Below are positions 1 to 64,000 of a DNA stretch of 64,000 nt, piece after piece. The DNA comes from Liolophura sinensis. Taxonomy: Eukaryota > Mollusca > Polyplacophora > Chitonida > Chitonidae. The stretch lies in the NCBI RefSeq assembly GCF_032854445.1, contig NC_088301.1, positions 24,908,402-24,972,401 of the forward strand, in the 5' to 3' direction. The translations under genes and the position numbers were made by a program. Below the pieces are notes generated by a model, which was given only the letters and a program-made list of their open reading frames with translations, had not been told where the DNA came from and did not search any database. Numbering within the stretch: the first letter of the stretch is position 1; every line of letters begins with the position of its first letter.

Positions 1-1265
1 CACAACCCCACTATGTGAATGAGTATTTCTCATGAGAATTCACTGCATGACTATTGTGAATCTGGAGTAAAGCCACCAGTAATTGGCAAGTTACTGATGA
101 ACTTTCCCATGTATAACATATGGACTTGCATCACAAAAGCTGAAAGAGCAGTGGACCGCAAGACTATGTGCAGTTTGTCATTTACTCTCACCTAGGCCCC
201 TACAAAGGGCAAAATCTACAAGTGGGGAATCTACAAGTTTGCTGTTCAAGGCTGCGATTGAATCATGTCGTATATAGCTTATGTGTGCCGTGGTTAGGAG
301 TTGCAGGTGTTTGTCAGTATAAGGAAGCCCCCAGCGTAAAATCAGCTGTCCAACACCACCAGCCACTTACCAGGCCTCTAACGGCGAGGAGACCGGTGAA
401 TATTAACTGGCTTACAGACATTTACCTCCAAGGAAGCCTCATTCTGCACAAAGTTAAACAAGGCCACATTTGGAAACCAATAGCTGCTCAGATTTCACTT
501 ACCAGCACATCATTATTTTTAAGCAGTGTTTGTTCTTATATAATACGCATGTGTAATGGATCTAGCTGCTACCAAACTGTTCTGTTATCAATTTTGCCTA
601 TGACAGTGGATCAGTATGGCAAGGTATGTTTCAACCCTTTGCAGTCATTTTTCTTTTATTTTATTTATATATCTGTACTCTAAGATTTTACGAAGGGTAT
701 CAGTTTTATGGGTGAGGGAAACTGGATTGTCTGGGGTAGACCTCTGACCTTTTGCAAATTACAGTCACCAAGGTCTCATGGGCAGAGAGAGCAGAACGGG
801 AAATAACACATACCCTGTCCAAGACTGGGTTTGAAAACAAGTTATGAGTTAATTTACCTTACTTATGCACATGTATGTTACAAAGCAAAAGCATAAGTAC
901 TCAAAAAAATAAACCCCTGAGAAGTCACATATTGGATGTTCCAGTATTTCAACAAAATTTTATTTGTCAGGCAGCATGGTATAGCAATGAGATCAGAGGA
1001 TTAGGGTGGTAAAACATAAAAGTACATGTAGTGTCAAAACAGTGCTACTGGTTTTGTTGACTCATTTTAATGAAAGATCATAACTATATAGATTGTCAGT
1101 GTCTACAGAATGCCTGCTACTGCCAGCCCTCCTTATCCTACACCTCCACCCCCCACCCCCATTCCTCTTCACAAATACCACAGCTTTCTATATCTATTGC
1201 TCTTTTCATTGGCTACATCCATTACACTGTAAATCATTCATCAACCTAAATCTGCTGACGCTGCT
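1..1265. other. 3' flank or late introns of the C8orf76-like gene; no exon recognised
   Basis: The C8orf76-like gene runs on the minus strand and must continue below 2224, because its exon 4 ends in phase 1, but I could not match any later exon here. The stretch around 60-190 and 700-840 looks like old dispersed repeat (for example a purine-rich block near 780-800). The open frame at 168-683 on the plus strand has no recognisable domain and crosses this repeat-like sequence, so it is not called. Confidence 0.4.
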
Positions 1266-1508
1266 TAATGACCCAGAAGCCTCTCACCAATGCGGTCGCT
1301 GTGAGTTCAAGACAAGGTCATACTGGCTTCCTCTCCGGCCGTAAGTGGGAAGGTCTGTCAGCAACCTGCGGATGGTCGTGGGTTTCCCCCGGGCTCAGCC
1401 AGTTCCCTCCCACCATAGAGCTGGCCGCCGTCGTATAAGTGAAATATTCTTCAGTACGGCGTAAAACACTTCAATCAAATAAATGAATAAATAAATAAAC
1501 AAATAAAA
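1266..1508 (+). mobile_element. SINE-1 copy (tRNA-derived, mollusc type), 5' truncated
   Basis: This is the first of many copies of one family. Shared marks are a tRNA-like B-box region (GTGAGTTCAAG), the middle block CAGCAACCTGCGGATGGTCG, the block CCACCATA..CTGGCCGCCGTCG, the 3' block TTCTTGAGTACGGCGTAAAA, and a tail of AAAT/AATA repeats. The tRNA A-box head is missing in this copy. Confidence 0.85.
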
Positions 1509-1704
1509 ACATCTGCTCAGTCTTCTATTGTTTGTGTGTATAGCTGAGCTGTGTATATATACCATCTACTTGTGTGACTTTTCACCTACCTTGAAGATGA
1601 CAAATAAAATTTTGTGGAATTATTGAAATATTGAAACGTCAAATATGCAACTTTTCCGATTTTTTTTTCGAGTATCTATGCTTTTGCATTATGCTAAGCT
1701 TATT

Positions 1705-1900
1705 GGTGGATTTATTTATTTATTTATTTATTTGATTGGTGTCTTACGCCGTACTCAAGAATATTTCACATATACGACGGCGGCCAGCATTATGGTGGGT
1801 GGAAACCGGGTAGAGTACGGGAGAAACCCACGAACATCCGCAGGTTGCTGGATGATCTTCCCACATACAACCGGAGAGGAAGCCAGCATGGCTTAATGAT
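1705..1900 (-). mobile_element. SINE-1 copy, 5' truncated
   Basis: Reverse-oriented copy: the TTTATTTATT tail comes first at about 1709, then the complement of the TACGGCGTAAAACACC block, the CGACGGCGGCCAGCATTATG block and the rest of the middle region. The tRNA-like head is absent. Confidence 0.85.
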
Positions 1901-2223
1901 GGACCAACATGAGTGTGTTACAAAGCATGAGCAAAATACTTTAGGACTATCAGACTTGATACATGTACTTGTTTCCCATCACCTGGTTGTATGCCATTTT
2001 ACCTCCCCCTCCTCACCCCCCTCCCAACATCAGAACTGAACCCGAAATTGTCACAGAAAGATGAAAAAAGATCACAAAATAATTGTTAAAAAAAGGAAAA
2101 TTGTTCTGTTGTGAAACAAGTAATCAAATCTGAGTAGTCGTATTGTTGAATCTGATGCATTTGGCTTTTCTTTGGGAAGTGTTTGAATGGATTTCTCCGC
2201 TCATAAATTGACAATAGTTTTAC

Positions 2224-2308
2224 CTGTGAAGTCTTCAGTCTTCGTGTAAATGTGATGCAACAGTGACAGTCCCTGGATTTCATGATCCTCATTAGTGCCT
2301 TGTTCAAA
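2224..2308 (-). CDS. C8orf76: C8orf76-like coding exon 4 (genuine copy next to array 2)
   Basis: 85 nt, from acceptor GTTCTCAG|TTTGAAC to donor CACAG|GTAAAA, phase 0 to 1. It encodes FEQGTNEDHEIQGLSLLHHI followed by YTKTEDFT. Only this copy continues into unique exon sequence and a donor, so it is taken as the genuine exon; the copies at higher coordinates repeat just its first part. Confidence 0.82.
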
Positions 2309-5300
2309 CTGAGAACAAACAAACAAAATGTGATGCAATAGTGGCAGCCTCTGGGCTTCATGATCCTCATTAGTGCCTTGTTCAAACTGAGAACAAACAA
2401 ACAAAATGTGATGCAATAGTGGCAGCCTCTGGGCTTCATGATCCTCATTAGTGCCTTGTTCAAACTGAGAACGAACAAACAAAATGTGATGCAATAGTGG
2501 CAGCCTCTGGGCTTCATGATCCTCATTAGTGCCTTGTTCAAACTAAGAACAAACAAACAAAATGTGATGCAATAGTGGCAGCTTCTGGGCTTCATGATCC
2601 TCATTAGTGCCTTGTTCAAACTGAGAACAAACAAACAAAATGTGATGCAATAGTGGCAGCCTCTGGGCTTCATGATCCTCATTAGTGCCTTGTTCAAACT
2701 AAGAAGAGACAAACAAGTTGAGATGTAACTGAGAAGAGACAAACAACATGTGAAGTAACAGTGACAGTCCCTGGGCCTCATGATCCTCAGTAGTGCCTTG
2801 TTCAAACTGAGAACAGACAAACAAGATGTGATGCAAGAGTGACAGTTCCTGGGTTTCATGTTCATCATTAGTGCCTGATAATTATTGTTAATATGGAGTG
2901 GCAGGCCTACAGCCACAGTACTCCAGAATCTGCCAGAAGTAAGTTGAGCAACCCCTCTGCTTTAGCTAACTCTTAAGCTTCAACTCGTTCTCCCTAAAGC
3001 TGATATATCTTTTTTTTTTTTACGTACTGTTTCCTGGAAAATATTTGTCACTGTTGTGACATAATTGACCTACATACTGCATGTTTTAATAGGCAAGGTC
3101 CCACTTTTCATAGCTTTACGCCTCAAAAACTAATCTCGTGTCACGTGACAGCCACTGTGGAGTAAGAAAATGAGGTGATTCAGAACCGGCCTATTCTCTC
3201 AAGGGCCTTTTGGTAATATGTGGTTGACACTGCTCACAAGTGTATTTATGGCATTGAGATCAGTTGCCTTCCACAAATACGACAGACTATAGTTCAATGA
3301 CTTTGCTTGACAAGTGACAAACACATTCATACATGTAAGTTTGTCTCGTTTGTCCGTTGTTAAACCACAAAAATGACCGCTGTAATAATAGCTGATGTAT
3401 TGAAAACATCCTTGAGTACGACTTTGAATCCAATAAAACAAATTTATAAATAGAGCCCTGTCCAACAAATCTGTCTAAACTCTACCTTAATCCACAATGA
3501 TGTCCTGTAAACAATTCTGTGGGAATGCTTTAATTTGTACTAGCGGTATCCCTGAGTTGCAGAGTTATTCACTAACCAGCTGTCTGGCCACACGCACAGC
3601 CTCTGCCTTGTTTCCCACATTCAGATGACATCGACTGAGAGACTCCAGCACGTCACGCCGCATACACATTCCACCTGGGGGAAGTGACTCTGCAATAAGA
3701 AACTGAACATCTTCACTACCTGCTGTTTCATCAGCCCATGTGCCAGTTCACAAAAACGATTTTTGACTTAAATAATGCATCAAAATTTGAAGTGTGATGT
3801 TAACCTTGAATTCTGAACGTGTGATTTTAAACTGGAAACATTTGACATACGTATCAATATTTTAACTTCTTGGGTCATATATAAGTATATATGTATGTAT
3901 GCTTGGGGTTTAATGTCATACTTAATAATTTATAAGTCATATGATGAGGAGTCAATAGCCTACAATGGTATGTAGTGGAACTGTAGCTATTGAATTCTCA
4001 AAATTTGTTCCAGTCAGTGTAAAAGTGATTACAGAAATAATAAGCTTACTTGAATAACTATCATTTACTGTTAGTATTTGTGAATAATGACATAATAATT
4101 GGAGAAAACCATAAAAAAAAGTTTATACGTTTAACAGATCAGTGTGAAGCCTTTCCAATATAATATATTATATTTGATATCTCCACCAAGAGCTTTCTTC
4201 TATCTGCCAGTCATGCCTGTTCAGTGTTCAAGCTCACTTGATTTTGTTTGACATTTTGCCCCAGTCTTTTCATATCTGCCAGTCATGGTTTTTTCAATGT
4301 CCATCTTACCTAATACACGTATTTGTATGTTTTGGTAATTTCCTGAACTTTGCTGTATCTTCCAGTAACATTTGTTCAATATGAATCTTACCTATTATAA
4401 TATATTTTCCTGTTCTTTGTTGTTTTATTTACTTATTTAATTGATAAGCATATGATGTCACACTCATTGATATTTCACTTATATGATAGTGGCCAGCATT
4501 ATGGAGGGATGAAACCAGACAGAGCCTGGAGGAATCCCCCAATCATCCACACATTGCTGGCAAATTTTCTCAGGTACGGCCACATGTTTGATATTTTCTC
4601 TGAGCTTTGCTGTACCTGTTCAGAGTATATCTTACTGTACATAATATAATCTGATATTTCACCTGAGCTCTGCTGTAACTGTTCACAGTGAATCTTACCT
4701 AATACAGTCAGATATTTCACCTGAGCTCTGCTGTAACTGTTCACAGTGAATCTTACCTAATATAGTCTGATATTTCACCTGAGTTTTGCTGCATCTGTTC
4801 ACAGTGGATCTTACCTAATAGTCAGATATTTCACCTGAGCTTTGCCGTATCTGTTCAGAGTGAATCTTACCTAATATAGTCTGATATTTCACCTGAGTTT
4901 TGCCGCATCTGTTCACAGTGGATCTTACCTAATAGTCAGATATTTCACCTGAGCTTTGCCTTATCTGTTCAGAATGAATCTTACCTAATATAGTCTGATA
5001 TTTCACCTGAGCTTTGTCTTATCTGTTCAGAGTGAATCTTACCTAATGTAGCCTGATATTTCACCTGAGCTTTGTTGTATCTGTTAAGCATGAATCTTAC
5101 CTAATATAGTCTGATATTTCTGCCGAGCTTTGTCGTTCGTATCTGTTCAGAGTGAATCTTACCTAATATAGTCTGATATTTCACCTGAGTTTTGCCGCAT
5201 CTGTTCACAGTGGATCTTACCTAATAGTCAGATATTTCACCTGAGCTTTGTCTTATCTGTTCAGAATGAATCTTACCTTATATAGTCTGATATTTCACCT

Positions 5301-7211
5301 GAGCTTTGTCTTATCTGTTCAGAATGAATCTTACCTTATATAGTCTGATATTTGACCTGAGCTTTGTCTTATCTGTTCAGAGTGAATCTTACCTTATATA
5401 GTCAGATATTTCACCTGAGCTCTGCTGTACCTGTTCAGAATGAATCTTACCTAATATAGTCTGATATTTCACCTGAGCTTTGTTGTGTCTGTTCAGAATG
5501 AATCTTACCTTATATAGTCTGATATTTGACCTGAGCTTTGTCTTATCTGTTCAGAATGAATCTTACCTTATATAGTCTGATATTTTACCTGAGCTTTGCC
5601 GTATCTGTTCAGAGTGAATCTTACCTGATATCGTCTGATATTTCCACCGAGTGAGTGAGTGAGTGAGTGCTTGGGGTTTAACGTCGTACTTAACAATTTT
5701 TCAGTCATATGACGACGAAGGAATCTTTAGGGTGCATGTACGTGTAATGCGCCTCCTTGTAGCAGGACGGATTTCCACCGCTCTTTTATTTAGTGCTGCT
5801 ACACTGAGACGACTTACCGAAGGCAAATAAGCTGCCCCGCCGAAGCCATTATACTGATACGGGTCAACCAGTTGTTGCACTATCCCCTTCATGCTGAACG
5901 CCAAGCGAGGAAGTTACAACTTCCTCTTTTAAAGTCTTAGGTGTGACTTGATCAAGGATTGATCCTGGATCTACCGGTCCCGAAGCGGATGCGCTACCAA
6001 CTGTGCTATCCGGGCCGGTTATTTCCACCGAGCTTTGTCGTATCTGTGCAGAGTGAATCTTACCTAATGTAGCCTGATATTTCACCTGAGCTTTATCTTA
6101 TCTGTTCAGAGTGGATCTTACCTAATATAGTCTGATATTTCACCTGAGCTTTGTCTTATCTGTTCAGAATGAATCTTACCTAATGTAGCCTGATATTTCA
6201 CCTGAGCTTTGTCTTATCTGTTCAGAGTGAATCTTACCTAATGTAGCCTGATATTTCACCTGAGCTTTGTTGTATCTGTTCAGCATGAATCTTACCTAAT
6301 ATAGTCTGATATTTCAAGAGAGCTTTGCCATATCTGTTCAGAATGAATCTTACCTAATATAGTCTGATATTTCACCTGAGCTTTGTTGTGTCTGTTCAGA
6401 GTAAATCTTACCTAATATAGTCTGATATTTCACCTGAGCTTTGCCGTATCTGTTCAGAATGAATCTTACCTAATATAGCCTGATATTTCTGCCGAGCTTT
6501 GTCGTATCTGCCGACCATGTAGTGATAATCAGCAGAGAATTTCAGCTGTGTAATTTTACTCTCGTCACTATCAGATTCTGCATCCTCAAACCACTGCAAA
6601 GGTGAAACGTTAAAAACACATAAGACATCATATTATATAATACATATATTTTAATACTTTAATAAATACCATATATTTACATGTGAAGTTGTTAAATGCA
6701 AAACAAAAACAATCTTCAGATGCCAAGAACTCTAGACTGTAATCCAGTAGCGTGTATGTTCAGTCTCTTAGTATTTAGAGGTCATCACATTTCACTCTCA
6801 GAGTGCTTAGCCCATACTGCATTTTCAGCCAGTGTCATAGCTGTATATAGTATTTTACTCTCTGTTTCCATCTTGTACTGTGTATGACTGCTTTAGCTGT
6901 GTAGTATATGAGCAATATTTTTATCTCATATTTAATTTATTTTGGGCACGCATGTACATTCTTGACCATTACACTTTTTGACCAGCAAACTGTTAAACAA
7001 TATTTAGTATAACACAAAAAATAGTTCTCTAGGATCTTGGCAATTTTACAAATTTACGTACCAAAGGAGAACATATCTTGGCATTATACGATGTTAATTT
7101 CTCTTGAGATGCACATCTTTTTTCAGTAAGGAATATTGAGTCATCAAAGTTGAATTCCATGATGAGTCCAGCTGCATGGAATGATAAAATCACAAAATCT
7201 TTAAAACTCAT
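2224..7211 (-). CDS. C8orf76: C8orf76-like TPR-type protein, four coding exons, 3' part not found
   Basis: Exons join as 7211-7062, 6593-6470, 3689-3577 and 2308-2224, with canonical GT-AG borders and matching phases (0, 1, 0, then 1 at the last donor), giving about 157 residues. From memory of human C8orf76, diagnostic matches occur in order: FDDSIF and SYNAKICSP, then WFEDAESDSDE with LKF..D..Y....YDKARQKYQ, then MRRDVLESLSRCHLNVG with an Ala/Val-rich helix, then GTNEDHE..LSLLHHI. The family is poorly studied; its helical hairpins suggest a tetratricopeptide-like scaffold and no enzyme motif is visible. The ATG at 7211 sits next to a good acceptor; an alternative in-frame ATG lies at 7160 beside FNFDDSIF. 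Both large introns carry arrays copied from the gene's own exon edges. Homology is solid; the start and the missing 3' exons are not settled. Confidence 0.85.
2309..2880 (-). repeat. Array 2: tandem copies of the acceptor and 5' end of C8orf76 exon 4
   Basis: Unit 78 bp. Exon-start copies lie at 2386, 2464, 2542, 2620, 2698 and 2806 (minus strand), plus a partial copy near 2870; the genuine exon starts at 2308. Each unit has a TTTGTTTGTT tract, a CAG or TAG acceptor, and then an exon-like segment reading FEQGTNEDHEAQRLPLLHH. Because 78 is divisible by 3, reading continues in frame from one copy to the next as ..HHILFVCSQFEQ... The copies at 2386, 2464 and 2542 reach the genuine exon without a stop. 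From 2620 upward a TAG created in the 2542 acceptor intervenes. The long open frames seen here in other registers are by-products of the repeat. Confidence 0.9.
2881..3576 (-). other. C8orf76-like intron 3, upstream part; nothing coding seen
   Basis: Unique-looking AT-rich intron sequence between exon 3 and array 2. An 89-codon open frame at 3199-3468 has no recognisable domain. Confidence 0.6.
3577..3689 (-). CDS. C8orf76: C8orf76-like coding exon 3
   Basis: 113 nt from acceptor TTATTGCAG|AG to donor CTG|GTTAGT, phase 1 to 0. With the split codon from exon 2 it reads ESLPPGGMCMRRDVLESLSR and continues CHLNVGNKAEAVRVARQL. This lines up with [26 protein letters not shown] of the human protein, confirming that splicing must skip the whole donor array between exons 2 and 3. 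Confidence 0.87.
3893..3958 (-). mobile_element. SINE-2 3'-tail fragment
   Basis: Contains the family's end block GCTTGGGGTTTAATGTCATA, then a match to the CAGTCATATGACGACGA block, with several substitutions, in C8orf76-like intron 2. Confidence 0.6.
4150..4427 (-). repeat. Array 1, old diverged outer copies
   Basis: Two or three degraded copies of the exon 2 edge. They keep the complement of the donor (CATCTTACCTAATA, GAATCTTACC) and also ATCTGCCAGTCATG, which matches a further-upstream part of the genuine exon (ATCTGCCGACCATG) that is absent from the 58-bp core unit. The first duplications therefore seem to have covered more of the exon than the later amplified unit. Confidence 0.6.
4428..4588 (-). 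mobile_element. SINE-1 copy, diverged, inserted in array 1
   Basis: Tail TTTATTTACTTATTTAATTG, then degraded versions of the CACTTATACGACGGCGGCCAG and CCGCAGGTTGCTGGCA blocks. It separates the old outer copies of array 1 from the main block. Confidence 0.65.
4589..6469 (-). repeat. Array 1: tandem copies of the 3' end and splice donor of C8orf76 exon 2
   Basis: Unit 58 bp with about 24 copies besides the genuine edge at 6470. On the minus strand each unit reads CAAAGCTCAGGTGAAATATC, then AGACTATATTAG|GTAAGATT and the CAT..TGAACAGATA link. This is the codon run KARQKYQ..L of exon 2 plus its donor GTAAGA. Many copies have AAG|GTAAGA, at least as good a donor as the real TAG|GTAAGA. The unit is not a multiple of 3, so frames rotate. 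One full SINE-2 (5652-6019) splits the array. Spacing is regular but there are no spacers, so this is not a CRISPR. Confidence 0.92.
5652..6019 (-). mobile_element. SINE-2, near full length, inserted in array 1
   Basis: tRNA-derived head on the minus strand (GGCCCGGATAGCACAGTTGG, A-box-like), a body with GAGGAAGTTGTAACTTCCTC and GCGTTCAGCATGAAGG, and the 3' block TCATATGACTGAAAAATTGT followed by AAGTACGACGTTAAACCCCA and CACTCAC repeats. A 13-bp target duplication TATTTCCACCGAG flanks it (5639-5651 and 6020-6032), so it landed inside an array unit after the array existed. Confidence 0.9.
6470..6593 (-). CDS. C8orf76: C8orf76-like coding exon 2 (genuine copy next to array 1)
   Basis: 124 nt, phase 0 to 1, from acceptor CACCTTTGCAG|TGG to donor TTAG|GTAAGA. 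It encodes WFEDAESDSDESK, then a helix pair ending YDKARQKYQAIL. The human protein has QWFYEETES and a Y.KALQEY helix in the same place. The last 35 or so bases plus the donor are the source of the 58-bp array that fills the downstream intron. Confidence 0.88.
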
Positions 7212-7212
7212 A
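7062..7212 (-). CDS. C8orf76: C8orf76-like coding exon 1
   Basis: The exon begins after the acceptor TTTTCCTTGCAG and ends at the donor G|GTACGT. It encodes about 50 residues ending ..SYNAKICSPL, with FNFDDSIF matching the FEDSVF segment of human C8orf76. The acceptor in front suggests a separate 5' UTR exon upstream at higher coordinates. Start codon choice (7211 or 7160) is open. Confidence 0.75.
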
Positions 7213-8865
7213 CTGCAAGGAAAAGAAATAAAAAATGAAAAAATGAAAACAAACAATGAGATCAATCTGAATTAAAACAGAACATTACAGAATTTTATGA
7301 AGAATATTATTTAAAAAAGATTCATTTTTCTTGCTTATTTTGGGTTTAACATTGCTTTTAACCTTATTCCAGCCATTTCACAATGGTCTCTCTTTTCAGA
7401 AGAACTGACGATCCTAACACTGACATATTCGGCCAATTGCCGTTTTATTCGCACATACAGTCTTTACCTGCGTCGACATTAATGCAGAAAGTGTTGCAGT
7501 GAAACTGGTTTCTAACTGTAGTTAGAAAAATTCTCTGTCAACTTGTAAATTGATTTTTTATTTCAATCCTAATGGTCGTGTGGGAGAAATAAGATTATAT
7601 TTTATTTAAAAGTAAACAAAGGATTTCTGATGCTGTCAGTTGTAGAACGAAAACTGGACACATCATCATTCGTAATGCCTGTAGAAGTGGAGATCTCTGA
7701 CTTCAGTATAGATGTGTTTTATCAACAAAATGACTCAGAATGAATATTGTACAAAATGATATTATTTGTTAACTACACATATTACATATACACTGGAATG
7801 ATAGCTAAACATAGTAAAATAATGACAATTTAAAACTGCGAACACCTGAGCAGGCACGTTACCGTGCAAGTCTTTGGAAATCTCGTATTTCCCTCGTTCC
7901 CTTTGGAAAATCAAGGGAGGTCACTCTCATGTACACCTCGGTGCAATGACAGCTAGGCTCACAACGGAGTAGGTCTAGCCTGCATCGTCAATCACTACCG
8001 AAATACGTGAAAATTATTTCACATCGAAATTCTATGAGATATAAGCCGTCAGTTTTCCTGGCATGGTTCAGTTGCAGGATAAATTTTACTAAGCATATTA
8101 CATTTTTGGTTGTTTCTCATAAAATCTGGCTAAATGAATTTTAAATCAGCCTGCATAGCATATTTCACACGGCAGGCGATCAAGTCCCCTGACAAATTCG
8201 CTTCTATCAAGCATGTGAAAAAGCAAGGTGAACTGGTGGGTCTAATTTGTGGCATTCCGATTACGAACATGGATATCTCGAGGCCTGGTTGTGTGAAAGT
8301 GACAGAGAATGTGTAATCTAGTATCAGACTTCCCTAGATTATATGTAAGCTTCAATCACTCCAGATTTACTTTCCCGCATAGACCGAGTCACTGTCCATA
8401 ATCTTACACACCTAATAGTAATCTATATAGAGTACAACCGACTGGAATAACGGTGGCTAAAAGCTCTAACGCTGTTGCACTAAAACTTCATGTAACATTG
8501 TTACGAAAGATCAACCCTGCTACGTAGGCCTATTATATTCCACTATGCAAATAATGCGGCTCAGCCTGTACGAAAGAGCGTTCATTGACGTTAATTGTGA
8601 TGTAACGTTTTATTATTATTATTATTATTTGTTTGAAATGACACCGCGCGATTCTTGCAAACGAATCGATAGTTGTTACTTTACTACAAACACGTTTAAG
8701 TAGGAGAATCAACTGTTGCTCGTCATTTCTCCACCACGAAAATTCGTAGCCCATATTATATTCGACGAGTGTAGTATCTCCCGGCTGTGCAAATTTCTAA
8801 AAGCCCTTAGCTATTTGTTCTAAGCTTTGGAACATCTTTATGTAAACATACATTCATAATGTGTA
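7213..8865. other. Region upstream of the C8orf76-like coding exons; no gene recognised
   Basis: This should contain the 5' UTR exon and promoter of the C8orf76-like gene, but no clear element can be named. A 60-codon plus-strand open frame at 8134-8316 has no known motif. A short ATT run lies at 8612-8630. Confidence 0.45.
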
Positions 8866-9014
8866 TTCTTAATATAATTTTTAGGACGAATCTAACACGC
8901 ATGCATCGGATTTGAACGAAGGTGTAGCTCTTTGTAAGCATTATACCGGAATCGCGTCCACATAACTAGGGGTGGACAACGATCCCGCGTTTCAGTTTAT
9001 ATAAGCCACCCTTA
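8866..9014 (-). repeat. Dispersed repeat also found at 58330-58500
   Basis: The reverse complement of this stretch matches 58330-58500: shared blocks include AGCTTATATA, CGATTCCGG.ATAATGCTTAC, CCGATGCATGCG and GTTAGATTCGTCCT, at roughly 80-85 percent identity by eye. A MITE (9015-9595) is inserted at its CCACCCTTA end. Confidence 0.7.
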
Positions 9015-9595
9015 AGTCCCGCCCAGACTATACAACATCGTTCAACTTTTGTTGACTGAACAGCAGGTTGAATGCTGTTGGGTGTCCCGTCCAAATTACA
9101 AATCAGATAGGTCAACATTATCCAACTCTGTCGTCGTGTGTTGAGGCGTGTTTTTTTTTTTTTTTTTACCAAACTTTCGATAAATTGGAGTGAAATTTCC
9201 ATCTTTCTCTCCATTGCATGAGACAAAATGATTTTATGTCCCTGTCTTTGTAATCTTTAGTGAGAGTGTTGTGCATGCAAGGGTATTTTGCATACTCCTG
9301 TATCAATGAAACTGTCTCATCGTGAGACCAGTTTCTCTATTTGGTGCCTTCATTTTGCCACGGTCACGTGCCTTTAGACGGTCACGTTTTTTCTACACGC
9401 CCGCTGATTGGCTACTGCTACTCAACTTGACTAAACTTGTTGACAAAAAACACACATGCACATTTCCGACTCATCAAAGTTGGATGGTGTTGAGTGTTGT
9501 TGAACCAAGTTGAAGAACCCGTTCACACTACTCAACACGGCTCAACTTGTTGAGTCAACAAAAGTTGAGTGATGTTGGATAGTGTGGACGGGCCT
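9015..9595. mobile_element. Harbinger-type MITE with about 50-bp terminal inverted repeats
   Basis: Left end AGTCCCGCCCAGACTATACA and the complement of the right end AGGCCCGTCCACACTATCCA begin inverted repeats that continue through TTCAACTTTTGTTGACT. TTA flanks both ends (9012-9014, 9596-9598), as in PIF/Harbinger elements, which duplicate TWA. There is no transposase frame inside. The inner ends are rich in GTTGA/TCAAC words. The element sits inside the older repeat at 8866-9014. Confidence 0.8.
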
Positions 9596-10150
9596 TTAGG
9601 CTCCCATGGAGTCGTGTGATTATATGTTATGAGTGCAGGCAATGTTTCATGTCCAGGGAGGGGGGGGGGGGGGGCGTGGATTGCCGACGACAGGCAGAGT
9701 ACCATAATTAAAAAGAGAGCTGTGAACGTGAACAGGGATCCCTTTTTAAAGTGTTGGAAGTATTTTGACTGGAAATTCATGCCGGCCCCAGTTTATATGT
9801 ACATGTATATATGTTATCTTTATATGTATTGTTGGGCTTCATGGTGAAGTGCCCAACTGTATATAGGCGATACATGTTTTCTTCACTACACTAGCCGGCT
9901 CACTTTGAGAGGCGGGCGTGCACACGCATGCGAGAAAATATGTACACCTAGCCTATATCCTACGTGCCAGGGATCGTATGTATATAACTGCGTTTAAAGA
10001 AGGGATGTTGCCAATGAACGAAAAAATCGACATGCGTTTACGCACGTTTGAAACACGCACGTTTGAAACACGCACTCATGAACTGACCGGTTGTGAATGC
10101 ATATTTTGAAAATTTAACACAAGTGCTCAGACTGAAAGACTGGAAGATTT
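9596..10150. other. Intergenic; G-run and short repeats only
   Basis: Holds a run of about 17 G at 9658-9674, and a short tandem of CACGCACGTTTGAAA near 10040-10070. No supported gene. Confidence 0.5.
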
Positions 10151-10154
10151 AGTT

Positions 10155-10170
10155 GGCCCTGAAAAGGGCT
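10155..10170 (-). terminator. Histone mRNA 3' stem-loop
   Basis: On the minus strand AGCCCTTTTCAGGGCC, an almost ideal replication-dependent histone 3' stem-loop (consensus GGYYCTTTTNAGRRCC), lies 44 bases after the last H4 Gly-Gly codon pair. Its presence shows that the H4 copy arose from a cell-cycle-type histone gene by DNA duplication rather than from a polyadenylated message. Confidence 0.85.
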
Positions 10171-10213
10171 GTTGGGTAGTCGTTGCTGGTAGTCCGAGAA
10201 GAGCTGGCGTCGA

Positions 10214-10518
10214 GCCACCAATTCCGTACAGAGTGCGGCCTTGGCGTTTCAAGGCGTAGACGACATCCATGGCTGTGATAGTCTTCCTCTTGACGTGCTC
10301 GGTGTAGGTGACTGCATCATGGATGGCGTTCTCGAGGAAGACCGTGAGGACACCGCGGGTCTCTTCGTTGATCAGACCAGAGATACTTTTCACACCACCT
10401 CGTCGGGGAAGACGACAGATAGCTGGCTTGGTGATACCCTGAATGTTATCAGAACCTTCCTGTGGCGCTTGGCGCCCCCCTTTCCCAGGCCTTTGCTTCC
10501 TTAACCACGTCCAGACAT
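10214..10518 (-). pseudogene. Histone H4 pseudogene
   Basis: From ATG at 10518 it reads MSGRG, then a stop in place of the Lys codon, then [15 protein letters not shown] loss of about 4 bases follows where H4 has ..LRDN. The rest, in the shifted frame, is [20 protein letters not shown], then [23 protein letters not shown], and [20 protein letters not shown] ending LYGIGG. The usual stop after the last Gly is also lost, so the frame runs on through the 3' stem-loop. Several conserved residues are changed (for example Arg to Cys and Arg to Ser in the core). No other histone genes lie nearby. It is clearly H4-derived and cannot make H4. Confidence 0.93.
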
Positions 10519-10773
10519 ATTGATGCTTTCTTGCGGGAGGGGCGGGGGGGGTGGGGGGGTGGGGGTGGAGGGGGATTTGGTGGATTATATATAGCTCCGT
10601 GTTAAAGACATATACGGTAAACACATACAGATACATAGTCGCATAGGGTATAGCCGAATACAGTAAAAAAAAAAAAAAAAAACCCAACTGAAATATTTCC
10701 CATGTAAAATAATTATCTAAAACAAAGCTCTCCCCTTATTTCATAAGACTAACTTAAAATCGATGGCAACGGG

Positions 10774-13520
10774 TTAAAAAAATTGGCAAACTGCCTGATA
10801 TATCTTATTGTGGTAGTCCTTCAGACATAAAATGCATTTTGTGTCTATCGTCTTAATTCCCAGGGCTCGCAATTCTCTGTAAAATAAATTTCGTGCATAA
10901 GTATGGTGTTGAAAGTGTAACAATAGGCGGTCAGTGCTATCCTCCACAATACATTCCTCACAGAGGTCTGCATCATGGAGAGCGAAACGAAATAAATATG
11001 AATTTGTTTGTATACGGCCGGATAATAATCTGAAAACAAGGATCTCGTCGTGGCAACAACGTAAAGAAAGATTATAAGTAAGAGAAACGGATGGATTATG
11101 CGTATGGAATATTCTACCATTTTCAGAGTTGTCCCAGTCTTGTTGCCAGATATCAATAAAGTTGGTGGTAATAAAACTAAAGCATTCAGATAAAGATAAC
11201 CGAACATTAACAGAAATATGGGGGAATGAAAGTGCTTCTTTAGCTAAACTGTCGGCCAACTCGTTGCCAGGCACACCGACAAGAGCCGGTACCCTTTCGA
11301 ATGATACTGAAACACCCTTAAAATGAAGATCAGTACATAGATGTAATAGCTGGTATATAATTTTAGATGTTTTCCAGGTATAGTTGGTGATGGCCTGTAA
11401 TGATGATACTGAATCTGTAAAAAATAACAGCTCGGGCCGGTTTTAAATCTAACAGAAAGTTTAAAGCACATATAATGGCAGTCAGTTCAGTTGTGAAAAC
11501 GGAAACTAAGTCAGATAATCTAAACGATGTATTTAATTTCAATTCTGGTATGGTGAAGGATGCACCCACTAATTGAGTATCGCGGCATTTCGAAGCATAT
11601 GTAAAAATCTGAAGGTATTGAATATGGTTCTTGGTACATACCAGAGACACTGCTGGGTTGTCACATTTACTGATTTTTGAATGTAGTTCCGCGGTTGTGT
11701 ATGATATATGCAGCTTACAAGGTATGAATTAGGTATAAAAGATGACTGAAGATTCCAATTATTACATTGTAATAAGGAAGAAATTCTTTTGGCTCTTAGA
11801 CTGAAGGGTACTATATGGAAATCCTGTAAATGATATAAGCAATCATAAAACGAGGGTTGAAGGACAACAGAGGCAGAGTTAAGGATGAAAGAGAATCGGA
11901 GAGTGCGCTGACGCCGACGGACGCACAAGGGCCACTCCTTACAGAAAATCTGCATAACGTTTAGTGGTGTTGATCGTACACCCCCGGTACAAATCCGCAG
12001 CGCAGCGCACTGAATCAAATCTAATGATATCAAACTTCGGCATATCATTAATGGCTATATCAAAAAAGAGTGGGTGATAAAACGCTCCCCGTGGCATCCC
12101 ATTGTCTACAGGGCGTAGCTGAGAAAAATGCCTCCCGCCACGAACTTGAATAAAACGATCAGTTAAAAAATCTTTTATCCTTCCTATCATTTTCCCACTT
12201 ATACCAATATCCTTTAGTTTAATTAATACACCCGTCCTCTACACCATATCCTACGCCTTTTCAATGTCTAAAAATACAGCAAATAAATATTCTTTAGCAG
12301 AAAAACAATTTCGTGTGTCAGTTTCAAGTAATATTACCTTTAGCTCTTTTACCTTTAATGGAATTAACTTTGTTCCATACAGATTTGATGGTAGACTTGG
12401 CATTAAGACTAGAACAGAACTTTGGCCAGCATTCTTTCTGCTTTCGCTTGATGGTGCGCTGTGCGATAGCTTTGGCTTTCTTTTGGCTGTAATATGATGT
12501 CCTCCATTAATCTAGTACGTCGCGCTCGGTTCTTCCGGCGCTGGCGCTCTTAGATGGCTGCTGAGCACTCATCCGTCCACCACAGCACCGGCATCTTGGG
12601 GTGGACTACTCCGGATGACTTTAGAATAGAGTTATTGGCCGCAGTGGACATGGCTTCAAGTATGTTGTTACTAAATATATCAATATCTTCACTACACGTA
12701 TCACTTGAAAATGATTTTATACATTCATGTCTATATAGATCCCAGTCGGCTTTATGTACTTTCCAACATGGGGGTTGTCCCAAGCTGTTGACGTGGAGAA
12801 AAACTGTATATAGCATAAACTGGGTAATCGTCACTCCCAAAAGGAGAGGTCTTCTCCACAGACCAAGTATAATTTAGACTGATATCAGGTTTACATATGG
12901 TAAGGTCTAACGCTGATGTACTGCCTGTACAAGTGTCTATGCGTGTTACTGTACCATCGTTTAAAATAACTAAATCATTTGCTTGCATAAAATCTACAAC
13001 TGTTCTTCCATTAGTGTCTGTTTTTTCCCCACCCCACAAAGGACTATGAGCATTAAAATCTCCACAAATAATATATGACTTTTTTCAAAAGGATAGAATC
13101 GAATTAAAATCATTTGGTTTTAGGTTTTTACAAGGATTATACAAGTTAACTACAGTAATAGATTTATTATTTCAGGTAGAAACACTTAACAGCCTGGCAT
13201 TCTATAGAGGTAAAATGGGGCAGGTCTATTTCAGAATATGATAGCCAATTTCTTAAGAAAATAGCCAGCCCACCCTTCTCCCCTGTATCTCTATCACGTC
13301 TATATATTGTGTAGCCAGGGTAGGTGAAATCAATAGATTTCTTTAAATACGTCTCTTGGGGACATACAACATCCGGAGCTGGAGAAACATTGGATAAATG
13401 AAATTTAAACCCCTGGCCGTGAGACCGTATACCCTGAACGTTATATTGTATGACATTAAAAGCCGTTACAAAGGTAATAGATACTAAATAATACAGATAT
13501 AGGGGGGTACTATTCACTAT
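10774..13520 (-). pseudogene. LINE ORF2 remnant: endonuclease, reverse transcriptase, RNase H
   Basis: Endonuclease: IQYNVQGIRSHG at the start, PDVVCPQETYLK, YRRDRDTGEKGGLAIFLR, and later NDGTVTRID..TGSTSALDLT. Reverse transcriptase: FAVFLDIEKA (motif A), then GRIKDFLTDRFIQVRGG and DNGMPRGA..HPLFFDIAIND (motif B region). The text then jumps to the post-thumb LDLIQCAALRICTGGVRST, so motif C is deleted. RNase H: FTTELTAIICALNFLL and MPGNELADSLAKEA, followed by a C-terminal region with CEEC. Frameshifts separate these blocks. Confidence 0.88.
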
Positions 13521-13548
13521 GAATTTTCTTCCTCGGAAGACTGAGCGG

Positions 13549-14270
13549 CTAGTACACCACTAAGCGCTTGAAATTGACATGCTCTGAGCCAAAGCGGTTT
13601 GGGGCAATTTCAGATACCGCCCTAACCAAACTTGCTGCATCGGAAATTTCAAAAACTTTAAGCATAATTTCTGTAAAAACTGCCAGTAAACGAGTGACTA
13701 TATTATAAGATATATCTTCAGTCTGGGAACCGCTATGGGCATTAGTTTGAGTGAATACAGATTTCATTACAGGCTTTGTGGGCTTGATAGGCTTGGCAGG
13801 CTTACTCAAAGATGGAGGTTGAAAAGATTGAACAGGATGCGATTCCTCTGTAGGAGTTTCATATGGCGTACCTACGAACAAGGAACGCTCATTTGGCCCT
13901 TCCGGATGGTGGTTCTCTTCCTCTCGTACTGTTTTTAGTGCCTCTGCAAATGAAATTTTCTGTGTTACATTGATAAACTGTGCCTTACTGACCTGTTTAC
14001 GACGAGGACACCCAAAATACGCCGAACTGTGCAGCATCTCACAGTTTACGCATTGCGGATAGTCCAACTGATCACATTCATCAAATGTGTGAGACCCCCC
14101 ACATCTCGGGCATCTCTGGCGCCCTCAGTCAAAAGAAATATGGTCCTGTGCATGTTACTAGTAGGTCTTTACCGTTTATTTTCTTGACCACTTTAACTTT
14201 GCCAATTGCTTGTTGAAGGGCCTATCCAAACTTGATGGGATTCCACGCAACGATTGACACTCCACCTACA
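13549..14270 (-). pseudogene. LINE ORF1 remnant with two zinc knuckles
   Basis: Two adjacent knuckles are readable: CPRCGGSHTFDEC and CVNCEMLHSSAYFGC, the gag-like arrangement of I-group ORF1 proteins that bind the element RNA. A proline- and lysine-rich linker follows (SLSKPAKPIKPTKPV), then a short helical C-terminus. The part before the knuckles (IGKVKVVKKINGKDLLVTC) is interrupted by stops. Confidence 0.8.
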
Positions 14271-14394
14271 GATGATATAAGTACATTATTGTTATTTTCT
14301 GTGGTTTTAGGATTTACTTACCTTTTCCTCTTTCCTTCAGCAGCCTTCCTGTCTAATGACACGTCTCTTGATATTTTTGTTGCAGACTTCTGTT

Positions 14395-14550
14395 CAGTGG
14401 TGTCCACCTCACACTGGCTTCCTCTTCGGTCATGTATGGGAAGGTCCTTCAGCAACCTGCGGATGGTACCTTCATAATTCTGTTCGCCGTCGTATAAGTA
14501 AAATGTTGTTGAATATGGCATAAAACACTGATCAAATAAATAAATTTAAA
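14395..14550 (+). mobile_element. SINE-1 copy, partial
   Basis: Contains the ACTGGCTTCCTCTTCGGTCA, CAGCAACCTGCGGATGGTA and GCCGTCGTATAAGT blocks and an AAATAAAT tail. The CCCGGGC middle section is deleted. Confidence 0.8.
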
Positions 14551-14927
14551 AACAAAAACAAATATAATACTTTGAAGTATGTGCAGAACTATTCCGAACG
14601 TACTCTTTCTCTTTAAGACTGTGACTTTAATTCATTGATAGGTCTAGAAATGAATTAGACCATCATTAGAAATATGTTTGTTGAGGGGTAACCCGACCTA
14701 CCCTCGAAAAAGGGGCGTTATTCTAGAATTTTGATTGGGGTTTAGTTGGAATATTTGAAAATGTTTTTCTCTCCTCGCTTATTTCTTTAAAACCCTTATA
14801 TCTATTTCATTGGCAAGAATAATAAAAAAAATTTCCCTACTGCCCGACCCTATTTTTGGTGATAGGGTTGTATTACCGGCTACAACAAATGTTTTAGTAT
14901 GGATATGTAGGGTATGCGTCTTCTATA
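14551..14927. other. Intergenic; nothing recognised
   Basis: AT-rich sequence with no supported gene or clear repeat. Confidence 0.5.
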
Positions 14928-15121
14928 GAGCCACACGATCGCTGTGAGTTCAAGTCCAGGTCATGCTGGCTTCTTCTCTGGCCTTACGTTGGAAGGTCTT
15001 CCAGCAACCTGCGGATGGTCGTGGGTCTCCCCCGGGCTGTGCCCAGTTTCCACCCACCATAATGCTGGCCGCCATCGTATAAGTGAAATATTCTTGAGTA
15101 CGGCGTAAAACACCAATCAAA

Positions 15122-15152
<31 letters not shown>

Positions 15153-15160
15153 ACAGAATT
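14928..15160 (+). mobile_element. SINE-1 copy, nearly complete body
   Basis: Runs from the B-box region (CGCTGTGAGTTCAAGTCCAG) through all body blocks to TTGAGTACGGCGTAAAACAC and a long AAAT tail. Only the A-box head is missing. Confidence 0.88.
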
Positions 15161-15660
15161 CTATAGAGCTACAAAAGATGGGTATAGGTGACATGACGTC
15201 AAGGCATGAATTTAAGTTTCACTACATCTAGCCCCACTTACATAAATCTATATTTGTTTAGGTTGATGAAATAGACATGGTCATCGTGGAAAACTGGCAG
15301 TAATCTTCCATTTAGCTTGATTGCTATGCTTATAACTGATTACCCCACTAGAAATTGATGTTAAATTAAATGTTGATGTTTGATGAGCAGCTAATTATGT
15401 ATAAATCTTTGGCTGCTTAAGACATTTGTATCACACACCATATCTACAGGGTTACAGAAACTTTTGATACAGAGCTGTTTTTTCAGGTGATTAACAGATT
15501 TCCAAATTACTTTTAGCCTCAATTAAACTCAAAGCAGCATGTATGGCCTACATATAGTTGTACAGCTTCCAAGTGATTCTTGAATTTTCTTGTATCAAGA
15601 ATTTTTTTTATCTCACATGTCATTTCCACATTATCTTATTTGCCTTCATTTCTTTTGTAC
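15161..15660. other. Intergenic; nothing recognised
   Basis: No supported gene. A pyrimidine-rich tract ending in CAG directly precedes the fragment at 15667. Confidence 0.45.
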
Positions 15661-15666
15661 TTTCAG

Positions 15667-15953
15667 ATGTCGAGCCAGTTAGTACGAATTGTTACAGCTG
15701 ACAAAAACACCAGAATTGTGGCTCTGTATAAAGGAGATCTATATGACATGTTGCGTGATCATATGTAAAATAAGTGCAGACTACATTATGCTTCAGTAAT
15801 GGCAGGTTTCTCCTGTTTTGTTTCTGGTCTAGTAGTCAAAGGCTCTAAAAGACAATTATCAAACCATCTGCGTAGAATACATGCATTTCTGGATAATGAA
15901 ATAGAAATAGGATGTGGGCAGGATGATTGTCCTAGAACTTTTGTGTCACCTTA
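15667..15953 (+). pseudogene. Coding-like fragment, zinc-finger type, unidentified
   Basis: After a pyrimidine tract and CAG, an ATG opens MSSQLVRIVTADKNTRIVAL and stops after about 34 codons. Shortly downstream another frame reads LSNHLRRIHAFL and then IEIGCGQDDCPRTFVSP, which resembles a C2H2-type finger followed by a CG..DCPR.F motif seen in expanded invertebrate and fish families of unknown function. The parts are in different frames. This looks like a broken copy of such a gene, but the match is from memory and weak. Confidence 0.4.
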
Positions 15954-16844
15954 GAGGCACAGGATGCGCTCTTAGCATACTGAGTCAGCTGGGGGATCTG
16001 AATCAGAAGAACTTAGTTGTGGAAGAGAATCTAGTGGTGCAGCAACATCTAGTAACATTGAAATCACACCTGAAGATGATGTAGAGAGCCAGTCAGTAGA
16101 TAACAGAACTGTTGATCTGGAGCAATTCAGCAGCATGTGTTGACAGTTACATTTGATGTAATACAAGTACATTTGAACTGCGTGTGTATTTACAGCTATA
16201 GTCGATTTGAATTTACACTATGTGTATATGTCAGACTATTGTAATTACCGTTCATCATTTCATTGTGAATGAATAAACTGTTATAAGAAATTTATTTTAT
16301 TGATGTTTTCTTTAATGACTGCATTAATTACTGCAAACATTTAGTATAGAGTTTACTGTGGATTGCGTGACCTTTACCAACACTATCTCAACATCTTCGT
16401 TTGTATCTATCTCTGTGTATGTGTGCATCTGCGTGTCTGGCGGGGTTCTGAAGTATTTCAGACCACGCATTTGTTGCTGAGTGTTTTTGCCTCAGGCACT
16501 CCAATTTCCTCACCGATAACCGTCACCATTGTTAATATAAATAAAAAGTTCTTGAGCATGGTGTTATACCATAATCCATGTTTTCTTTTCCTTTTCTTAA
16601 AGATTTTTTACTTTACCTATTTTCCACTCGGAGATAAATCTTGTATAAGTTATATCTTATTGGCGCATAAGTGTAACATGAAGTGTGCACAAACAGGGAG
16701 CATACAGTGTGTATTTTAGAGACATGGCTTCTAATCGTATCCCGGGATCATGGAGCCATTCATGAAGGGCACCTGCATAATTTTAGTATTTATAGTCAAT
16801 ATGAAAGTCGCCTGACCAATTCCAGAATGTAAAAGAGAGTATTG
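15954..16844. other. Intergenic; nothing recognised
   Basis: AT-rich; a 118-codon open frame at 16363-16719 is hydrophobic, compositionally biased and shows no domain. Confidence 0.5.
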
Positions 16845-17054
16845 CCTAAACCTTAAAGGATATATTCTATAAAATGGCCATTCCATAAGTTTTATATTCC
16901 TTAACATGTCAGTGTAAATTCCTTTAAAACATTGTTAAAGAAAGATTCCTTAAAAGTACACATTCCTTAAAGTTTAAGGAATATTCCGCTGGTGAAATAA
17001 TGGGGGTATATTCCTTAAAGTTTCCTTAACATGTTAAGGATTTTTTTCAATGTG
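16845..17054 (-). mobile_element. Word-iterated short element A (TTCCTTAA words)
   Basis: Within about 210 bp the octamer TTCCTTAA occurs five or so times and its complement TTAAGGA(A) twice. The minus-strand end reads CACATTGAAAAAAA, resembling the ends of elements B and C. No coding potential. The left border is uncertain. Confidence 0.5.
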
Positions 17055-17427
17055 GAGTGTGCTATCCCAGTGATTGTCCAACGAACACATTTAACATTTT
17101 GACTTTATATAGATTGTTCCATGGGTATGTACATCCATTTCAAGTTTGAATGGAGAAATGTAACAATCAGAAGAGAATGTAGAGTGTCCATTTCAAGTCT
17201 GAATGGGGAGATGTAGCAATGAGAATGTACAGAGTACTGGTACATGAAAATCCATAATTGTACTAAGTACTTGAACAGGAGTAGATCTAAGTATGAACAT
17301 ACTTACCCGATTGTAGTTAACCTTCAACACGTCAGCAGTTTAGATTATAGAGGAGACGTATATGCTAAGTTTCATGGAAATAGGTTCCACACTTTAGGAA
17401 GAGTTACATGGACAAAATCTGAATGCA

Positions 17428-17840
17428 CACGGTAAGAAATTACACTGTAATTTTACAGTGAATAGTGCTGGCAATTTTGTGACCAGTTCTTTTCACTGTA
17501 GATTTACAAGATGTGCTGTTTTATATTTACACCCAAAATAGTAGTATATTATATATACCATTGTAAATAATCAGTTCATTCCATTGCAACTAACAAAATC
17601 TACATATCTACCGAGAAAATCAGTGTACATTTACAGCTAAATGCATCGTAAATGGTCAAACCGCTATAGTTTTACAGACAATGTTGTAAATACACATCGA
17701 CTAGAGTAAAGTGATACCACATACAACTGTAGGCGCTGAATTGCGCTGGAAAATGGTGTGAAATATTTACAGCATGATTTACTATAACAATATACAGTGC
17801 TTCAATTCGCAGTAAATTCACATTCAATTTTTACAGTGGA
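17428..17840. mobile_element. Word-iterated short element B (TTTACAGT/ACTGTAAA words)
   Basis: Left end CACGGTAAGAAATTACACTG and the complement of the right end CACTGTAAAAATTGAATGTG form imperfect terminal inverted repeats. Between them TTTACAG, CTGTAAA, TGTAAAT and close variants recur more than ten times on both strands. It looks like a non-autonomous DNA transposon; no transposase is present. Confidence 0.6.
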
Positions 17841-19540
17841 TTGAAAAGCACTATACTGCGCAAAGTCCTAAATGGGGGTAATTATAACCCTGTATACGAG
17901 GCCGGTACACAAGCAGATATAGGTTTAAGTACGTGTAAAAACCACTGTGTATGCAAAAGATACACACGATGTGTACCACATGCACGCATTAATTGTAACA
18001 AATCTGCACAAGAACATATAATGTGTAATATGCATATACATCATATACACTTTTATTATGTTCAAATTGTGTACGGTAAACCTCTAACACACATCTCGTA
18101 TACAAAAATGTGTGTAAAAAACGGCGAACATTGTTTTTTTTTTTGAGAGCATACACACGCAGGCACACGTGGAGACGGGCGATCTGATATATACACTTTC
18201 CCGGTAGCAGTGCACTTTTTAACTTTCATACTAAAAAATATACAGATTGGAGTACGCCATATATTTCAGTCGGAATCGGGGAGAGGGATTCCCTTTAGAG
18301 TTATTCCCCCTGAACTGCTACTCGAAAACCAACCCAGCCACATGACCCGCATGTCAATCTTCTTCTGCCTCCGCAGACGCGCAGGATGTAAATGCATCGA
18401 TAAGTATATCCCACTATACATTTTGCAAACATATTATTTTCGGTATATGTATATAGTGTGTCATCGAATGGGAAGCTTTGTTTTTGCTTAGCGTTTATAG
18501 TGCTCTGACATAGCCAGCCACCTGTGCATGCACAGGTCCCTAACCATAACCTTAATATGACGCACTGCGCTGTGACGTTGCTTCACCCGTATCTGTACCT
18601 GCAATGTTCCTGGAAAAGCAGCAGTATCTTCACACTGCCAATCTGTTGGACAGGGAAAGCACCTTGAGCATGCAGTCAGTACGCTAGGATCTGTTGCTGG
18701 CACTGCATGCTGGTCGATCTCCTTTCAGATATAATTTACGCGGACCTCCATGCAAGCTTGCACAAAATATGTACACGATATTCAAGAATCTTTATATAAC
18801 TCGCACACCACGGCAGGGATGTAGAATCATTTTGTCCCTTCGAAATTCTCGTTTAAGGTATAGTATAGGTAAGCAGGCTAAACATCCACTTCTACACTGA
18901 AATGCCATCAAAAAAACAAACAAAAAAAAAACAAACAAACTTTACGGCACATGATTTTATCGCGTGTGATGAAAGAGTTCTTGTGGGTAAATGTGGTGTG
19001 AAATTTTGACCCCAGTTCGGGCTTTGTTTATAAAACTGTTGAGGTGGGGCATGTGTGAAGGTCACATCGAAATTTTGGCCAATTACTCACGATGCAGCGG
19101 GGTGACCGTGCATGTGTAAGACGTGGTCCTGGAAATGATGGCGTAATATTATAGTGACATAGGCTATATTGGTGTGTTTACTCGAGGCACATGCAAGCAC
19201 GCTATCAACGCAGAGCATTTTGATCAGGGATTACATAGTTTTGTCGCAGGGGATATTTTACAAGCACTTAGACACATTATTTTTTATTTTAATTATTAAT
19301 GTTATTATTATCACCATCCACAGTAACTTATTTATATATACGTGGACATATATATTATAGGAGCTTTACAGATGGGTCCTCGGTCCTCTCACTTTCACGT
19401 CATTTATGAAACTTTCATACACCTGCATGCATGGGGACAGAGGGTGAAGAGCAGTGAGTGAGGGCGCTCGCCATGAAACTTCAGCTTGGGTGTAAAATTA
19501 CTTATTTTGAGGACACCGCAACATTCTGACCAGATTTAAA
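17841..19540. other. Intergenic; nothing coding recognised
   Basis: Several short open frames (17841-18146, 18210-18491, 18694-18900) lack any domain or conserved codon pattern. The stretch contains many CATATA/ACAC words but no defined element. Confidence 0.5.
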
Positions 19541-19745
19541 AAAAACATGCGTGACTCTGGCGAGATTAGGTCTAGATTCAAGGCTCATTGCGAAATTTGG
19601 TCGATATTCCGACGAGATTTGAACGAGGAAGTGAGATTCCAACAAGGACGCGAGATTCACTCGACAGCACGAGGATCTCGGGTGGAAGCGACATTTGCAC
19701 GCGATTCTCTACCAAGCGAGGCAACAGCAATTGCCACTTTTTAAG
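19541..19745 (+). repeat. Word-rich segment (CGAGATT words)
   Basis: CGAGATT or a one-base variant recurs at least five times in about 200 bp (near 19559, 19613, 19632, 19651, 19700). The 65-codon open frame here (..REIHSTARGSRVEATFARDS) is a consequence of the word and is not called as a gene. Confidence 0.4.
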
Positions 19746-21345
19746 TCTTTGACATGACCTTACCCGGATTTGATTCCGGCGTTTCCCGACTTCGTATAGA
19801 AGCTATGTATAGGGCCTACATAACGCGCCTTCATTATATATAACATGTGTATAAAACTCGGCCTTCATTGTTCTACAAAGCTCAAAGCTGATCCAATAAT
19901 CCTGCATGTAAAGGTGTTTACAATCCGTTATATAATCTAGACAAATAAAATCGACGCCGTAACAAGATTTCTTCGTGTGGTCTTCGTATCGCTGGGATCA
20001 GATTGTGGAAGGTGTGTAACCTGGCAAACTGTTCAAAATAAACTGAATGCTTTTCAAACTGCATGTCACTGGTTATAATTCTTGTACACATGCCTAGTGT
20101 AATATGTATGCGAGCATGAGACCAATGACTGTATTGTTCCGCCACGCGGTGTCGTGTTGGGCATTCTCGTGTCGCCTGAGGCAAGTTTATCCTCGACCCA
20201 TGCGAGCATGGGAGCTTTGCTCCCGAGCTTTTTGTATATTGTATATTCCTAGCTACATGCAGCAACTATAATATGTGTATTGGGTCAAGGATTTGTCGTT
20301 AGCATTGTTTTTATGTAAATGTTTTCTACATATGATATCAACTTATCATTTTGAATATGTTTAGACCATGTAGTATAACGTCTAAATAAATTGCAATTTA
20401 TTGCATTTTTCACCTATTCTGTTTAAGTGATGGCATGTTTTCTTCCCACCATGATGCTGGCCACTGTCGTATATGTGAAATATTCTTGAGTACGACGTAA
20501 AACATGCACCAAATAAATAGATAAATAAATAAATAAATATTTAGGTCATTATCACATAGGGGGCTTCTCGGTTGTAACGATGTAAGCATTTACATTTAAG
20601 TTAAACTCCTAATTGATGTGTAAATTGATAATATGGATCGTTTGTCACCCGTTGTACATATGACCATTTCTCTATATCACGATGTCGACGTTGATCTGCA
20701 ATTTATTAATGTAAAGTCCTTGTCCGCGGTGTCTTGGGCCAAGCTGTCACTAATTACTTAAAGGATCTTGGTCTAGATCACAAAATATAATTACCATATA
20801 TCCCTAGATACAGTTTGTAGGTTATGTATTTTAAAACTGTGATTTGCGTTATTTTATATCTGGTTTTAAGAAAAAAAAGTATGTCTCCATTTTTGTGGTG
20901 TTCTCATCAACACGTGGGAAACCATTTATTGTCTCCATACATTTTCTCGCCATGCGCGAGATGGCTGTAATATTTTGTATCAGTGTGGTGTTGCGCCATT
21001 ATCGTTCATTTATCTATTCATTCATTCATTCATTCATATTCCACTACCCACGTATATAGCGATCGTTGCCACCAGAAACCATTTATTTAAACGCCATCGG
21101 ATTATTTATTTACTGCCTTCATTGTTTTAGTAAATTATATAAAAACTTGCAGTGTTGGAACCCCATTTTCGGCGAGTTTATGTTTCAACGTGAGTCTCTA
21201 TATGTATAATTGCACGCTCGTATATAAAGCCATGAATGCCAGCCCACAATGATTAGTGGTTGGAGGGTGACAATGTGCCATAGGGTTATGTATATGTGAG
21301 TTGTATAAATGTAGCGATCATGAAATGAAGATATAATTACACTCA
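19746..21345. other. Intergenic; one SINE tail, otherwise nothing
   Basis: Contains a SINE-1 3' tail at 20447-20540 (CTGGCCACTGTCGTATATGT then an AAATAAAT run) on the plus strand. A 115-codon minus-strand frame at 19918-20265 has no recognisable domain. An ATTC run lies at 21011-21036. Confidence 0.5.
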
Positions 21346-21346
21346 T

Positions 21347-21347
<1 letters not shown>

Positions 21348-21396
<49 letters not shown>
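21348..21396. repeat. (GA)n microsatellite
   Basis: About 24 uninterrupted GA units. Confidence 0.97.
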
Positions 21397-21397
<1 letters not shown>

Positions 21398-21455
21398 CTA
21401 TTTTATTAAACGACATAGCATCATCTACATATGTTAAGAGCTCTTTGCGTTTATA

Positions 21456-21730
21456 CACTGAAAAAAAAAGAACACTTGCGTTGAAATCTAACACTACTAC
21501 AACTTGGGTTGTTTTCATTCAACACAGTGATGTGTTACCCCCAACACAAATATGTGTTAAAAGTCAAGTACAAATGTTTCTAATCAAACAGAATCTCGTG
21601 TTGAACCAAAATGAGGTTATTTATGCAACACACCAAAAACTTGTGTATTGTGCAACAAGTATCGTGTATAACACGCAACACATCTTACATTTTCAACACA
21701 AGAAGGTGTGTTACTTCCACACAAAAGATA
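21456..21730 (+). mobile_element. Word-iterated short element C (AACACA/TGTGTT words)
   Basis: Begins CACTGAAAAAAAAAGAACAC. AACACA, TGTGTT, GTGTTG and variants then recur more than ten times in about 270 bp. The end type resembles elements A and B. No coding potential; the 115-codon open frame across it is a by-product. Confidence 0.55.
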
Positions 21731-22824
21731 CATGCTTAAAGATGACCAGATGGAAGATGCCGATTACTGACCGACAGATCTATACGGTTTAGCCAGCACA
21801 TTTCGATAGTTATTCAGTAGATTTCATCATATATGGGTCTACATTATTTCACAGTCTCGCTTGTTATAAACTAATTATGTAAAGGCTATTGGGCGATATC
21901 ATAAAATATATAGTTCTTATGCACTTCTGTGTCCAATTTTTTAGGTTCTAAATTTTAGACATATGAATTTGGTTTTCTATTTTTAACTGAGGTATATATA
22001 TTTTTCTTCAGGTTTGAAAACGTTCGTCTATCTTTGTTTGATTTTGGATGTTCTTATTATTGCATCGAAAACTACTCAATGTCTCTTGGCTTAAATATGT
22101 TCTGATCATTATCTAACCGCAGTCTTATAAGTAAATTATTCTTGAGTACGGCGTGAAACACCAATGGAATAAATATTTTCACTTGTTACAATGTTATCGC
22201 TAAGATATTGCCGATGTGACGTAAAGCCTTAATCAACTATTCATCAGTTCGACGCTTTAGAAAAAAATTGCGCTGTTGCACACCTTTGAAATCACTCACA
22301 TTTTTATTTTTATTTGTGTTGCATTATACATTACAATTATGTTTCTGCAATTATTTATTTGCAAAAATAAATGTTTCTGCAATTTATTTATTTTATATAC
22401 AAAACATTTATGCAATTACATTTGTCGACTCATATATCTGGATAGAACAGCGACTAGGTAACAATTACCCGGTACGGGTATTTTAGATTGACGCTGTTGA
22501 AAATGTGTTACTAAATATCGCTGATCACCCGAAGACTACTGTGAAATATTGTATATGTTCTTCTGGAGAGGAGCCTGGTGGCTAAGGGAAGAGGAGGGGG
22601 CGGGGGCTTTTTTATCACTAACATAGGGCTGATGAAATATCTCTTTTCACTGCTTCAGTGATGTGCACATGCATGTGTGTTAATAACTATACTGTACTAC
22701 ATATGTAACCTATTTTCGAAAGTCTTTTCGGTGTGATTATTATCAAAGCTGAATGTAGCACACATATTCTATTATAACAACATACTCATATTAAACTAAC
22801 ATTATTTATACATTTGAATCCTGT
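21731..22824. other. Intergenic; decayed repeat tails
   Basis: Holds a diverged copy of the SINE-3-like repeat (22010-22110 and 22195-22245, with ATTGCCGATGTGACGTAAAG) split by a SINE-1 3' tail at 22111-22180 (TTCTTGAGTACGGCGTGAAA). No gene seen. Confidence 0.5.
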
Positions 22825-23005
22825 TTTACGCCGTACTCAAGAATATTTGTTTTAAACATGTTTATTTTCCTTTGCAGTAAATCCGTGGGCTTATAACGTG
22901 TAACATTCGTAGAAATTTTCACATCAGTTTTTCTTGAGAAACAAAATATATTTTGTCATCATTTTTTATAGAAGAATATTTCACATATTCGATGGCGCAT
23001 TGAAC
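22825..23005 (-). mobile_element. SINE-1 3' part split by a 123-bp insertion
   Basis: TTTTACGCCGTACTCAAGAA.. (22824-22848) is the complement of the SINE-1 3' block. It breaks after AAGAATATTT and resumes at 22972 with AAGAATATTTCACATATTCG. The insert 22849-22971 is thus flanked by a 10-bp direct repeat and matches nothing I recognise. Confidence 0.7.
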
Positions 23006-24215
23006 TAGCGTGATATTATGTTGAATATCACATGTGCAGTATTATGTTATAATAGCAGAATACATTCTAGAATCACTCGTACAACATACGACTTTTTGTG
23101 AAAATTAACAAATTTTTTTAGCGTGTACACGTCATCCTGCAAACTGAGTACCACACTTCGGATGGCGCGTGGAAAGGACAATTGCGAATTTCCCCCCGAG
23201 AGTCTGACCTTTGACCAAGAGAGGATGTCGACAAACCCGTTGACAATGTTCTATACTGCCTGTAGGTCTGTACACACGTACAGCACGTATATGCGTGAGT
23301 GTGTCACATAAACCAGAACCGGTACACGTACAACACTCCCAAATGCGATATTTTGGCGATGTTGTCATTTATTATTTAAAAGCTATTGACCTCTATATAT
23401 AAAGTATAGTCCTTACACATGTATATACACAGTTTTCTACATTATATGTTTTAAGAAAATATGAATATGACTTTCTAGTTTTTTTGTTGGTTTTAAAAAT
23501 GTCTTTCTTTTTTTGTTTCTTTTTAGATATTCAGACTATCACATCTAAAAACCGTGTAAACGTTCCAGCCACGATATTGCTGCAATATTTTCGAAGTGCT
23601 CCTAAGCCTGCTTCTTCATTCATTCCTTTATTTATTAATTTGGAATAATTCCAGGCCTTGATTTATTCACACCAGAAATCCCTTCACTTTCTGTATTAGT
23701 GAGTATATTTTGTTAGCTTAACTATGTGTAGAATTTTCAAACCCAGATTTTTACCATTTCACTTTTACTTCGGATAGGCCTATAATTAAGTCATCCGCCT
23801 GTATGCTTTAAATATAGGGGTAAAACACACTGCTACATATATACTATACATATAATGTATATACTACATCCGGGAAAAGTTCCGTCTACACTTCACTAGT
23901 CCCCAGCTTATAGCCAACCAGTATACAGGCCTGTTTATGTATATAACACTTTACTGCGAGAATACATGGAGATGTTAATGTTGTGTTCATGTGCTTGGCT
24001 GATAGCTTTAAAGAAGGAATTAACGAAAAACTAACGGTGGCTATAACGGAAGTAAGGAAGTCGCATTACGTAGAGTCCTTCCTCACTCTATACACGCTGT
24101 CGGCGTAACTCACTCACTGGGCCACGAGTGTGGCAGTACTGGCTATCGACTACGATCTCACAACTACTGTCCCACAGTTTACTACAGATGTTGCCTGACT
24201 TGAAATCGGTTCATC
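23006..24215. other. Upstream region of the receptor phosphatase gene
   Basis: Should hold promoter and 5' UTR of the gene that starts at 24216. A TATATAA-like stretch lies at 23939-23946, but it cannot be called a promoter from sequence alone. SINE-3-like words occur near 23560-23640. Confidence 0.4.
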
Positions 24216-24294
24216 ATGAAGAGTAACTGTGTTCTAGTGCCGTTAGCGATCACCAATACAGTTGTGATTCTGATCCTAAATGGTGTACCATTGG
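24216..24294 (+). CDS. RPTP exon 1: signal peptide
   Basis: ATG opens [20 protein letters not shown] then LNGVPLG, a typical signal peptide with a long hydrophobic core. Donor G|GTATGT, phase 1, which matches the phase 1 acceptor of the EGF exon at 32930. An extra exon in the intervening 8.6 kb cannot be excluded. Confidence 0.82.
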
Positions 24295-24672
24295 GTATGT
24301 ATAGCATGGATAAGTTTTACATTTACTTTTTACTTTTGTTAAAGTATAGTACATTAAACACTTAGTTTTCATTTTTTAACGTGGAGTATATGGCATGGCC
24401 TAACATCAAGCTTTCTCAGTGCGGAAATTAAGTACAATCTGCTGTGATACCTTCAACGATAGTAACTGTTAAAACAACTTTGTTGGGGGAGAGACCCTGA
24501 ATTGTGGGCGCTACACTGGCCCCGCATTTCCAGTATGCTCATCGATGACGTCATTTCCGAATATTTCTGACCATTTTTTTCCCCAATACCTTTCTTCATT
24601 TTACTTAAAACCATACATTTTGTATTTTACTACTTTTTCATGCATACTTTAAAGTTATGATAAAGGAAATAG

Positions 24673-24764
<92 letters not shown>

Positions 24765-27700
24765 AATAAAAAAACAAATAAGCCTCCTCAACTTTCTACA
24801 ACTTTGTATTCCGACTGTAGTTTCGAACGCCTTATTCTTACCAAGGAATGAAGTGTAACAGTTCGACAGTCTTTATATATGGGCGTGTTTCCAGGGAGTA
24901 AATGGTCACTGGAACAACGATGTGATACAGTTCATTATGTACATTAAACATGGCAGCCTTAAATGATGTATAACAATGGACGGTTGATTAATACACAAGT
25001 ATAATTACTGTGGATCTGCGTTGACATGATGAAACACATTTGTGATGAACCGGATCTAAGTAATGCACATTTCCGTTTTATACATACTGGTTTATACAGT
25101 CGGTGTGTTATAACATTACTAAGCTTAACGCAGTTATCCACGACATCTAACATTAAGTCTTCCAAGATACTACACCGCATATGCCGTGTGCAGACGTATA
25201 TATGCTATACACAGCCTTTTTAAAGCTATTTAAAGACATGGATATCATTTCCTCAAACAATCCTATTTGTGTTTTGACCTATATTTTTTTTTTTACAACG
25301 AAAGGTATAAAAACAGAAGAAAAAGTTAATTAATTGGGGTGGTTTGTTATGCCTCCAGCGTAACAATACATGATATGTTCACAGTCATCATTAAAAAAGT
25401 CATAACAACTAATGACTCCTCGTCGTCATATGACTGAAAAGTTGTTCAATAACTAAATCTGTACATAGCTGAGCCTGAACCTTTTTACTTCACTTTACAT
25501 AATCTTAATCCGAAATGAATGTATTCTCAGAAGTACAATTACATGAATAGGGTACATGTAAAAGTTCCCCATAGTCGCCATAACATTTGGGATACACGAT
25601 TTCTATCCCTATAATATGCGGTTACAAAATTGTAATCAAAATTTTTCGAAGCCCCTTATTTCACAACCGTATATAATAATAGACAGAGTAATTTTATGAC
25701 ATATTTTGAACTGGAGGTATATACAGGTAAATCAAAACTTTGTGTTTTTCGATATAGATCGAACAAAGCCTTTCTCTTTGAGACAAAACATGTTTTGTTC
25801 TAGCTACAGTAAAGCGTCCACTATGTTTCATTACTATGACAAACATATTTGGTAACGATTTCAATACTCCTACCTTGGGGCCTCCATGGCTCAGTTGGTT
25901 AGCGCGCTAGCGCAGCGTAATGATCCAGGAGCCTCTCACCAATGCGGTCACTGAGTTCAAGTTCAGCTCTTGCTGGCTTCCTCTCCGGCCGTACGTGGGA
26001 AGGTCTGCCAGCAACCTGCGGATGGTCCCCGCTTTCCTCCCACCATAATGCTGGCCGCCGTCGTGTGAGTGAAATATTCTTGGGTACGGCGTAAAACACC
26101 AATCAATTAAATAAATAAATAAATAAATAAATCAAAGTCACCTGACTTTACTTTTCGTGATGTTAAAATGTAATTCCCATAAATTGCTGTATTTTCGAAA
26201 AACACCCAAGACGCTGTGAAGACCATTTTCACTTTCTGACTTAATTACACTGTCATTTCCTCTATAATAAAATTAGAAGATATGTAAGCACATCATGGTG
26301 GACAGTCATGCCATGGTGCATCTCAGATTAACCAACGATATTGTTATGTATCATGGACTGTTGTAGATCATATGAATGAACGGTGAAAAAAAGTATGGAC
26401 GAGGTAGTCTCCCCCTACCGCACTCCAACATCTTACAGAAAAAGAATACAACATAATTCCTTTTCATAATGCAGGCTTTAATAGGCATGGTCTACGAGTT
26501 GCACACCAGAGTTGGGCTTCACACACAGATTGTACATATTTGTTATCAAGTTAAAGTATGTAACAGTAGCAGGGTGTAGCCTTACTAAATATGGACAGCC
26601 TTTTAAAAATTAGTTACGGTTTGTCTTGCAGTTCAAAACACATATTCTTGTAATACATTACGGGGAGCGGGGCACCGCTTTGGGGTATGGATCGAACTCG
26701 ACTCCAAACTGCTGACACATGTGGTGCGTACTATCGTTCCATCGCCCGGCGATGGCATGAAGCGATGGCAAACGAAGCTTCGGGCCATCACCGGGCGATG
26801 AAACGATGGCCCGGTGGTACAACTCTGACCTTATCCGGCTCCCATATACATACAGGATATTGAGGAAAGTGTTACTTAGTGCCAGACTTCTAGGAATTGT
26901 CGTCAGTGTTGTAGTTTTAGGTCAGGGTGTCACGTATGTCACTGCATACTACATGGTGTTTTGAGTTTCATGTTTCAGGTCAATGTTCTTTGGATTTCTG
27001 CGAACCGGACTAGCTGATACTGTCCCTCACTGTGGAGTAGATGTTGTTAAAGTTCCATGATTTCAATCCAGTGTGCTGCGAATATATATAAACTGGACTG
27101 ATGCTATGAATGTCACTGTGGACTATAGCTAGGTGTTGTTTAAAGTTCCGTGGTTTCAGGCCGGTGTTCTGTAGATATATATGGGCCGCACTGGTAGAGG
27201 TTCAGTGATTTATAACCAAGGCTTGAGACTGTCGGCCATTACTGCAAGAACAGCTGTATTCGTGTGACGTTATGGTTTACATTACTAGACTATAGTCTAT
27301 GTCAAACGAATAGCTATAGACCGTGGTTATTACATCTCCCCCCTTAAGATAAACCATGCATGCTTTATAAGAATTACTTCAACGGTTTGGAGGTTCTTGG
27401 CAACACTGTTCAAGTTAACCAAAATTGTCTTTGTCACAGTACTGTTCATAACACGTGCACCCGATATAAAAACTACTACAGAAACACAAGAGTACAACGT
27501 TACACCTGGGACGCTTATTGATGAAACTCTAAAGGCAAAGAAAATGTACTTCTGTGTCATTACTCTTCTGCATTACGGTCTACAAATCAATATAAGTGGT
27601 ATTAAAAGCCATTGAATCTCCTTGGGCGGCGGACAGGTTACCCAGCAGCTGTGTGGTAGGTGTTTTTAGTATTAAACGCTGAGCTGCTCGGTCCATTCTC

Positions 27701-30700
27701 TGGTGTAGATGGTTCAAAATCTCATCATCAAGGTGTGGATCAATAATAGCTGGTGGTGGTGGTTTCATTAGATCTCATCGATTTCTCCTGTAGTTTCCTC
27801 TTTCAGGGGTAGAAACAATGGACGATCTTGGAGTGTTTCTTCACTGTCTGAACGTGTCTCTCTGACATACCATTGGAATGAGCGTAGGCACCTGGCCGGT
27901 TCAGCACTGCTTTGGCTTTCACCTTGCACTTTGAGATACCCATATGACTTTCATGGATGAACTTGAGCATGTCGCCGTGGAGTTCATGTTGTACAATGAG
28001 TCTTTCTCCGACAAATGACAAATTGTCAATGACATGAATTTCATCCCGGACATTCCAGTATGGACGAGCGTATAAATGGACAGCTGACTTGTGTTATGGC
28101 CAAGTTTCCTGCAAGGTTTGCAATTCTTCAACCATAGACGTAGCTCTCTGGAACATCTCAAGCTTATCTGCAGAAATTGGCAGATGCTTAACGATGCTGT
28201 CAACCATAACATCCATTACGCTCTAGAAAGGGTGTAAGCAACGTGCATTTGTTTTTCAGGGATGTAGAATATGTCAGAATGATAACGTTGTACCTGTAGC
28301 AGCATTCGATGTAATCGGGGCGATGCTTTGCTCAGCGGCTAGCGTAAGATCATTTCCAGTGGTTTGTGGTCATTTTGTACTTAAAATTTTGTTCCATAGA
28401 TGTACTGATGAAATTTCTTGCATGCGAACACGATTTAAAGTAGCTCTTCCTCAATCTGAGCGTAATTAGCTTCGGCCTGGGTAAGAGCTCTTGATGCATA
28501 CGCTACTGGTCCGCCATCTTGCATAATAGTTGCTCCCAGTCCATACTGTGGTGCATCAGCGTGAATTACTGTAACGCGGCTCGGGTCGACGTACTGGAGC
28601 AATGATCTCTTTGTCAAGACATCTTTGATTTGCTGAAATGAAGTATCGTATTCATAGCACCATTGCCAATCGACGTTGTTGCGAAGTAGCTGGCGGAGAG
28701 GAGCGGTAATTTAGCCAAATTGGGGATGAATGCTAACAGAAAGTTCACGATTCCTAGCAGGCGCTGTAAATCTTGTTTGCTCTCCGGTTTTGGTATGTCG
28801 ACAATAGCTTGGAGTTTTTTCCGTGTCCGCCTTGAGGCCTTGGAAACCCGATTTCCAAGGTACTTAACTTCATTGACTCTGAGTTGTAACTTATCAGGGT
28901 TGAATTTCACGTTCTCCTTAGGCGCTGTTTCCATAACCTGACGTAGAATTCTGTAATGTTCATTGTCAAGTGAAGCAGCAATAATCAAGTCATCAAAGAA
29001 TACTTCTACTTTTGATACATGAGCAAAAATCTTTTCGTTGGCCTATGTCTCTCAGTGTGGACTAGGTGATGTTTCAAGTTCCATGGTTTCGGACCAGTGT
29101 ATGGGCAGAAATGTATGGGCTGGACTAATGCTATATCCCTCACTGTTTACTAGGTGTTGTTTCAAGGTCCATGGTTTCAGGCTAGTCTTCTGGGGATACA
29201 TATGAACAGGACTGATGCTGTGTCTCACACTGTGTACTAGGTGATGTTTCAAGGTCTATGGTTTCAGGCCTGTGTTATGTAGATATGTATGGCCCGGACT
29301 AATGCTATATCTCTCACTGTGTACTAGGTGTTGTTTCAAGGTCCATGGTTTCAGGCCAGTGTTCTAGGGATACATATGAAAAGGAACTGATGCTGTGTCT
29401 TTCACTGTGGACTAGGTGTTGTTTCAAGTTCTATGGTTTCAGGCCAGTGTTCTGTAGATATGTATGGACCGGACTAATGCTATATCTCTCACTGTGGACT
29501 AGGTGTTGTTTCAAGGTCCATGGTTTCAGGCCAATGTTCTAGGGATACATATGAAAAGGAACTGATGCTGTGTCTTTCACTGTGGACTAGGTGTTGTTTC
29601 AAGTTTCATGGTTTGAGGCCAGTGTTCTGTAGATATGTATGGGCCTGACTAATGCTATATCTCTCACTGTGGACTAGGTGTTGTTTCAAGTTTTATGGTT
29701 TGAGGCCAGTGTTATGTAGATATGTATGGGCGGGACTAATGCTATATCTCTCACTGTGTATGAGGTGTTGTTTCAAGTTTTATGGTTTGAGGCCAGTGTT
29801 CTGTAGATATGTATGGGCCGGACTAATGCTATATCTCTCACTGTGTACTAGGTGATGTTTCAAGGTCCATGGTTTTAGGCCAGTGTTCTAGGGTTACATA
29901 TGACCAAGACTGATGCTGTGTCTCACACTGTGTACTAGGTGTTGTTTCAAGGCCCATGGTTTGAGGCCGGTGTTCTAGGGATACGTATGAACAGGACTGA
30001 TGCTGTGTCTTTCACTGTGTACTAGGTGTTGTCTCAAGGTCCATGATTTCAGGCCAGTGTTCTAGGGATACATATGAACAGGAACTGATGCTGTGTCTTT
30101 CACTGTGGACTAGGTGTTGTTTCAAGTTCTATGGTTTCAGGCCAGTGTTCTGTAGATATGTATGGACCGGACTAATGCTATATCTCTCACTGTGGATGAG
30201 GTGTTGTTTCAAGTTTTATGGTTTGAGGCCAGTGTTCTGTAGATATGTATGGGCCTGACTAATGCTATATCTCTCACTGTGGACTAGGTGTTGTTTCAAG
30301 TTTTATGGTTTGAGGCCAGTGTTCTGTAGATATGTATGGGCCTGACTAATGCTATATCTCTCACCGTGGACTAGGTGTTGTTTCAAGTTTCATGGTTTGA
30401 AGCCAGTGTTCTGTAGATATGTATGGGCCGGACTAATGCTATATCTCTCACAGTGTACTAGGTGTTGTTTCAAGGTCCATGGTTTGAGGCCTGTGTTCTA
30501 GGGATACGTATGAACAGGACTGATGCTGTGTCTTTCACTGTGTACTAGGTGTTGTCTCAAGGTCCATGATTTCAGGCCAGTGTTCTAGGGATACATATGA
30601 AAAGGAACTGATGCTGTGTCTTTCACTGTGGACTAGGTGTTGTTTCAAGTTCTATGGTTTCAGGCCAGTGTTCTGTAGATATGTATGGACCGGACTAATG

Positions 30701-33700
30701 CTATATCTCTCACTGTGGATGAGGTGTTGTTTCAAGTTTTATGGTTTGAGGCCAGTGTTCTGTAGATATGTATGGGCCTGACTAATGCTATATCTCTCAC
30801 TGTGGACTAGGTGTTGTTTCAAGTTTTATGGTTTGAGGCCAGTGTTCTGTAGATATGTATGGGCCTGACTAATGCTATATCTCTCACTGTGGACTAGGTG
30901 TTGTTTCAAGTTTCATGGTTTGAAGCCAGTGTTCTGTAGATATGTATGGACCGGACTAATGCTATATCTCTCACTGTGGACTGAGTCTTGTTTCAAGTTC
31001 TGTGGTTTGAGGCCAGTGCTCTGTAGATATGTATGGGCGGGACTAATGCTATATCTCTCACTGTGTATGAGGTGTTGTTTCAAGTTTTATGCTTTGAGGC
31101 CAGTGTTCTGTAGATATCTATGGGCGGGACTGATGCTATATCCCTCACCGTGTACTAGTCTTGCTTTAAGATTCGTGGTTTCAGGCCAGTGTTCTAGGGA
31201 TACATATAAACAGGACTGATGCGGTGTCTCTCTTACTGTGGACTCTCTTACTGAGTGTTGTTTCAAGTTCTATGGTTTAGATATGTATGGTCCGGACTAT
31301 AGCTATATCCTTCACTCTGTACTAGGTGATGTTTTAAGGTCCATGGTTTCAGGCCAGTGTTCGGGGGATACATATGAACAGGACTGATGCTGTGTCTCTC
31401 ACTGTGTACTAGGCGTTGTTTCAAGTTCCATGGTTTCAGAACAGTGTTCTGCAGATATGTATGAGCCGGACTAATGCTATATCTCTCACTGTGTACTAAT
31501 CTTGTTTTAAGATTCGTGGTTTGAGGCCAGAGTTCTGGAGATACCTATGAACAGGACTGGTTCTTTATCTCTCATTGTGGACTACGTTTGTTTCAAATTC
31601 CATGTTTCAGATCAGTGCGCTGAGTGTATGTATGAACCAGACTAACACTGTGTCTCTCACTGTGTACTAGGCGTTGTTTCAAGTGCCATAGTTTCAGGCC
31701 AGTGATCTAGGGATACATATGAACAGGACTGATGCTGTGTCTCTCACTGTGTACTAGGTGTTGTTTCAGGGTCTATGGTTTCAGGCCAGTGTTCAAGGGA
31801 TACATATGAACCGGATTAAGACTGTGTCTCTCACTGTGTACTGGACATTGTTTCAAGTTCCATGATTCCAATCCAGTGTGCTGCGATGATATATATATAC
31901 TGGACTGATGCTTTGAATGTCACTGTGGACTATAGCTAGGTGTAGTTTCAAGATCTGTGGTTTCAGGCCGGTGATCTGGGGATGTATATGAACCGAACTG
32001 ATCCTATGTCTCTTACTATGGACTAGGTGTAGCTTCAAGTTGCATGATGGTTTCAGACCTGCTGGGGATATACATAGTAACCGGACTGATGCTATATGCT
32101 AGATATTGCTTCGGGTGTCATCATTTCAGGTGTTTGCCTAGCACTGTAGGTGTTACTATTTTAAGTCTTATAAATCCAGGTCTGTTCCCTGAGAAGATGT
32201 ATAGACAAGGCTGACCATTGTTATTGTCACATGACATAATGTGTTTTCAAAGTCTATTTCAGTAGATAGATTTCTTTTACTTAACACCTCATTTTCCCAA
32301 TTCTGCTTAAGCCCTGACACTTTGGGCAACGGAATTTGCTACTATTCAAGTATTTACATGAACAGTTAGAATAAAACCCTATAGCTGAGGTAAACTGGGA
32401 AGAGACTGGATTATCACACTATCGTCGATATCTTGGCTATACTCTCCCTGAATTAGTCATTTTTATCTAATTTATAACCCGTTGTGTCACTTTTGCAACT
32501 AGTTACACATTGTGTCACGTTTGCAACTATCGTTTGCAACTATTTACACATTGTGTCACTTTTGCAAGTATTTACCCATTGTGTCACTTTTGCAACTATT
32601 TACTCATTTACATGAACACTTTTAATGAAACCCTATCACACTGTCGTCTATGCTCAGGTTTTGCTCAGGTAACCCATGGTGTCACCTGTCACATTCAGAA
32701 TGGTTTCAGAACAACGTGAAGGTTTCTAATTTTAGCTGACGTTTGTGCTATTTTAGCTTGTGCAAAAATATTTATTTGATTTTTAATCGGATGTTTTCGT
32801 TAACGCTTAAAAAAACCATTTACTTTCTCCAGGTTTAAACAGGTTTTCGCAACAATATGGCCTCAGTATTGCCGAAATGACATTAAGCCATAATCATTCG
32901 TTTTATTATTATGTTTTTGACAGTTTCAGGCCAGTGTTCTGAAAACAAGTACGGACCAGATTGTAGCTATGACTGTCACTGTGCGCAAGATGTGACCTGT
33001 GACTCTCAGGTCGGGTGTGGCGGAAAGTGTTCTCTTGGCTGGGACGGGCCCTCATGTCAGAGACGTGAGTAATACTCATCAATCTTTATTATTTAAAACG
33101 TCCGGAAGATAGAGACCACGTGATCTCCTTAGTAACAGATACACGATGTGGGCGTAAAAATTGCCCCCCCCCCCCACCACTAATGTTATAGCATAGCAGA
33201 AAATGCTGTCATTTTGAATCGCTGTCAGCCATGTGTTCGTTAGATTTGTATAATTTTCAGCTTTCCACATAGAATCAAACTATTTCTGGAGAGCTGGCCT
33301 TATGTTTTTTTTTGGCCCTTTTTTTTTGTGTCCACGCTAGGTGGATCACGTGATCTCCGTCTTCCGGTCTGTCATACAGAATTATCACAACGTAATAACA
33401 CGTATGATGATAGAGTAGAGTTTATTAAAAATATAGCGCTTTGTTGCTTGGCTTGTTTGCTGGTTCCCCCTCATCTTGGTTCACAAGGTATCGCGAGATA
33501 ATGTAATGTTGTAAACCAGCCCCATTTTGTGGCAGAAGCAAGAAGCAGTTTAGTTGACCTGACTAAATCTTCTTCTCAAAAGAGTATTGGTGATATGTCC
33601 GAAGTCAGGATTGATTTGCTCTGTCGCTTTGTCATCCATCGATACGGTTACCTGCTTCTTACAAATTTATGCAGAACTAAATTAAATACACATAATTTAT

Positions 33701-36700
33701 AAATCTTTATTTATATCTTTATAAATAAGGAATATTTGGATAAATCGCTCATTTGATCTGATTTTGAAGTATTAATGTAAGCAGTAGCTCTTTATTGTAT
33801 TTGTTTCGCTATTTTTTGCTTGATTGTATGAAAAATTCTCTCTAAATGCATAAAAAACTTCTCCCAAAGTCCAAAAAAATAGAGGCCACTAAGTGACTGA
33901 TAAGACTCAGATTCTGGCGTTGTCCGCTCTGTTTTCTCTCCGTGTCAAATTACAGAACTATTGTTTATTAGTTCATTAAAATCCCTTTTGTTGATTTCAG
34001 AGAATGTCGCTCTGAACAGACGAACAAGGCAGTCGTCAAACTACGGGGGCTATTTCTCCAAATATGCCGTGGATGGCAAAGTGGGACATTCTTTGTGGGA
34101 TACACCTTGCACACACACAGACCATACAAGCAGTTCACAGTCCTGGGTCGTTGTACTTGATCATGTATACCGGATAAACAGATTTACTATATACAACAGA
34201 TATCGCTGTAGGTTTCTTTAGAATTGTAGAAATGCAATTGTTCAGTTTAACGGAAAGAATTGCAATTGTACATCATAACGGAAAGAATTGCAGTTTTTCA
34301 TCAAAACGGAACGAATTGCAATTTGTTAGAATTTCACTCATGTACTGATAAGTATGTATATTTCTTGTTAGAAATTCAGTCATGTAGTGATTAGTATGTA
34401 TACTTCAGCGAGCTCCATTACTTAACCACACAAGTAAACTTGGTATTTGTATATGTAGTTAATGCAGAAACTAAGAACGGAAACAAAAACGAAGGGAAAA
34501 CAACGACAAAAGTGCACGGTATTGGGATGACAAAGACTGGAAAAAATTGAAAATCAGAGAGTATTTGCAAGCACAGCACAGCAAGTGTACATGTTCATAC
34601 AAAACAGGTTTATAGTCACAGAGCAAGCAGACGCAGTGGCAAGGTATACAGAGGCGAAAACGAGATAGTATTGTTCAGATGGTTGCAAGGGTGGTGGGGG
34701 TACTGGATCTATAACTACGGTTAAGATGGAGGTTCTTTTATTTCAAATGGTAAGAAAAACATAAAAATGGAGTAAACACCAGCGGAAAAATCATTACAAA
34801 CTTTATCTGAGTATAAGTTCTCTTACCTTGTTAGATTTCCCTACTGAACTAAATGCAGTGAATTATTTGAATTTTAAGGTTGGTTTTTTTATAAATTAAC
34901 AGTTATCTCTGTCGGGCTGCAAGACACAAGGTCGACAAATGTTTCCTAGCAACCGCAAAGTAATGTTTTCTACGTCTTAAATCGATATAACTGGCCTTTA
35001 CGATTGCTGTCATGTGTTCGAATCCAGTCGAAGCTGAATCACGTCCTGGATTTTTCATATATATATGTTCTTAGGTTGGGGAGCTCACCACCCCCCCTCT
35101 GCAAAGGGAAGTAAATCTTGTACCTGATGGGACAGTGGCGCCGTCTACCTACTTGAATTACAATAACAGCTGTGGTTATTCGTGATCACTTAAATCATTA
35201 TTGTGTAGCCAGAGCTCACTGCTCTTACATCAGTCACTAGATTTACTTCCCTTTGCACGGGGCTGGCGAGCAATGTTTCGGAAACAGAGTCTTGAACCAC
35301 TTTACTATTACAAGACATCACCCTGAGTCCGATCTCGGGAATATACCATTGATATGTAGAGTAGCAACTGCCATGCAGCATGCCGACAGGAATGTAAACA
35401 GCTATCTTATCATTCATATCTGGTTGTTCAAAAGTGTGTTAAAAGCTAAGCCAAGCTTAAAACTCAATACCAGTCTTGAAAACTAATTGAATTTTAGCCG
35501 GGTCTAAATTTAATACTGAGCTTAACTGCTAATACACTTTTGTGAACTGGACCATGGACTTTTGCTCGTAACAGATGAGGGTCGATTGAGGGGCTTCACT
35601 CTGTCTGTGGGAAATTCCTCCACCAGTCACAGAAGATGCTATAGAGACGAGACACCCTCCTATTACAATCCCGGGTCGATTATTAGCAAGCAGTGTACAG
35701 AGGGGCCGGTGTCTGGAAACACTATTAGGATAAGGTCACGCAAAGGTGAACCTCTGACACTCTGTGAAGTTCTCATCTACGGTAAGTTGATTTCACAGCG
35801 CAAACCCTTTAGTCATTGTCGAACATGAACGCAATGCTAAGCTGCCATTATCGTGATTTACATAAATTTTTATCAATCTTTCTGCATTGCCATTGCGTTT
35901 GTAACTGTCTTTATTCTTATTTGGTACAAAACCAATTGATACTCAGAATCTATCAATATATTGCATCGACATGTGTACGTCTCCCAAATATATTTCTTTA
36001 CTTTATGACTGAATACAAATATATGCATTTTAACTAGTTTAACAGGAGCATGTTTTTGTTTTCGGAAAAAGTTTTAAGTGGAATAACAGCGGCGTACTGT
36101 TTTTGATATGCTTTAATCAGTGTTAACGAAACTATGTTAACTAATAAATTTAAATCCGTTACATTCCTGACAGTTTGTGCACCTGGATGGTACGGTGAGA
36201 CATGTGACGAGCGATGTGTGACGACAACGGCATGTTCCGGCTGTGACGTCACAGGGACTCGGTGTGAAGGTGAACGTCAGTTAAGACAAACAAAAATTCT
36301 GATAAGAAACAAATAAACACTAGCAGTGGATATTATATGTACCCGCTAGGGTAAAACAAAAACTTTTACATATACATGTACATGTATATCTCTGTCACCA
36401 TGTTCATTATCTGCATTAGACAGTGTTTATTTAAAGTTTAGCTGGTGATTAAGCCTGTTAAATATACAATCAAGGTAGGCCTATTGTCCAACAGCTGGTT
36501 GTGGGGCGAGATATTATCACCGGACTGTCTCACGTTATCAGTGTGCGGTAACAAATTCTGGATACAGTCAACTTGAAAGAAGTCACACCAACTCATTGAA
36601 AGTTATCGCTTGCAGTTAAATACAAGTTTACTGACAGAGAACAATAGGAAAGAGAAGAAAGAAGGGAAAAGGTAAATAGTGTGCTCAATCGCCACATGCC

Positions 36701-38952
36701 AGTTTGATTTATTTATTTATTTATTTGATTGGTGTTTTACGCCGTACTCAAGAATATTTCACTTATACCACGGCGGGGGAAGCCCACGACCACCCGCAGG
36801 TTGTGCCAGACCTACCCACGTATCTCCGGAGTGGAAGCTAGCATGCGTTGGATTTGAACACGCCAGTTTTAGTGTTGACCTATTCTGTTTTAGTGGGGAC
36901 ATCCGACTTAACCTAGACACAAAATACAGTGCCGTATACAAAAGCTGCTGTGAGTGTAGGTCTTTACTGGTCGGCTGTCTTAGGAGAAAGAGCTCTGTTT
37001 TAAACGCGTGTAAAATATCGTGATAAAACATTAACTACACATAAAATTTATCAAATTAGTAATAACTAATATAAGAACAGTGAGGCAATGCACATGGTTA
37101 TCCCTATAAGGTATAAAATATAACCAGGTAATGCGCATGGTTAACCCCATAAGGTATAAGGTGTAACCAGGCAATGCACATGGTTATCCCCATGAGGTAT
37201 AAGGTATAACCAGGCAGTGCACATGGTTATCCCCATAAGGTATAAGGTATAACCAGGCAAAGGATGATTGGAGTTTACAACTGACTAACATATTCTTAGT
37301 ACTGTTAAAGAACTGTGACAACAGCAAACTGCAAATTACCTAATTATAACTGACTGAATTGCAAAGTCACATAACAACGGGCTCGCGTCACTCGGATCAA
37401 GAGCGGTGTGAACAATTAGCATATTCAATATTGGCCATTGTTGCAAATCATATATGCTAGTATACCAAGATTCAACCATGGGGTGGTTGCACAGTACAAC
37501 TTCTCCCTGCACAGACAATTTAAGTTGGCATATGTCAGCAGCGTGTCACCCATTCAGGCACATAGCAAGTATATATAAAATACATACAAGTTAGGGTAGT
37601 TATCACATACATTATAACTAACCAACGTGTGTATCAGAAACATGTATAAAACTGTAATGTGGAACATAAATCCTCAAAATAAATTACCACATGGATTTAT
37701 ATGTGTAAGAATATCTTAATCAAAGTAACAGCGAGAATGATTAAATCTATTATTATCTAAGGCAGCTTGGCTACATGTGATCAACATGTTCACAACTTAT
37801 TATAGAAATTGAGAAACAAATTATTTACACATTAATTATCCATGCTACTACTGATGACCATTGAGGGTATTAATATATAAGACACATTGATGATCTGTCA
37901 CGGAAATGTATAGATATGTGGCAGTGGTTTGTTCACATTCAATGGAGGCTACCATTTTGTCACATGACCAAAACAATCTGAGAAAGAGGTTCTTGCCAAA
38001 CCCACTGTACAGGAGTTAATGACTGCCAGATGTGAGAACGAAAATTACCTCTTAACCATTACCTCTAGGGATTAATATGCCTGTGACTAGCAGTGCACAA
38101 AGGGCACTTTGTAACTAAATGGTTTAAGCGGACACAAGGTTATAAATAGTACTTTAAAAACTACAGCATATGCACCAAAATATTAACAACAAAGGTAATA
38201 ACATGACAATAACATGCAGTGTCTTGAAATTACCAGTGGAAATATCTGATTCATCATAGTCCAAAGATGGGAAGTATTGAATTTAGACAGTTTCCGTGTT
38301 TTGCTGATTAACATCTTAATAACAAAACCCTAGAACACTGAAGTAAACATGACAAAAGTGGGCAAGAACAGGGAGAATATATACATATGTATACTCACTT
38401 ATTGCCCCCCCCCCCCCAAATTAAAGTACATGTCTAATGATCCCATATGGCTCAAGCTATTTAGTAGACAACTATTACACTAGTGTTAATGCTAACATCC
38501 TGGGGTCGTCGTAATATGACTGAAAAATTGTTAAGAACGACGTTAAACCCCAGGCACTCACTCACTAACATCCTGGGGCCCCTAGGGCTAAACTCTTGGC
38601 TAGACACAAAATACAGTATTGTATACAAAAGCTGCTGTGACTATGTCTTTACTGGTCGGCTGTCCTAGGAGAAAGAGGCAGATTTTTCGTCTCTAACCCC
38701 CTAGAAAACCAGATAGATAGGCAATAAGTCCCCCCACTGCCTCTCTCTCCCAGGGTTAGATAGCAGCCAGGAAGGTCCACTGGCACAAAAATTTATGGCC
38801 TTAGTGAACATCAGCAACGACTCCCACACACAGTCCCCACTGGGGTACACAGAGTGGACAAAGTGGGTACTGGGGTTTACACGAGGGTTAACAATTACAT
38901 AATGAGTTCTGGGGTATGAAATTCTAAGTCAGACTGAGGCGCTAAGCAACAA

Positions 38953-38985
<33 letters not shown>

Positions 38986-40280
38986 AGAAACTTGTAGAGA
39001 GTGTTAAAAATTTGCATTGGCGAGCTTTCATCCAAGACACTTACGTTTCTGACACTTACGTTTCTGACACTTACGTTTCTGACACTTAGCTCACAACCTG
39101 CTTCTCCAAGAAAGCACTGACCGCGTTTCACTTTGCCTTCTTTGAAACTTTTATCAATGGTACGGTCGTAATTTTGTGCAAGCAGGTTTGTCACTAAAGA
39201 GCAAAAGATGTTTCAGACATTCCTGAATTGGTTTATTATTTGCATACAACGAAGCGCCATCTGATCTGTGAAATTTTCTGGAGCATCCCGGATACATTAT
39301 GTAATCCATTGAGTTGGTTAAAGAGGGTTTAAGCGTTGATTCGCTGCAACTATCAAACCCTTGACGAATGGCATCAAATGTTCGAATAGAACTCACACTG
39401 TTCATGTCTTTATCGTCATGCAAACAGGAACAATAAAGCTTCAGGAACATAGGTTTCAAATGTACTCGTCTTTTTCTTTGACAGCATGTGTTTCCGGTCG
39501 CTGGGGAGAAACGTGTCGCAGAAAATGCGGTCATTGTTGGGAAGGCAAATGTGATAAAGACAGATCAGATTGTTTCCAAGTTTCTCCAAACCCAAGGTGT
39601 GATGCTGGCTACATGGGTAGTTACTGCGAGACAGGTATGTATATATACTCCGTCCAAAAAATTAACCGTGCATTAACATTTCCTGAAGAAATGCCAAAGA
39701 AAAAGATCATAAAAGTAAGGTGCAGTAACGGAAGAAATCATGTCTTAAACAAAGGGTATGGATCACGTGACACTCTTGCCATATGTATATTTAAAGTTTC
39801 CTGTTACCCTACTCCGCCAGTTTTTCTTTCTCCTTAGAACGTCTGACTCAAGCGGTTGCAAACATTCAGCAGTTAGGTTTAGAACACAACACAACGTCAT
39901 CTCACAGGTGACGTTAAATAAACGTGATCAAGCCGTTGGTATATTTTCCTTTGGATTAACGCAATAGGAAGTTGCAAGACACATGTTACCGGAACACGGT
40001 TGCCACACTTGCTGTATACTAGAGGAATTTTCAGTACGTCAGATAATGTCCCCGTTCTGAACGTCTCGTGAATCGTTTAACACACATTACGAACAGATGT
40101 CGAACAGCCGAGGAGACTGTCTGAACTACACCATACAAACATGGGTTAAGAGCATGTCTTCCATCAGTGCGTCCGATTTTTACACATCACCAAGCACGGC
40201 TATAGCAGTGCAGGCAGCGTATCAGGCGCCCTACACGCTGGTGTGGAAACGTAATGTTTACGAATGAATCTCGTTTTCAC

Positions 40281-40349
<69 letters not shown>

Positions 40350-43300
40350 TAACTATATAACTATTGTATACTTTCTTAAAGTATTGCTTAAATCTTAATG
40401 AAAGTTCATATTTTCATCTGAAAATTGAGTACCATTTTGGCACCTCTATACCAATCATATTGTATGTAATAGTAATATATGTTAAGTGATACTCCCTAAT
40501 TTTATACCAGATATGAGTGCACTCAGTATAAATGCAAACACCTCAAAATATACATGTACGTCACACTGACGACTGAGAAATGCGTACTATGTAATATTTT
40601 GTATTCTGACCTCTGTTAAGGATGTACACAAGGAACATATGGTCCCGACTGCGCGAAGTCCTGTGGAGCGTGTGCAGATGGAAAGTACGCTTGTAACACT
40701 ACATCCGGGCACTGTTCAGGTCAACCCAGATGCAAGGCGGGATATTCTGGTCTGATGTGTGAAGAAGGTGAGTGGAAAAAAAAACTATGCGTGATAAACA
40801 TGTACGCTGCAAATACGGGCAGTGTACATACATGTAGCTTACGATTCTTTACAATATGCACGCTGAACTTTGATTAAATGTGACTTATACCTTCACTTAA
40901 GTAAACAGTCCTGCACTTAAAGGGATACTGAATCGGCGCTGATTGGCTGACAGCTGAGATATGGTTTTCTGGGTTAAATCTTACAGCCTTTGTCACGCTT
41001 GAATAAATGTTCCATACCTAAAATAATTCTGTATCCCTTTAAAGTGAAAGACAACACCTGAAGTGTCTTAAACCGGGATTAAATATTGTTTTGGATTTTT
41101 TTCAACGCAGTAAAATTTTACTGAAACTTCGCCATCACACAATCAGCACGTCTCCATTATCGAGGGTAAGGTGGTGTAACGTTTACCCCAGCTATTTTCC
41201 GTATAATAGGCTAAGCAGTAGCCTATGACAAAAGTTGTGGATTTCGGCGACGAAGGCCCAAGTGACAAATATACTTTTCTCGGAAACTGAACATACTGAA
41301 AGAATATTTCTTCCACTGCTTGAACTGTTGATACAGTAGGCCCACTATATCATTTATAAGGAACTCCAGCCACCTTGTTTCAGTGCCCTAGTTACAGATG
41401 CACGTCTGGGGTATTCCTCGTTCAGGTGGTAGCCTCCGAAGGTGTTGCGCAGGTGATTGTGACCTCTATTAAATGTTTCCAAAATTACAACAGGATTGTT
41501 GTACAACTAGATTCATGCTGAATAAATCTAAGTACCTCTGAGACTGATCTAGGCATTAGACTGTCGCTGGATTTTATGCTTAAGTTTTGTAGAGGTGGCT
41601 TCTAACATGGAAGCAATGCTGACCTGTTATATGGCGGACGTCAGAGAAATGACCTCGGCTTGAACACGGCGTTTCAATAATTTTACTGTATGTTAGAAAC
41701 GAAATCAGAAAAAAAACATCCCTTGTTTGCGAGAAAGACGAAAGAGCAAAATTCGAATTTTTATGTTGCAATAAATTCAGAGAAAAAATTATATCTTAGG
41801 ACTTTTAATTAGTTTTAAGCGTTGTGTGGAGAGATGCCATCTTCTCATTCCCATAAACCTTCGGCATCCCTAATGAATTTTGCACAGACTGGTATTTTTT
41901 CTCGAGAAGCTGCTGATTAAACGCTTAAATGAACGAAAAAAAATGTATCTGGGGAGATGAATGCGGTTTGGGCCGTTACGGTATGCTACTGTCTGACATA
42001 ATTCGTGATACCATCGTTGAATATTACACGGCTTGTAAATCAACTGAATTTACGTCTGTGGTGGTCCCTAAATGATTCAGACCTGCCTCACAACACTTTG
42101 TGAAATGGTCCTTCGGCTGCACGTAACTAAATCCTTGTAAGCGATCTCAATATGATATCTTATGAAGTAGCTCTGTGTTATCATCTGTCACTTCACGGAG
42201 TGAATGGTTAAAGGCTACGTCACAGCCTAGGCCACGCAACCTGATAGCAATCTCATTTAAATAATAAAATATGATACTTTTTACATGCAAAGCTTGAGTA
42301 TCCCGCTTTTGATTGAATTATGCTTTAGCCAGTTGCTGTCTTGTCCTTTAAGTATGTATAAATTCATGCAAAATACGAATATATAATTCTTATAGGTATC
42401 TAGAAGTGTGGATCTAATTATCTTATCCTGCATTATTAAGATCTTTTGTATTGTTGTTTATCTCTATGTTAAATGAAAATGGAATGGTTTATGTCTTGTT
42501 TCATATGTCTCTTTACCATTTTATGTTAAAACGGATCTCTCGCCAACTTTGACATGGCGTACATTGTTAGATAACAAAGATTAGGGTCCAAATGTAATTA
42601 GTGGCCAAGGTAATGTCTCGTAACACACATTCGTACAGCAATCGTCATGGTACATGCCTCGAAGTCGAGAAACCCAAGATCAGACTCGGGTCGGGTCATA
42701 CCAAAGACTTTAAAATAGTACTTTGCTGCTGTCTTGCTTGGCGCTCAGCGCTAAGGGTTAAGAGCAAGGAAAAAGAACAGGGGCCAGTTTCATGAAGCTC
42801 ACTCAGCTAAGTTTGCCCGTAAATATCATGACGACCTATGTTTTAGATATATACACTTAGCTAAGGGCTACTGAGTACTAAGTATGCTTCATGAATTCGG
42901 CCCCAGGTTGGCCCGGTGTGAGCATAATGTGACTGGGTGGAGTGTCATGTCTGGTGTCTTCGGCATGAAACTTCAGTGAAGGCATCACTTTGGCAGCATG
43001 GACTCACCCTGTCGCAAGAAGACACATTATATGTACACACACCCAATGACTCTTCGAAGTCGTATGACTGAAAAATTGTTAAGTACGACGGAAAACCCCA
43101 CGCATTCATTCATTTATGCATTCAACCATGTAATGAACGTATCAACAAGACGGAATAGTTGGTTAGCGCGCCTGTCACCAATGTGGTCGCTCTGAGTTCA
43201 AATCCAGCTCATGCTGCCTTCCTCTTCGGCCGTACGTGAGAAGGACTGTCGGCAACCTGCGGATGTTTGAGGGTTTCCCCCGGGCTATGTCCGGTTTCCT

Positions 43301-46300
43301 CCCACCATAATGCTGGTCGCCGTCGCATAAGTGAAATATTCTTGAATACGGCGTATAACACCAATAAATAAATAAATATACATACATAAATAAAAAGACG
43401 GAATAAAAACATGCACATAGGCATGGACCCGAACACACTAAGCCCCCTAAGCCATATCACTACAACAGGCTGCATATCCCTCTATTTTAGAACGGCAAGT
43501 TATGACAGGCAGAATCAGTATCTTAAAAATAATGATTTACACATTTCATATTAGGAGAGAGGCATAGCTATATGTCAATACTTATATTCTACTTTTAATT
43601 TATTTATTTGATTGGTGTTTTACGCCGTACTCAATAATATTTGACTTATACCACCGCGGCCAGTATTGTAGTGAGAGGAAAACGGGTAGTGCCCAGGGGA
43701 AGCCCACGATCATCCGCAGGTTGCTGGCAGACCTTCCCACGTACGACCAGAGAGGAAGCCAGCTGGATCTACTCTTAAACACTTTCGTTAACAAATAATG
43801 GCTTAAACGAAAAGTAAATAACAATAAATAATATAATCTTAGTTATTTCGGATGAAGCGTAGAGGAAGGGAAACCAATGTCCTGACTGACATTTAGCTGT
43901 GGTAATGTATGGTTAATACATTTTGGATTGCTGTGAAACCAGATGGTGAATAGGTCAAACGAAATCTTTTGTAAGTCATTGCACGTCTTCTCACAGGTGC
44001 CCGATTGATATTATTCAATAATTTTCGCCGACGATTTTGTTTTGAAAGGGTTAGCAATTCTGAAATCTGGTTTTGACTCGATTTAGATGCATGAGAAAAC
44101 CTAAATAGCCTTCAAAGCCAAATTTTAGATGATTAATTCAGTGTAGACAGCTTAGTATAGCATCGTTGGTGCTTTATTTTTCAGTTTGTGATAACGGAAC
44201 TTGGGGAGCAGACTGTCCTTATCAGTGTGGCAGTTGTTTTAACGGTGCTGTTTGCGACTCGAGAAATGGGTATTGCCCTATATCCCGAGACCATCCCCAG
44301 TGCTCGGCTGGATTTAGTGGCCCCAGATGCGTTACAAGTAAGCAAAGTTAAATGTGCTTTCTGTATGGTATGTTTACTCAAGAACGTTTCACGGAGTTTT
44401 CAGAACAAAGGCTGTGATCGTTCAACTTCTCTTTGGCATTAATGTTGATTTTTACTCAGGCATACTCGTCTGATTTCTGAGAAAGTGACATATTGCTTTT
44501 ACCTTTCTTTATTTCTATACCGTTACTGTTAAACAAAAGAAGAAGAAAGAAAATACAATTGAAGACGTAAGCATATATAGAAAAAACCAAAGCAGCGACG
44601 ACAGTGTGATGGCTGACAAATGGTTACAGATAGCCCGTGAAATACGGACTCTGTCAAATCACCTCGGTTGCGGGTTTTATTTTAACTGTTCATCGGTGTG
44701 GCAATTGTTAGTACACGGTAGTACACAGAAACATTAAAACAATGCAAAGGCACCAGGCCCTGGGATCACGAAACGATCTTAGACTTAAGTCAAAATTTCA
44801 ATCATTAAATTTAGTATGTTCCTTTCCTGAAATTTATTTTTCAATAAGTTACCCAGAATTCACAATATCATGCAGTGTTTCGATCTTGTTACGTAAGAAA
44901 TATACATTTTAACGTGATTTGAAACTTTGACTAAAGTCTAAGATTGCTTCGTGATCCCGAGGTCAGGCCCTGGGGTCAGGACTCTGGGATGCTTAGTTCA
45001 CCAGCAGAAAAAAAGACCCTTCTCAATGATAACTTGACATTGGCCCTTTGAGATTGTCTTTGTGAATCCAGAGTTAGAGCTACGCCCTTAATTTAGGGGA
45101 TTCTTCATGTATAGGAAAAGCTGTTCAGCTTTCCTCCAGTATTATTTCCTCCGCCTGACTATATATCAGATATTACCGAGTTCTGGGTGAAAAGTTGATT
45201 TAATATATAAATAATTGTACAACTACAGTCTAGTTTTTTTTTAGAGAGTAGCCTATATTCAGCTGTCTGTAAAATCAGTCAAATTCGCCACCAATATTGC
45301 CTTTAGTCAGTGAGACGTAACAACCCAAGCTCTACATATTCACATGTTGAACGTCCATATTATTACAAGGAAAATGCAGTTAGAATACTTTTTCTAACTC
45401 ATAATGTTAAGCTCCACAAGCTTAGCTTCGACACTAAGAACGTATTGCCTCGGGTGACGTCATAATTATTCAACAGTAAGTTGCATGTTGGATAGTGCAT
45501 TTCATTCTCCTTACAATAATATAGACTTCCAGACATATAGGCGACTCGCTAAATGAAATTTGTTAATCAATTAAAAATGCATACCATATCCTGTCTTGTT
45601 ATAGTTTAGACAATGTAATGATGAGACAAACGCTGATCAGTGTTCCAAGGGTATTTATTTATTTGATTCATGCTTTATACCGTACTCAAGAATATTTCAC
45701 TTATACGACGTTGGTGATTACAGCTTTTGTGAGAGGCTTCTGGGTCATTGTGCCACACTAGCGTGCTAACCCCCTCGACTGGATAGATGACAACTGAAAA
45801 ACTCAAGGAAAGGAATCGTGTTTTGCATGTGAACATTATATTTAAAGAAAACGTTATGTCATCTTGTAGTAAAATATAATGCTCGCGCGGGGAGGGGGGG
45901 GGGGGGGGGCGGATGCGGGGGCGGTGGCGGTTAACTAGCACTTGTATTGTTTTATTTAACTGGTTTTAAAAGTGTCTGTCTGTTTATGTTTGATATTTAT
46001 TTGATGTTCTCATTATCTCATCGAAGACCACTTATTGTCTATTAGTTTAAACATCCTCTCGCCAATGTATGTCGGCAATACTGTCGATGTGGCGTTAAGC
46101 CATAATCATTCACTGGTGGATGTTGTCGTTAAATTGTGGAAAAAAATTTTTTCAATTATTTATCAGCTCACATCTTTAAGCTTGTAGCAACGGTAAGTAC
46201 GGACCGGACTGTTTGGAGGATTGTGGATCCTGTGCTGAAGGACATGGCGTTTGTGACACCATATTTGGTCTCTGTCCGGACAGATCAGACCAGCCAAGAT

Positions 46301-49300
46301 GCATGCCGGGATATTTCCAAGAAAAATGTGATGCAGGTTTGTGGTTGTAATGATTTAAAAAAAAAAATTGTGAATCCTAAGATCCACAAAATGTACCGTT
46401 AAGAGTACATTGTGAAATCTCATAACCAATTCACCTTATATATTATTCATTGTGTCGTCATTGTGGTGGCTTTCTAACCAGTAATGTGACAATACTTTTT
46501 GCCGCCCAAAAAAACTTGACATATTTCTAAAACGTGAACAGAATGTAATTATTACGCTGTTTATTTCAGCATGTGAGAACAATTTATTGGTGAGACCTGT
46601 ACAGAAATATATAGCAGATGTATCATTTTACAGAATGTCAAAATGGTACCTACGGCGAGGACTGTCTAAAATCGTGCGGTAACTGCTATAACGGGACTAT
46701 GTGTAACAAGAGGTCAGGAGAATGCCCCTTTGTTGGGGGGAATCCCCGCTGCTCGGCTGGATACTTATACACAGACATCACGTGCCATACACGTAAGTAT
46801 TTGACGTGACAAAGTGCTGGAATTTTATATACTGAAATCTCACTCTTATGAATTGTCATCTTGCTTTAAATGCAAAAGAACTTTAAATACATCACTGAGC
46901 CCTGAAGAAATGAATCAAATTATGTTTATGAACAGTGTTTAATGGCGGAGAGAATGTAAAAATTAGTTCAGATAAAAGAGTGCAAAAAGTTAGTTGTAAA
47001 TAAGGTGTTCAATATTTCTATTTAATTTCTCTTTAAACACTTGAAAATAAGGGTGGGAATGATAGGTATTTGGGACCACCTTTTGGTATATATAATATTT
47101 GTGTAATAATGATTTAAATGATGATGTAACACATGTTTAATAAATATTCCCAGTATTTTCAAATGTCTTTTTTTTTCCTGAAAAAAAAACTCCACCATAA
47201 GACCAAATTTGCAAATACTTTTTTACGCTCTTTTATCTGATCTTGGCATCGTTTTTATGTTTTTTTTTTCTCCTTTAATGGTCATTCATATGACATGTAC
47301 GTCCCGTTATACTGTTTTCTTTACCTTCAAAGAACATACATACTTTCATACTTTCACGACGCCTGGCGCAGTATCAGATCTTCCAATATGATGGACAAAC
47401 AGACAGTCCAGACTACGAAGATATCAGTAATTCGTCTCATCAATACATTTACAAGAAAATAAGTATTTTATCTCAACACAGATTCTGTCTTCGGAGTGCA
47501 TTAAAAGATATCAATGGACGAAAACCTGGGCGACATACAGCCATTTTTCTTTTCTTCTAGCGTGCGAGACAGGATTATGGGGAGACAACTGCTCCCGGCA
47601 ATGTAGCACTGGTTGTGGAACTGAAGGATGTGACATTACTACTGGAATGTGTCAGAAAGGATGCCGCGACGGCTTTGTGGGCGATGGCTGCGAAGAAGGT
47701 ATCTTATATGTGTATTGCGCCAGAAATTTATGTTTAAAATAGACCTACACTCTTTTCTGCTTGAAGATACCGGAAACCTAAGTTTAGTGATGATTTCCTG
47801 GACAGTGGATAGCATATGACGAAACAACAGCGAAAAAACAGTTTAGCAATGGTTCATTTCAAGACTGAAATAAAAGAGACAGCTTAGAGTCAAGGGAGGT
47901 AATTCCTTGAAAAGGGAAGTAACCCATGTATTACGAAAATTCGGAATAGACGAAGGCAAACTAAAGTAATCATAAGTACACGTGGTTGGCCTTCCTTTAG
48001 TAAGGAAGATATTATTAACCCCTCGTCTTACAGGTACCTCGAACGGCCTCAACAATTGTTTACATTCTTTTGGTTCCTGCTCTTCTTAAAACAACAACAA
48101 CTATACAACTAAACATATAACAGTTCCAAGAGGAAAACATTCTGGGTTCCTTTCCTGTCATATTTTTCAAATCTCCAAAGAAGGTCCTCCCGGATCCATG
48201 CCACACTCACACTAAAATGAAAAACATACGGACATTCCAGTAGCTTACCCGGGTCTATGGAAGGCTTCCAACCTGGTGAACAGGACTGGCTTATTTGCTG
48301 TTTTTCATTTTTTCTTAGAAGACAGATAATCATAACAGTTTGTTCCCCCTAAAGAAAAGTGAACTCCATGGTGTAAAGTGTGTATTTAGTTTTTTTCATT
48401 CATTCCTGTCTTGAAGACAGATAGCACCAGGCCTTTTTTTCTCCAAAAGGGAAATGATTTCTGGAAAGTTCACTATATCTTTCGTGACTTTCTTTCACCC
48501 CTTTCTTGAAAGCAGAGAACATTATAATGCCAGTGAAGAGGAATACTGTTTACAATGCGTATTTAGCGTTTTTCATTCTATTCTGAAAGACAGAAGCAGT
48601 ATGTTTCTCCTAAAGGGGAATGATATTTAGGGATTAAAGTGTTTGGCGTTTTTCATCCCTTCCTGAAAACAGAGGCTGTTTGTTTCTCCTAAAGAGGAAT
48701 GATATTTAGGGTTTAGAGTGTTTGGCGTTTTTCATCCCTTCCTGAAAACAGAGGCTGTATGTTTCTCCTTCAGGGGAATGATATTTAGGGTTTAGAATGT
48801 TTGGCGTTTTTCATCCCTTCCCGAAAACAGAGGTCGTTTGTTTGTCCTAAAGGGGAATGATATTTAGGGTTTAGAGTGTTTGGTGTTTTTCATCCCTTCC
48901 TGAAAACAGGGGCTGTTTGTTTCTCCTAAAGGGGAATGGTATTTAGGGTTTAGAGTGTTTGGCGTTTTTCATCCCTTCCCGAAAACAGGGGCTGTTTGTT
49001 TCTCCTAAAGGGGAATGGTATTTAGGGATTAGAGTGTTTGGTGTTTTTCATCCTTTCCTGAAAACAGAGGCTGTGTGTTTTTAGTAAATTGGAATGATGT
49101 CTATACATGTAGGGTGTAGAATGTGTATTTGGTGTTTTCATTTCTCGCTTTAAACAGAAAACTGTATGTTTCCCCTGAAGGGTAATGATTAGCAAGGTTC
49201 AGAGCACGAATTGCACCTTTCATTCCTTCCTGAAAGACAGAGAGAAGTATGATTTTTTACTTCTTCTTCTTCTTCATATTACTGCTACACTGCAATATTG

Positions 49301-52300
49301 TTGTTATTTTTTTTTTTTTTGCAGCTTCACATCGGAATAAAATGACCGGTGGTATAGCTGGTGGTATTGTCGGTGTCCTCGTACTTTGTCTTGTTGTTGT
49401 AGCGATCATCCTTTTCAGGTAAATTTGTATAGTGTTCTTACTTGTGTTCAATCAAACAATGTAATGTATTTTCGCTTTCAAATCCACAGAGCAGGATGAT
49501 TTTTGTTGCACAAAAACATCACAAAATCTCAGTTTTATCAAGTTAACAAGGCATATTAGTAATAACAGTTGGTTTGCAGAAAATCCAGTAGGAAAAATCC
49601 AGTGAAAGGGGGAGACAGGCAACCTTAATAACATTGCCTCACAAAGACTAAGTTACTGGTTATTTAAAATGGCAAGCAAGTTATTTTTCAACTTTTTTGC
49701 GCGTGGTTATTTCAATTCGCACTCCCTTTCGGGGATTCCAGTCAGCTGGATTGGTTTCTCCATTTTGTCGGGTCATTTGACTAAACTTATCATTCTGTCC
49801 AATCATGACAAGTACCTCGTTGTTGTTAACACCGGATATGATGTGAAATGGATTGAGAGTTCAATAGTACCCATTAAGTGGTAAGATGTAATGGTTTTAT
49901 ACCCCTCGCAGTGAAGTTATTAGGGGTTGTACTGGGGTCACTCTGTCTGTCTGATATTTTATATACATCTTCCCTTTGATCTAAAGCTTTGCTTTCTTAA
50001 CAGTGACAATCAGTTAGCGTCTACAAAGTCATTCCCGTTAGGGGTTGCTTTTTCACATACACGTAATCAAAAGATTATATATGTTACAAGGCCACCTATA
50101 GAAATAATAGTGAAATTGACCTTAAAGGATACATGATAAAGGATGTTTCCATGCTAAATGAAGAAAATTATGCCCTTGAATTTTTGTTTAAAAATTTCAT
50201 TTTGGGGGTATTTTTATACCTGTTAAGTGCCCCGAGCCCGATGAACCGTATCGCTACAGTGTGGGTAAGGTGACATGTACACAGATACTGCATGACTTGT
50301 ACGGGCCATCTTAGCGCAACCTCCGCGCCCCTATACCCGCTCCCATTCGGTCTGTCCCCCACACCCACGTCCCCATTCGGCCAGATCCGCTATGTCTGTT
50401 CCCGACAGAGTTCTTTTAAAACAGGGATCATCGTTGACGTTACCTCTGCAAGCTACTTAATTTTCGGACTGACCGTTGGGGCCTTAAGAAAACTGTACCT
50501 TAAAGCCATTTTTACCCCCCACCCCCACACACAAAGTGAAATTTGTACTGTTATATGTTATTACACACGATCATCTGCACACAAAGAAATAAATACAAAA
50601 CGTTCATGTGTCTTTTAAGCCACAAAAAAGCAAGCAAATATTTTGGTGTCAGAGGTGGCCAGTCTAAAAATAATTCATCGCAATGTCATAAAGACTGCAT
50701 GATTGGCTATTGTATAATGAAGATTTCTGTTAGGAGGCGTCGCCCATCTTCAAAGGATACCAAGCTCTGTGAATCCCCATCTGTGAGGAAAAATGGACAA
50801 GACATCCAGCTGGTAGTGGAGGAACAACAAAGCAATACAGGTATGCGAACAACAACGGCGTTACTCTTTTTAAGGGTGATGAAAACATAAAATGAAGTAG
50901 GCGTATAAGTGTTTAAGGGTAATGAAAACATAAAATGAAGTAGGCGTATAAGTGTTTAAGGGTAATGAAAACATAAAATGAAGTAGGCGTATAAGTGTTT
51001 AATTCACTGTTTCGTGCACAGGTGTACATTATACAGAAGTAACGTTCACAAGAATTTTGCTCAGATCTAAATATTAAGCTGTTGAAAAAGGGCAGTATCC
51101 TTTAACATCTTATAAGACGTAAGAATTACCCTCAAACTACAGCGTCGTCATGTATAGGATTCATGAATTGATAAGGAAAGTAGTCCGCGTAAACCATGAT
51201 TCCTTTTCCTTTCACGGATCCACAGAGAAGTAAGTCCGTTTGCCAAAGAACGTAAATTTCTTCATGCAAAATGTCTGATTAAAACATAGCATTCAATATC
51301 TTCTGCGCCAGCCTTGTTTTCTTATTAATTCATTCTCTATCTACAGAAATAGTAGAATAATAATAGAATTTAAATGATAATATCTGTATTGTCGGCGTTT
51401 GAGCTCATGTGAAAGTTTAGTTGATGTTGTATTTATTGCCAGGGCATGAAGCAGAAGAAATGGTGGTTTATGTAAATCAAGGGCAGCCAGAGGCAACCTA
51501 CGAGAATCAATTGTCCACGTCAGTTCCGGTAGAGGAATTCTGGCAACATGTCCAAAACAAAATGGCATCCGATGGATTCAAGACCGACTTTGCGGTAAAC
51601 TCACTTCTTAAAGTTGTTGATGTAAGAATATATGCAATGCACTTAAAGTCTGAATAGTGTTCTAAAATTTCGTTTAAAACCAACGCTAATTTCTGAATAT
51701 AATCAAGACGGCATATACGAGTCCGAGCCAACAGTTTGACCTCAACGTAAAGATGCTACCATATGCCATAGTTTAAAAGTATCTCACAATTACTAGATAG
51801 TGTTCTCGTAATTACTAGACATTTCTCTTGTAATTACGATATACTGTCTCATCATTTCGAATTAACATACATATATATATATTTGGGAGGTGTGTGTGTG
51901 TGTGTGTGGGGGGGGGGGTTGATACATTAGTGTTCGATGTTTACCGAATATGAATTGAATTACTTAGTACCAAGTATTTATTTGAATTATAAATTACGTA
52001 AATCATATCCCCTCTCTGATCAGAAATTTCCCGTTGGACTCCATGCCAAGCACGAAGTGGCGGACCTACCATACAACAAGCTGAAAAGTCGCTACAAGGA
52101 TCTTGTCGCCTGTAAGTTTCCATCCTTCAATTAAAAATAATTGAAATAGAGATATTCCATACATTCTTTAAAGACAAAGAAAACACTAAAACGAAGTATA
52201 CATCAGATGAAAGACCATTAAAAACTGTCCAGGAAAAGAGCCGAATTTATTTTTTTTCACATTTTATTTAACGTAGTAAAATGTATTTGATTATTTTATT

Positions 52301-55300
52301 CTGTGGTAGTCCTGACCACAGTTGGACCAGTGACGTCATATAAGGTTTTTGCTACTTAACACACATTAGACTGCTACATTTCATCATTCAAAATGCATAT
52401 ACATATAGATCTATGAATGCATTCGTTAATTTGACCTTAAAACAAATTATTTCAGACATAAAGAATATATGTGATGTAATTGATTAATTCTGGGTCCCAA
52501 CAGACCACCATAGAATCTGATCTTTTAACACAATTTTACTCGGTTAGAAAAATTCTAAAAAAATACCCAAATATATACCCAATTATTTTCATTGTCTTTC
52601 ATCTGATATATGCTTTATTTTAGTGTGCTCTTTGCTTTTAAAGGAGAACGCCATGACAGAAGCTACAACTTGCTAAAAGTTACCAACAGAAATTCTTTTG
52701 AGACCATAACTTTATGCGCAAAGCCACTATACATCAGAAGAAAAACATATTTAAATCCACCCACGCTACTCACTCAAGTATGCAGCCGCCATTATATAGC
52801 CAGAATGATGACGTCAAGGTGTTTTTCCATCAAAGTAAACATAAACTATGTGATTAAATCAATGCTGATTATGTATGGTATTGCATTAACAGTGCCGATC
52901 AAAGCTGTCCCCAAACTATTTTCATCCATGTTTTTAGAATTTTTGGCCACGTCATAAAAATCATATAAGGCAGGATAAAATAAAGTGGCTTTTCGGACCC
53001 AAATCTTTCTGATGCCACGTCACATCACTTTTTTTTCACAAGGTTTTACTCGTCAACGGAACGTATTTCTGATTGCAATGTTTTAACGTTCGCCAAAAAC
53101 CACTTGTCTTCCACCAGTATGGTGTACGTATATGAATATTCATGTTCAGGAAAGTTTGCAAGTAACTTGGCTAAGGTCGGTGGTTTACAACAGGTACTCT
53201 GGTTTTCTCCACCAATAACACTAACCCATATGGTATCAGGTAAAAAACCTTCAGTTTTTAATCAAACAAATAAATCAAATAAATAATCAAACAAATAAAT
53301 CAAATAAATAAATCAAACAAATAAATCAAATAATAAATCAAATAAATTCAGGCATTCACTTGTTGGAATCCATCTGTTCAGTAATGCTGTAATTTGTTTT
53401 TGGCAGTTTACTTTGAAAAGTTTTGTGCGCATGAATTTCCAAACACGGAAGTGACTATAAACACAAATGCAATGTTTAACATTTACTTTAAATGTCTTTT
53501 CTCCAATTTTTTTTTCAGATGACCACTCCCGTGTTGTTTTAGAACATCGGGGGACCAGTGACAAATCAGATTACATAAACGCCTCTTACATCGACGTAGA
53601 TCAAATATTAGTGATTAAGAACAATTTAAATATAATATATACAGTTGTAGTTTGCTTTAATTTTAAAACTTAATCTATCGTTTTCTTGCCTTATCTTTAT
53701 CACAATCAGTAAATCTACCGTACAAGCCTATATGTTCGTTTATCTGACGCCTACTGTATATTTTTTATTTGCGCTTACCTTTTCTGAACCCTTATTTTTA
53801 CGCCTATTACCCTGTCTTTCCTCTTATTTAAATTTACCTTATCTTAACCCTTATTCTACGCCGCCTATACTCTGTCTTTCCCCTTGTTAACTTAACCTCA
53901 TCTTAACCCTTATTCTACGCCTCTACATTGTCTTTCTCCGTATTTATGCTTAAGTTATGTAAGCCCTTATTCCACGACTATTACCCTGTCTTCTCCTTAT
54001 TTAAGCTTACTTTATATCTTTAGCCCTTATTCTACGCCTAATGCCCTGTCCTTTACCCTTATCTAAGCTTACGTTATCTTAACCCTTATTCTACACCTAT
54101 GCCCTATCTTCCCACTTATTTAAGTTTACCTTTATCCTAGCCCTTATTCTACGCCTCATACCCTGCCTTTACCCTTATTTAAGCTTACCCTAATTTTGGG
54201 GACACCTGGTGTCCTCATTTTAGCTCATATTTATGTAATTGTAGCAGGAATATTGAGCTTCTCTTCCTCACATGACTAGACCCATCCAAATCAACAACAT
54301 ACTCATATCTTTACTTTTCCAAATGGCTGGTAAAGAAATGTATTATTCTACTTTCATCACTTCTAATATCTGTCTAAAAAACTAGAACAAATAGGGTACT
54401 TTACCTATACTCGTATTCCACGCCTAAATCCTGTCTTTCCCCTTATTTAAGCTTACCTTATGTTAGCCCTTGTTCTACGCCTATACCCCGTTTTCCTCTT
54501 ATTTAAGCTTACCTTATCTTAGCCCTTATTCTACGCCTATACCCCACCTTTACCTTATTTAATCTTACCTTATCTTAGCCCTTATTCTACGCCAATTCCA
54601 TGTCTTCCCTTTATTTAAGCTCACCTTATCTTAGCCCTTATTCTACGCCTATACCCCACCTTTCCCCTTATTTAGGCTTATGTTATGTTAGCCCTTATTC
54701 TACACCCATACCCTGTCTTTCCCTTTATTTAAGCTTACCTTATGTTAGCTCTTATTCTATGCCTATACCGTGTCTTTTCCCTTATTTAAGCCCGTATATC
54801 TTTATTTTTTACCGCCCCGTGATGTACACATTACTTCCAGTCAAATACAAAAAAAAGTGCTTCAAATAGTTTAAATAAGACTATAAAGGAGATTTATTAT
54901 TAGACAAAGTCCTTTTATGGCACGTAAAATTTCTGAGTATACCCCGTAACTGTCTATAATTTAAAGTATTGATATACATTTCCCTTCAGGGATACAAGAA
55001 ACCAAAGAATACATCGCCTCCCAAGGTAAATAGTTCTTACAATGCATGTAATGTTATAATCTTGACTTTTTTCGGTTTTTTGGTGGTTTGTGTAAACGTT
55101 ACATTGGAAATGATTTCTCACGATTAATGTACTGTAAGGTCCATTATGGTTGACGCCTAATATGGGAATGTCAGTTTCAACGTGTATATATTCTAATCCA
55201 CAGAATGCCTGATGTGACGTCAAACATATCTTGGTTGACTGTGTTAACATTGTTTAAGTTCCGCAAAAGTTCAACATTCGTCTTAATATACCAATTATTT

Positions 55301-58300
55301 GACAGCCTTCGTTATATTTATATGCTACTGGTCTATATCATAAAATATTGGTCTTCGTTGCAACCGTCAGCCCAATGAGATTGCGTCTTCGAATCCAGCT
55401 CTCGATGTTTCTGCCACTGTTTTAAGGTCAAGAGTTCCGTGGTTTACCCCGGACACTCCGGTCCCCGCTACCCATAGACACAACCGCCGTCATATCAGTG
55501 ACAAATTCTTGAGTATGGCGTTAAATGTCGTCCGATCAATACTTAAGGCAGAAGACAATACTCTCGGTATGTATAAAACTTTGTTTTCAATGTCTGGATG
55601 TGCCATACCTTCATACACTGTTTCTATTCGTCTCCACAGGGCCTACTGATCTCATTATAAACGACTTCATGCGCATGATCTGGGAGCAGGATGTTGGGAC
55701 AGTTGTCATGGTGACTAATTTGACCGAAGAAACAAAAGTAAATCTCAAACAAATGTTGTTGTCCTCGCCACTTTGTTAATTCATCTTAGTTAACCAAGAA
55801 AACCTGCGGTCAGAGTAATTCCACAATAACTTATCCTTTTTTCGATTCTTTTAGTTTTGTTTTCTTGCTAAACTTTGGCAATGTGTACTACATATTAGAT
55901 CGCTGAAGGTAAGCCCTGAACCCAACCAACCTTACATCACTGCCACCACTAGCAAATTTTGTACAGAAGTCTTGGACAACGCCAAGGTCACTGGTGTCAC
56001 AGTGATGAGGCAGAAAGTGAAGTCAGGAAACACAAAAAGCTAGATTTCAACCTATTTTGTTTCTAACAATACCTTATATAAATGCACTCTCTTTTATATA
56101 AAATATTCACAATATTATTCTAACCAACACGTGACTCAATTTTATTGATGAATGCTGATTAAGTAGTTCCGTGCGAGGACACCAATGGTGATACCAAGCC
56201 TAAACAAGCCTACATGCCTTGCACAGCCTCCGGAGGTCCAGCTTCTAGTGGCGGGAGTGATGTGAAGCGAGCGAAGAGAGCGGCACATCCGCTATAAGGA
56301 GTATGGAACCCAACACACACACACACACACACAGCCAGTCAGAATGTCTGTGTCATAAGAAACATATTCTTGAATAAACGTTAAAAAACTGTTGATATAA
56401 ATTAATGAAAAAAGACAACTGATGTGTTGCAATTTCTATACTTTCTGTGTTATTCCGTTACGTCATAGAAAAAGTGTAACCAGTACTGGCCTAATGAAGG
56501 TTCCGTACAAATTGGTGTCATTGAGGTGGCCATCGTTGACAAGGAGGTTTATGCGAACTACACAATCAGAACACTGGTGCTGACTCACACTAAGGTAAGG
56601 CAATAAGACACTACATGCAGAATAGCGGGTAAAAGCATAGAAGCGACGACAGTGTGGTATGTTGACGACAAATGGTCACACGTAACCCCTTGTCGCTTTA
56701 TCTCAAGATTTTTACTATAACTCTTCACGTAAATACGTAAATAGCTGCAACCTACAAGTCACCTAGCACTATGGCTTAAACCGAATTAGGTACACAAAAT
56801 ACAAGGATGTTAGTGACATTTTTAAATTATTAGAGTCGCGTACTCTACAGTCTCTATCGGTAGGCTAACTCAAATCTACATCGTCTCGACTTATTCGTCT
56901 AAAACGTTAGCTTGCAGACTTAATTCGCAGTGCTTGGTATGACTATCTTGATCAAAATCAGATGAATTCTGCCATGGCATAGTTCCTTAGCAAAGTTTTA
57001 TCGATTTACAAACGGTTTTATGATTAAGCGTTTTGTATTATAAGAACTGATCATATATTTGCTTAAAGTGAAAATGAAACTTCAACCCTCTTCCATTTTT
57101 CCCCGAGCCATTGGTACGTAACTACATATATTTTTCGGTCATTACCATATGATCATACCGTAAAGACATGTGCTACTCACCTGATATGGATGTCTCCTTC
57201 ATGTAGATGGATAATAAAACAAAGATGCTTAAGCAGTTCCACTTCACGGCCTGGCCAGACCATGGCGCTCCGTCCGACGCCACCGAGCTTCTAGACTTCC
57301 GGGACAAAGTTCTGGAGTACAGATCAGCTTTACCTGGACCGATTGTTGTCCATTGCAGGTTCGTCTTTCCAGCTGTACACATTTAACCTGATTCAAACTA
57401 GATCCCATTCATCTATCTCTTGTGTTCACAGGACTGCAAAAATAGTAAGCTACCAGGTCACATATGATTGGAGAAGTATAAAATATACAGGTGCAATTTA
57501 TTTCGTACACAAACCTTAACCGACTGATTTTAATATCATGTTTTAATTTCACGAGTACAACTTGCTCAACCATTCAAACTATCCCAGGATCCCGTGTTTC
57601 AAAGCGACGCCCGTAAAGTTCTATGATGACGTCGCTTTTTGATGTTTTTGACCATATTGCCGAAACATAAGTCTTACTGAGAATACGGGTATGTTTACCA
57701 AAATCGTCATGTCGAGAATAGTCTTGGGTCGTCTTTTGTGCCTCTACTCATAAGGCCCGTTCTCACGGTGCGATTTGTAATACCAACTTATAGCATATAA
57801 CCGTCATTCGAACAGTCGAATCGTTCCGATTTGCATCGCATTCACCGGGTTGTGAGCTAGTCGAGAGAAATGGAGGAAGCTTTATTTTTATGTTACAAAT
57901 CGAATGCATTGACCAATCAAATCGCATGCACCGTGAGGACGGTCCTTTCAGTTTTGTGGACGTTAAATATACTTTGCCTTTGTTGGAACAGTGCTGGAAT
58001 CGGACGTACCGGGACGTTCATAGCTCTGGACTACCTGATCAACCAGGCTAAGGAGGAAGGCGTTGTCGATGTGCTGTCCTGTGTGATGGCTTTAAGACAA
58101 CAGCGGGTCAACATGGTGCAGACACAGGTATTGTAACCGTCTAAAGTCAATGATCTAACTGTATTTACATGAACAGTTAGAATGAACCCCTAAACCAGGA
58201 TTCTACTGGTGGACTTTGGAACCCCCGAGGCATGGCCCCTTTGCATATTGTTTTAATGGGTTTGTATATTAAATGCGATGACATTACAGTATTTTGAGTA

Positions 58301-61300
58301 ATTCAAGACCATGGTCCGAGACCTCGGTCTAAGGGTAGCTTATATATATTGATTCGCGGGGACCACTGGCCACCCTTAGCCCGAGAGCGATGTGGACCCG
58401 ATTCCGGCATAATGCTTACAGAGAGCTACCCCCTCGTTCAATTCCGATGCATGCGCGTTAGATTCGTCCTCAATACACATAAAACATGGCAATTCTGAAA
58501 GCTAAAATATTTACGCACATTTTTCCACAATCGCTACTTGCCTTTACATCATCATTCTCCTGTAAATCTTAGCCGAAGTCGAAAATAAACTCATATTTAG
58601 CAAGTCTCCACGCGCTATCATATTTATAAAATCTGAGTCAGCGAGGCGCACATGCGCAGCAGCGGTGGAGCTTTCCGTGAAATTTAGAATGGAACGGGTG
58701 CAGAAGAAAAGCCCTCTCTTGTTTTTAACTGCAGACTTAATTTGACAGTTCGCGCAAACTGTGGGATCTGGGATCATTCTGCTCCACAGCCTTCAATCAA
58801 TTTCGAATTCGCGCCTCCGCAGTCACAAGGCTTTCTGTCCGTCAAAACTGACAGCCAGCTGATCAAAACAAAGTTATGTCGTGAAAGGTCAAACACGTAT
58901 GCGCGGGGAGGAGCAATCCAATGGTCATGATGTCGACACGGCATGTGGGCGTATGTCACAACTGTGAATTATCTTGGATTTACTGGTCGTGAAGGCTAGG
59001 GAATGTGGAAAAAAATTAACAGAGGAACAGAGAATGTCTCGGTGAACATAAGATATTGGAGTTTTGCCCGGTTAATGCATGTATTGGTGCATTTTTGCTG
59101 CCCGGAGTTTCTCCGCACTGAGCCCTTCTTAAATACCTGGAAGGCTCCTCTGCTGTGATCTACGATTAACCTCATAATAAAAGATCACAGCCGAGATTCT
59201 TGGCTATTGTAGACCAGTGACGTATAATATATTGCAGTGGACATCGCTCTATGTTTTTTTTACATTATTCTACCTATGTCATGACGCTAGGGGGCTACTA
59301 TTTAAGCATTTACATGAACAGTTAAAATAAAAAAACCTAAAAGCGGTAGGCCTAAACTGACAAAAGGAAGTATTTCATCATTGACGTGTTACCATGTGCC
59401 AGTTATCACACTGTCGTCGCTGCTCAAGTTTTACACCCTATTTTATAAGTCGTTTATTAAATTGCAAATATAATCCATGCTGGAAAGTATAATGATAGGT
59501 TTCACAGTTAAAGGAATATGTGTGAAACTAGGATATTGGATGGTGTCTTTTTCACGTTCCTGTTGTTTACGTGACTGGAGATTTAATGTTTATGTCGAAT
59601 CCGAAAACATTAAGTCGGTCATCACGAAGTCTCCTTGTGGCAAGACGATCTCAGTGAATGAGTCACAGAAACACAATGCTAAAGCAACCGGACATGACGC
59701 CACATCCAATAACAGTACATCTACCGTCATGCTGAACGTCAATGGCGGAATTGCTCCTATGCGCTCATTATTAAGCTGTGTTACAATATGGCCGTACGTG
59801 TGAAGGTCAGTCAGCAGCCTTTGGATGGTTGTGGGTTTCCTCCGGACTCTGCCCGGTTTCCTCCCACGATAATGCTGGTGAAATATTCTTGAGTACGGCG
59901 TAAAACACCAATCAAATAAGTAAATAAATACAATATGCCTCACTGTGTTATTGTCTTTTTTCACATTAAAAACTGTTCACAAGATGTCAATGTTTATACA
60001 GTCTCAGAGCTGGATAATTGAGACATTAAATTCACCGTAAGTCCATTGTCAAATTTTGAAAATTATTACATTCTATTAAATAAATACCTAAGACTTCCTC
60101 CTGTGTTAACTAGGAACAGTACGAGTTTCTACACAAAGCTCTGGGGGAAGCCTTGAAACTGAGCGACAGTTCTATTCCCGCCGTGAACTTTGCCACTGTG
60201 TACTCTGACCTTTGCACTGTCGACCCCATAACTGGACAATCCAAAATGGCCGAACAGTTTGAGGTATGTTGCAAAACGTGACACAAAAGAAGGAATGAAA
60301 AAGACTTAAATAAGCACTTGCTTCCACACCTCTCATATATCCGTAGGTTGTAGATCCGTAATAAAAACTCACATTCCATCAGTTGTGACAGGAAGTTCTT
60401 ATGCAATGGCTATTGTATAGCGGCCAAATCTTGTTGCAAGACAATTTAATAAAACAAAAAGTTTGTGAAAATAATGGGTTGCACTTTTTAGTAAGGAAGA
60501 AAAAGTAATAACAGATCTTTACACAGACAATCACATCTCCGTTTAAAACCATAATTGAGTCCCATTCTTTTGCTGACTGTTTGCGTTGCATAAAATCACC
60601 ATTATTATTCATTCATATTATCGCTTCAGATTCTCCAAGAACTTTCGCAGTCCGTAGACAAGATAAAAGTGGAAGCAGCCAGACACCCGGACAACATTAG
60701 TAAGAATAGATACTCCCAGTTTTTAGCAGGTGAGTCATTTCGTGGCCAGTTGTCGCCTGGTGTAATATATACAGGAATTTGCAACTGAGTTACAGTGTCA
60801 AATAACATCGCTGAATAAACCCTTAGAAATATTCTAAAATGCTATTAACAGTAACATTCTTTACGAATGATCCCATATGGACCACGTTCTAACTTTATGC
60901 TAATTTAGAATGGCAATATTCCATGTGTTTCCATGGCAATTTAAACCTACGAATCTTTGCGGATCAGAGCCGTGGAGTGTGTTTTGCAAAGCAATAGGAG
61001 GCAAAGTTGACCATGGAAACACATGTTAAACATGTATGTTGCCACGGTAGTTTAAATCAATTTTTCCCCACAGGTACAGGGTGCTAGCTACATAAGAGTG
61101 TGTCAGACATTTTAGAGGTCCGTGTCCAGTCCCATCGAGGTCAAGCTGAAATGATTTGAAAACTGACAATTTTGGTATAAGCCAGGATTACTCAAGTAAT
61201 CGTCAGTGGTATCTCAAAAATCACGTGTGACTTAAGGGACATATCTGGATTTTTTTTGGAAAGGCACTTTATCAAGCCAACACTGTAAATATGACCCCAT

Positions 61301-63707
61301 TTAAAAAACGTTATAGTGAATGAGTGAGTCAGTGCTTGGGGGTTTAACGTCGTACTTAACAGTTTTTCAGTCATATGACGACGAAGGTGTCCTTAGAGTG
61401 TATGTAATGTGCCTCCTTGTTGCAGGACGGATTTCCACCGCCTTTTTATCTAGTGCTGCTTCACTGAGACGACTTACCGAAGGCAATCTGCTGGAGGCAT
61501 TATACTGATACGGGTCAACCAGTTGTTGCACTACCCCCTTCATGCTGAACGCCAAGCGAGGAAGTTATAACTTCCTCTTTTTTTAAGGTCTTAGGTGTGA
61601 CCCGACTCAGGATTGCCCCCCCCCCCCCCCCCCACCCCGACGCTCTACCAACTGTGCTATCGGGGCCCGTTAAATTGCGTTATAATGTTGCATTCAACAT
61701 CGGGAGAAGGCCTTCATTCTGCACGTCATTCTTCATTCAAACTTGGAAATCATAATAAGATTTCAATAATTTATTGTACTTTTAATTTGAACTCTTTTAT
61801 ACGTCATGTCATATTTTGTTGTTGAACTTCTTGTCACAGAGTGATTTCATTGTACCCGTTGAAGTCTACCCGATCAAATCGATGAAGTTTCCCTCAGTAT
61901 TATTGAAAGAAAAGTTCAGATCAGGACAAACAGGTGTCATGCTTGGTGTTGTTAGCGACAAGAAGACACAGTCTGCGTACATACACCTAATGCCGCCTCA
62001 CCAATACATGAAAAATTGATACGACATTAAAACCCATTCATGCATTCCAAACAAACAAACAGACACACCAAGTTACAGTGTGCTCTGGAGAATATATCCG
62101 TGATCAAATATCTGTGCGAATGATATTGTAACAATGTCACATCGTCATCCATGCTTCGCAACAATTTTTTTTTAAACTGTATGCGTGTTGTGTTTCAGTG
62201 GATAGCTGCAGACCGTATTTGTCAACGCCCGTGTCCGGATGTAATGACTATATCAACGCCGTATTTCTTCCGGTAAATCATCACAAAATATGACTTCTAC
62301 ATTTACATCGGCCATCCCAATTTACCGATCACTGCCGTCATGTGCGTTGTCAACCGTATGTTGACGGCAAAACGCGATTCCTATTCCTATTAAAATGTGC
62401 ATGCAATAGGCGCAGGCTAAAGGGGTATGTGACGTCATGGTATCCCACGGCAGAATACAGCACGTTACACAAGTTTATTTCTCAAGAGAGAGAGGCACTG
62501 CCCAAACGCCTTAAAGAATTTTTAGCTGTTGTTGTATGAGTTTTGAGCCTTTTTTTTCTTAATGTATTAAACTCGTAGCTAAATCTACTTACGCCCAGGT
62601 TAAAATAAGTGATGAGTTCAAGTCCAGCTCATGCTGGCTTCTTCTCATGTCGCATACGTCTTCTAGCAACCTGCAAATGGTCGTGGGTTTGGCACGATCT
62701 CTGCCTTTTTCCTCCAACCATAATGCTGTCTGCCTTCGTATAAATGGACTGTTCTTGAATTCGGCGTAAAGCATCAATCAAGTAAATAAATAAATTAAAC
62801 TAGTGCCGATGGTAAGCCTAGCTGTTGGTTTCTGTGAAGTAAACATTGTGCACAAGCATTGGCAGTAACACTTGCAGCGTAGCCCTGAGTACTTGTACAT
62901 GCGAGCCCTGCACAGATTAAAGTTTGACTGGTAACACGCTTGATGGACATGTATTTGTCGATCGGTCAATTATGGTAAGGATTTGATATCGTCGTTTGCT
63001 ATGTTATTTGCCATTGGTAGATTTATTTATTTAATGGGTGTTTTACACCGTACCCAAGAATATTTCACTTATACGACGGCGGACCATTGCTAGACGGATT
63101 CCGAAATGGAAAGGAATGAAATGGTTGGATGTCCCCTGGAGTCAAGCTTATATATTCAAGTTTGTATTACTGACGTCATTCTATTGCAGCTGTCAGAGTT
63201 AGTATCTTCTGTTTCAATCCATCCTGTTCTTCGGCGCATTTTGTTATGCTTTGAGTGCTTGAATTGTACCCGATCAAATAGCTTAAGTTTTGCTTAGTAT
63301 CACTGAAAGAAAAGTTCAGTGGGCTGTTTCTCAAAAATGTCTTAACTTTACGGCGGCATACGGTATTTACAACTAAATTCCCTTTCCAAGCCCGGATGAT
63401 GATAAGGTGTAAGATATCTAAAACCGCTTTTCCTCTCTCCTTGTGAAGTATTGCTGAAAATTCTTCTTTCTATTGAAACTATAGAATTTATGACCGATAA
63501 CACGTTTTGTATGTAATAAACAGTTCTAGTTTTTTCACTCTTATTGTTTTTTGTATTTCTGTGTTATAAAAGGGATATAAAAGAAAGAGGGGTTTTATTC
63601 TAACCCAGACGCCTCTACCGAACACGGTCGTCGACTTTTGGCGCCTGGTTCAGGATCACGACGTCAGAACCATCATCATGTTAGACCACGAGAGTACAGG
63701 GGATAAG
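24216..63707 (+). CDS. Receptor-type protein tyrosine phosphatase with EGF-like and F-type-lectin ectodomain; partial at 3' end
   Basis: Twenty-five coding exons give about 1050 residues before the window ends inside the second phosphatase domain. Order: signal peptide (1-26), EGF-like (27-71), F-type lectin (72-209), seven EGF-like modules (210-542), transmembrane helix (about 549-573), basic juxtamembrane, PTP D1 (about 640-930), start of PTP D2. D1 keeps the [25 protein letters not shown] and QT.EQY.F motifs, so it should dephosphorylate phosphotyrosine on the cytoplasmic side; the ectodomain should bind glycan or protein ligands. All ectodomain introns are phase 1, the classic exon-shuffling pattern. 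Bivalves are known for expanded receptor-PTP families of this kind. Exon 17 is one base short, which would break the frame under standard splicing. Exact orthology to a vertebrate PTPR gene cannot be given. Confidence 0.93.
24676..24762. repeat. (TA)n microsatellite
   Basis: Over 35 TA units with one TACA interruption, in RPTP intron 1. Confidence 0.97.
24763..25876 (+). other. RPTP intron 1, first part; SINE-2 scrap only
   Basis: Apart from a SINE-2 3'-end scrap at 25414-25455 (GTCGTCATATGACTGAAAAG) nothing is recognised. Short open frames have no domain. Confidence 0.5.
25877..26132 (+). mobile_element. SINE-1, full-length copy with tRNA head
   Basis: Complete structure: head GGGGCCTCCATGGCTCAGTT with the A box (TGGCTCAGTTGGTTAGCGC), the B-box region (GAGTTCAAGTTC), middle block CAGCAACCTGCGGATGGTC, block CACCATAATGCTGGCCGCCG, 3' block TTGGGTACGGCGTAAAACAC, and an AAAT tail. 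This copy defines the family used throughout the window. The head resembles a tRNA gene but is not one. Confidence 0.92.
26133..26710 (+). other. RPTP intron 1; nothing recognised
   Basis: AT-rich intron sequence without a supported feature. Confidence 0.5.
26715..26825. repeat. GC-rich palindromic segment (CGATGG/CCATCG words)
   Basis: CCATCGCCCGGCGATGG is a 17-base palindrome, followed by GCGATGGC, GGGCCATCACCGGGCGATGA and CGATGGCCCGGTGG. The word CGATGG or its complement occurs about seven times in 90 bp. It is likely a short mobile element or a strong hairpin. Confidence 0.5.
26920..27190 (+). repeat. Array 3, outer copies
   Basis: Three diverged units of the same 87-bp repeat as at 29041-32220 (TTTCAGGTCAATGTTCT, TTTCAATCCAGTGTGCTGCG, TTTCAGGCCGGTGTTCTG). 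They are cut off from the main block by an LTR-element fossil. Confidence 0.8.
27190..29040 (-). mobile_element. Ty3/Gypsy LTR retrotransposon fossil, partial, nested in array 3
   Basis: Minus-strand remnants of a pol region in the expected order: reverse transcriptase C-terminal part (about 28990-28610), RNase H (about 28620-28430), integrase zinc-binding and core start (about 28210-27800). Then follow a polypurine tract (27331-27345) and a piece of 3' LTR. Gag, protease and the 5' LTR are absent. It is broken, with several breaks, and looks moderately old. Array 3 units lie directly on both sides, so it inserted into the array after the array had formed. Confidence 0.85.
29041..32220 (+). 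repeat. Array 3: tandem copies of the acceptor and 5' end of RPTP exon 2
   Basis: Unit 87 bp (29 codons, sometimes 88), about 33 copies. Each has TTTCAGGCCAGTGTTCT, then either GTAGATATGTATGG or AGGGATACATATGA, then ACTAATGC or ACTGATGC, TATATCTCTCACTGTG, and GACTAGGTGTTGTTTCAAG. The genuine exon 2 reads TTTCAG|GCCAGTGTTCTG, AAAACAAGTACGGACCAG, ..CTATGACTGTCACTGTG; identity to a type-A unit is about 42 of 55 bases. In the exon frame the copies hold TAA or TGA, so they could not be used as exons. Two unit types alternate, which suggests higher-order amplification. The last copies (32000-32220) are strongly diverged. Repeated peptide frames such as [12 protein letters not shown] are by-products. 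Confidence 0.9.
32340..32662 (+). repeat. Dispersed repeat copies plus short tandem
   Basis: Contains TATTTACATGAACAGTTAGA and TATCACACTATCGTCG, a family also seen at 58158-58200, 59295-59445 and, reversed, near 44590 and 56635. At 32484-32600 a tandem of about 30 bp (CATTGTGTCACTTTTGCAAC) occurs four times. Confidence 0.65.
32835..32908 (+). mobile_element. SINE-3-like repeat tail
   Basis: AGTATTGCCGAAATGACATTAAGCCATAATCATTC matches (split over blocks) the stretch at 46060-46125 with GCAATACTGTCGATGTGGCG and TTAAGCCATAATCATTCA. It lies directly upstream of RPTP exon 2. Confidence 0.65.
32930..33064 (+). CDS. RPTP exon 2: EGF-like module 1 (source of array 3)
   Basis: 135 nt, phase 1-1, between TTTCAG and C|GTGAGT. 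It encodes [38 protein letters not shown] and DGPSCQR, a laminin/MEGF-type EGF module with eight cysteines. Confidence 0.92.
33065..34000 (+). other. RPTP intron 2; nothing recognised
   Basis: Includes a C-run at 33162-33176 and T-runs near 33310; no gene or clear repeat. Confidence 0.5.
34001..34207 (+). CDS. RPTP exon 3: F-type lectin domain, first half
   Basis: 207 nt, phase 1-1. It encodes [20 protein letters not shown] then [28 protein letters not shown] and [12 protein letters not shown]. The NVAL..TRQSS, AVDG, CTHT and W.V.L motifs are hallmarks of the fucolectin/tachylectin-4 (F-type lectin) fold. Confidence 0.9.
34208..35099 (+). other. RPTP intron 3, first part; short tandem repeat
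   Basis: At 34225-34345 a repeat of about 33 bp containing ACGGAAAGAATTGCA occurs about four times. The rest shows nothing recognisable. Confidence 0.55.
35100..35257. mobile_element. MITE, 158 bp, with 19-bp perfect inverted ends
   Basis: Left end TGCAAAGGGAAGTAAATCT is repeated in inverse at 35239-35257. No coding capacity. The AAAGGGAAGTAA/AAAGGGAGGTAA type of end is common in molluscan DNA; a related GGGAAGTAA motif lies at 47918-47930. Confidence 0.8.
35575..35781 (+). CDS. RPTP exon 4: F-type lectin domain, second half
   Basis: 207 nt, phase 1-1. It encodes [50 protein letters not shown] and [12 protein letters not shown], the end of the lectin fold. Fucose-binding members normally have an R-x-D motif before ERL; here the junction reads NRYRYEGRL, so the Asp is missing and sugar binding may be altered or lost. 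Confidence 0.9.
36174..36269 (+). CDS. RPTP exon 5: EGF-like module 2 (short)
   Basis: 96 nt, phase 1-1, acceptor CCTGACAG, donor G|GTGAAC (weak). It encodes [15 protein letters not shown] then [15 protein letters not shown], shorter than the other EGF exons. Confidence 0.83.
36712..36855 (-). mobile_element. SINE-1 copy, internally deleted
   Basis: ATTTATTTATTTGATTGGTG tail, complement of the TACGGCGTAAAACACC and TATACGACGGCGG blocks, then directly the CCCACGACCATCCGCAGGTT block. Confidence 0.85.
36905..36995 (+). repeat. Direct repeat, left copy (pairs with 38590-38690)
   Basis: TAGACACAAAATACAGTGCC, GTATACAAAAGCTGCTGTGA and CTTTACTGGTCGGCTGTCTT recur at 38590-38690 in the same orientation with about 85 percent identity. 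The 1.6 kb between the copies has no recognisable coding content. Confidence 0.65.
37084..37262 (+). repeat. Minisatellite, 43-44 bp unit, four copies
   Basis: Unit contains ACCAGGCAATGCACATGGTT then ATCCCCATAAGGTATAAGGT. It lies between the two direct repeats in RPTP intron 5. Confidence 0.9.
37263..38500 (+). other. RPTP intron 5, middle; nothing recognised
   Basis: AT-rich; a C-run at 38406-38417. No supported gene. Confidence 0.5.
38503..38580 (+). mobile_element. SINE-2 3'-end fragment
   Basis: GTCGTCGTAATATGACTGAA then AAATTGTTAAGAACGACGTT, AAACCCCAGGCACTCACTCA, matching the end of the full SINE-2 copies. Confidence 0.75.
38590..38690 (+). repeat. Direct repeat, right copy (pairs with 36905-36995)
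   Basis: See the left copy; differences are scattered substitutions and short gaps. Confidence 0.65.
39040..39092. repeat. Minisatellite, 15-bp unit, about 3.5 copies
   Basis: GACACTTACGTTTCT repeated perfectly. The NVSVR peptide frame on the minus strand is a by-product. Confidence 0.93.
39485..39634 (+). CDS. RPTP exon 6: EGF-like module 3
   Basis: 150 nt, phase 1-1, acceptor TTCTTTGACAG, donor G|GTATGT. It encodes [18 protein letters not shown] then [11 protein letters not shown] and [15 protein letters not shown]. Confidence 0.92.
40285..40349. repeat. (TA)n microsatellite
   Basis: About 32 TA units in RPTP intron 6. Confidence 0.97.
40621..40767 (+). CDS. RPTP exon 7: EGF-like module 4
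   Basis: 147 nt, phase 1-1, acceptor CTCTGTTAAG, donor G|GTGAGT. It encodes [20 protein letters not shown] and [15 protein letters not shown] (here RCKAGYSG after GQ). Confidence 0.92.
40768..42778 (+). other. RPTP intron 7, first part; nothing recognised
   Basis: Two kilobases of AT-rich intron with no gene; the 63-65 codon open frames show no domain. Confidence 0.5.
42779..42906. mobile_element. MITE-like element with GGGGCC..TTCATGAAGC ends
   Basis: Starts GGGGCCAGTTTCATGAAGCT and ends with the imperfect complement GCTTCATGAATTCGGCCCC, 128 bp in all, with inner words CTTAGCTAAG. No coding capacity. Confidence 0.7.
43020..43112 (+). mobile_element. SINE-2 3'-end fragment
   Basis: CGAAGTCGTATGACTGAAAA then ATTGTTAAGTACGACGGAAA, with CATTCATT at the end. 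Confidence 0.72.
43158..43379 (+). mobile_element. SINE-1 copy, nearly full length
   Basis: Begins inside the A box (GTTGGTTAGCGCGC), lacks the ATGATCCAGGAGCC section, keeps the B-box region (TCTGAGTTCAAATCC), all body blocks, CTTGAATACGGCGTATAACA and the AAATA tail. Confidence 0.88.
43598..43770 (-). mobile_element. SINE-1 copy, 5' truncated
   Basis: TTTATTTATTTGATTGGTGT tail, then the complement of the 3' and middle blocks to GAGAGGAAGCCAGC. Confidence 0.88.
44185..44337 (+). CDS. RPTP exon 8: EGF-like module 5
   Basis: 153 nt, phase 1-1, acceptor ATTTTTCAG, donor A|GTAAGC. It encodes [31 protein letters not shown] and [13 protein letters not shown]. Confidence 0.93.
44754..44975. mobile_element. 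MITE with about 40-bp inverted ends
   Basis: Left arm GGGATCACGAAACGATCTTA, GACTTAAGTCAAAATTTCAA; right arm complement GGGATCACGAAGCAATCTTA, GACTTTAGTCAAAGTTTCAA. CAGGCCCTGGG occurs at both outer borders and may be the target duplication. No coding capacity. A reversed piece of the ACAGTGTGATGG dispersed repeat lies just upstream at 44588-44645. Confidence 0.78.
44976..45649 (+). other. RPTP intron 8; nothing recognised
   Basis: AT-rich intron sequence, no supported gene or repeat. Confidence 0.5.
45650..45785 (-). mobile_element. SINE-1 copy with internal deletion
   Basis: 3' tail and TATACGACG block, then a jump to GAGAGGCTTCTGGGTCATTG near the tRNA head and CTAGCGTGCTAACC; the body between is gone. 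Confidence 0.82.
45955..46127 (+). mobile_element. SINE-3-like dispersed repeat
   Basis: Blocks TTTATTTGATGTTCTCATTA, CATCGAAGACCACTTATTGT and GATGTGGCGTTAAGCCATAA are shared with 22010-22245 and 32835-32908. A G-run lies before it at 45893-45909. Confidence 0.65.
46181..46336 (+). CDS. RPTP exon 9: EGF-like module 6
   Basis: 156 nt, phase 1-1, acceptor CATCTTTAAG, donor G|GTTTGT. It encodes [31 protein letters not shown] and [14 protein letters not shown]. Confidence 0.9.
46634..46792 (+). CDS. RPTP exon 10: EGF-like module 7
   Basis: 159 nt, phase 1-1, acceptor ATTTTACAG, donor C|GTAAGT. It encodes [31 protein letters not shown] and [16 protein letters not shown]. Confidence 0.93.
46793..47560 (+). 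other. RPTP intron 10; nothing recognised
   Basis: T-rich intron, no supported feature. Confidence 0.5.
47561..47698 (+). CDS. RPTP exon 11: EGF-like module 8
   Basis: 138 nt, phase 1-1, acceptor TTTTCTTCTAG, donor G|GTATCT. It encodes [33 protein letters not shown] and [10 protein letters not shown], the last module before the membrane. Confidence 0.93.
48100..49235 (+). repeat. Array 5: tandem repeat of 79-110 bp in the intron before the transmembrane exon
   Basis: About eleven units; the best-preserved (48600-49050) are about 79 bp with GTTTTTCATCCCTTCCTGAA, AACAGAGGCTGTTTGTTTCT and CCTAAAGGGGAATGATATTT. Outer units are longer and more diverged. The CTTCCTGAAAACAG part resembles an acceptor, but I could not match the unit to a flanking exon, so it is kept apart from arrays 1-4. 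Confidence 0.88.
49325..49418 (+). CDS. RPTP exon 12: transmembrane helix
   Basis: 94 nt, phase 1 to 2, acceptor after a long T tract and GCAG. It encodes [20 protein letters not shown] then [11 protein letters not shown], a single Gly/Val-rich membrane-spanning helix, followed by Arg. Confidence 0.93.
49419..50733 (+). other. RPTP intron 12; nothing recognised
   Basis: No gene or clear repeat; a C-rich stretch near 50330-50390 and CCCCCCACCCCC at 50515-50526. Confidence 0.5.
50734..50840 (+). CDS. RPTP exon 13: juxtamembrane, basic
   Basis: 107 nt, phase 2 to 1. It encodes [16 protein letters not shown], then [19 protein letters not shown]. The Arg cluster after the helix is a stop-transfer signal. 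Confidence 0.88.
50873..51003 (+). repeat. Minisatellite, 44-bp unit, three copies
   Basis: GATGAAAACATAAAATGAAG then TAGGCGTATAAGTGTTTAAG repeated almost perfectly, just after exon 13. Confidence 0.95.
51443..51594 (+). CDS. RPTP exon 14: juxtamembrane to PTP D1 lead-in
   Basis: 152 nt, phase 1 to 0, acceptor TTTATTGCCAG, donor GCG|GTAAAC. It encodes [20 protein letters not shown] and the [20 protein letters not shown] helix that precedes the phosphatase core. YVNQ and TYEN could be tyrosine motifs, which is inference. Confidence 0.9.
52024..52111 (+). CDS. RPTP exon 15: PTP D1 start
   Basis: 88 nt, the usual size of this exon in receptor PTPs, phase 0 to 1. It encodes [20 protein letters not shown] then KSRYKDLVA, the pTyr-recognition loop region (canonical KNRY; here KSRY). 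Confidence 0.93.
52112..53518 (+). other. RPTP intron 15; short tandem only
   Basis: An AAATAAATC-type low-complexity run at 53262-53345; otherwise no recognised feature. Confidence 0.55.
53519..53595 (+). CDS. RPTP exon 16: PTP D1, DYINASYI segment
   Basis: 77 nt, again the usual size, phase 1 to 0, acceptor TTTTTTTCAG, donor GAC|GTAGAT. It encodes [20 protein letters not shown] then NASYID. Confidence 0.93.
53700..54800 (+). repeat. Array 6: tandem repeat of about 55-58 bp
   Basis: Roughly 17 units of CTTATTTAAGCTTACCTTAT then CTTAGCCCTTATTCTACGCC and TATACCCTGTCTTTCCC, interrupted by unique sequence at 54200-54400. On the minus strand each unit contains AAGATAAG|GTAAGC, a donor-like string, but no matching exon was found. 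The [12 protein letters not shown] peptide frame is a by-product. Confidence 0.9.
54990..55025 (+). CDS. RPTP exon 17: short PTP D1 exon, 36 nt where 37 is expected
   Basis: Between TTCCCTTCAG and G|GTAAAT. The first half reads GYKKPK in the frame set by exon 16. The second half reads EYIASQ in the frame needed by exon 18, so one base is missing around AAAGAATAC. The sister exons are 88, 77, 98 and 136 nt, as usual for receptor PTPs, where this exon is 37 nt. Possible causes: a real frameshift, an assembly error, or use of non-canonical intron borders shifted by one base, which would give [14 protein letters not shown]. Confidence 0.85.
55375..55545 (+). mobile_element. SINE related to SINE-1 by its 3' end only
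   Basis: Ends TTCTTGAGTATGGCGTTAAA, like SINE-1, after ACCGCCGTCATATCAGTGAC. The 5' part (GTCTTCGAATCCAGCTCTCG, CCGGACACTCCGGTCCCC) differs from SINE-1. It looks like a separate family sharing a tail. Confidence 0.6.
55640..55737 (+). CDS. RPTP exon 18: PTP D1
   Basis: 98 nt, the usual size, phase 1 to 0, acceptor GTCTCCACAG, donor AAA|GTAAAT. It encodes [20 protein letters not shown] then [13 protein letters not shown]. Confidence 0.94.
55907..56303 (+). other. Coding-like segments inside RPTP intron 18, unidentified
   Basis: Two stretches read like protein: [20 protein letters not shown] then [15 protein letters not shown] and a stop (to about 56045), and [20 protein letters not shown] then [23 protein letters not shown] and a stop (56168-56297). 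Both are more GC-rich than the surrounding intron and lie in the gene's orientation. No family is recognised and there is no start codon. They may be exons of an inserted or overlapping gene, or chance. Confidence 0.3.
56469..56594 (+). CDS. RPTP exon 19: PTP D1
   Basis: 126 nt, phase 0-0. It encodes [20 protein letters not shown] then [23 protein letters not shown] is a conserved receptor-PTP motif. Confidence 0.94.
57207..57358 (+). CDS. RPTP exon 20: PTP D1, WPD loop
   Basis: 152 nt, phase 0 to 2. It encodes [20 protein letters not shown] and later LPGPIVVHC. The general-acid Asp of WPD is present. Confidence 0.96.
57359..57991 (+). other. RPTP intron 20; nothing recognised
   Basis: No supported feature; the plus open frame ending in exon 21 merely runs into the intron. 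Confidence 0.5.
57992..58127 (+). CDS. RPTP exon 21: PTP D1, catalytic signature
   Basis: 136 nt, the usual size, phase 2 to 0. With the codon split from exon 20 it completes [12 protein letters not shown] (catalytic Cys and Arg present), then [19 protein letters not shown] and [11 protein letters not shown], the Q-loop. D1 is thus catalytically complete apart from the exon 17 question. Confidence 0.97.
58158..58200 (+). repeat. Fragment of the ACATGAACAGTTAGAAT dispersed repeat
   Basis: TATTTACATGAACAGTTAGA matches 32350-32372 and 59305-59330. Confidence 0.6.
58330..58500 (+). repeat. Dispersed repeat, intact relative of 8866-9014
   Basis: Blocks AGCTTATATA, CGATTCCGGCATAATGCTTA and CGATGCATGCGCGTTAGATT match the reverse complement of 8866-9014. 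The GC-rich stretch that follows to about 58970 may belong to the same element. Confidence 0.65.
59295..59445 (+). repeat. Dispersed repeat, longest copy
   Basis: From AGCATTTACATGAACAGTTA to CAGTTATCACACTGTCGTCG. The far end appears reversed at 44588-44645 and 56635-56695 (GCGACGACAGTGTG). Confidence 0.6.
59785..59935 (+). mobile_element. SINE-1 copy, 5' truncated
   Basis: TGGCCGTACGTGTGAAGGTC, CAGCAGCCTTTGGATGGTTG, CTCTGCCCGGTTTCCTCCCA, then TTCTTGAGTACGGCGTAAAA and an AAATAA tail; the CGCCGTCGTATAAG section is lost. Confidence 0.87.
60114..60263 (+). CDS. RPTP exon 22: end of PTP D1
   Basis: 150 nt, phase 0-0. It encodes [20 protein letters not shown] then [20 protein letters not shown] and FE. 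EQY.F completes the QT..QY.F motif. Confidence 0.95.
60630..60729 (+). CDS. RPTP exon 23: D1-D2 linker
   Basis: 100 nt, phase 0 to 1. It encodes [20 protein letters not shown] then [17 protein letters not shown] opens the second phosphatase domain. Confidence 0.92.
60730..61317 (+). other. RPTP intron 23, first part; nothing recognised
   Basis: Includes the short inverted words CATGTGTTTCCATGGCA and TGGAAACACATG (60921-61026), which could form a hairpin; no gene. Confidence 0.5.
61318..61675 (-). mobile_element. SINE-2, near full length
   Basis: tRNA-like head on the minus strand (GGGCCCCGATAGCACAGTTG), a G/C homopolymer in place of part of the head-body joint, then the same body as 5652-6019 and TCATATGACTGAAAAACTGT at the 3' end. 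CGTTATA at both sides (61309-61315, 61678-61684) may be the target duplication. Confidence 0.88.
62199..62272 (+). CDS. RPTP exon 24: PTP D2
   Basis: 74 nt, phase 1 to 0, acceptor TTGTGTTTCAG, donor CCG|GTAAAT. It encodes [20 protein letters not shown] then AVFLP, matching the [12 protein letters not shown] segment of receptor-PTP D2 domains. Confidence 0.9.
62610..62800 (+). mobile_element. SINE-1 copy, diverged, 5' truncated
   Basis: GTGATGAGTTCAAGTCCAGC, then AGCAACCTGCAAATGGTCGT, CCATAATGCTGTCTGCCTTC, TTCTTGAATTCGGCGTAAAG and an AAATAAAT tail. Confidence 0.83.
63018..63095 (-). mobile_element. SINE-1 3' tail
   Basis: GATTTATTTATTTAATGGGT tail, ACACCGTACCCAAGAATATT, TCACTTATACGACGGCGGAC. 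Confidence 0.8.
63245..63320 (+). repeat. Partial duplicate of 61859-61925
   Basis: ACCCGATCAAATAGCTTAAG and ACTGAAAGAAAAGTTCAG match TACCCGATCAAATCGATGAAG (split) and ATTGAAAGAAAAGTTCAG in RPTP intron 23. The older copy lies in an open frame (61816-62019) with no known domain. Confidence 0.55.
63573..63707 (+). CDS. RPTP exon 25: PTP D2 (source of array 4)
   Basis: 135 nt, phase 0-0, acceptor TTATAAAAG, donor AAG|GTTGGT. It encodes [20 protein letters not shown] then [20 protein letters not shown] and STGDK, typical D2. The gene continues past the window; whether D2 is active cannot be seen. Confidence 0.93.
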
Positions 63708-64000
63708 GTTGGTAGATTGCATGTCATGTGTACAAGCTGGGTTGAACACATTACAATTAGATCCTGTGAATACAAGAGATAAAGTAGGTAGACTGTCAAA
63801 CCGACAGTGTCAGGCTGAGCCAGTACAGAGGATAAGGTAAGGAGGCTGTCATACCGACAGCCTGTTCTGATCGTGGTAGACTGAGTGAATACAGAGCATA
63901 AGGTAAAGAGACTGTCATACCGACAAACCATTCGGATCGTGTTAGGCTGAGCCAAATTAGAGGATAAGGTAAAGAGACGGCCAAACCAAGAAGCCATTCT
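63708..64000 (+). repeat. Array 4: tandem copies of the 3' end and donor of RPTP exon 25, running off the window
   Basis: Donor-like sites recur at 63784 (ATAAA|GTAGGT), 63837 (ATAAG|GTAAGG), 63903 (ATAAG|GTAAAG) and 63969 (ATAAG|GTAAAG); the later spacing is 66 bp. Each is preceded by a relative of the exon end: AACCATTCGGATCGTGTTAG, GCTGAGCCAAATTAGAGGAT against the exon's GAACCATCATCATGTTAGAC, CACGAGAGTACAGGGGAT. It is followed by a relative of the intron start (AGAGACTGTCAT against TAGATTGCATGTCAT). Several copies have better donors than the genuine GTTGGT. Confidence 0.85.

Follow-up and report, generated by a model that had tools for sequence, protein, structure and literature searches.

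Intronic minisatellite arrays assembled from exon edges in two unrelated genes of the chiton Liolophura sinensis

Can a minisatellite take its repeat unit from a splice junction and multiply in the adjoining intron, and which of the many copied splice sites would the host gene then use? This question is raised by a stretch of 64,000 nucleotides of the Liolophura sinensis assembly (GCF_032854445.1, contig NC_088301.1, positions 24,908,402 to 24,972,401 of the forward strand), denoted here as the window, and by four intronic tandem arrays in it, termed A1 to A4. An initial annotation had proposed that each array is built from a junction of its own host gene, two from donors and two from acceptors, in two unrelated genes; the alignments and the comparison with random windows described below bear this out. 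The bivalve host that it assumed has to be replaced by a chiton. A1 to A4 are very probably minisatellites of the little-studied type known from amphioxus as 'mirages', seeded across an exon edge, with the exon-proximal copy kept by selection and used in splicing.

Exon edges are deduced throughout from homology together with splice signals, and loci outside the window carry numbers with the prefix L. Gene 1, on the minus strand, hosts A1 and A2. Its three exons, when joined, yield an unbroken match to the Pfam family DUF5588 (profile positions 34-135, 5.5e-16), a family that we take to be C8orf76(-like). The features of this gene are the following:

2224..2308 (-): exon of gene 1, reading FEQGTNEDHEIQGLSLLHHIYTKTEDFT; its acceptor edge is copied in A1, of which it forms the terminal copy
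2309..2878 (-): A1, on the intron side of this exon; 78-bp units of 20 bp intron end and 58 bp exon start
3587..3690 (-): intervening exon of gene 1, reading ESLPPGGMCMRRDVLESLSRCHLNVGNKAEAVRVARQL, edges approximate
4589..6469 (-): A2, split by an insertion; 58-bp units of about 44 bp exon end and 14 bp intron start
5652..6020 (no strand assigned): interspersed element within A2, with a relative at 61315-61672 (82% identical)
6470..6593 (-): exon of gene 1, reading ..WFEDAESDSDESKITQLKFSADYHYMVGRYDKARQKYQAILG, with a Pfam DUF5588 match; its donor edge is copied in A2

A1 comprises seven copies besides the genuine one, and all six copies that cover the acceptor AG retain it. The genuine copy is identical to the consensus in its intronic part (20/20 bases) and differs from it at 6 of 57 exonic sites. 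An open frame on the minus strand (2204-2542) takes in the genuine exon and three more copies, and the 78-bp unit is in frame; choice of an upstream acceptor would accordingly add repeats of 26 residues to the protein. In A2, 26 copies are present besides the genuine one, the donor GT is kept in 25/25 covering copies, and the genuine intronic part agrees with the consensus at 12 of 13 bases. One interior copy shares 40 of 41 bases with the genuine copy. The interspersed element is flanked on both sides by the same 12 bp (5640-5651 and 6021-6032) and entered A2 after the array had formed.

Two further reading frames were noted around these genes. A histone-fold frame at 10127-10687 (-), beside a LINE-like region, matches CENP-T, TAF and core histone weakly in Pfam and is, by its looks, presumably a decayed H4 copy. 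About 26 kb to the left of the window, a candidate exon (L012:3575-3742, minus strand) has a WD40-like reading, which we assume to be EIPR1-like.

Gene 2, on the plus strand, encodes a receptor tyrosine phosphatase, for which 25 exons are listed, and hosts A3 and A4. EGF-like, F5/8-type-C, transmembrane and tyrosine-phosphatase parts are distinguished; Pfam confirms the F5/8-type-C and phosphatase parts, and the others were recognized by eye. A tandem paralogue, gene 3, follows it. The relevant features are:

26939..27193 (+): detached part of A3 with three copies, severed by an insert of about 1.8 kb
29043..32098 (+): A3; 87-bp units of 24 bp intron end and 63 bp exon start
32930..33064 (+): EGF-like exon of gene 2, with a paralogous exon at L008:4595-4726 (70%); its acceptor edge is copied in A3
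63570..63707 (+), start approximate: phosphatase-domain exon of gene 2 (Pfam Y_phosphatase, 9e-12); its donor edge is copied in A4
63757..64000 (+), continuing to L004:283: A4; 66-bp units of about 40 bp exon end and 26 bp intron start
L008:4595-L010:3879: gene 3, tandem paralogue following gene 2

With 38 copies besides the genuine one, the detached part included, A3 is organized in higher-order periods of 174 and 436. An AG is present in 32 of the 37 covering copies (19 CAG, 12 GAG and one TAG) and lost in five. The genuine edge resembles the consensus less closely than in A1, with 9/11 intronic and 42/60 exonic bases identical, and a gap of about 0.8 kb separates the last copy of the array from the genuine exon beyond it. 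Within the insert that splits this array (27200-29040), an open reading frame at 28614-28988 (-) resembles, by eye, a piece of a reverse transcriptase. A4 has nine copies besides the genuine one and keeps the donor GT in 8/8 covering copies; in its intronic part, only five of ten aligned bases are identical between genuine copy and consensus.

Gene 3 matches 18 of 19 gene-2 exon peptides; that of the A4 exon is among them, and its gene-3 equivalent (L010:3757-3879) aligns through to the same final residue. No array is found near this counterpart. The exon of gene 3 that corresponds to the A3 exon has one degenerate copy upstream, so A3 perhaps began before genes 2 and 3 parted and may derive from an older duplicate of its exon instead of the present junction.

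In A1, A2 and A4, the genuine junction is the terminal copy and the array is confined to the intron side, exactly as the initial annotation had described. For each array, the genuine edge was scored against 5000 random 90-bp windows drawn from the 164-kb neighbourhood. None of these windows reached the score of the genuine edge for A1 and A2 (0/5000 each), and a single one did so for A3 and for A4 (1/5000 each). For A4, a first short local alignment had scored 29, barely above the maximum of 27 obtained in 200 mononucleotide shuffles. The other arrays of the window at 37083, 48562, 50869 and 53789/54414 were rejected as edge arrays, since no outside copy overlaps a listed exon. Six-frame Pfam matches over long stretches were not accepted either, because they contain stop codons.

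The arrays are also specific to their loci. In a search of the whole assembly (609,464,459 bases in 632 contigs) that skips very common words and scores best candidates only, the A1, A2, A3 and A4 stretches match their home loci and nothing else, a result that excludes only close relatives visible to such a search. With regard to the check for satellites suggested along with the initial annotation, the units of A1 to A4 are, as far as this search sees, not found at many unlinked places, as those of a dispersed satellite would be.

The initial annotation knew of no named class for such structures; however, one exists. Two reports on amphioxus describe 'mirages', tandem repeats across exon-intron boundaries, in Adh3, in the globins BflGb6 and BflGb9, in troponin C and, as imperfect duplications, in PGBD5; the repeats occur at either edge, AG or GT persists in many copies, and splicing seems to be normal according to Adh3 data and globin RT-PCR (PMC3087553; PMC3902484). 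In intron 7 of human F7, a variable number of 37-bp repeats carries donors, only the most upstream of which is normally used, a behavior reportedly explained by oriented scanning (PMC6627357). Four to seven repeats occur there, and their number is reported to correlate with the mRNA level (PMC3492156). Models in which introns are gained when AG/GT segments duplicate in tandem (Rogers; Gao and Lynch, cited in PMC3087553) likewise start from the duplication of a splice-competent segment that yields extra sites. Earthworm metallothionein repeats, considered as members of the same class, are intronic but, in the accessible part of their description, not presented as boundary-spanning, and were set aside.

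The chiton arrays share with mirages the boundary-spanning unit (37-101 bp here), the occurrence at both edge types, and the many copies bearing a splice signal. Another trait of the class is that interior copies are homogenised and terminal ones are exempt; the observations on this point are the 6 of 57 exonic differences of the genuine A1 copy and the interior A2 copy that matches the genuine one at 40 of 41 bases. The chiton arrays differ from mirages in phylum and in copy number, which reaches 38. For the amphioxus mirages, length and somatic instability are reported and globin splicing was checked by RT-PCR, whereas the chiton arrays are known from DNA, from one haploid assembly in which paralogous loci were compared. 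F7 is one gene with repeats on the donor side; in the chiton, donors and acceptors of several genes are concerned. The intron-gain models produce a new intron; in the chiton, by contrast, the exon is apparently unchanged and it is the old intron that grows. A unit spanning a junction, which defines mirages anatomically, is seen at the deduced boundaries of A1-A4 and of the loci L009, L020, L051, L052, L058 and L065 introduced below, and the chiton arrays thus appear to be mirages by anatomy; what they add is taxonomic reach and apparent frequency. In the open-access literature, mirages are on record for a few lancelet genes and a comparable structure for one human gene, and in this literature, which leaves most subscription papers outside its scope, no report of mirage-type arrays in molluscs was found. 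Their presence in several unrelated chiton genes extends mirages to molluscs and suggests that the class is perhaps widespread wherever minisatellites abound.

We infer a mode of origin and a mode of splice-site choice as follows. A short segment of the exon-intron border would be duplicated in tandem and multiplied by slippage and unequal exchange, presumably like other minisatellites of this repeat-rich genome. Copies would persist on the intron side only, the one side on which the old exon-proximal site continues to give an unaltered mRNA. The spliceosome would then take the exon-proximal copy, i.e. the most upstream donor in donor arrays and the last acceptor in acceptor arrays. As the sites of A1, A2 and similar arrays are near-identical, the choice would depend on position and exon definition and not on strength; in A3 and A4, site strength could still contribute. 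Since the A1 unit contains only 20 bp of intron end, any branch site near its genuine acceptor would have to reside in the copy before it, within the part derived from the exon. A scan for yUnAy in the stretch given before this acceptor returned no match, and matches are present in the stretches given for L009, L020 and L052; the scan settles nothing. Runs of near-identical donors or acceptors within one intron offer a direct test of position versus scanning versus strength.

Recurrence outside the window supports the proposed origin across exon edges. The survey covered 28 phosphatase-exon loci with 27 further exons within them, 20 plus 5 kinase-exon loci, and gene 3, amounting to 200 exon edges and 40 arrays. 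The genome holds at least 151 Y_phosphatase matches, many of them clustered on contigs C7, C3 and C15. Of the 151 matches, only 30 were covered as loci; L018 and L019, which form one 891-aa open frame without introns, were excluded from the tally together with their four extra segments. The further exons were detected with gene-2 peptides only, and the phosphatase loci include tandem paralogues and are for this reason not fully independent. For the kinases, 34 short-open-frame matches were chosen by eye from 138 before their sequence was seen, and 25 were examined, 20 with flanks of 1.1 kb and five with flanks of 0.4 kb. Six edge-spanning arrays were encountered:

L009:1428-1933: acceptor array in gene 3, 101-bp units; splice dinucleotide in 4/4 covering copies; intronic part of the genuine copy identical to the consensus at 70/70 bases
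L020: acceptor array, 66-bp units; dinucleotide in 7/7; intronic part identical at 39/39 bases
L051: acceptor array at a kinase exon, 37-bp units; dinucleotide in 8/9; 10/11 aligned exonic bases identical
L052: acceptor array at a kinase exon, 80-bp units; dinucleotide in 6/7
L058: donor array at a kinase exon, 67-bp units; dinucleotide in 5/6
L065: donor array at a kinase exon, 65-bp units; dinucleotide in 5/6; 19/20 aligned exonic bases identical

Each of these six arrays ends in the genuine copy and occupies the intron side of the edge. Together with the window, A2, A4, L058 and L065 are donor arrays, and A1, A3, L009, L020, L051 and L052 are acceptor arrays. The rate outside the window is 6/200 edges or 3.0% (95% CI 1.1-6.4%). 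L065 is counted although its TRF array overlaps the domain match by only 5 bp and fails the strict overlap rule. L021 was left out of the count, as its array starts inside the intron beside the exon and copies no exonic sequence.

Is this more than chance, as the initial annotation held? The answer depends on the unit of counting. The neighbourhood is dense in minisatellites: 31 arrays occupy 15.8 kb, or 9.6%, of a 164-kb region that comprises the window and its surroundings, and four 10-kb stretches elsewhere contain eight such arrays. One of the minisatellites found, a 42-bp array of about 16 copies (L007:9899 to L006:580), has long open frames (..LCQGKFTLCWKQPT..) that are either coding or due to chance. 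Two or more copies nearby were recorded for 84/450 random intronic 70-bp windows and for only 5/98 exon edges, where one of the five is a paralogous match and A4 falls below the cutoff. By coverage, edges thus hold no more arrays than random intron windows do, and to this extent the arrays of the window are less surprising than was claimed. An edge, however, can only be the terminal copy of an array, which makes seeding events the fairer unit. Uniform re-seeding of the 40 units with an 8-bp side rule gave 2.19 expected edge arrays versus six observed (P=0.016), a 2.7-fold over-representation that lends the earlier claim partial support, with the reservation that P rises to 0.058 (five or more) without L065. 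A 12-bp side rule gave 1.79 expected, with P=0.005 for six or more and P=0.025 for five or more. In genes 1-3, 5/16 arrays span an edge versus 0.82 expected, though four of these five are A1 to A4, i.e. the finding itself.

Such numbers speak against purely random seeding, which predicts fewer edge arrays than were counted, a point that also weighs against the explanation preferred here. They suggest, rather than establish, that exon borders start tandem duplication more often than other parts of introns, by transcription, R-loops or sequence. The excess, however, comes from the kinase loci (four of 20 loci; 4 observed versus 0.52 expected), with 1 versus 1.48 for the phosphatases and 1 versus 0.19 for gene 3, and per base the edges are no richer than random intron windows. 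We regard such a junction-biased birth as possible but doubtful. The same caution applies to the broader notion that minisatellites of this chiton arise preferentially at exon borders and that a few percent of all edges carry an array of spare sites, which we put forward tentatively. If true, thousands of arrays would exist, and the genome would represent a natural experiment on positional choice among near-identical sites.

Other explanations concern retention instead of birth. The arrays might be retained for an effect of splice-site number on splicing efficiency, and thereby on expression, as reported for F7 intron 7, where repeat number follows mRNA level; splice dinucleotides intact in most covering copies would fit. 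Homogenisation alone, however, also keeps sites intact, A3 has lost the AG in some copies and carries GAG in others, and in gene 3 the A4 counterpart lacks an array and the A3 counterpart has the one degenerate copy only, so retention for function is unlikely. Even less probable is that some copies serve as alternative acceptors extending the protein, with A1 as a partly coding repeat of 26 codons. The 78-bp unit and the open frame of A1 agree with this, but two A1 copies contain an in-frame stop (TTCTTAG), the units of A2 (58 bp) and L009 (101 bp) are out of frame, stops occur in A3 copies, and the DUF5588 profile matches without the repeats. An artefact of assembly, or a dispersed satellite with only a resemblance to exon edges, has the smallest chance of all. 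Tandem arrays are hard to assemble, and the reported 14X HiFi coverage with 8.3-kb reads is modest (PMC11068029); the published chiton assembly also uses Omni-C data, has gene models for 28,010 protein-coding genes and stems from an animal with a heterozygosity of about 1.2%. Yet a collapsed or looped assembly would not be expected to show copies that vary among themselves or the insertions that interrupt A2 and A3, and close matches in the 609-Mb assembly are confined to the home loci as far as a search skipping common words reveals. Seeding across the exon edge, with the exon-proximal copy kept by selection, remains by far the preferred reading of A1 to A4.

The origin of such an array can be approached most closely in gene 3. 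The L009 exon (ACEKGTYGLNCSGRCG..) is preceded by four extra, near-identical 101-bp copies. A sister exon at L008:9945-L009:100, produced by a duplication inside gene 3, exists as a single unrepeated copy that is 98% identical over 102 bp, and the genome search with the L009 array returned the home locus and this sister exon. With its near-identical copies beside an unrepeated sister exon, the array looks young; expansion after the intragenic duplication would be the simplest reading, and loss in the sister is possible as well. The L009 array and its unarrayed sister exon represent a before-and-after pair for the origin of an array.
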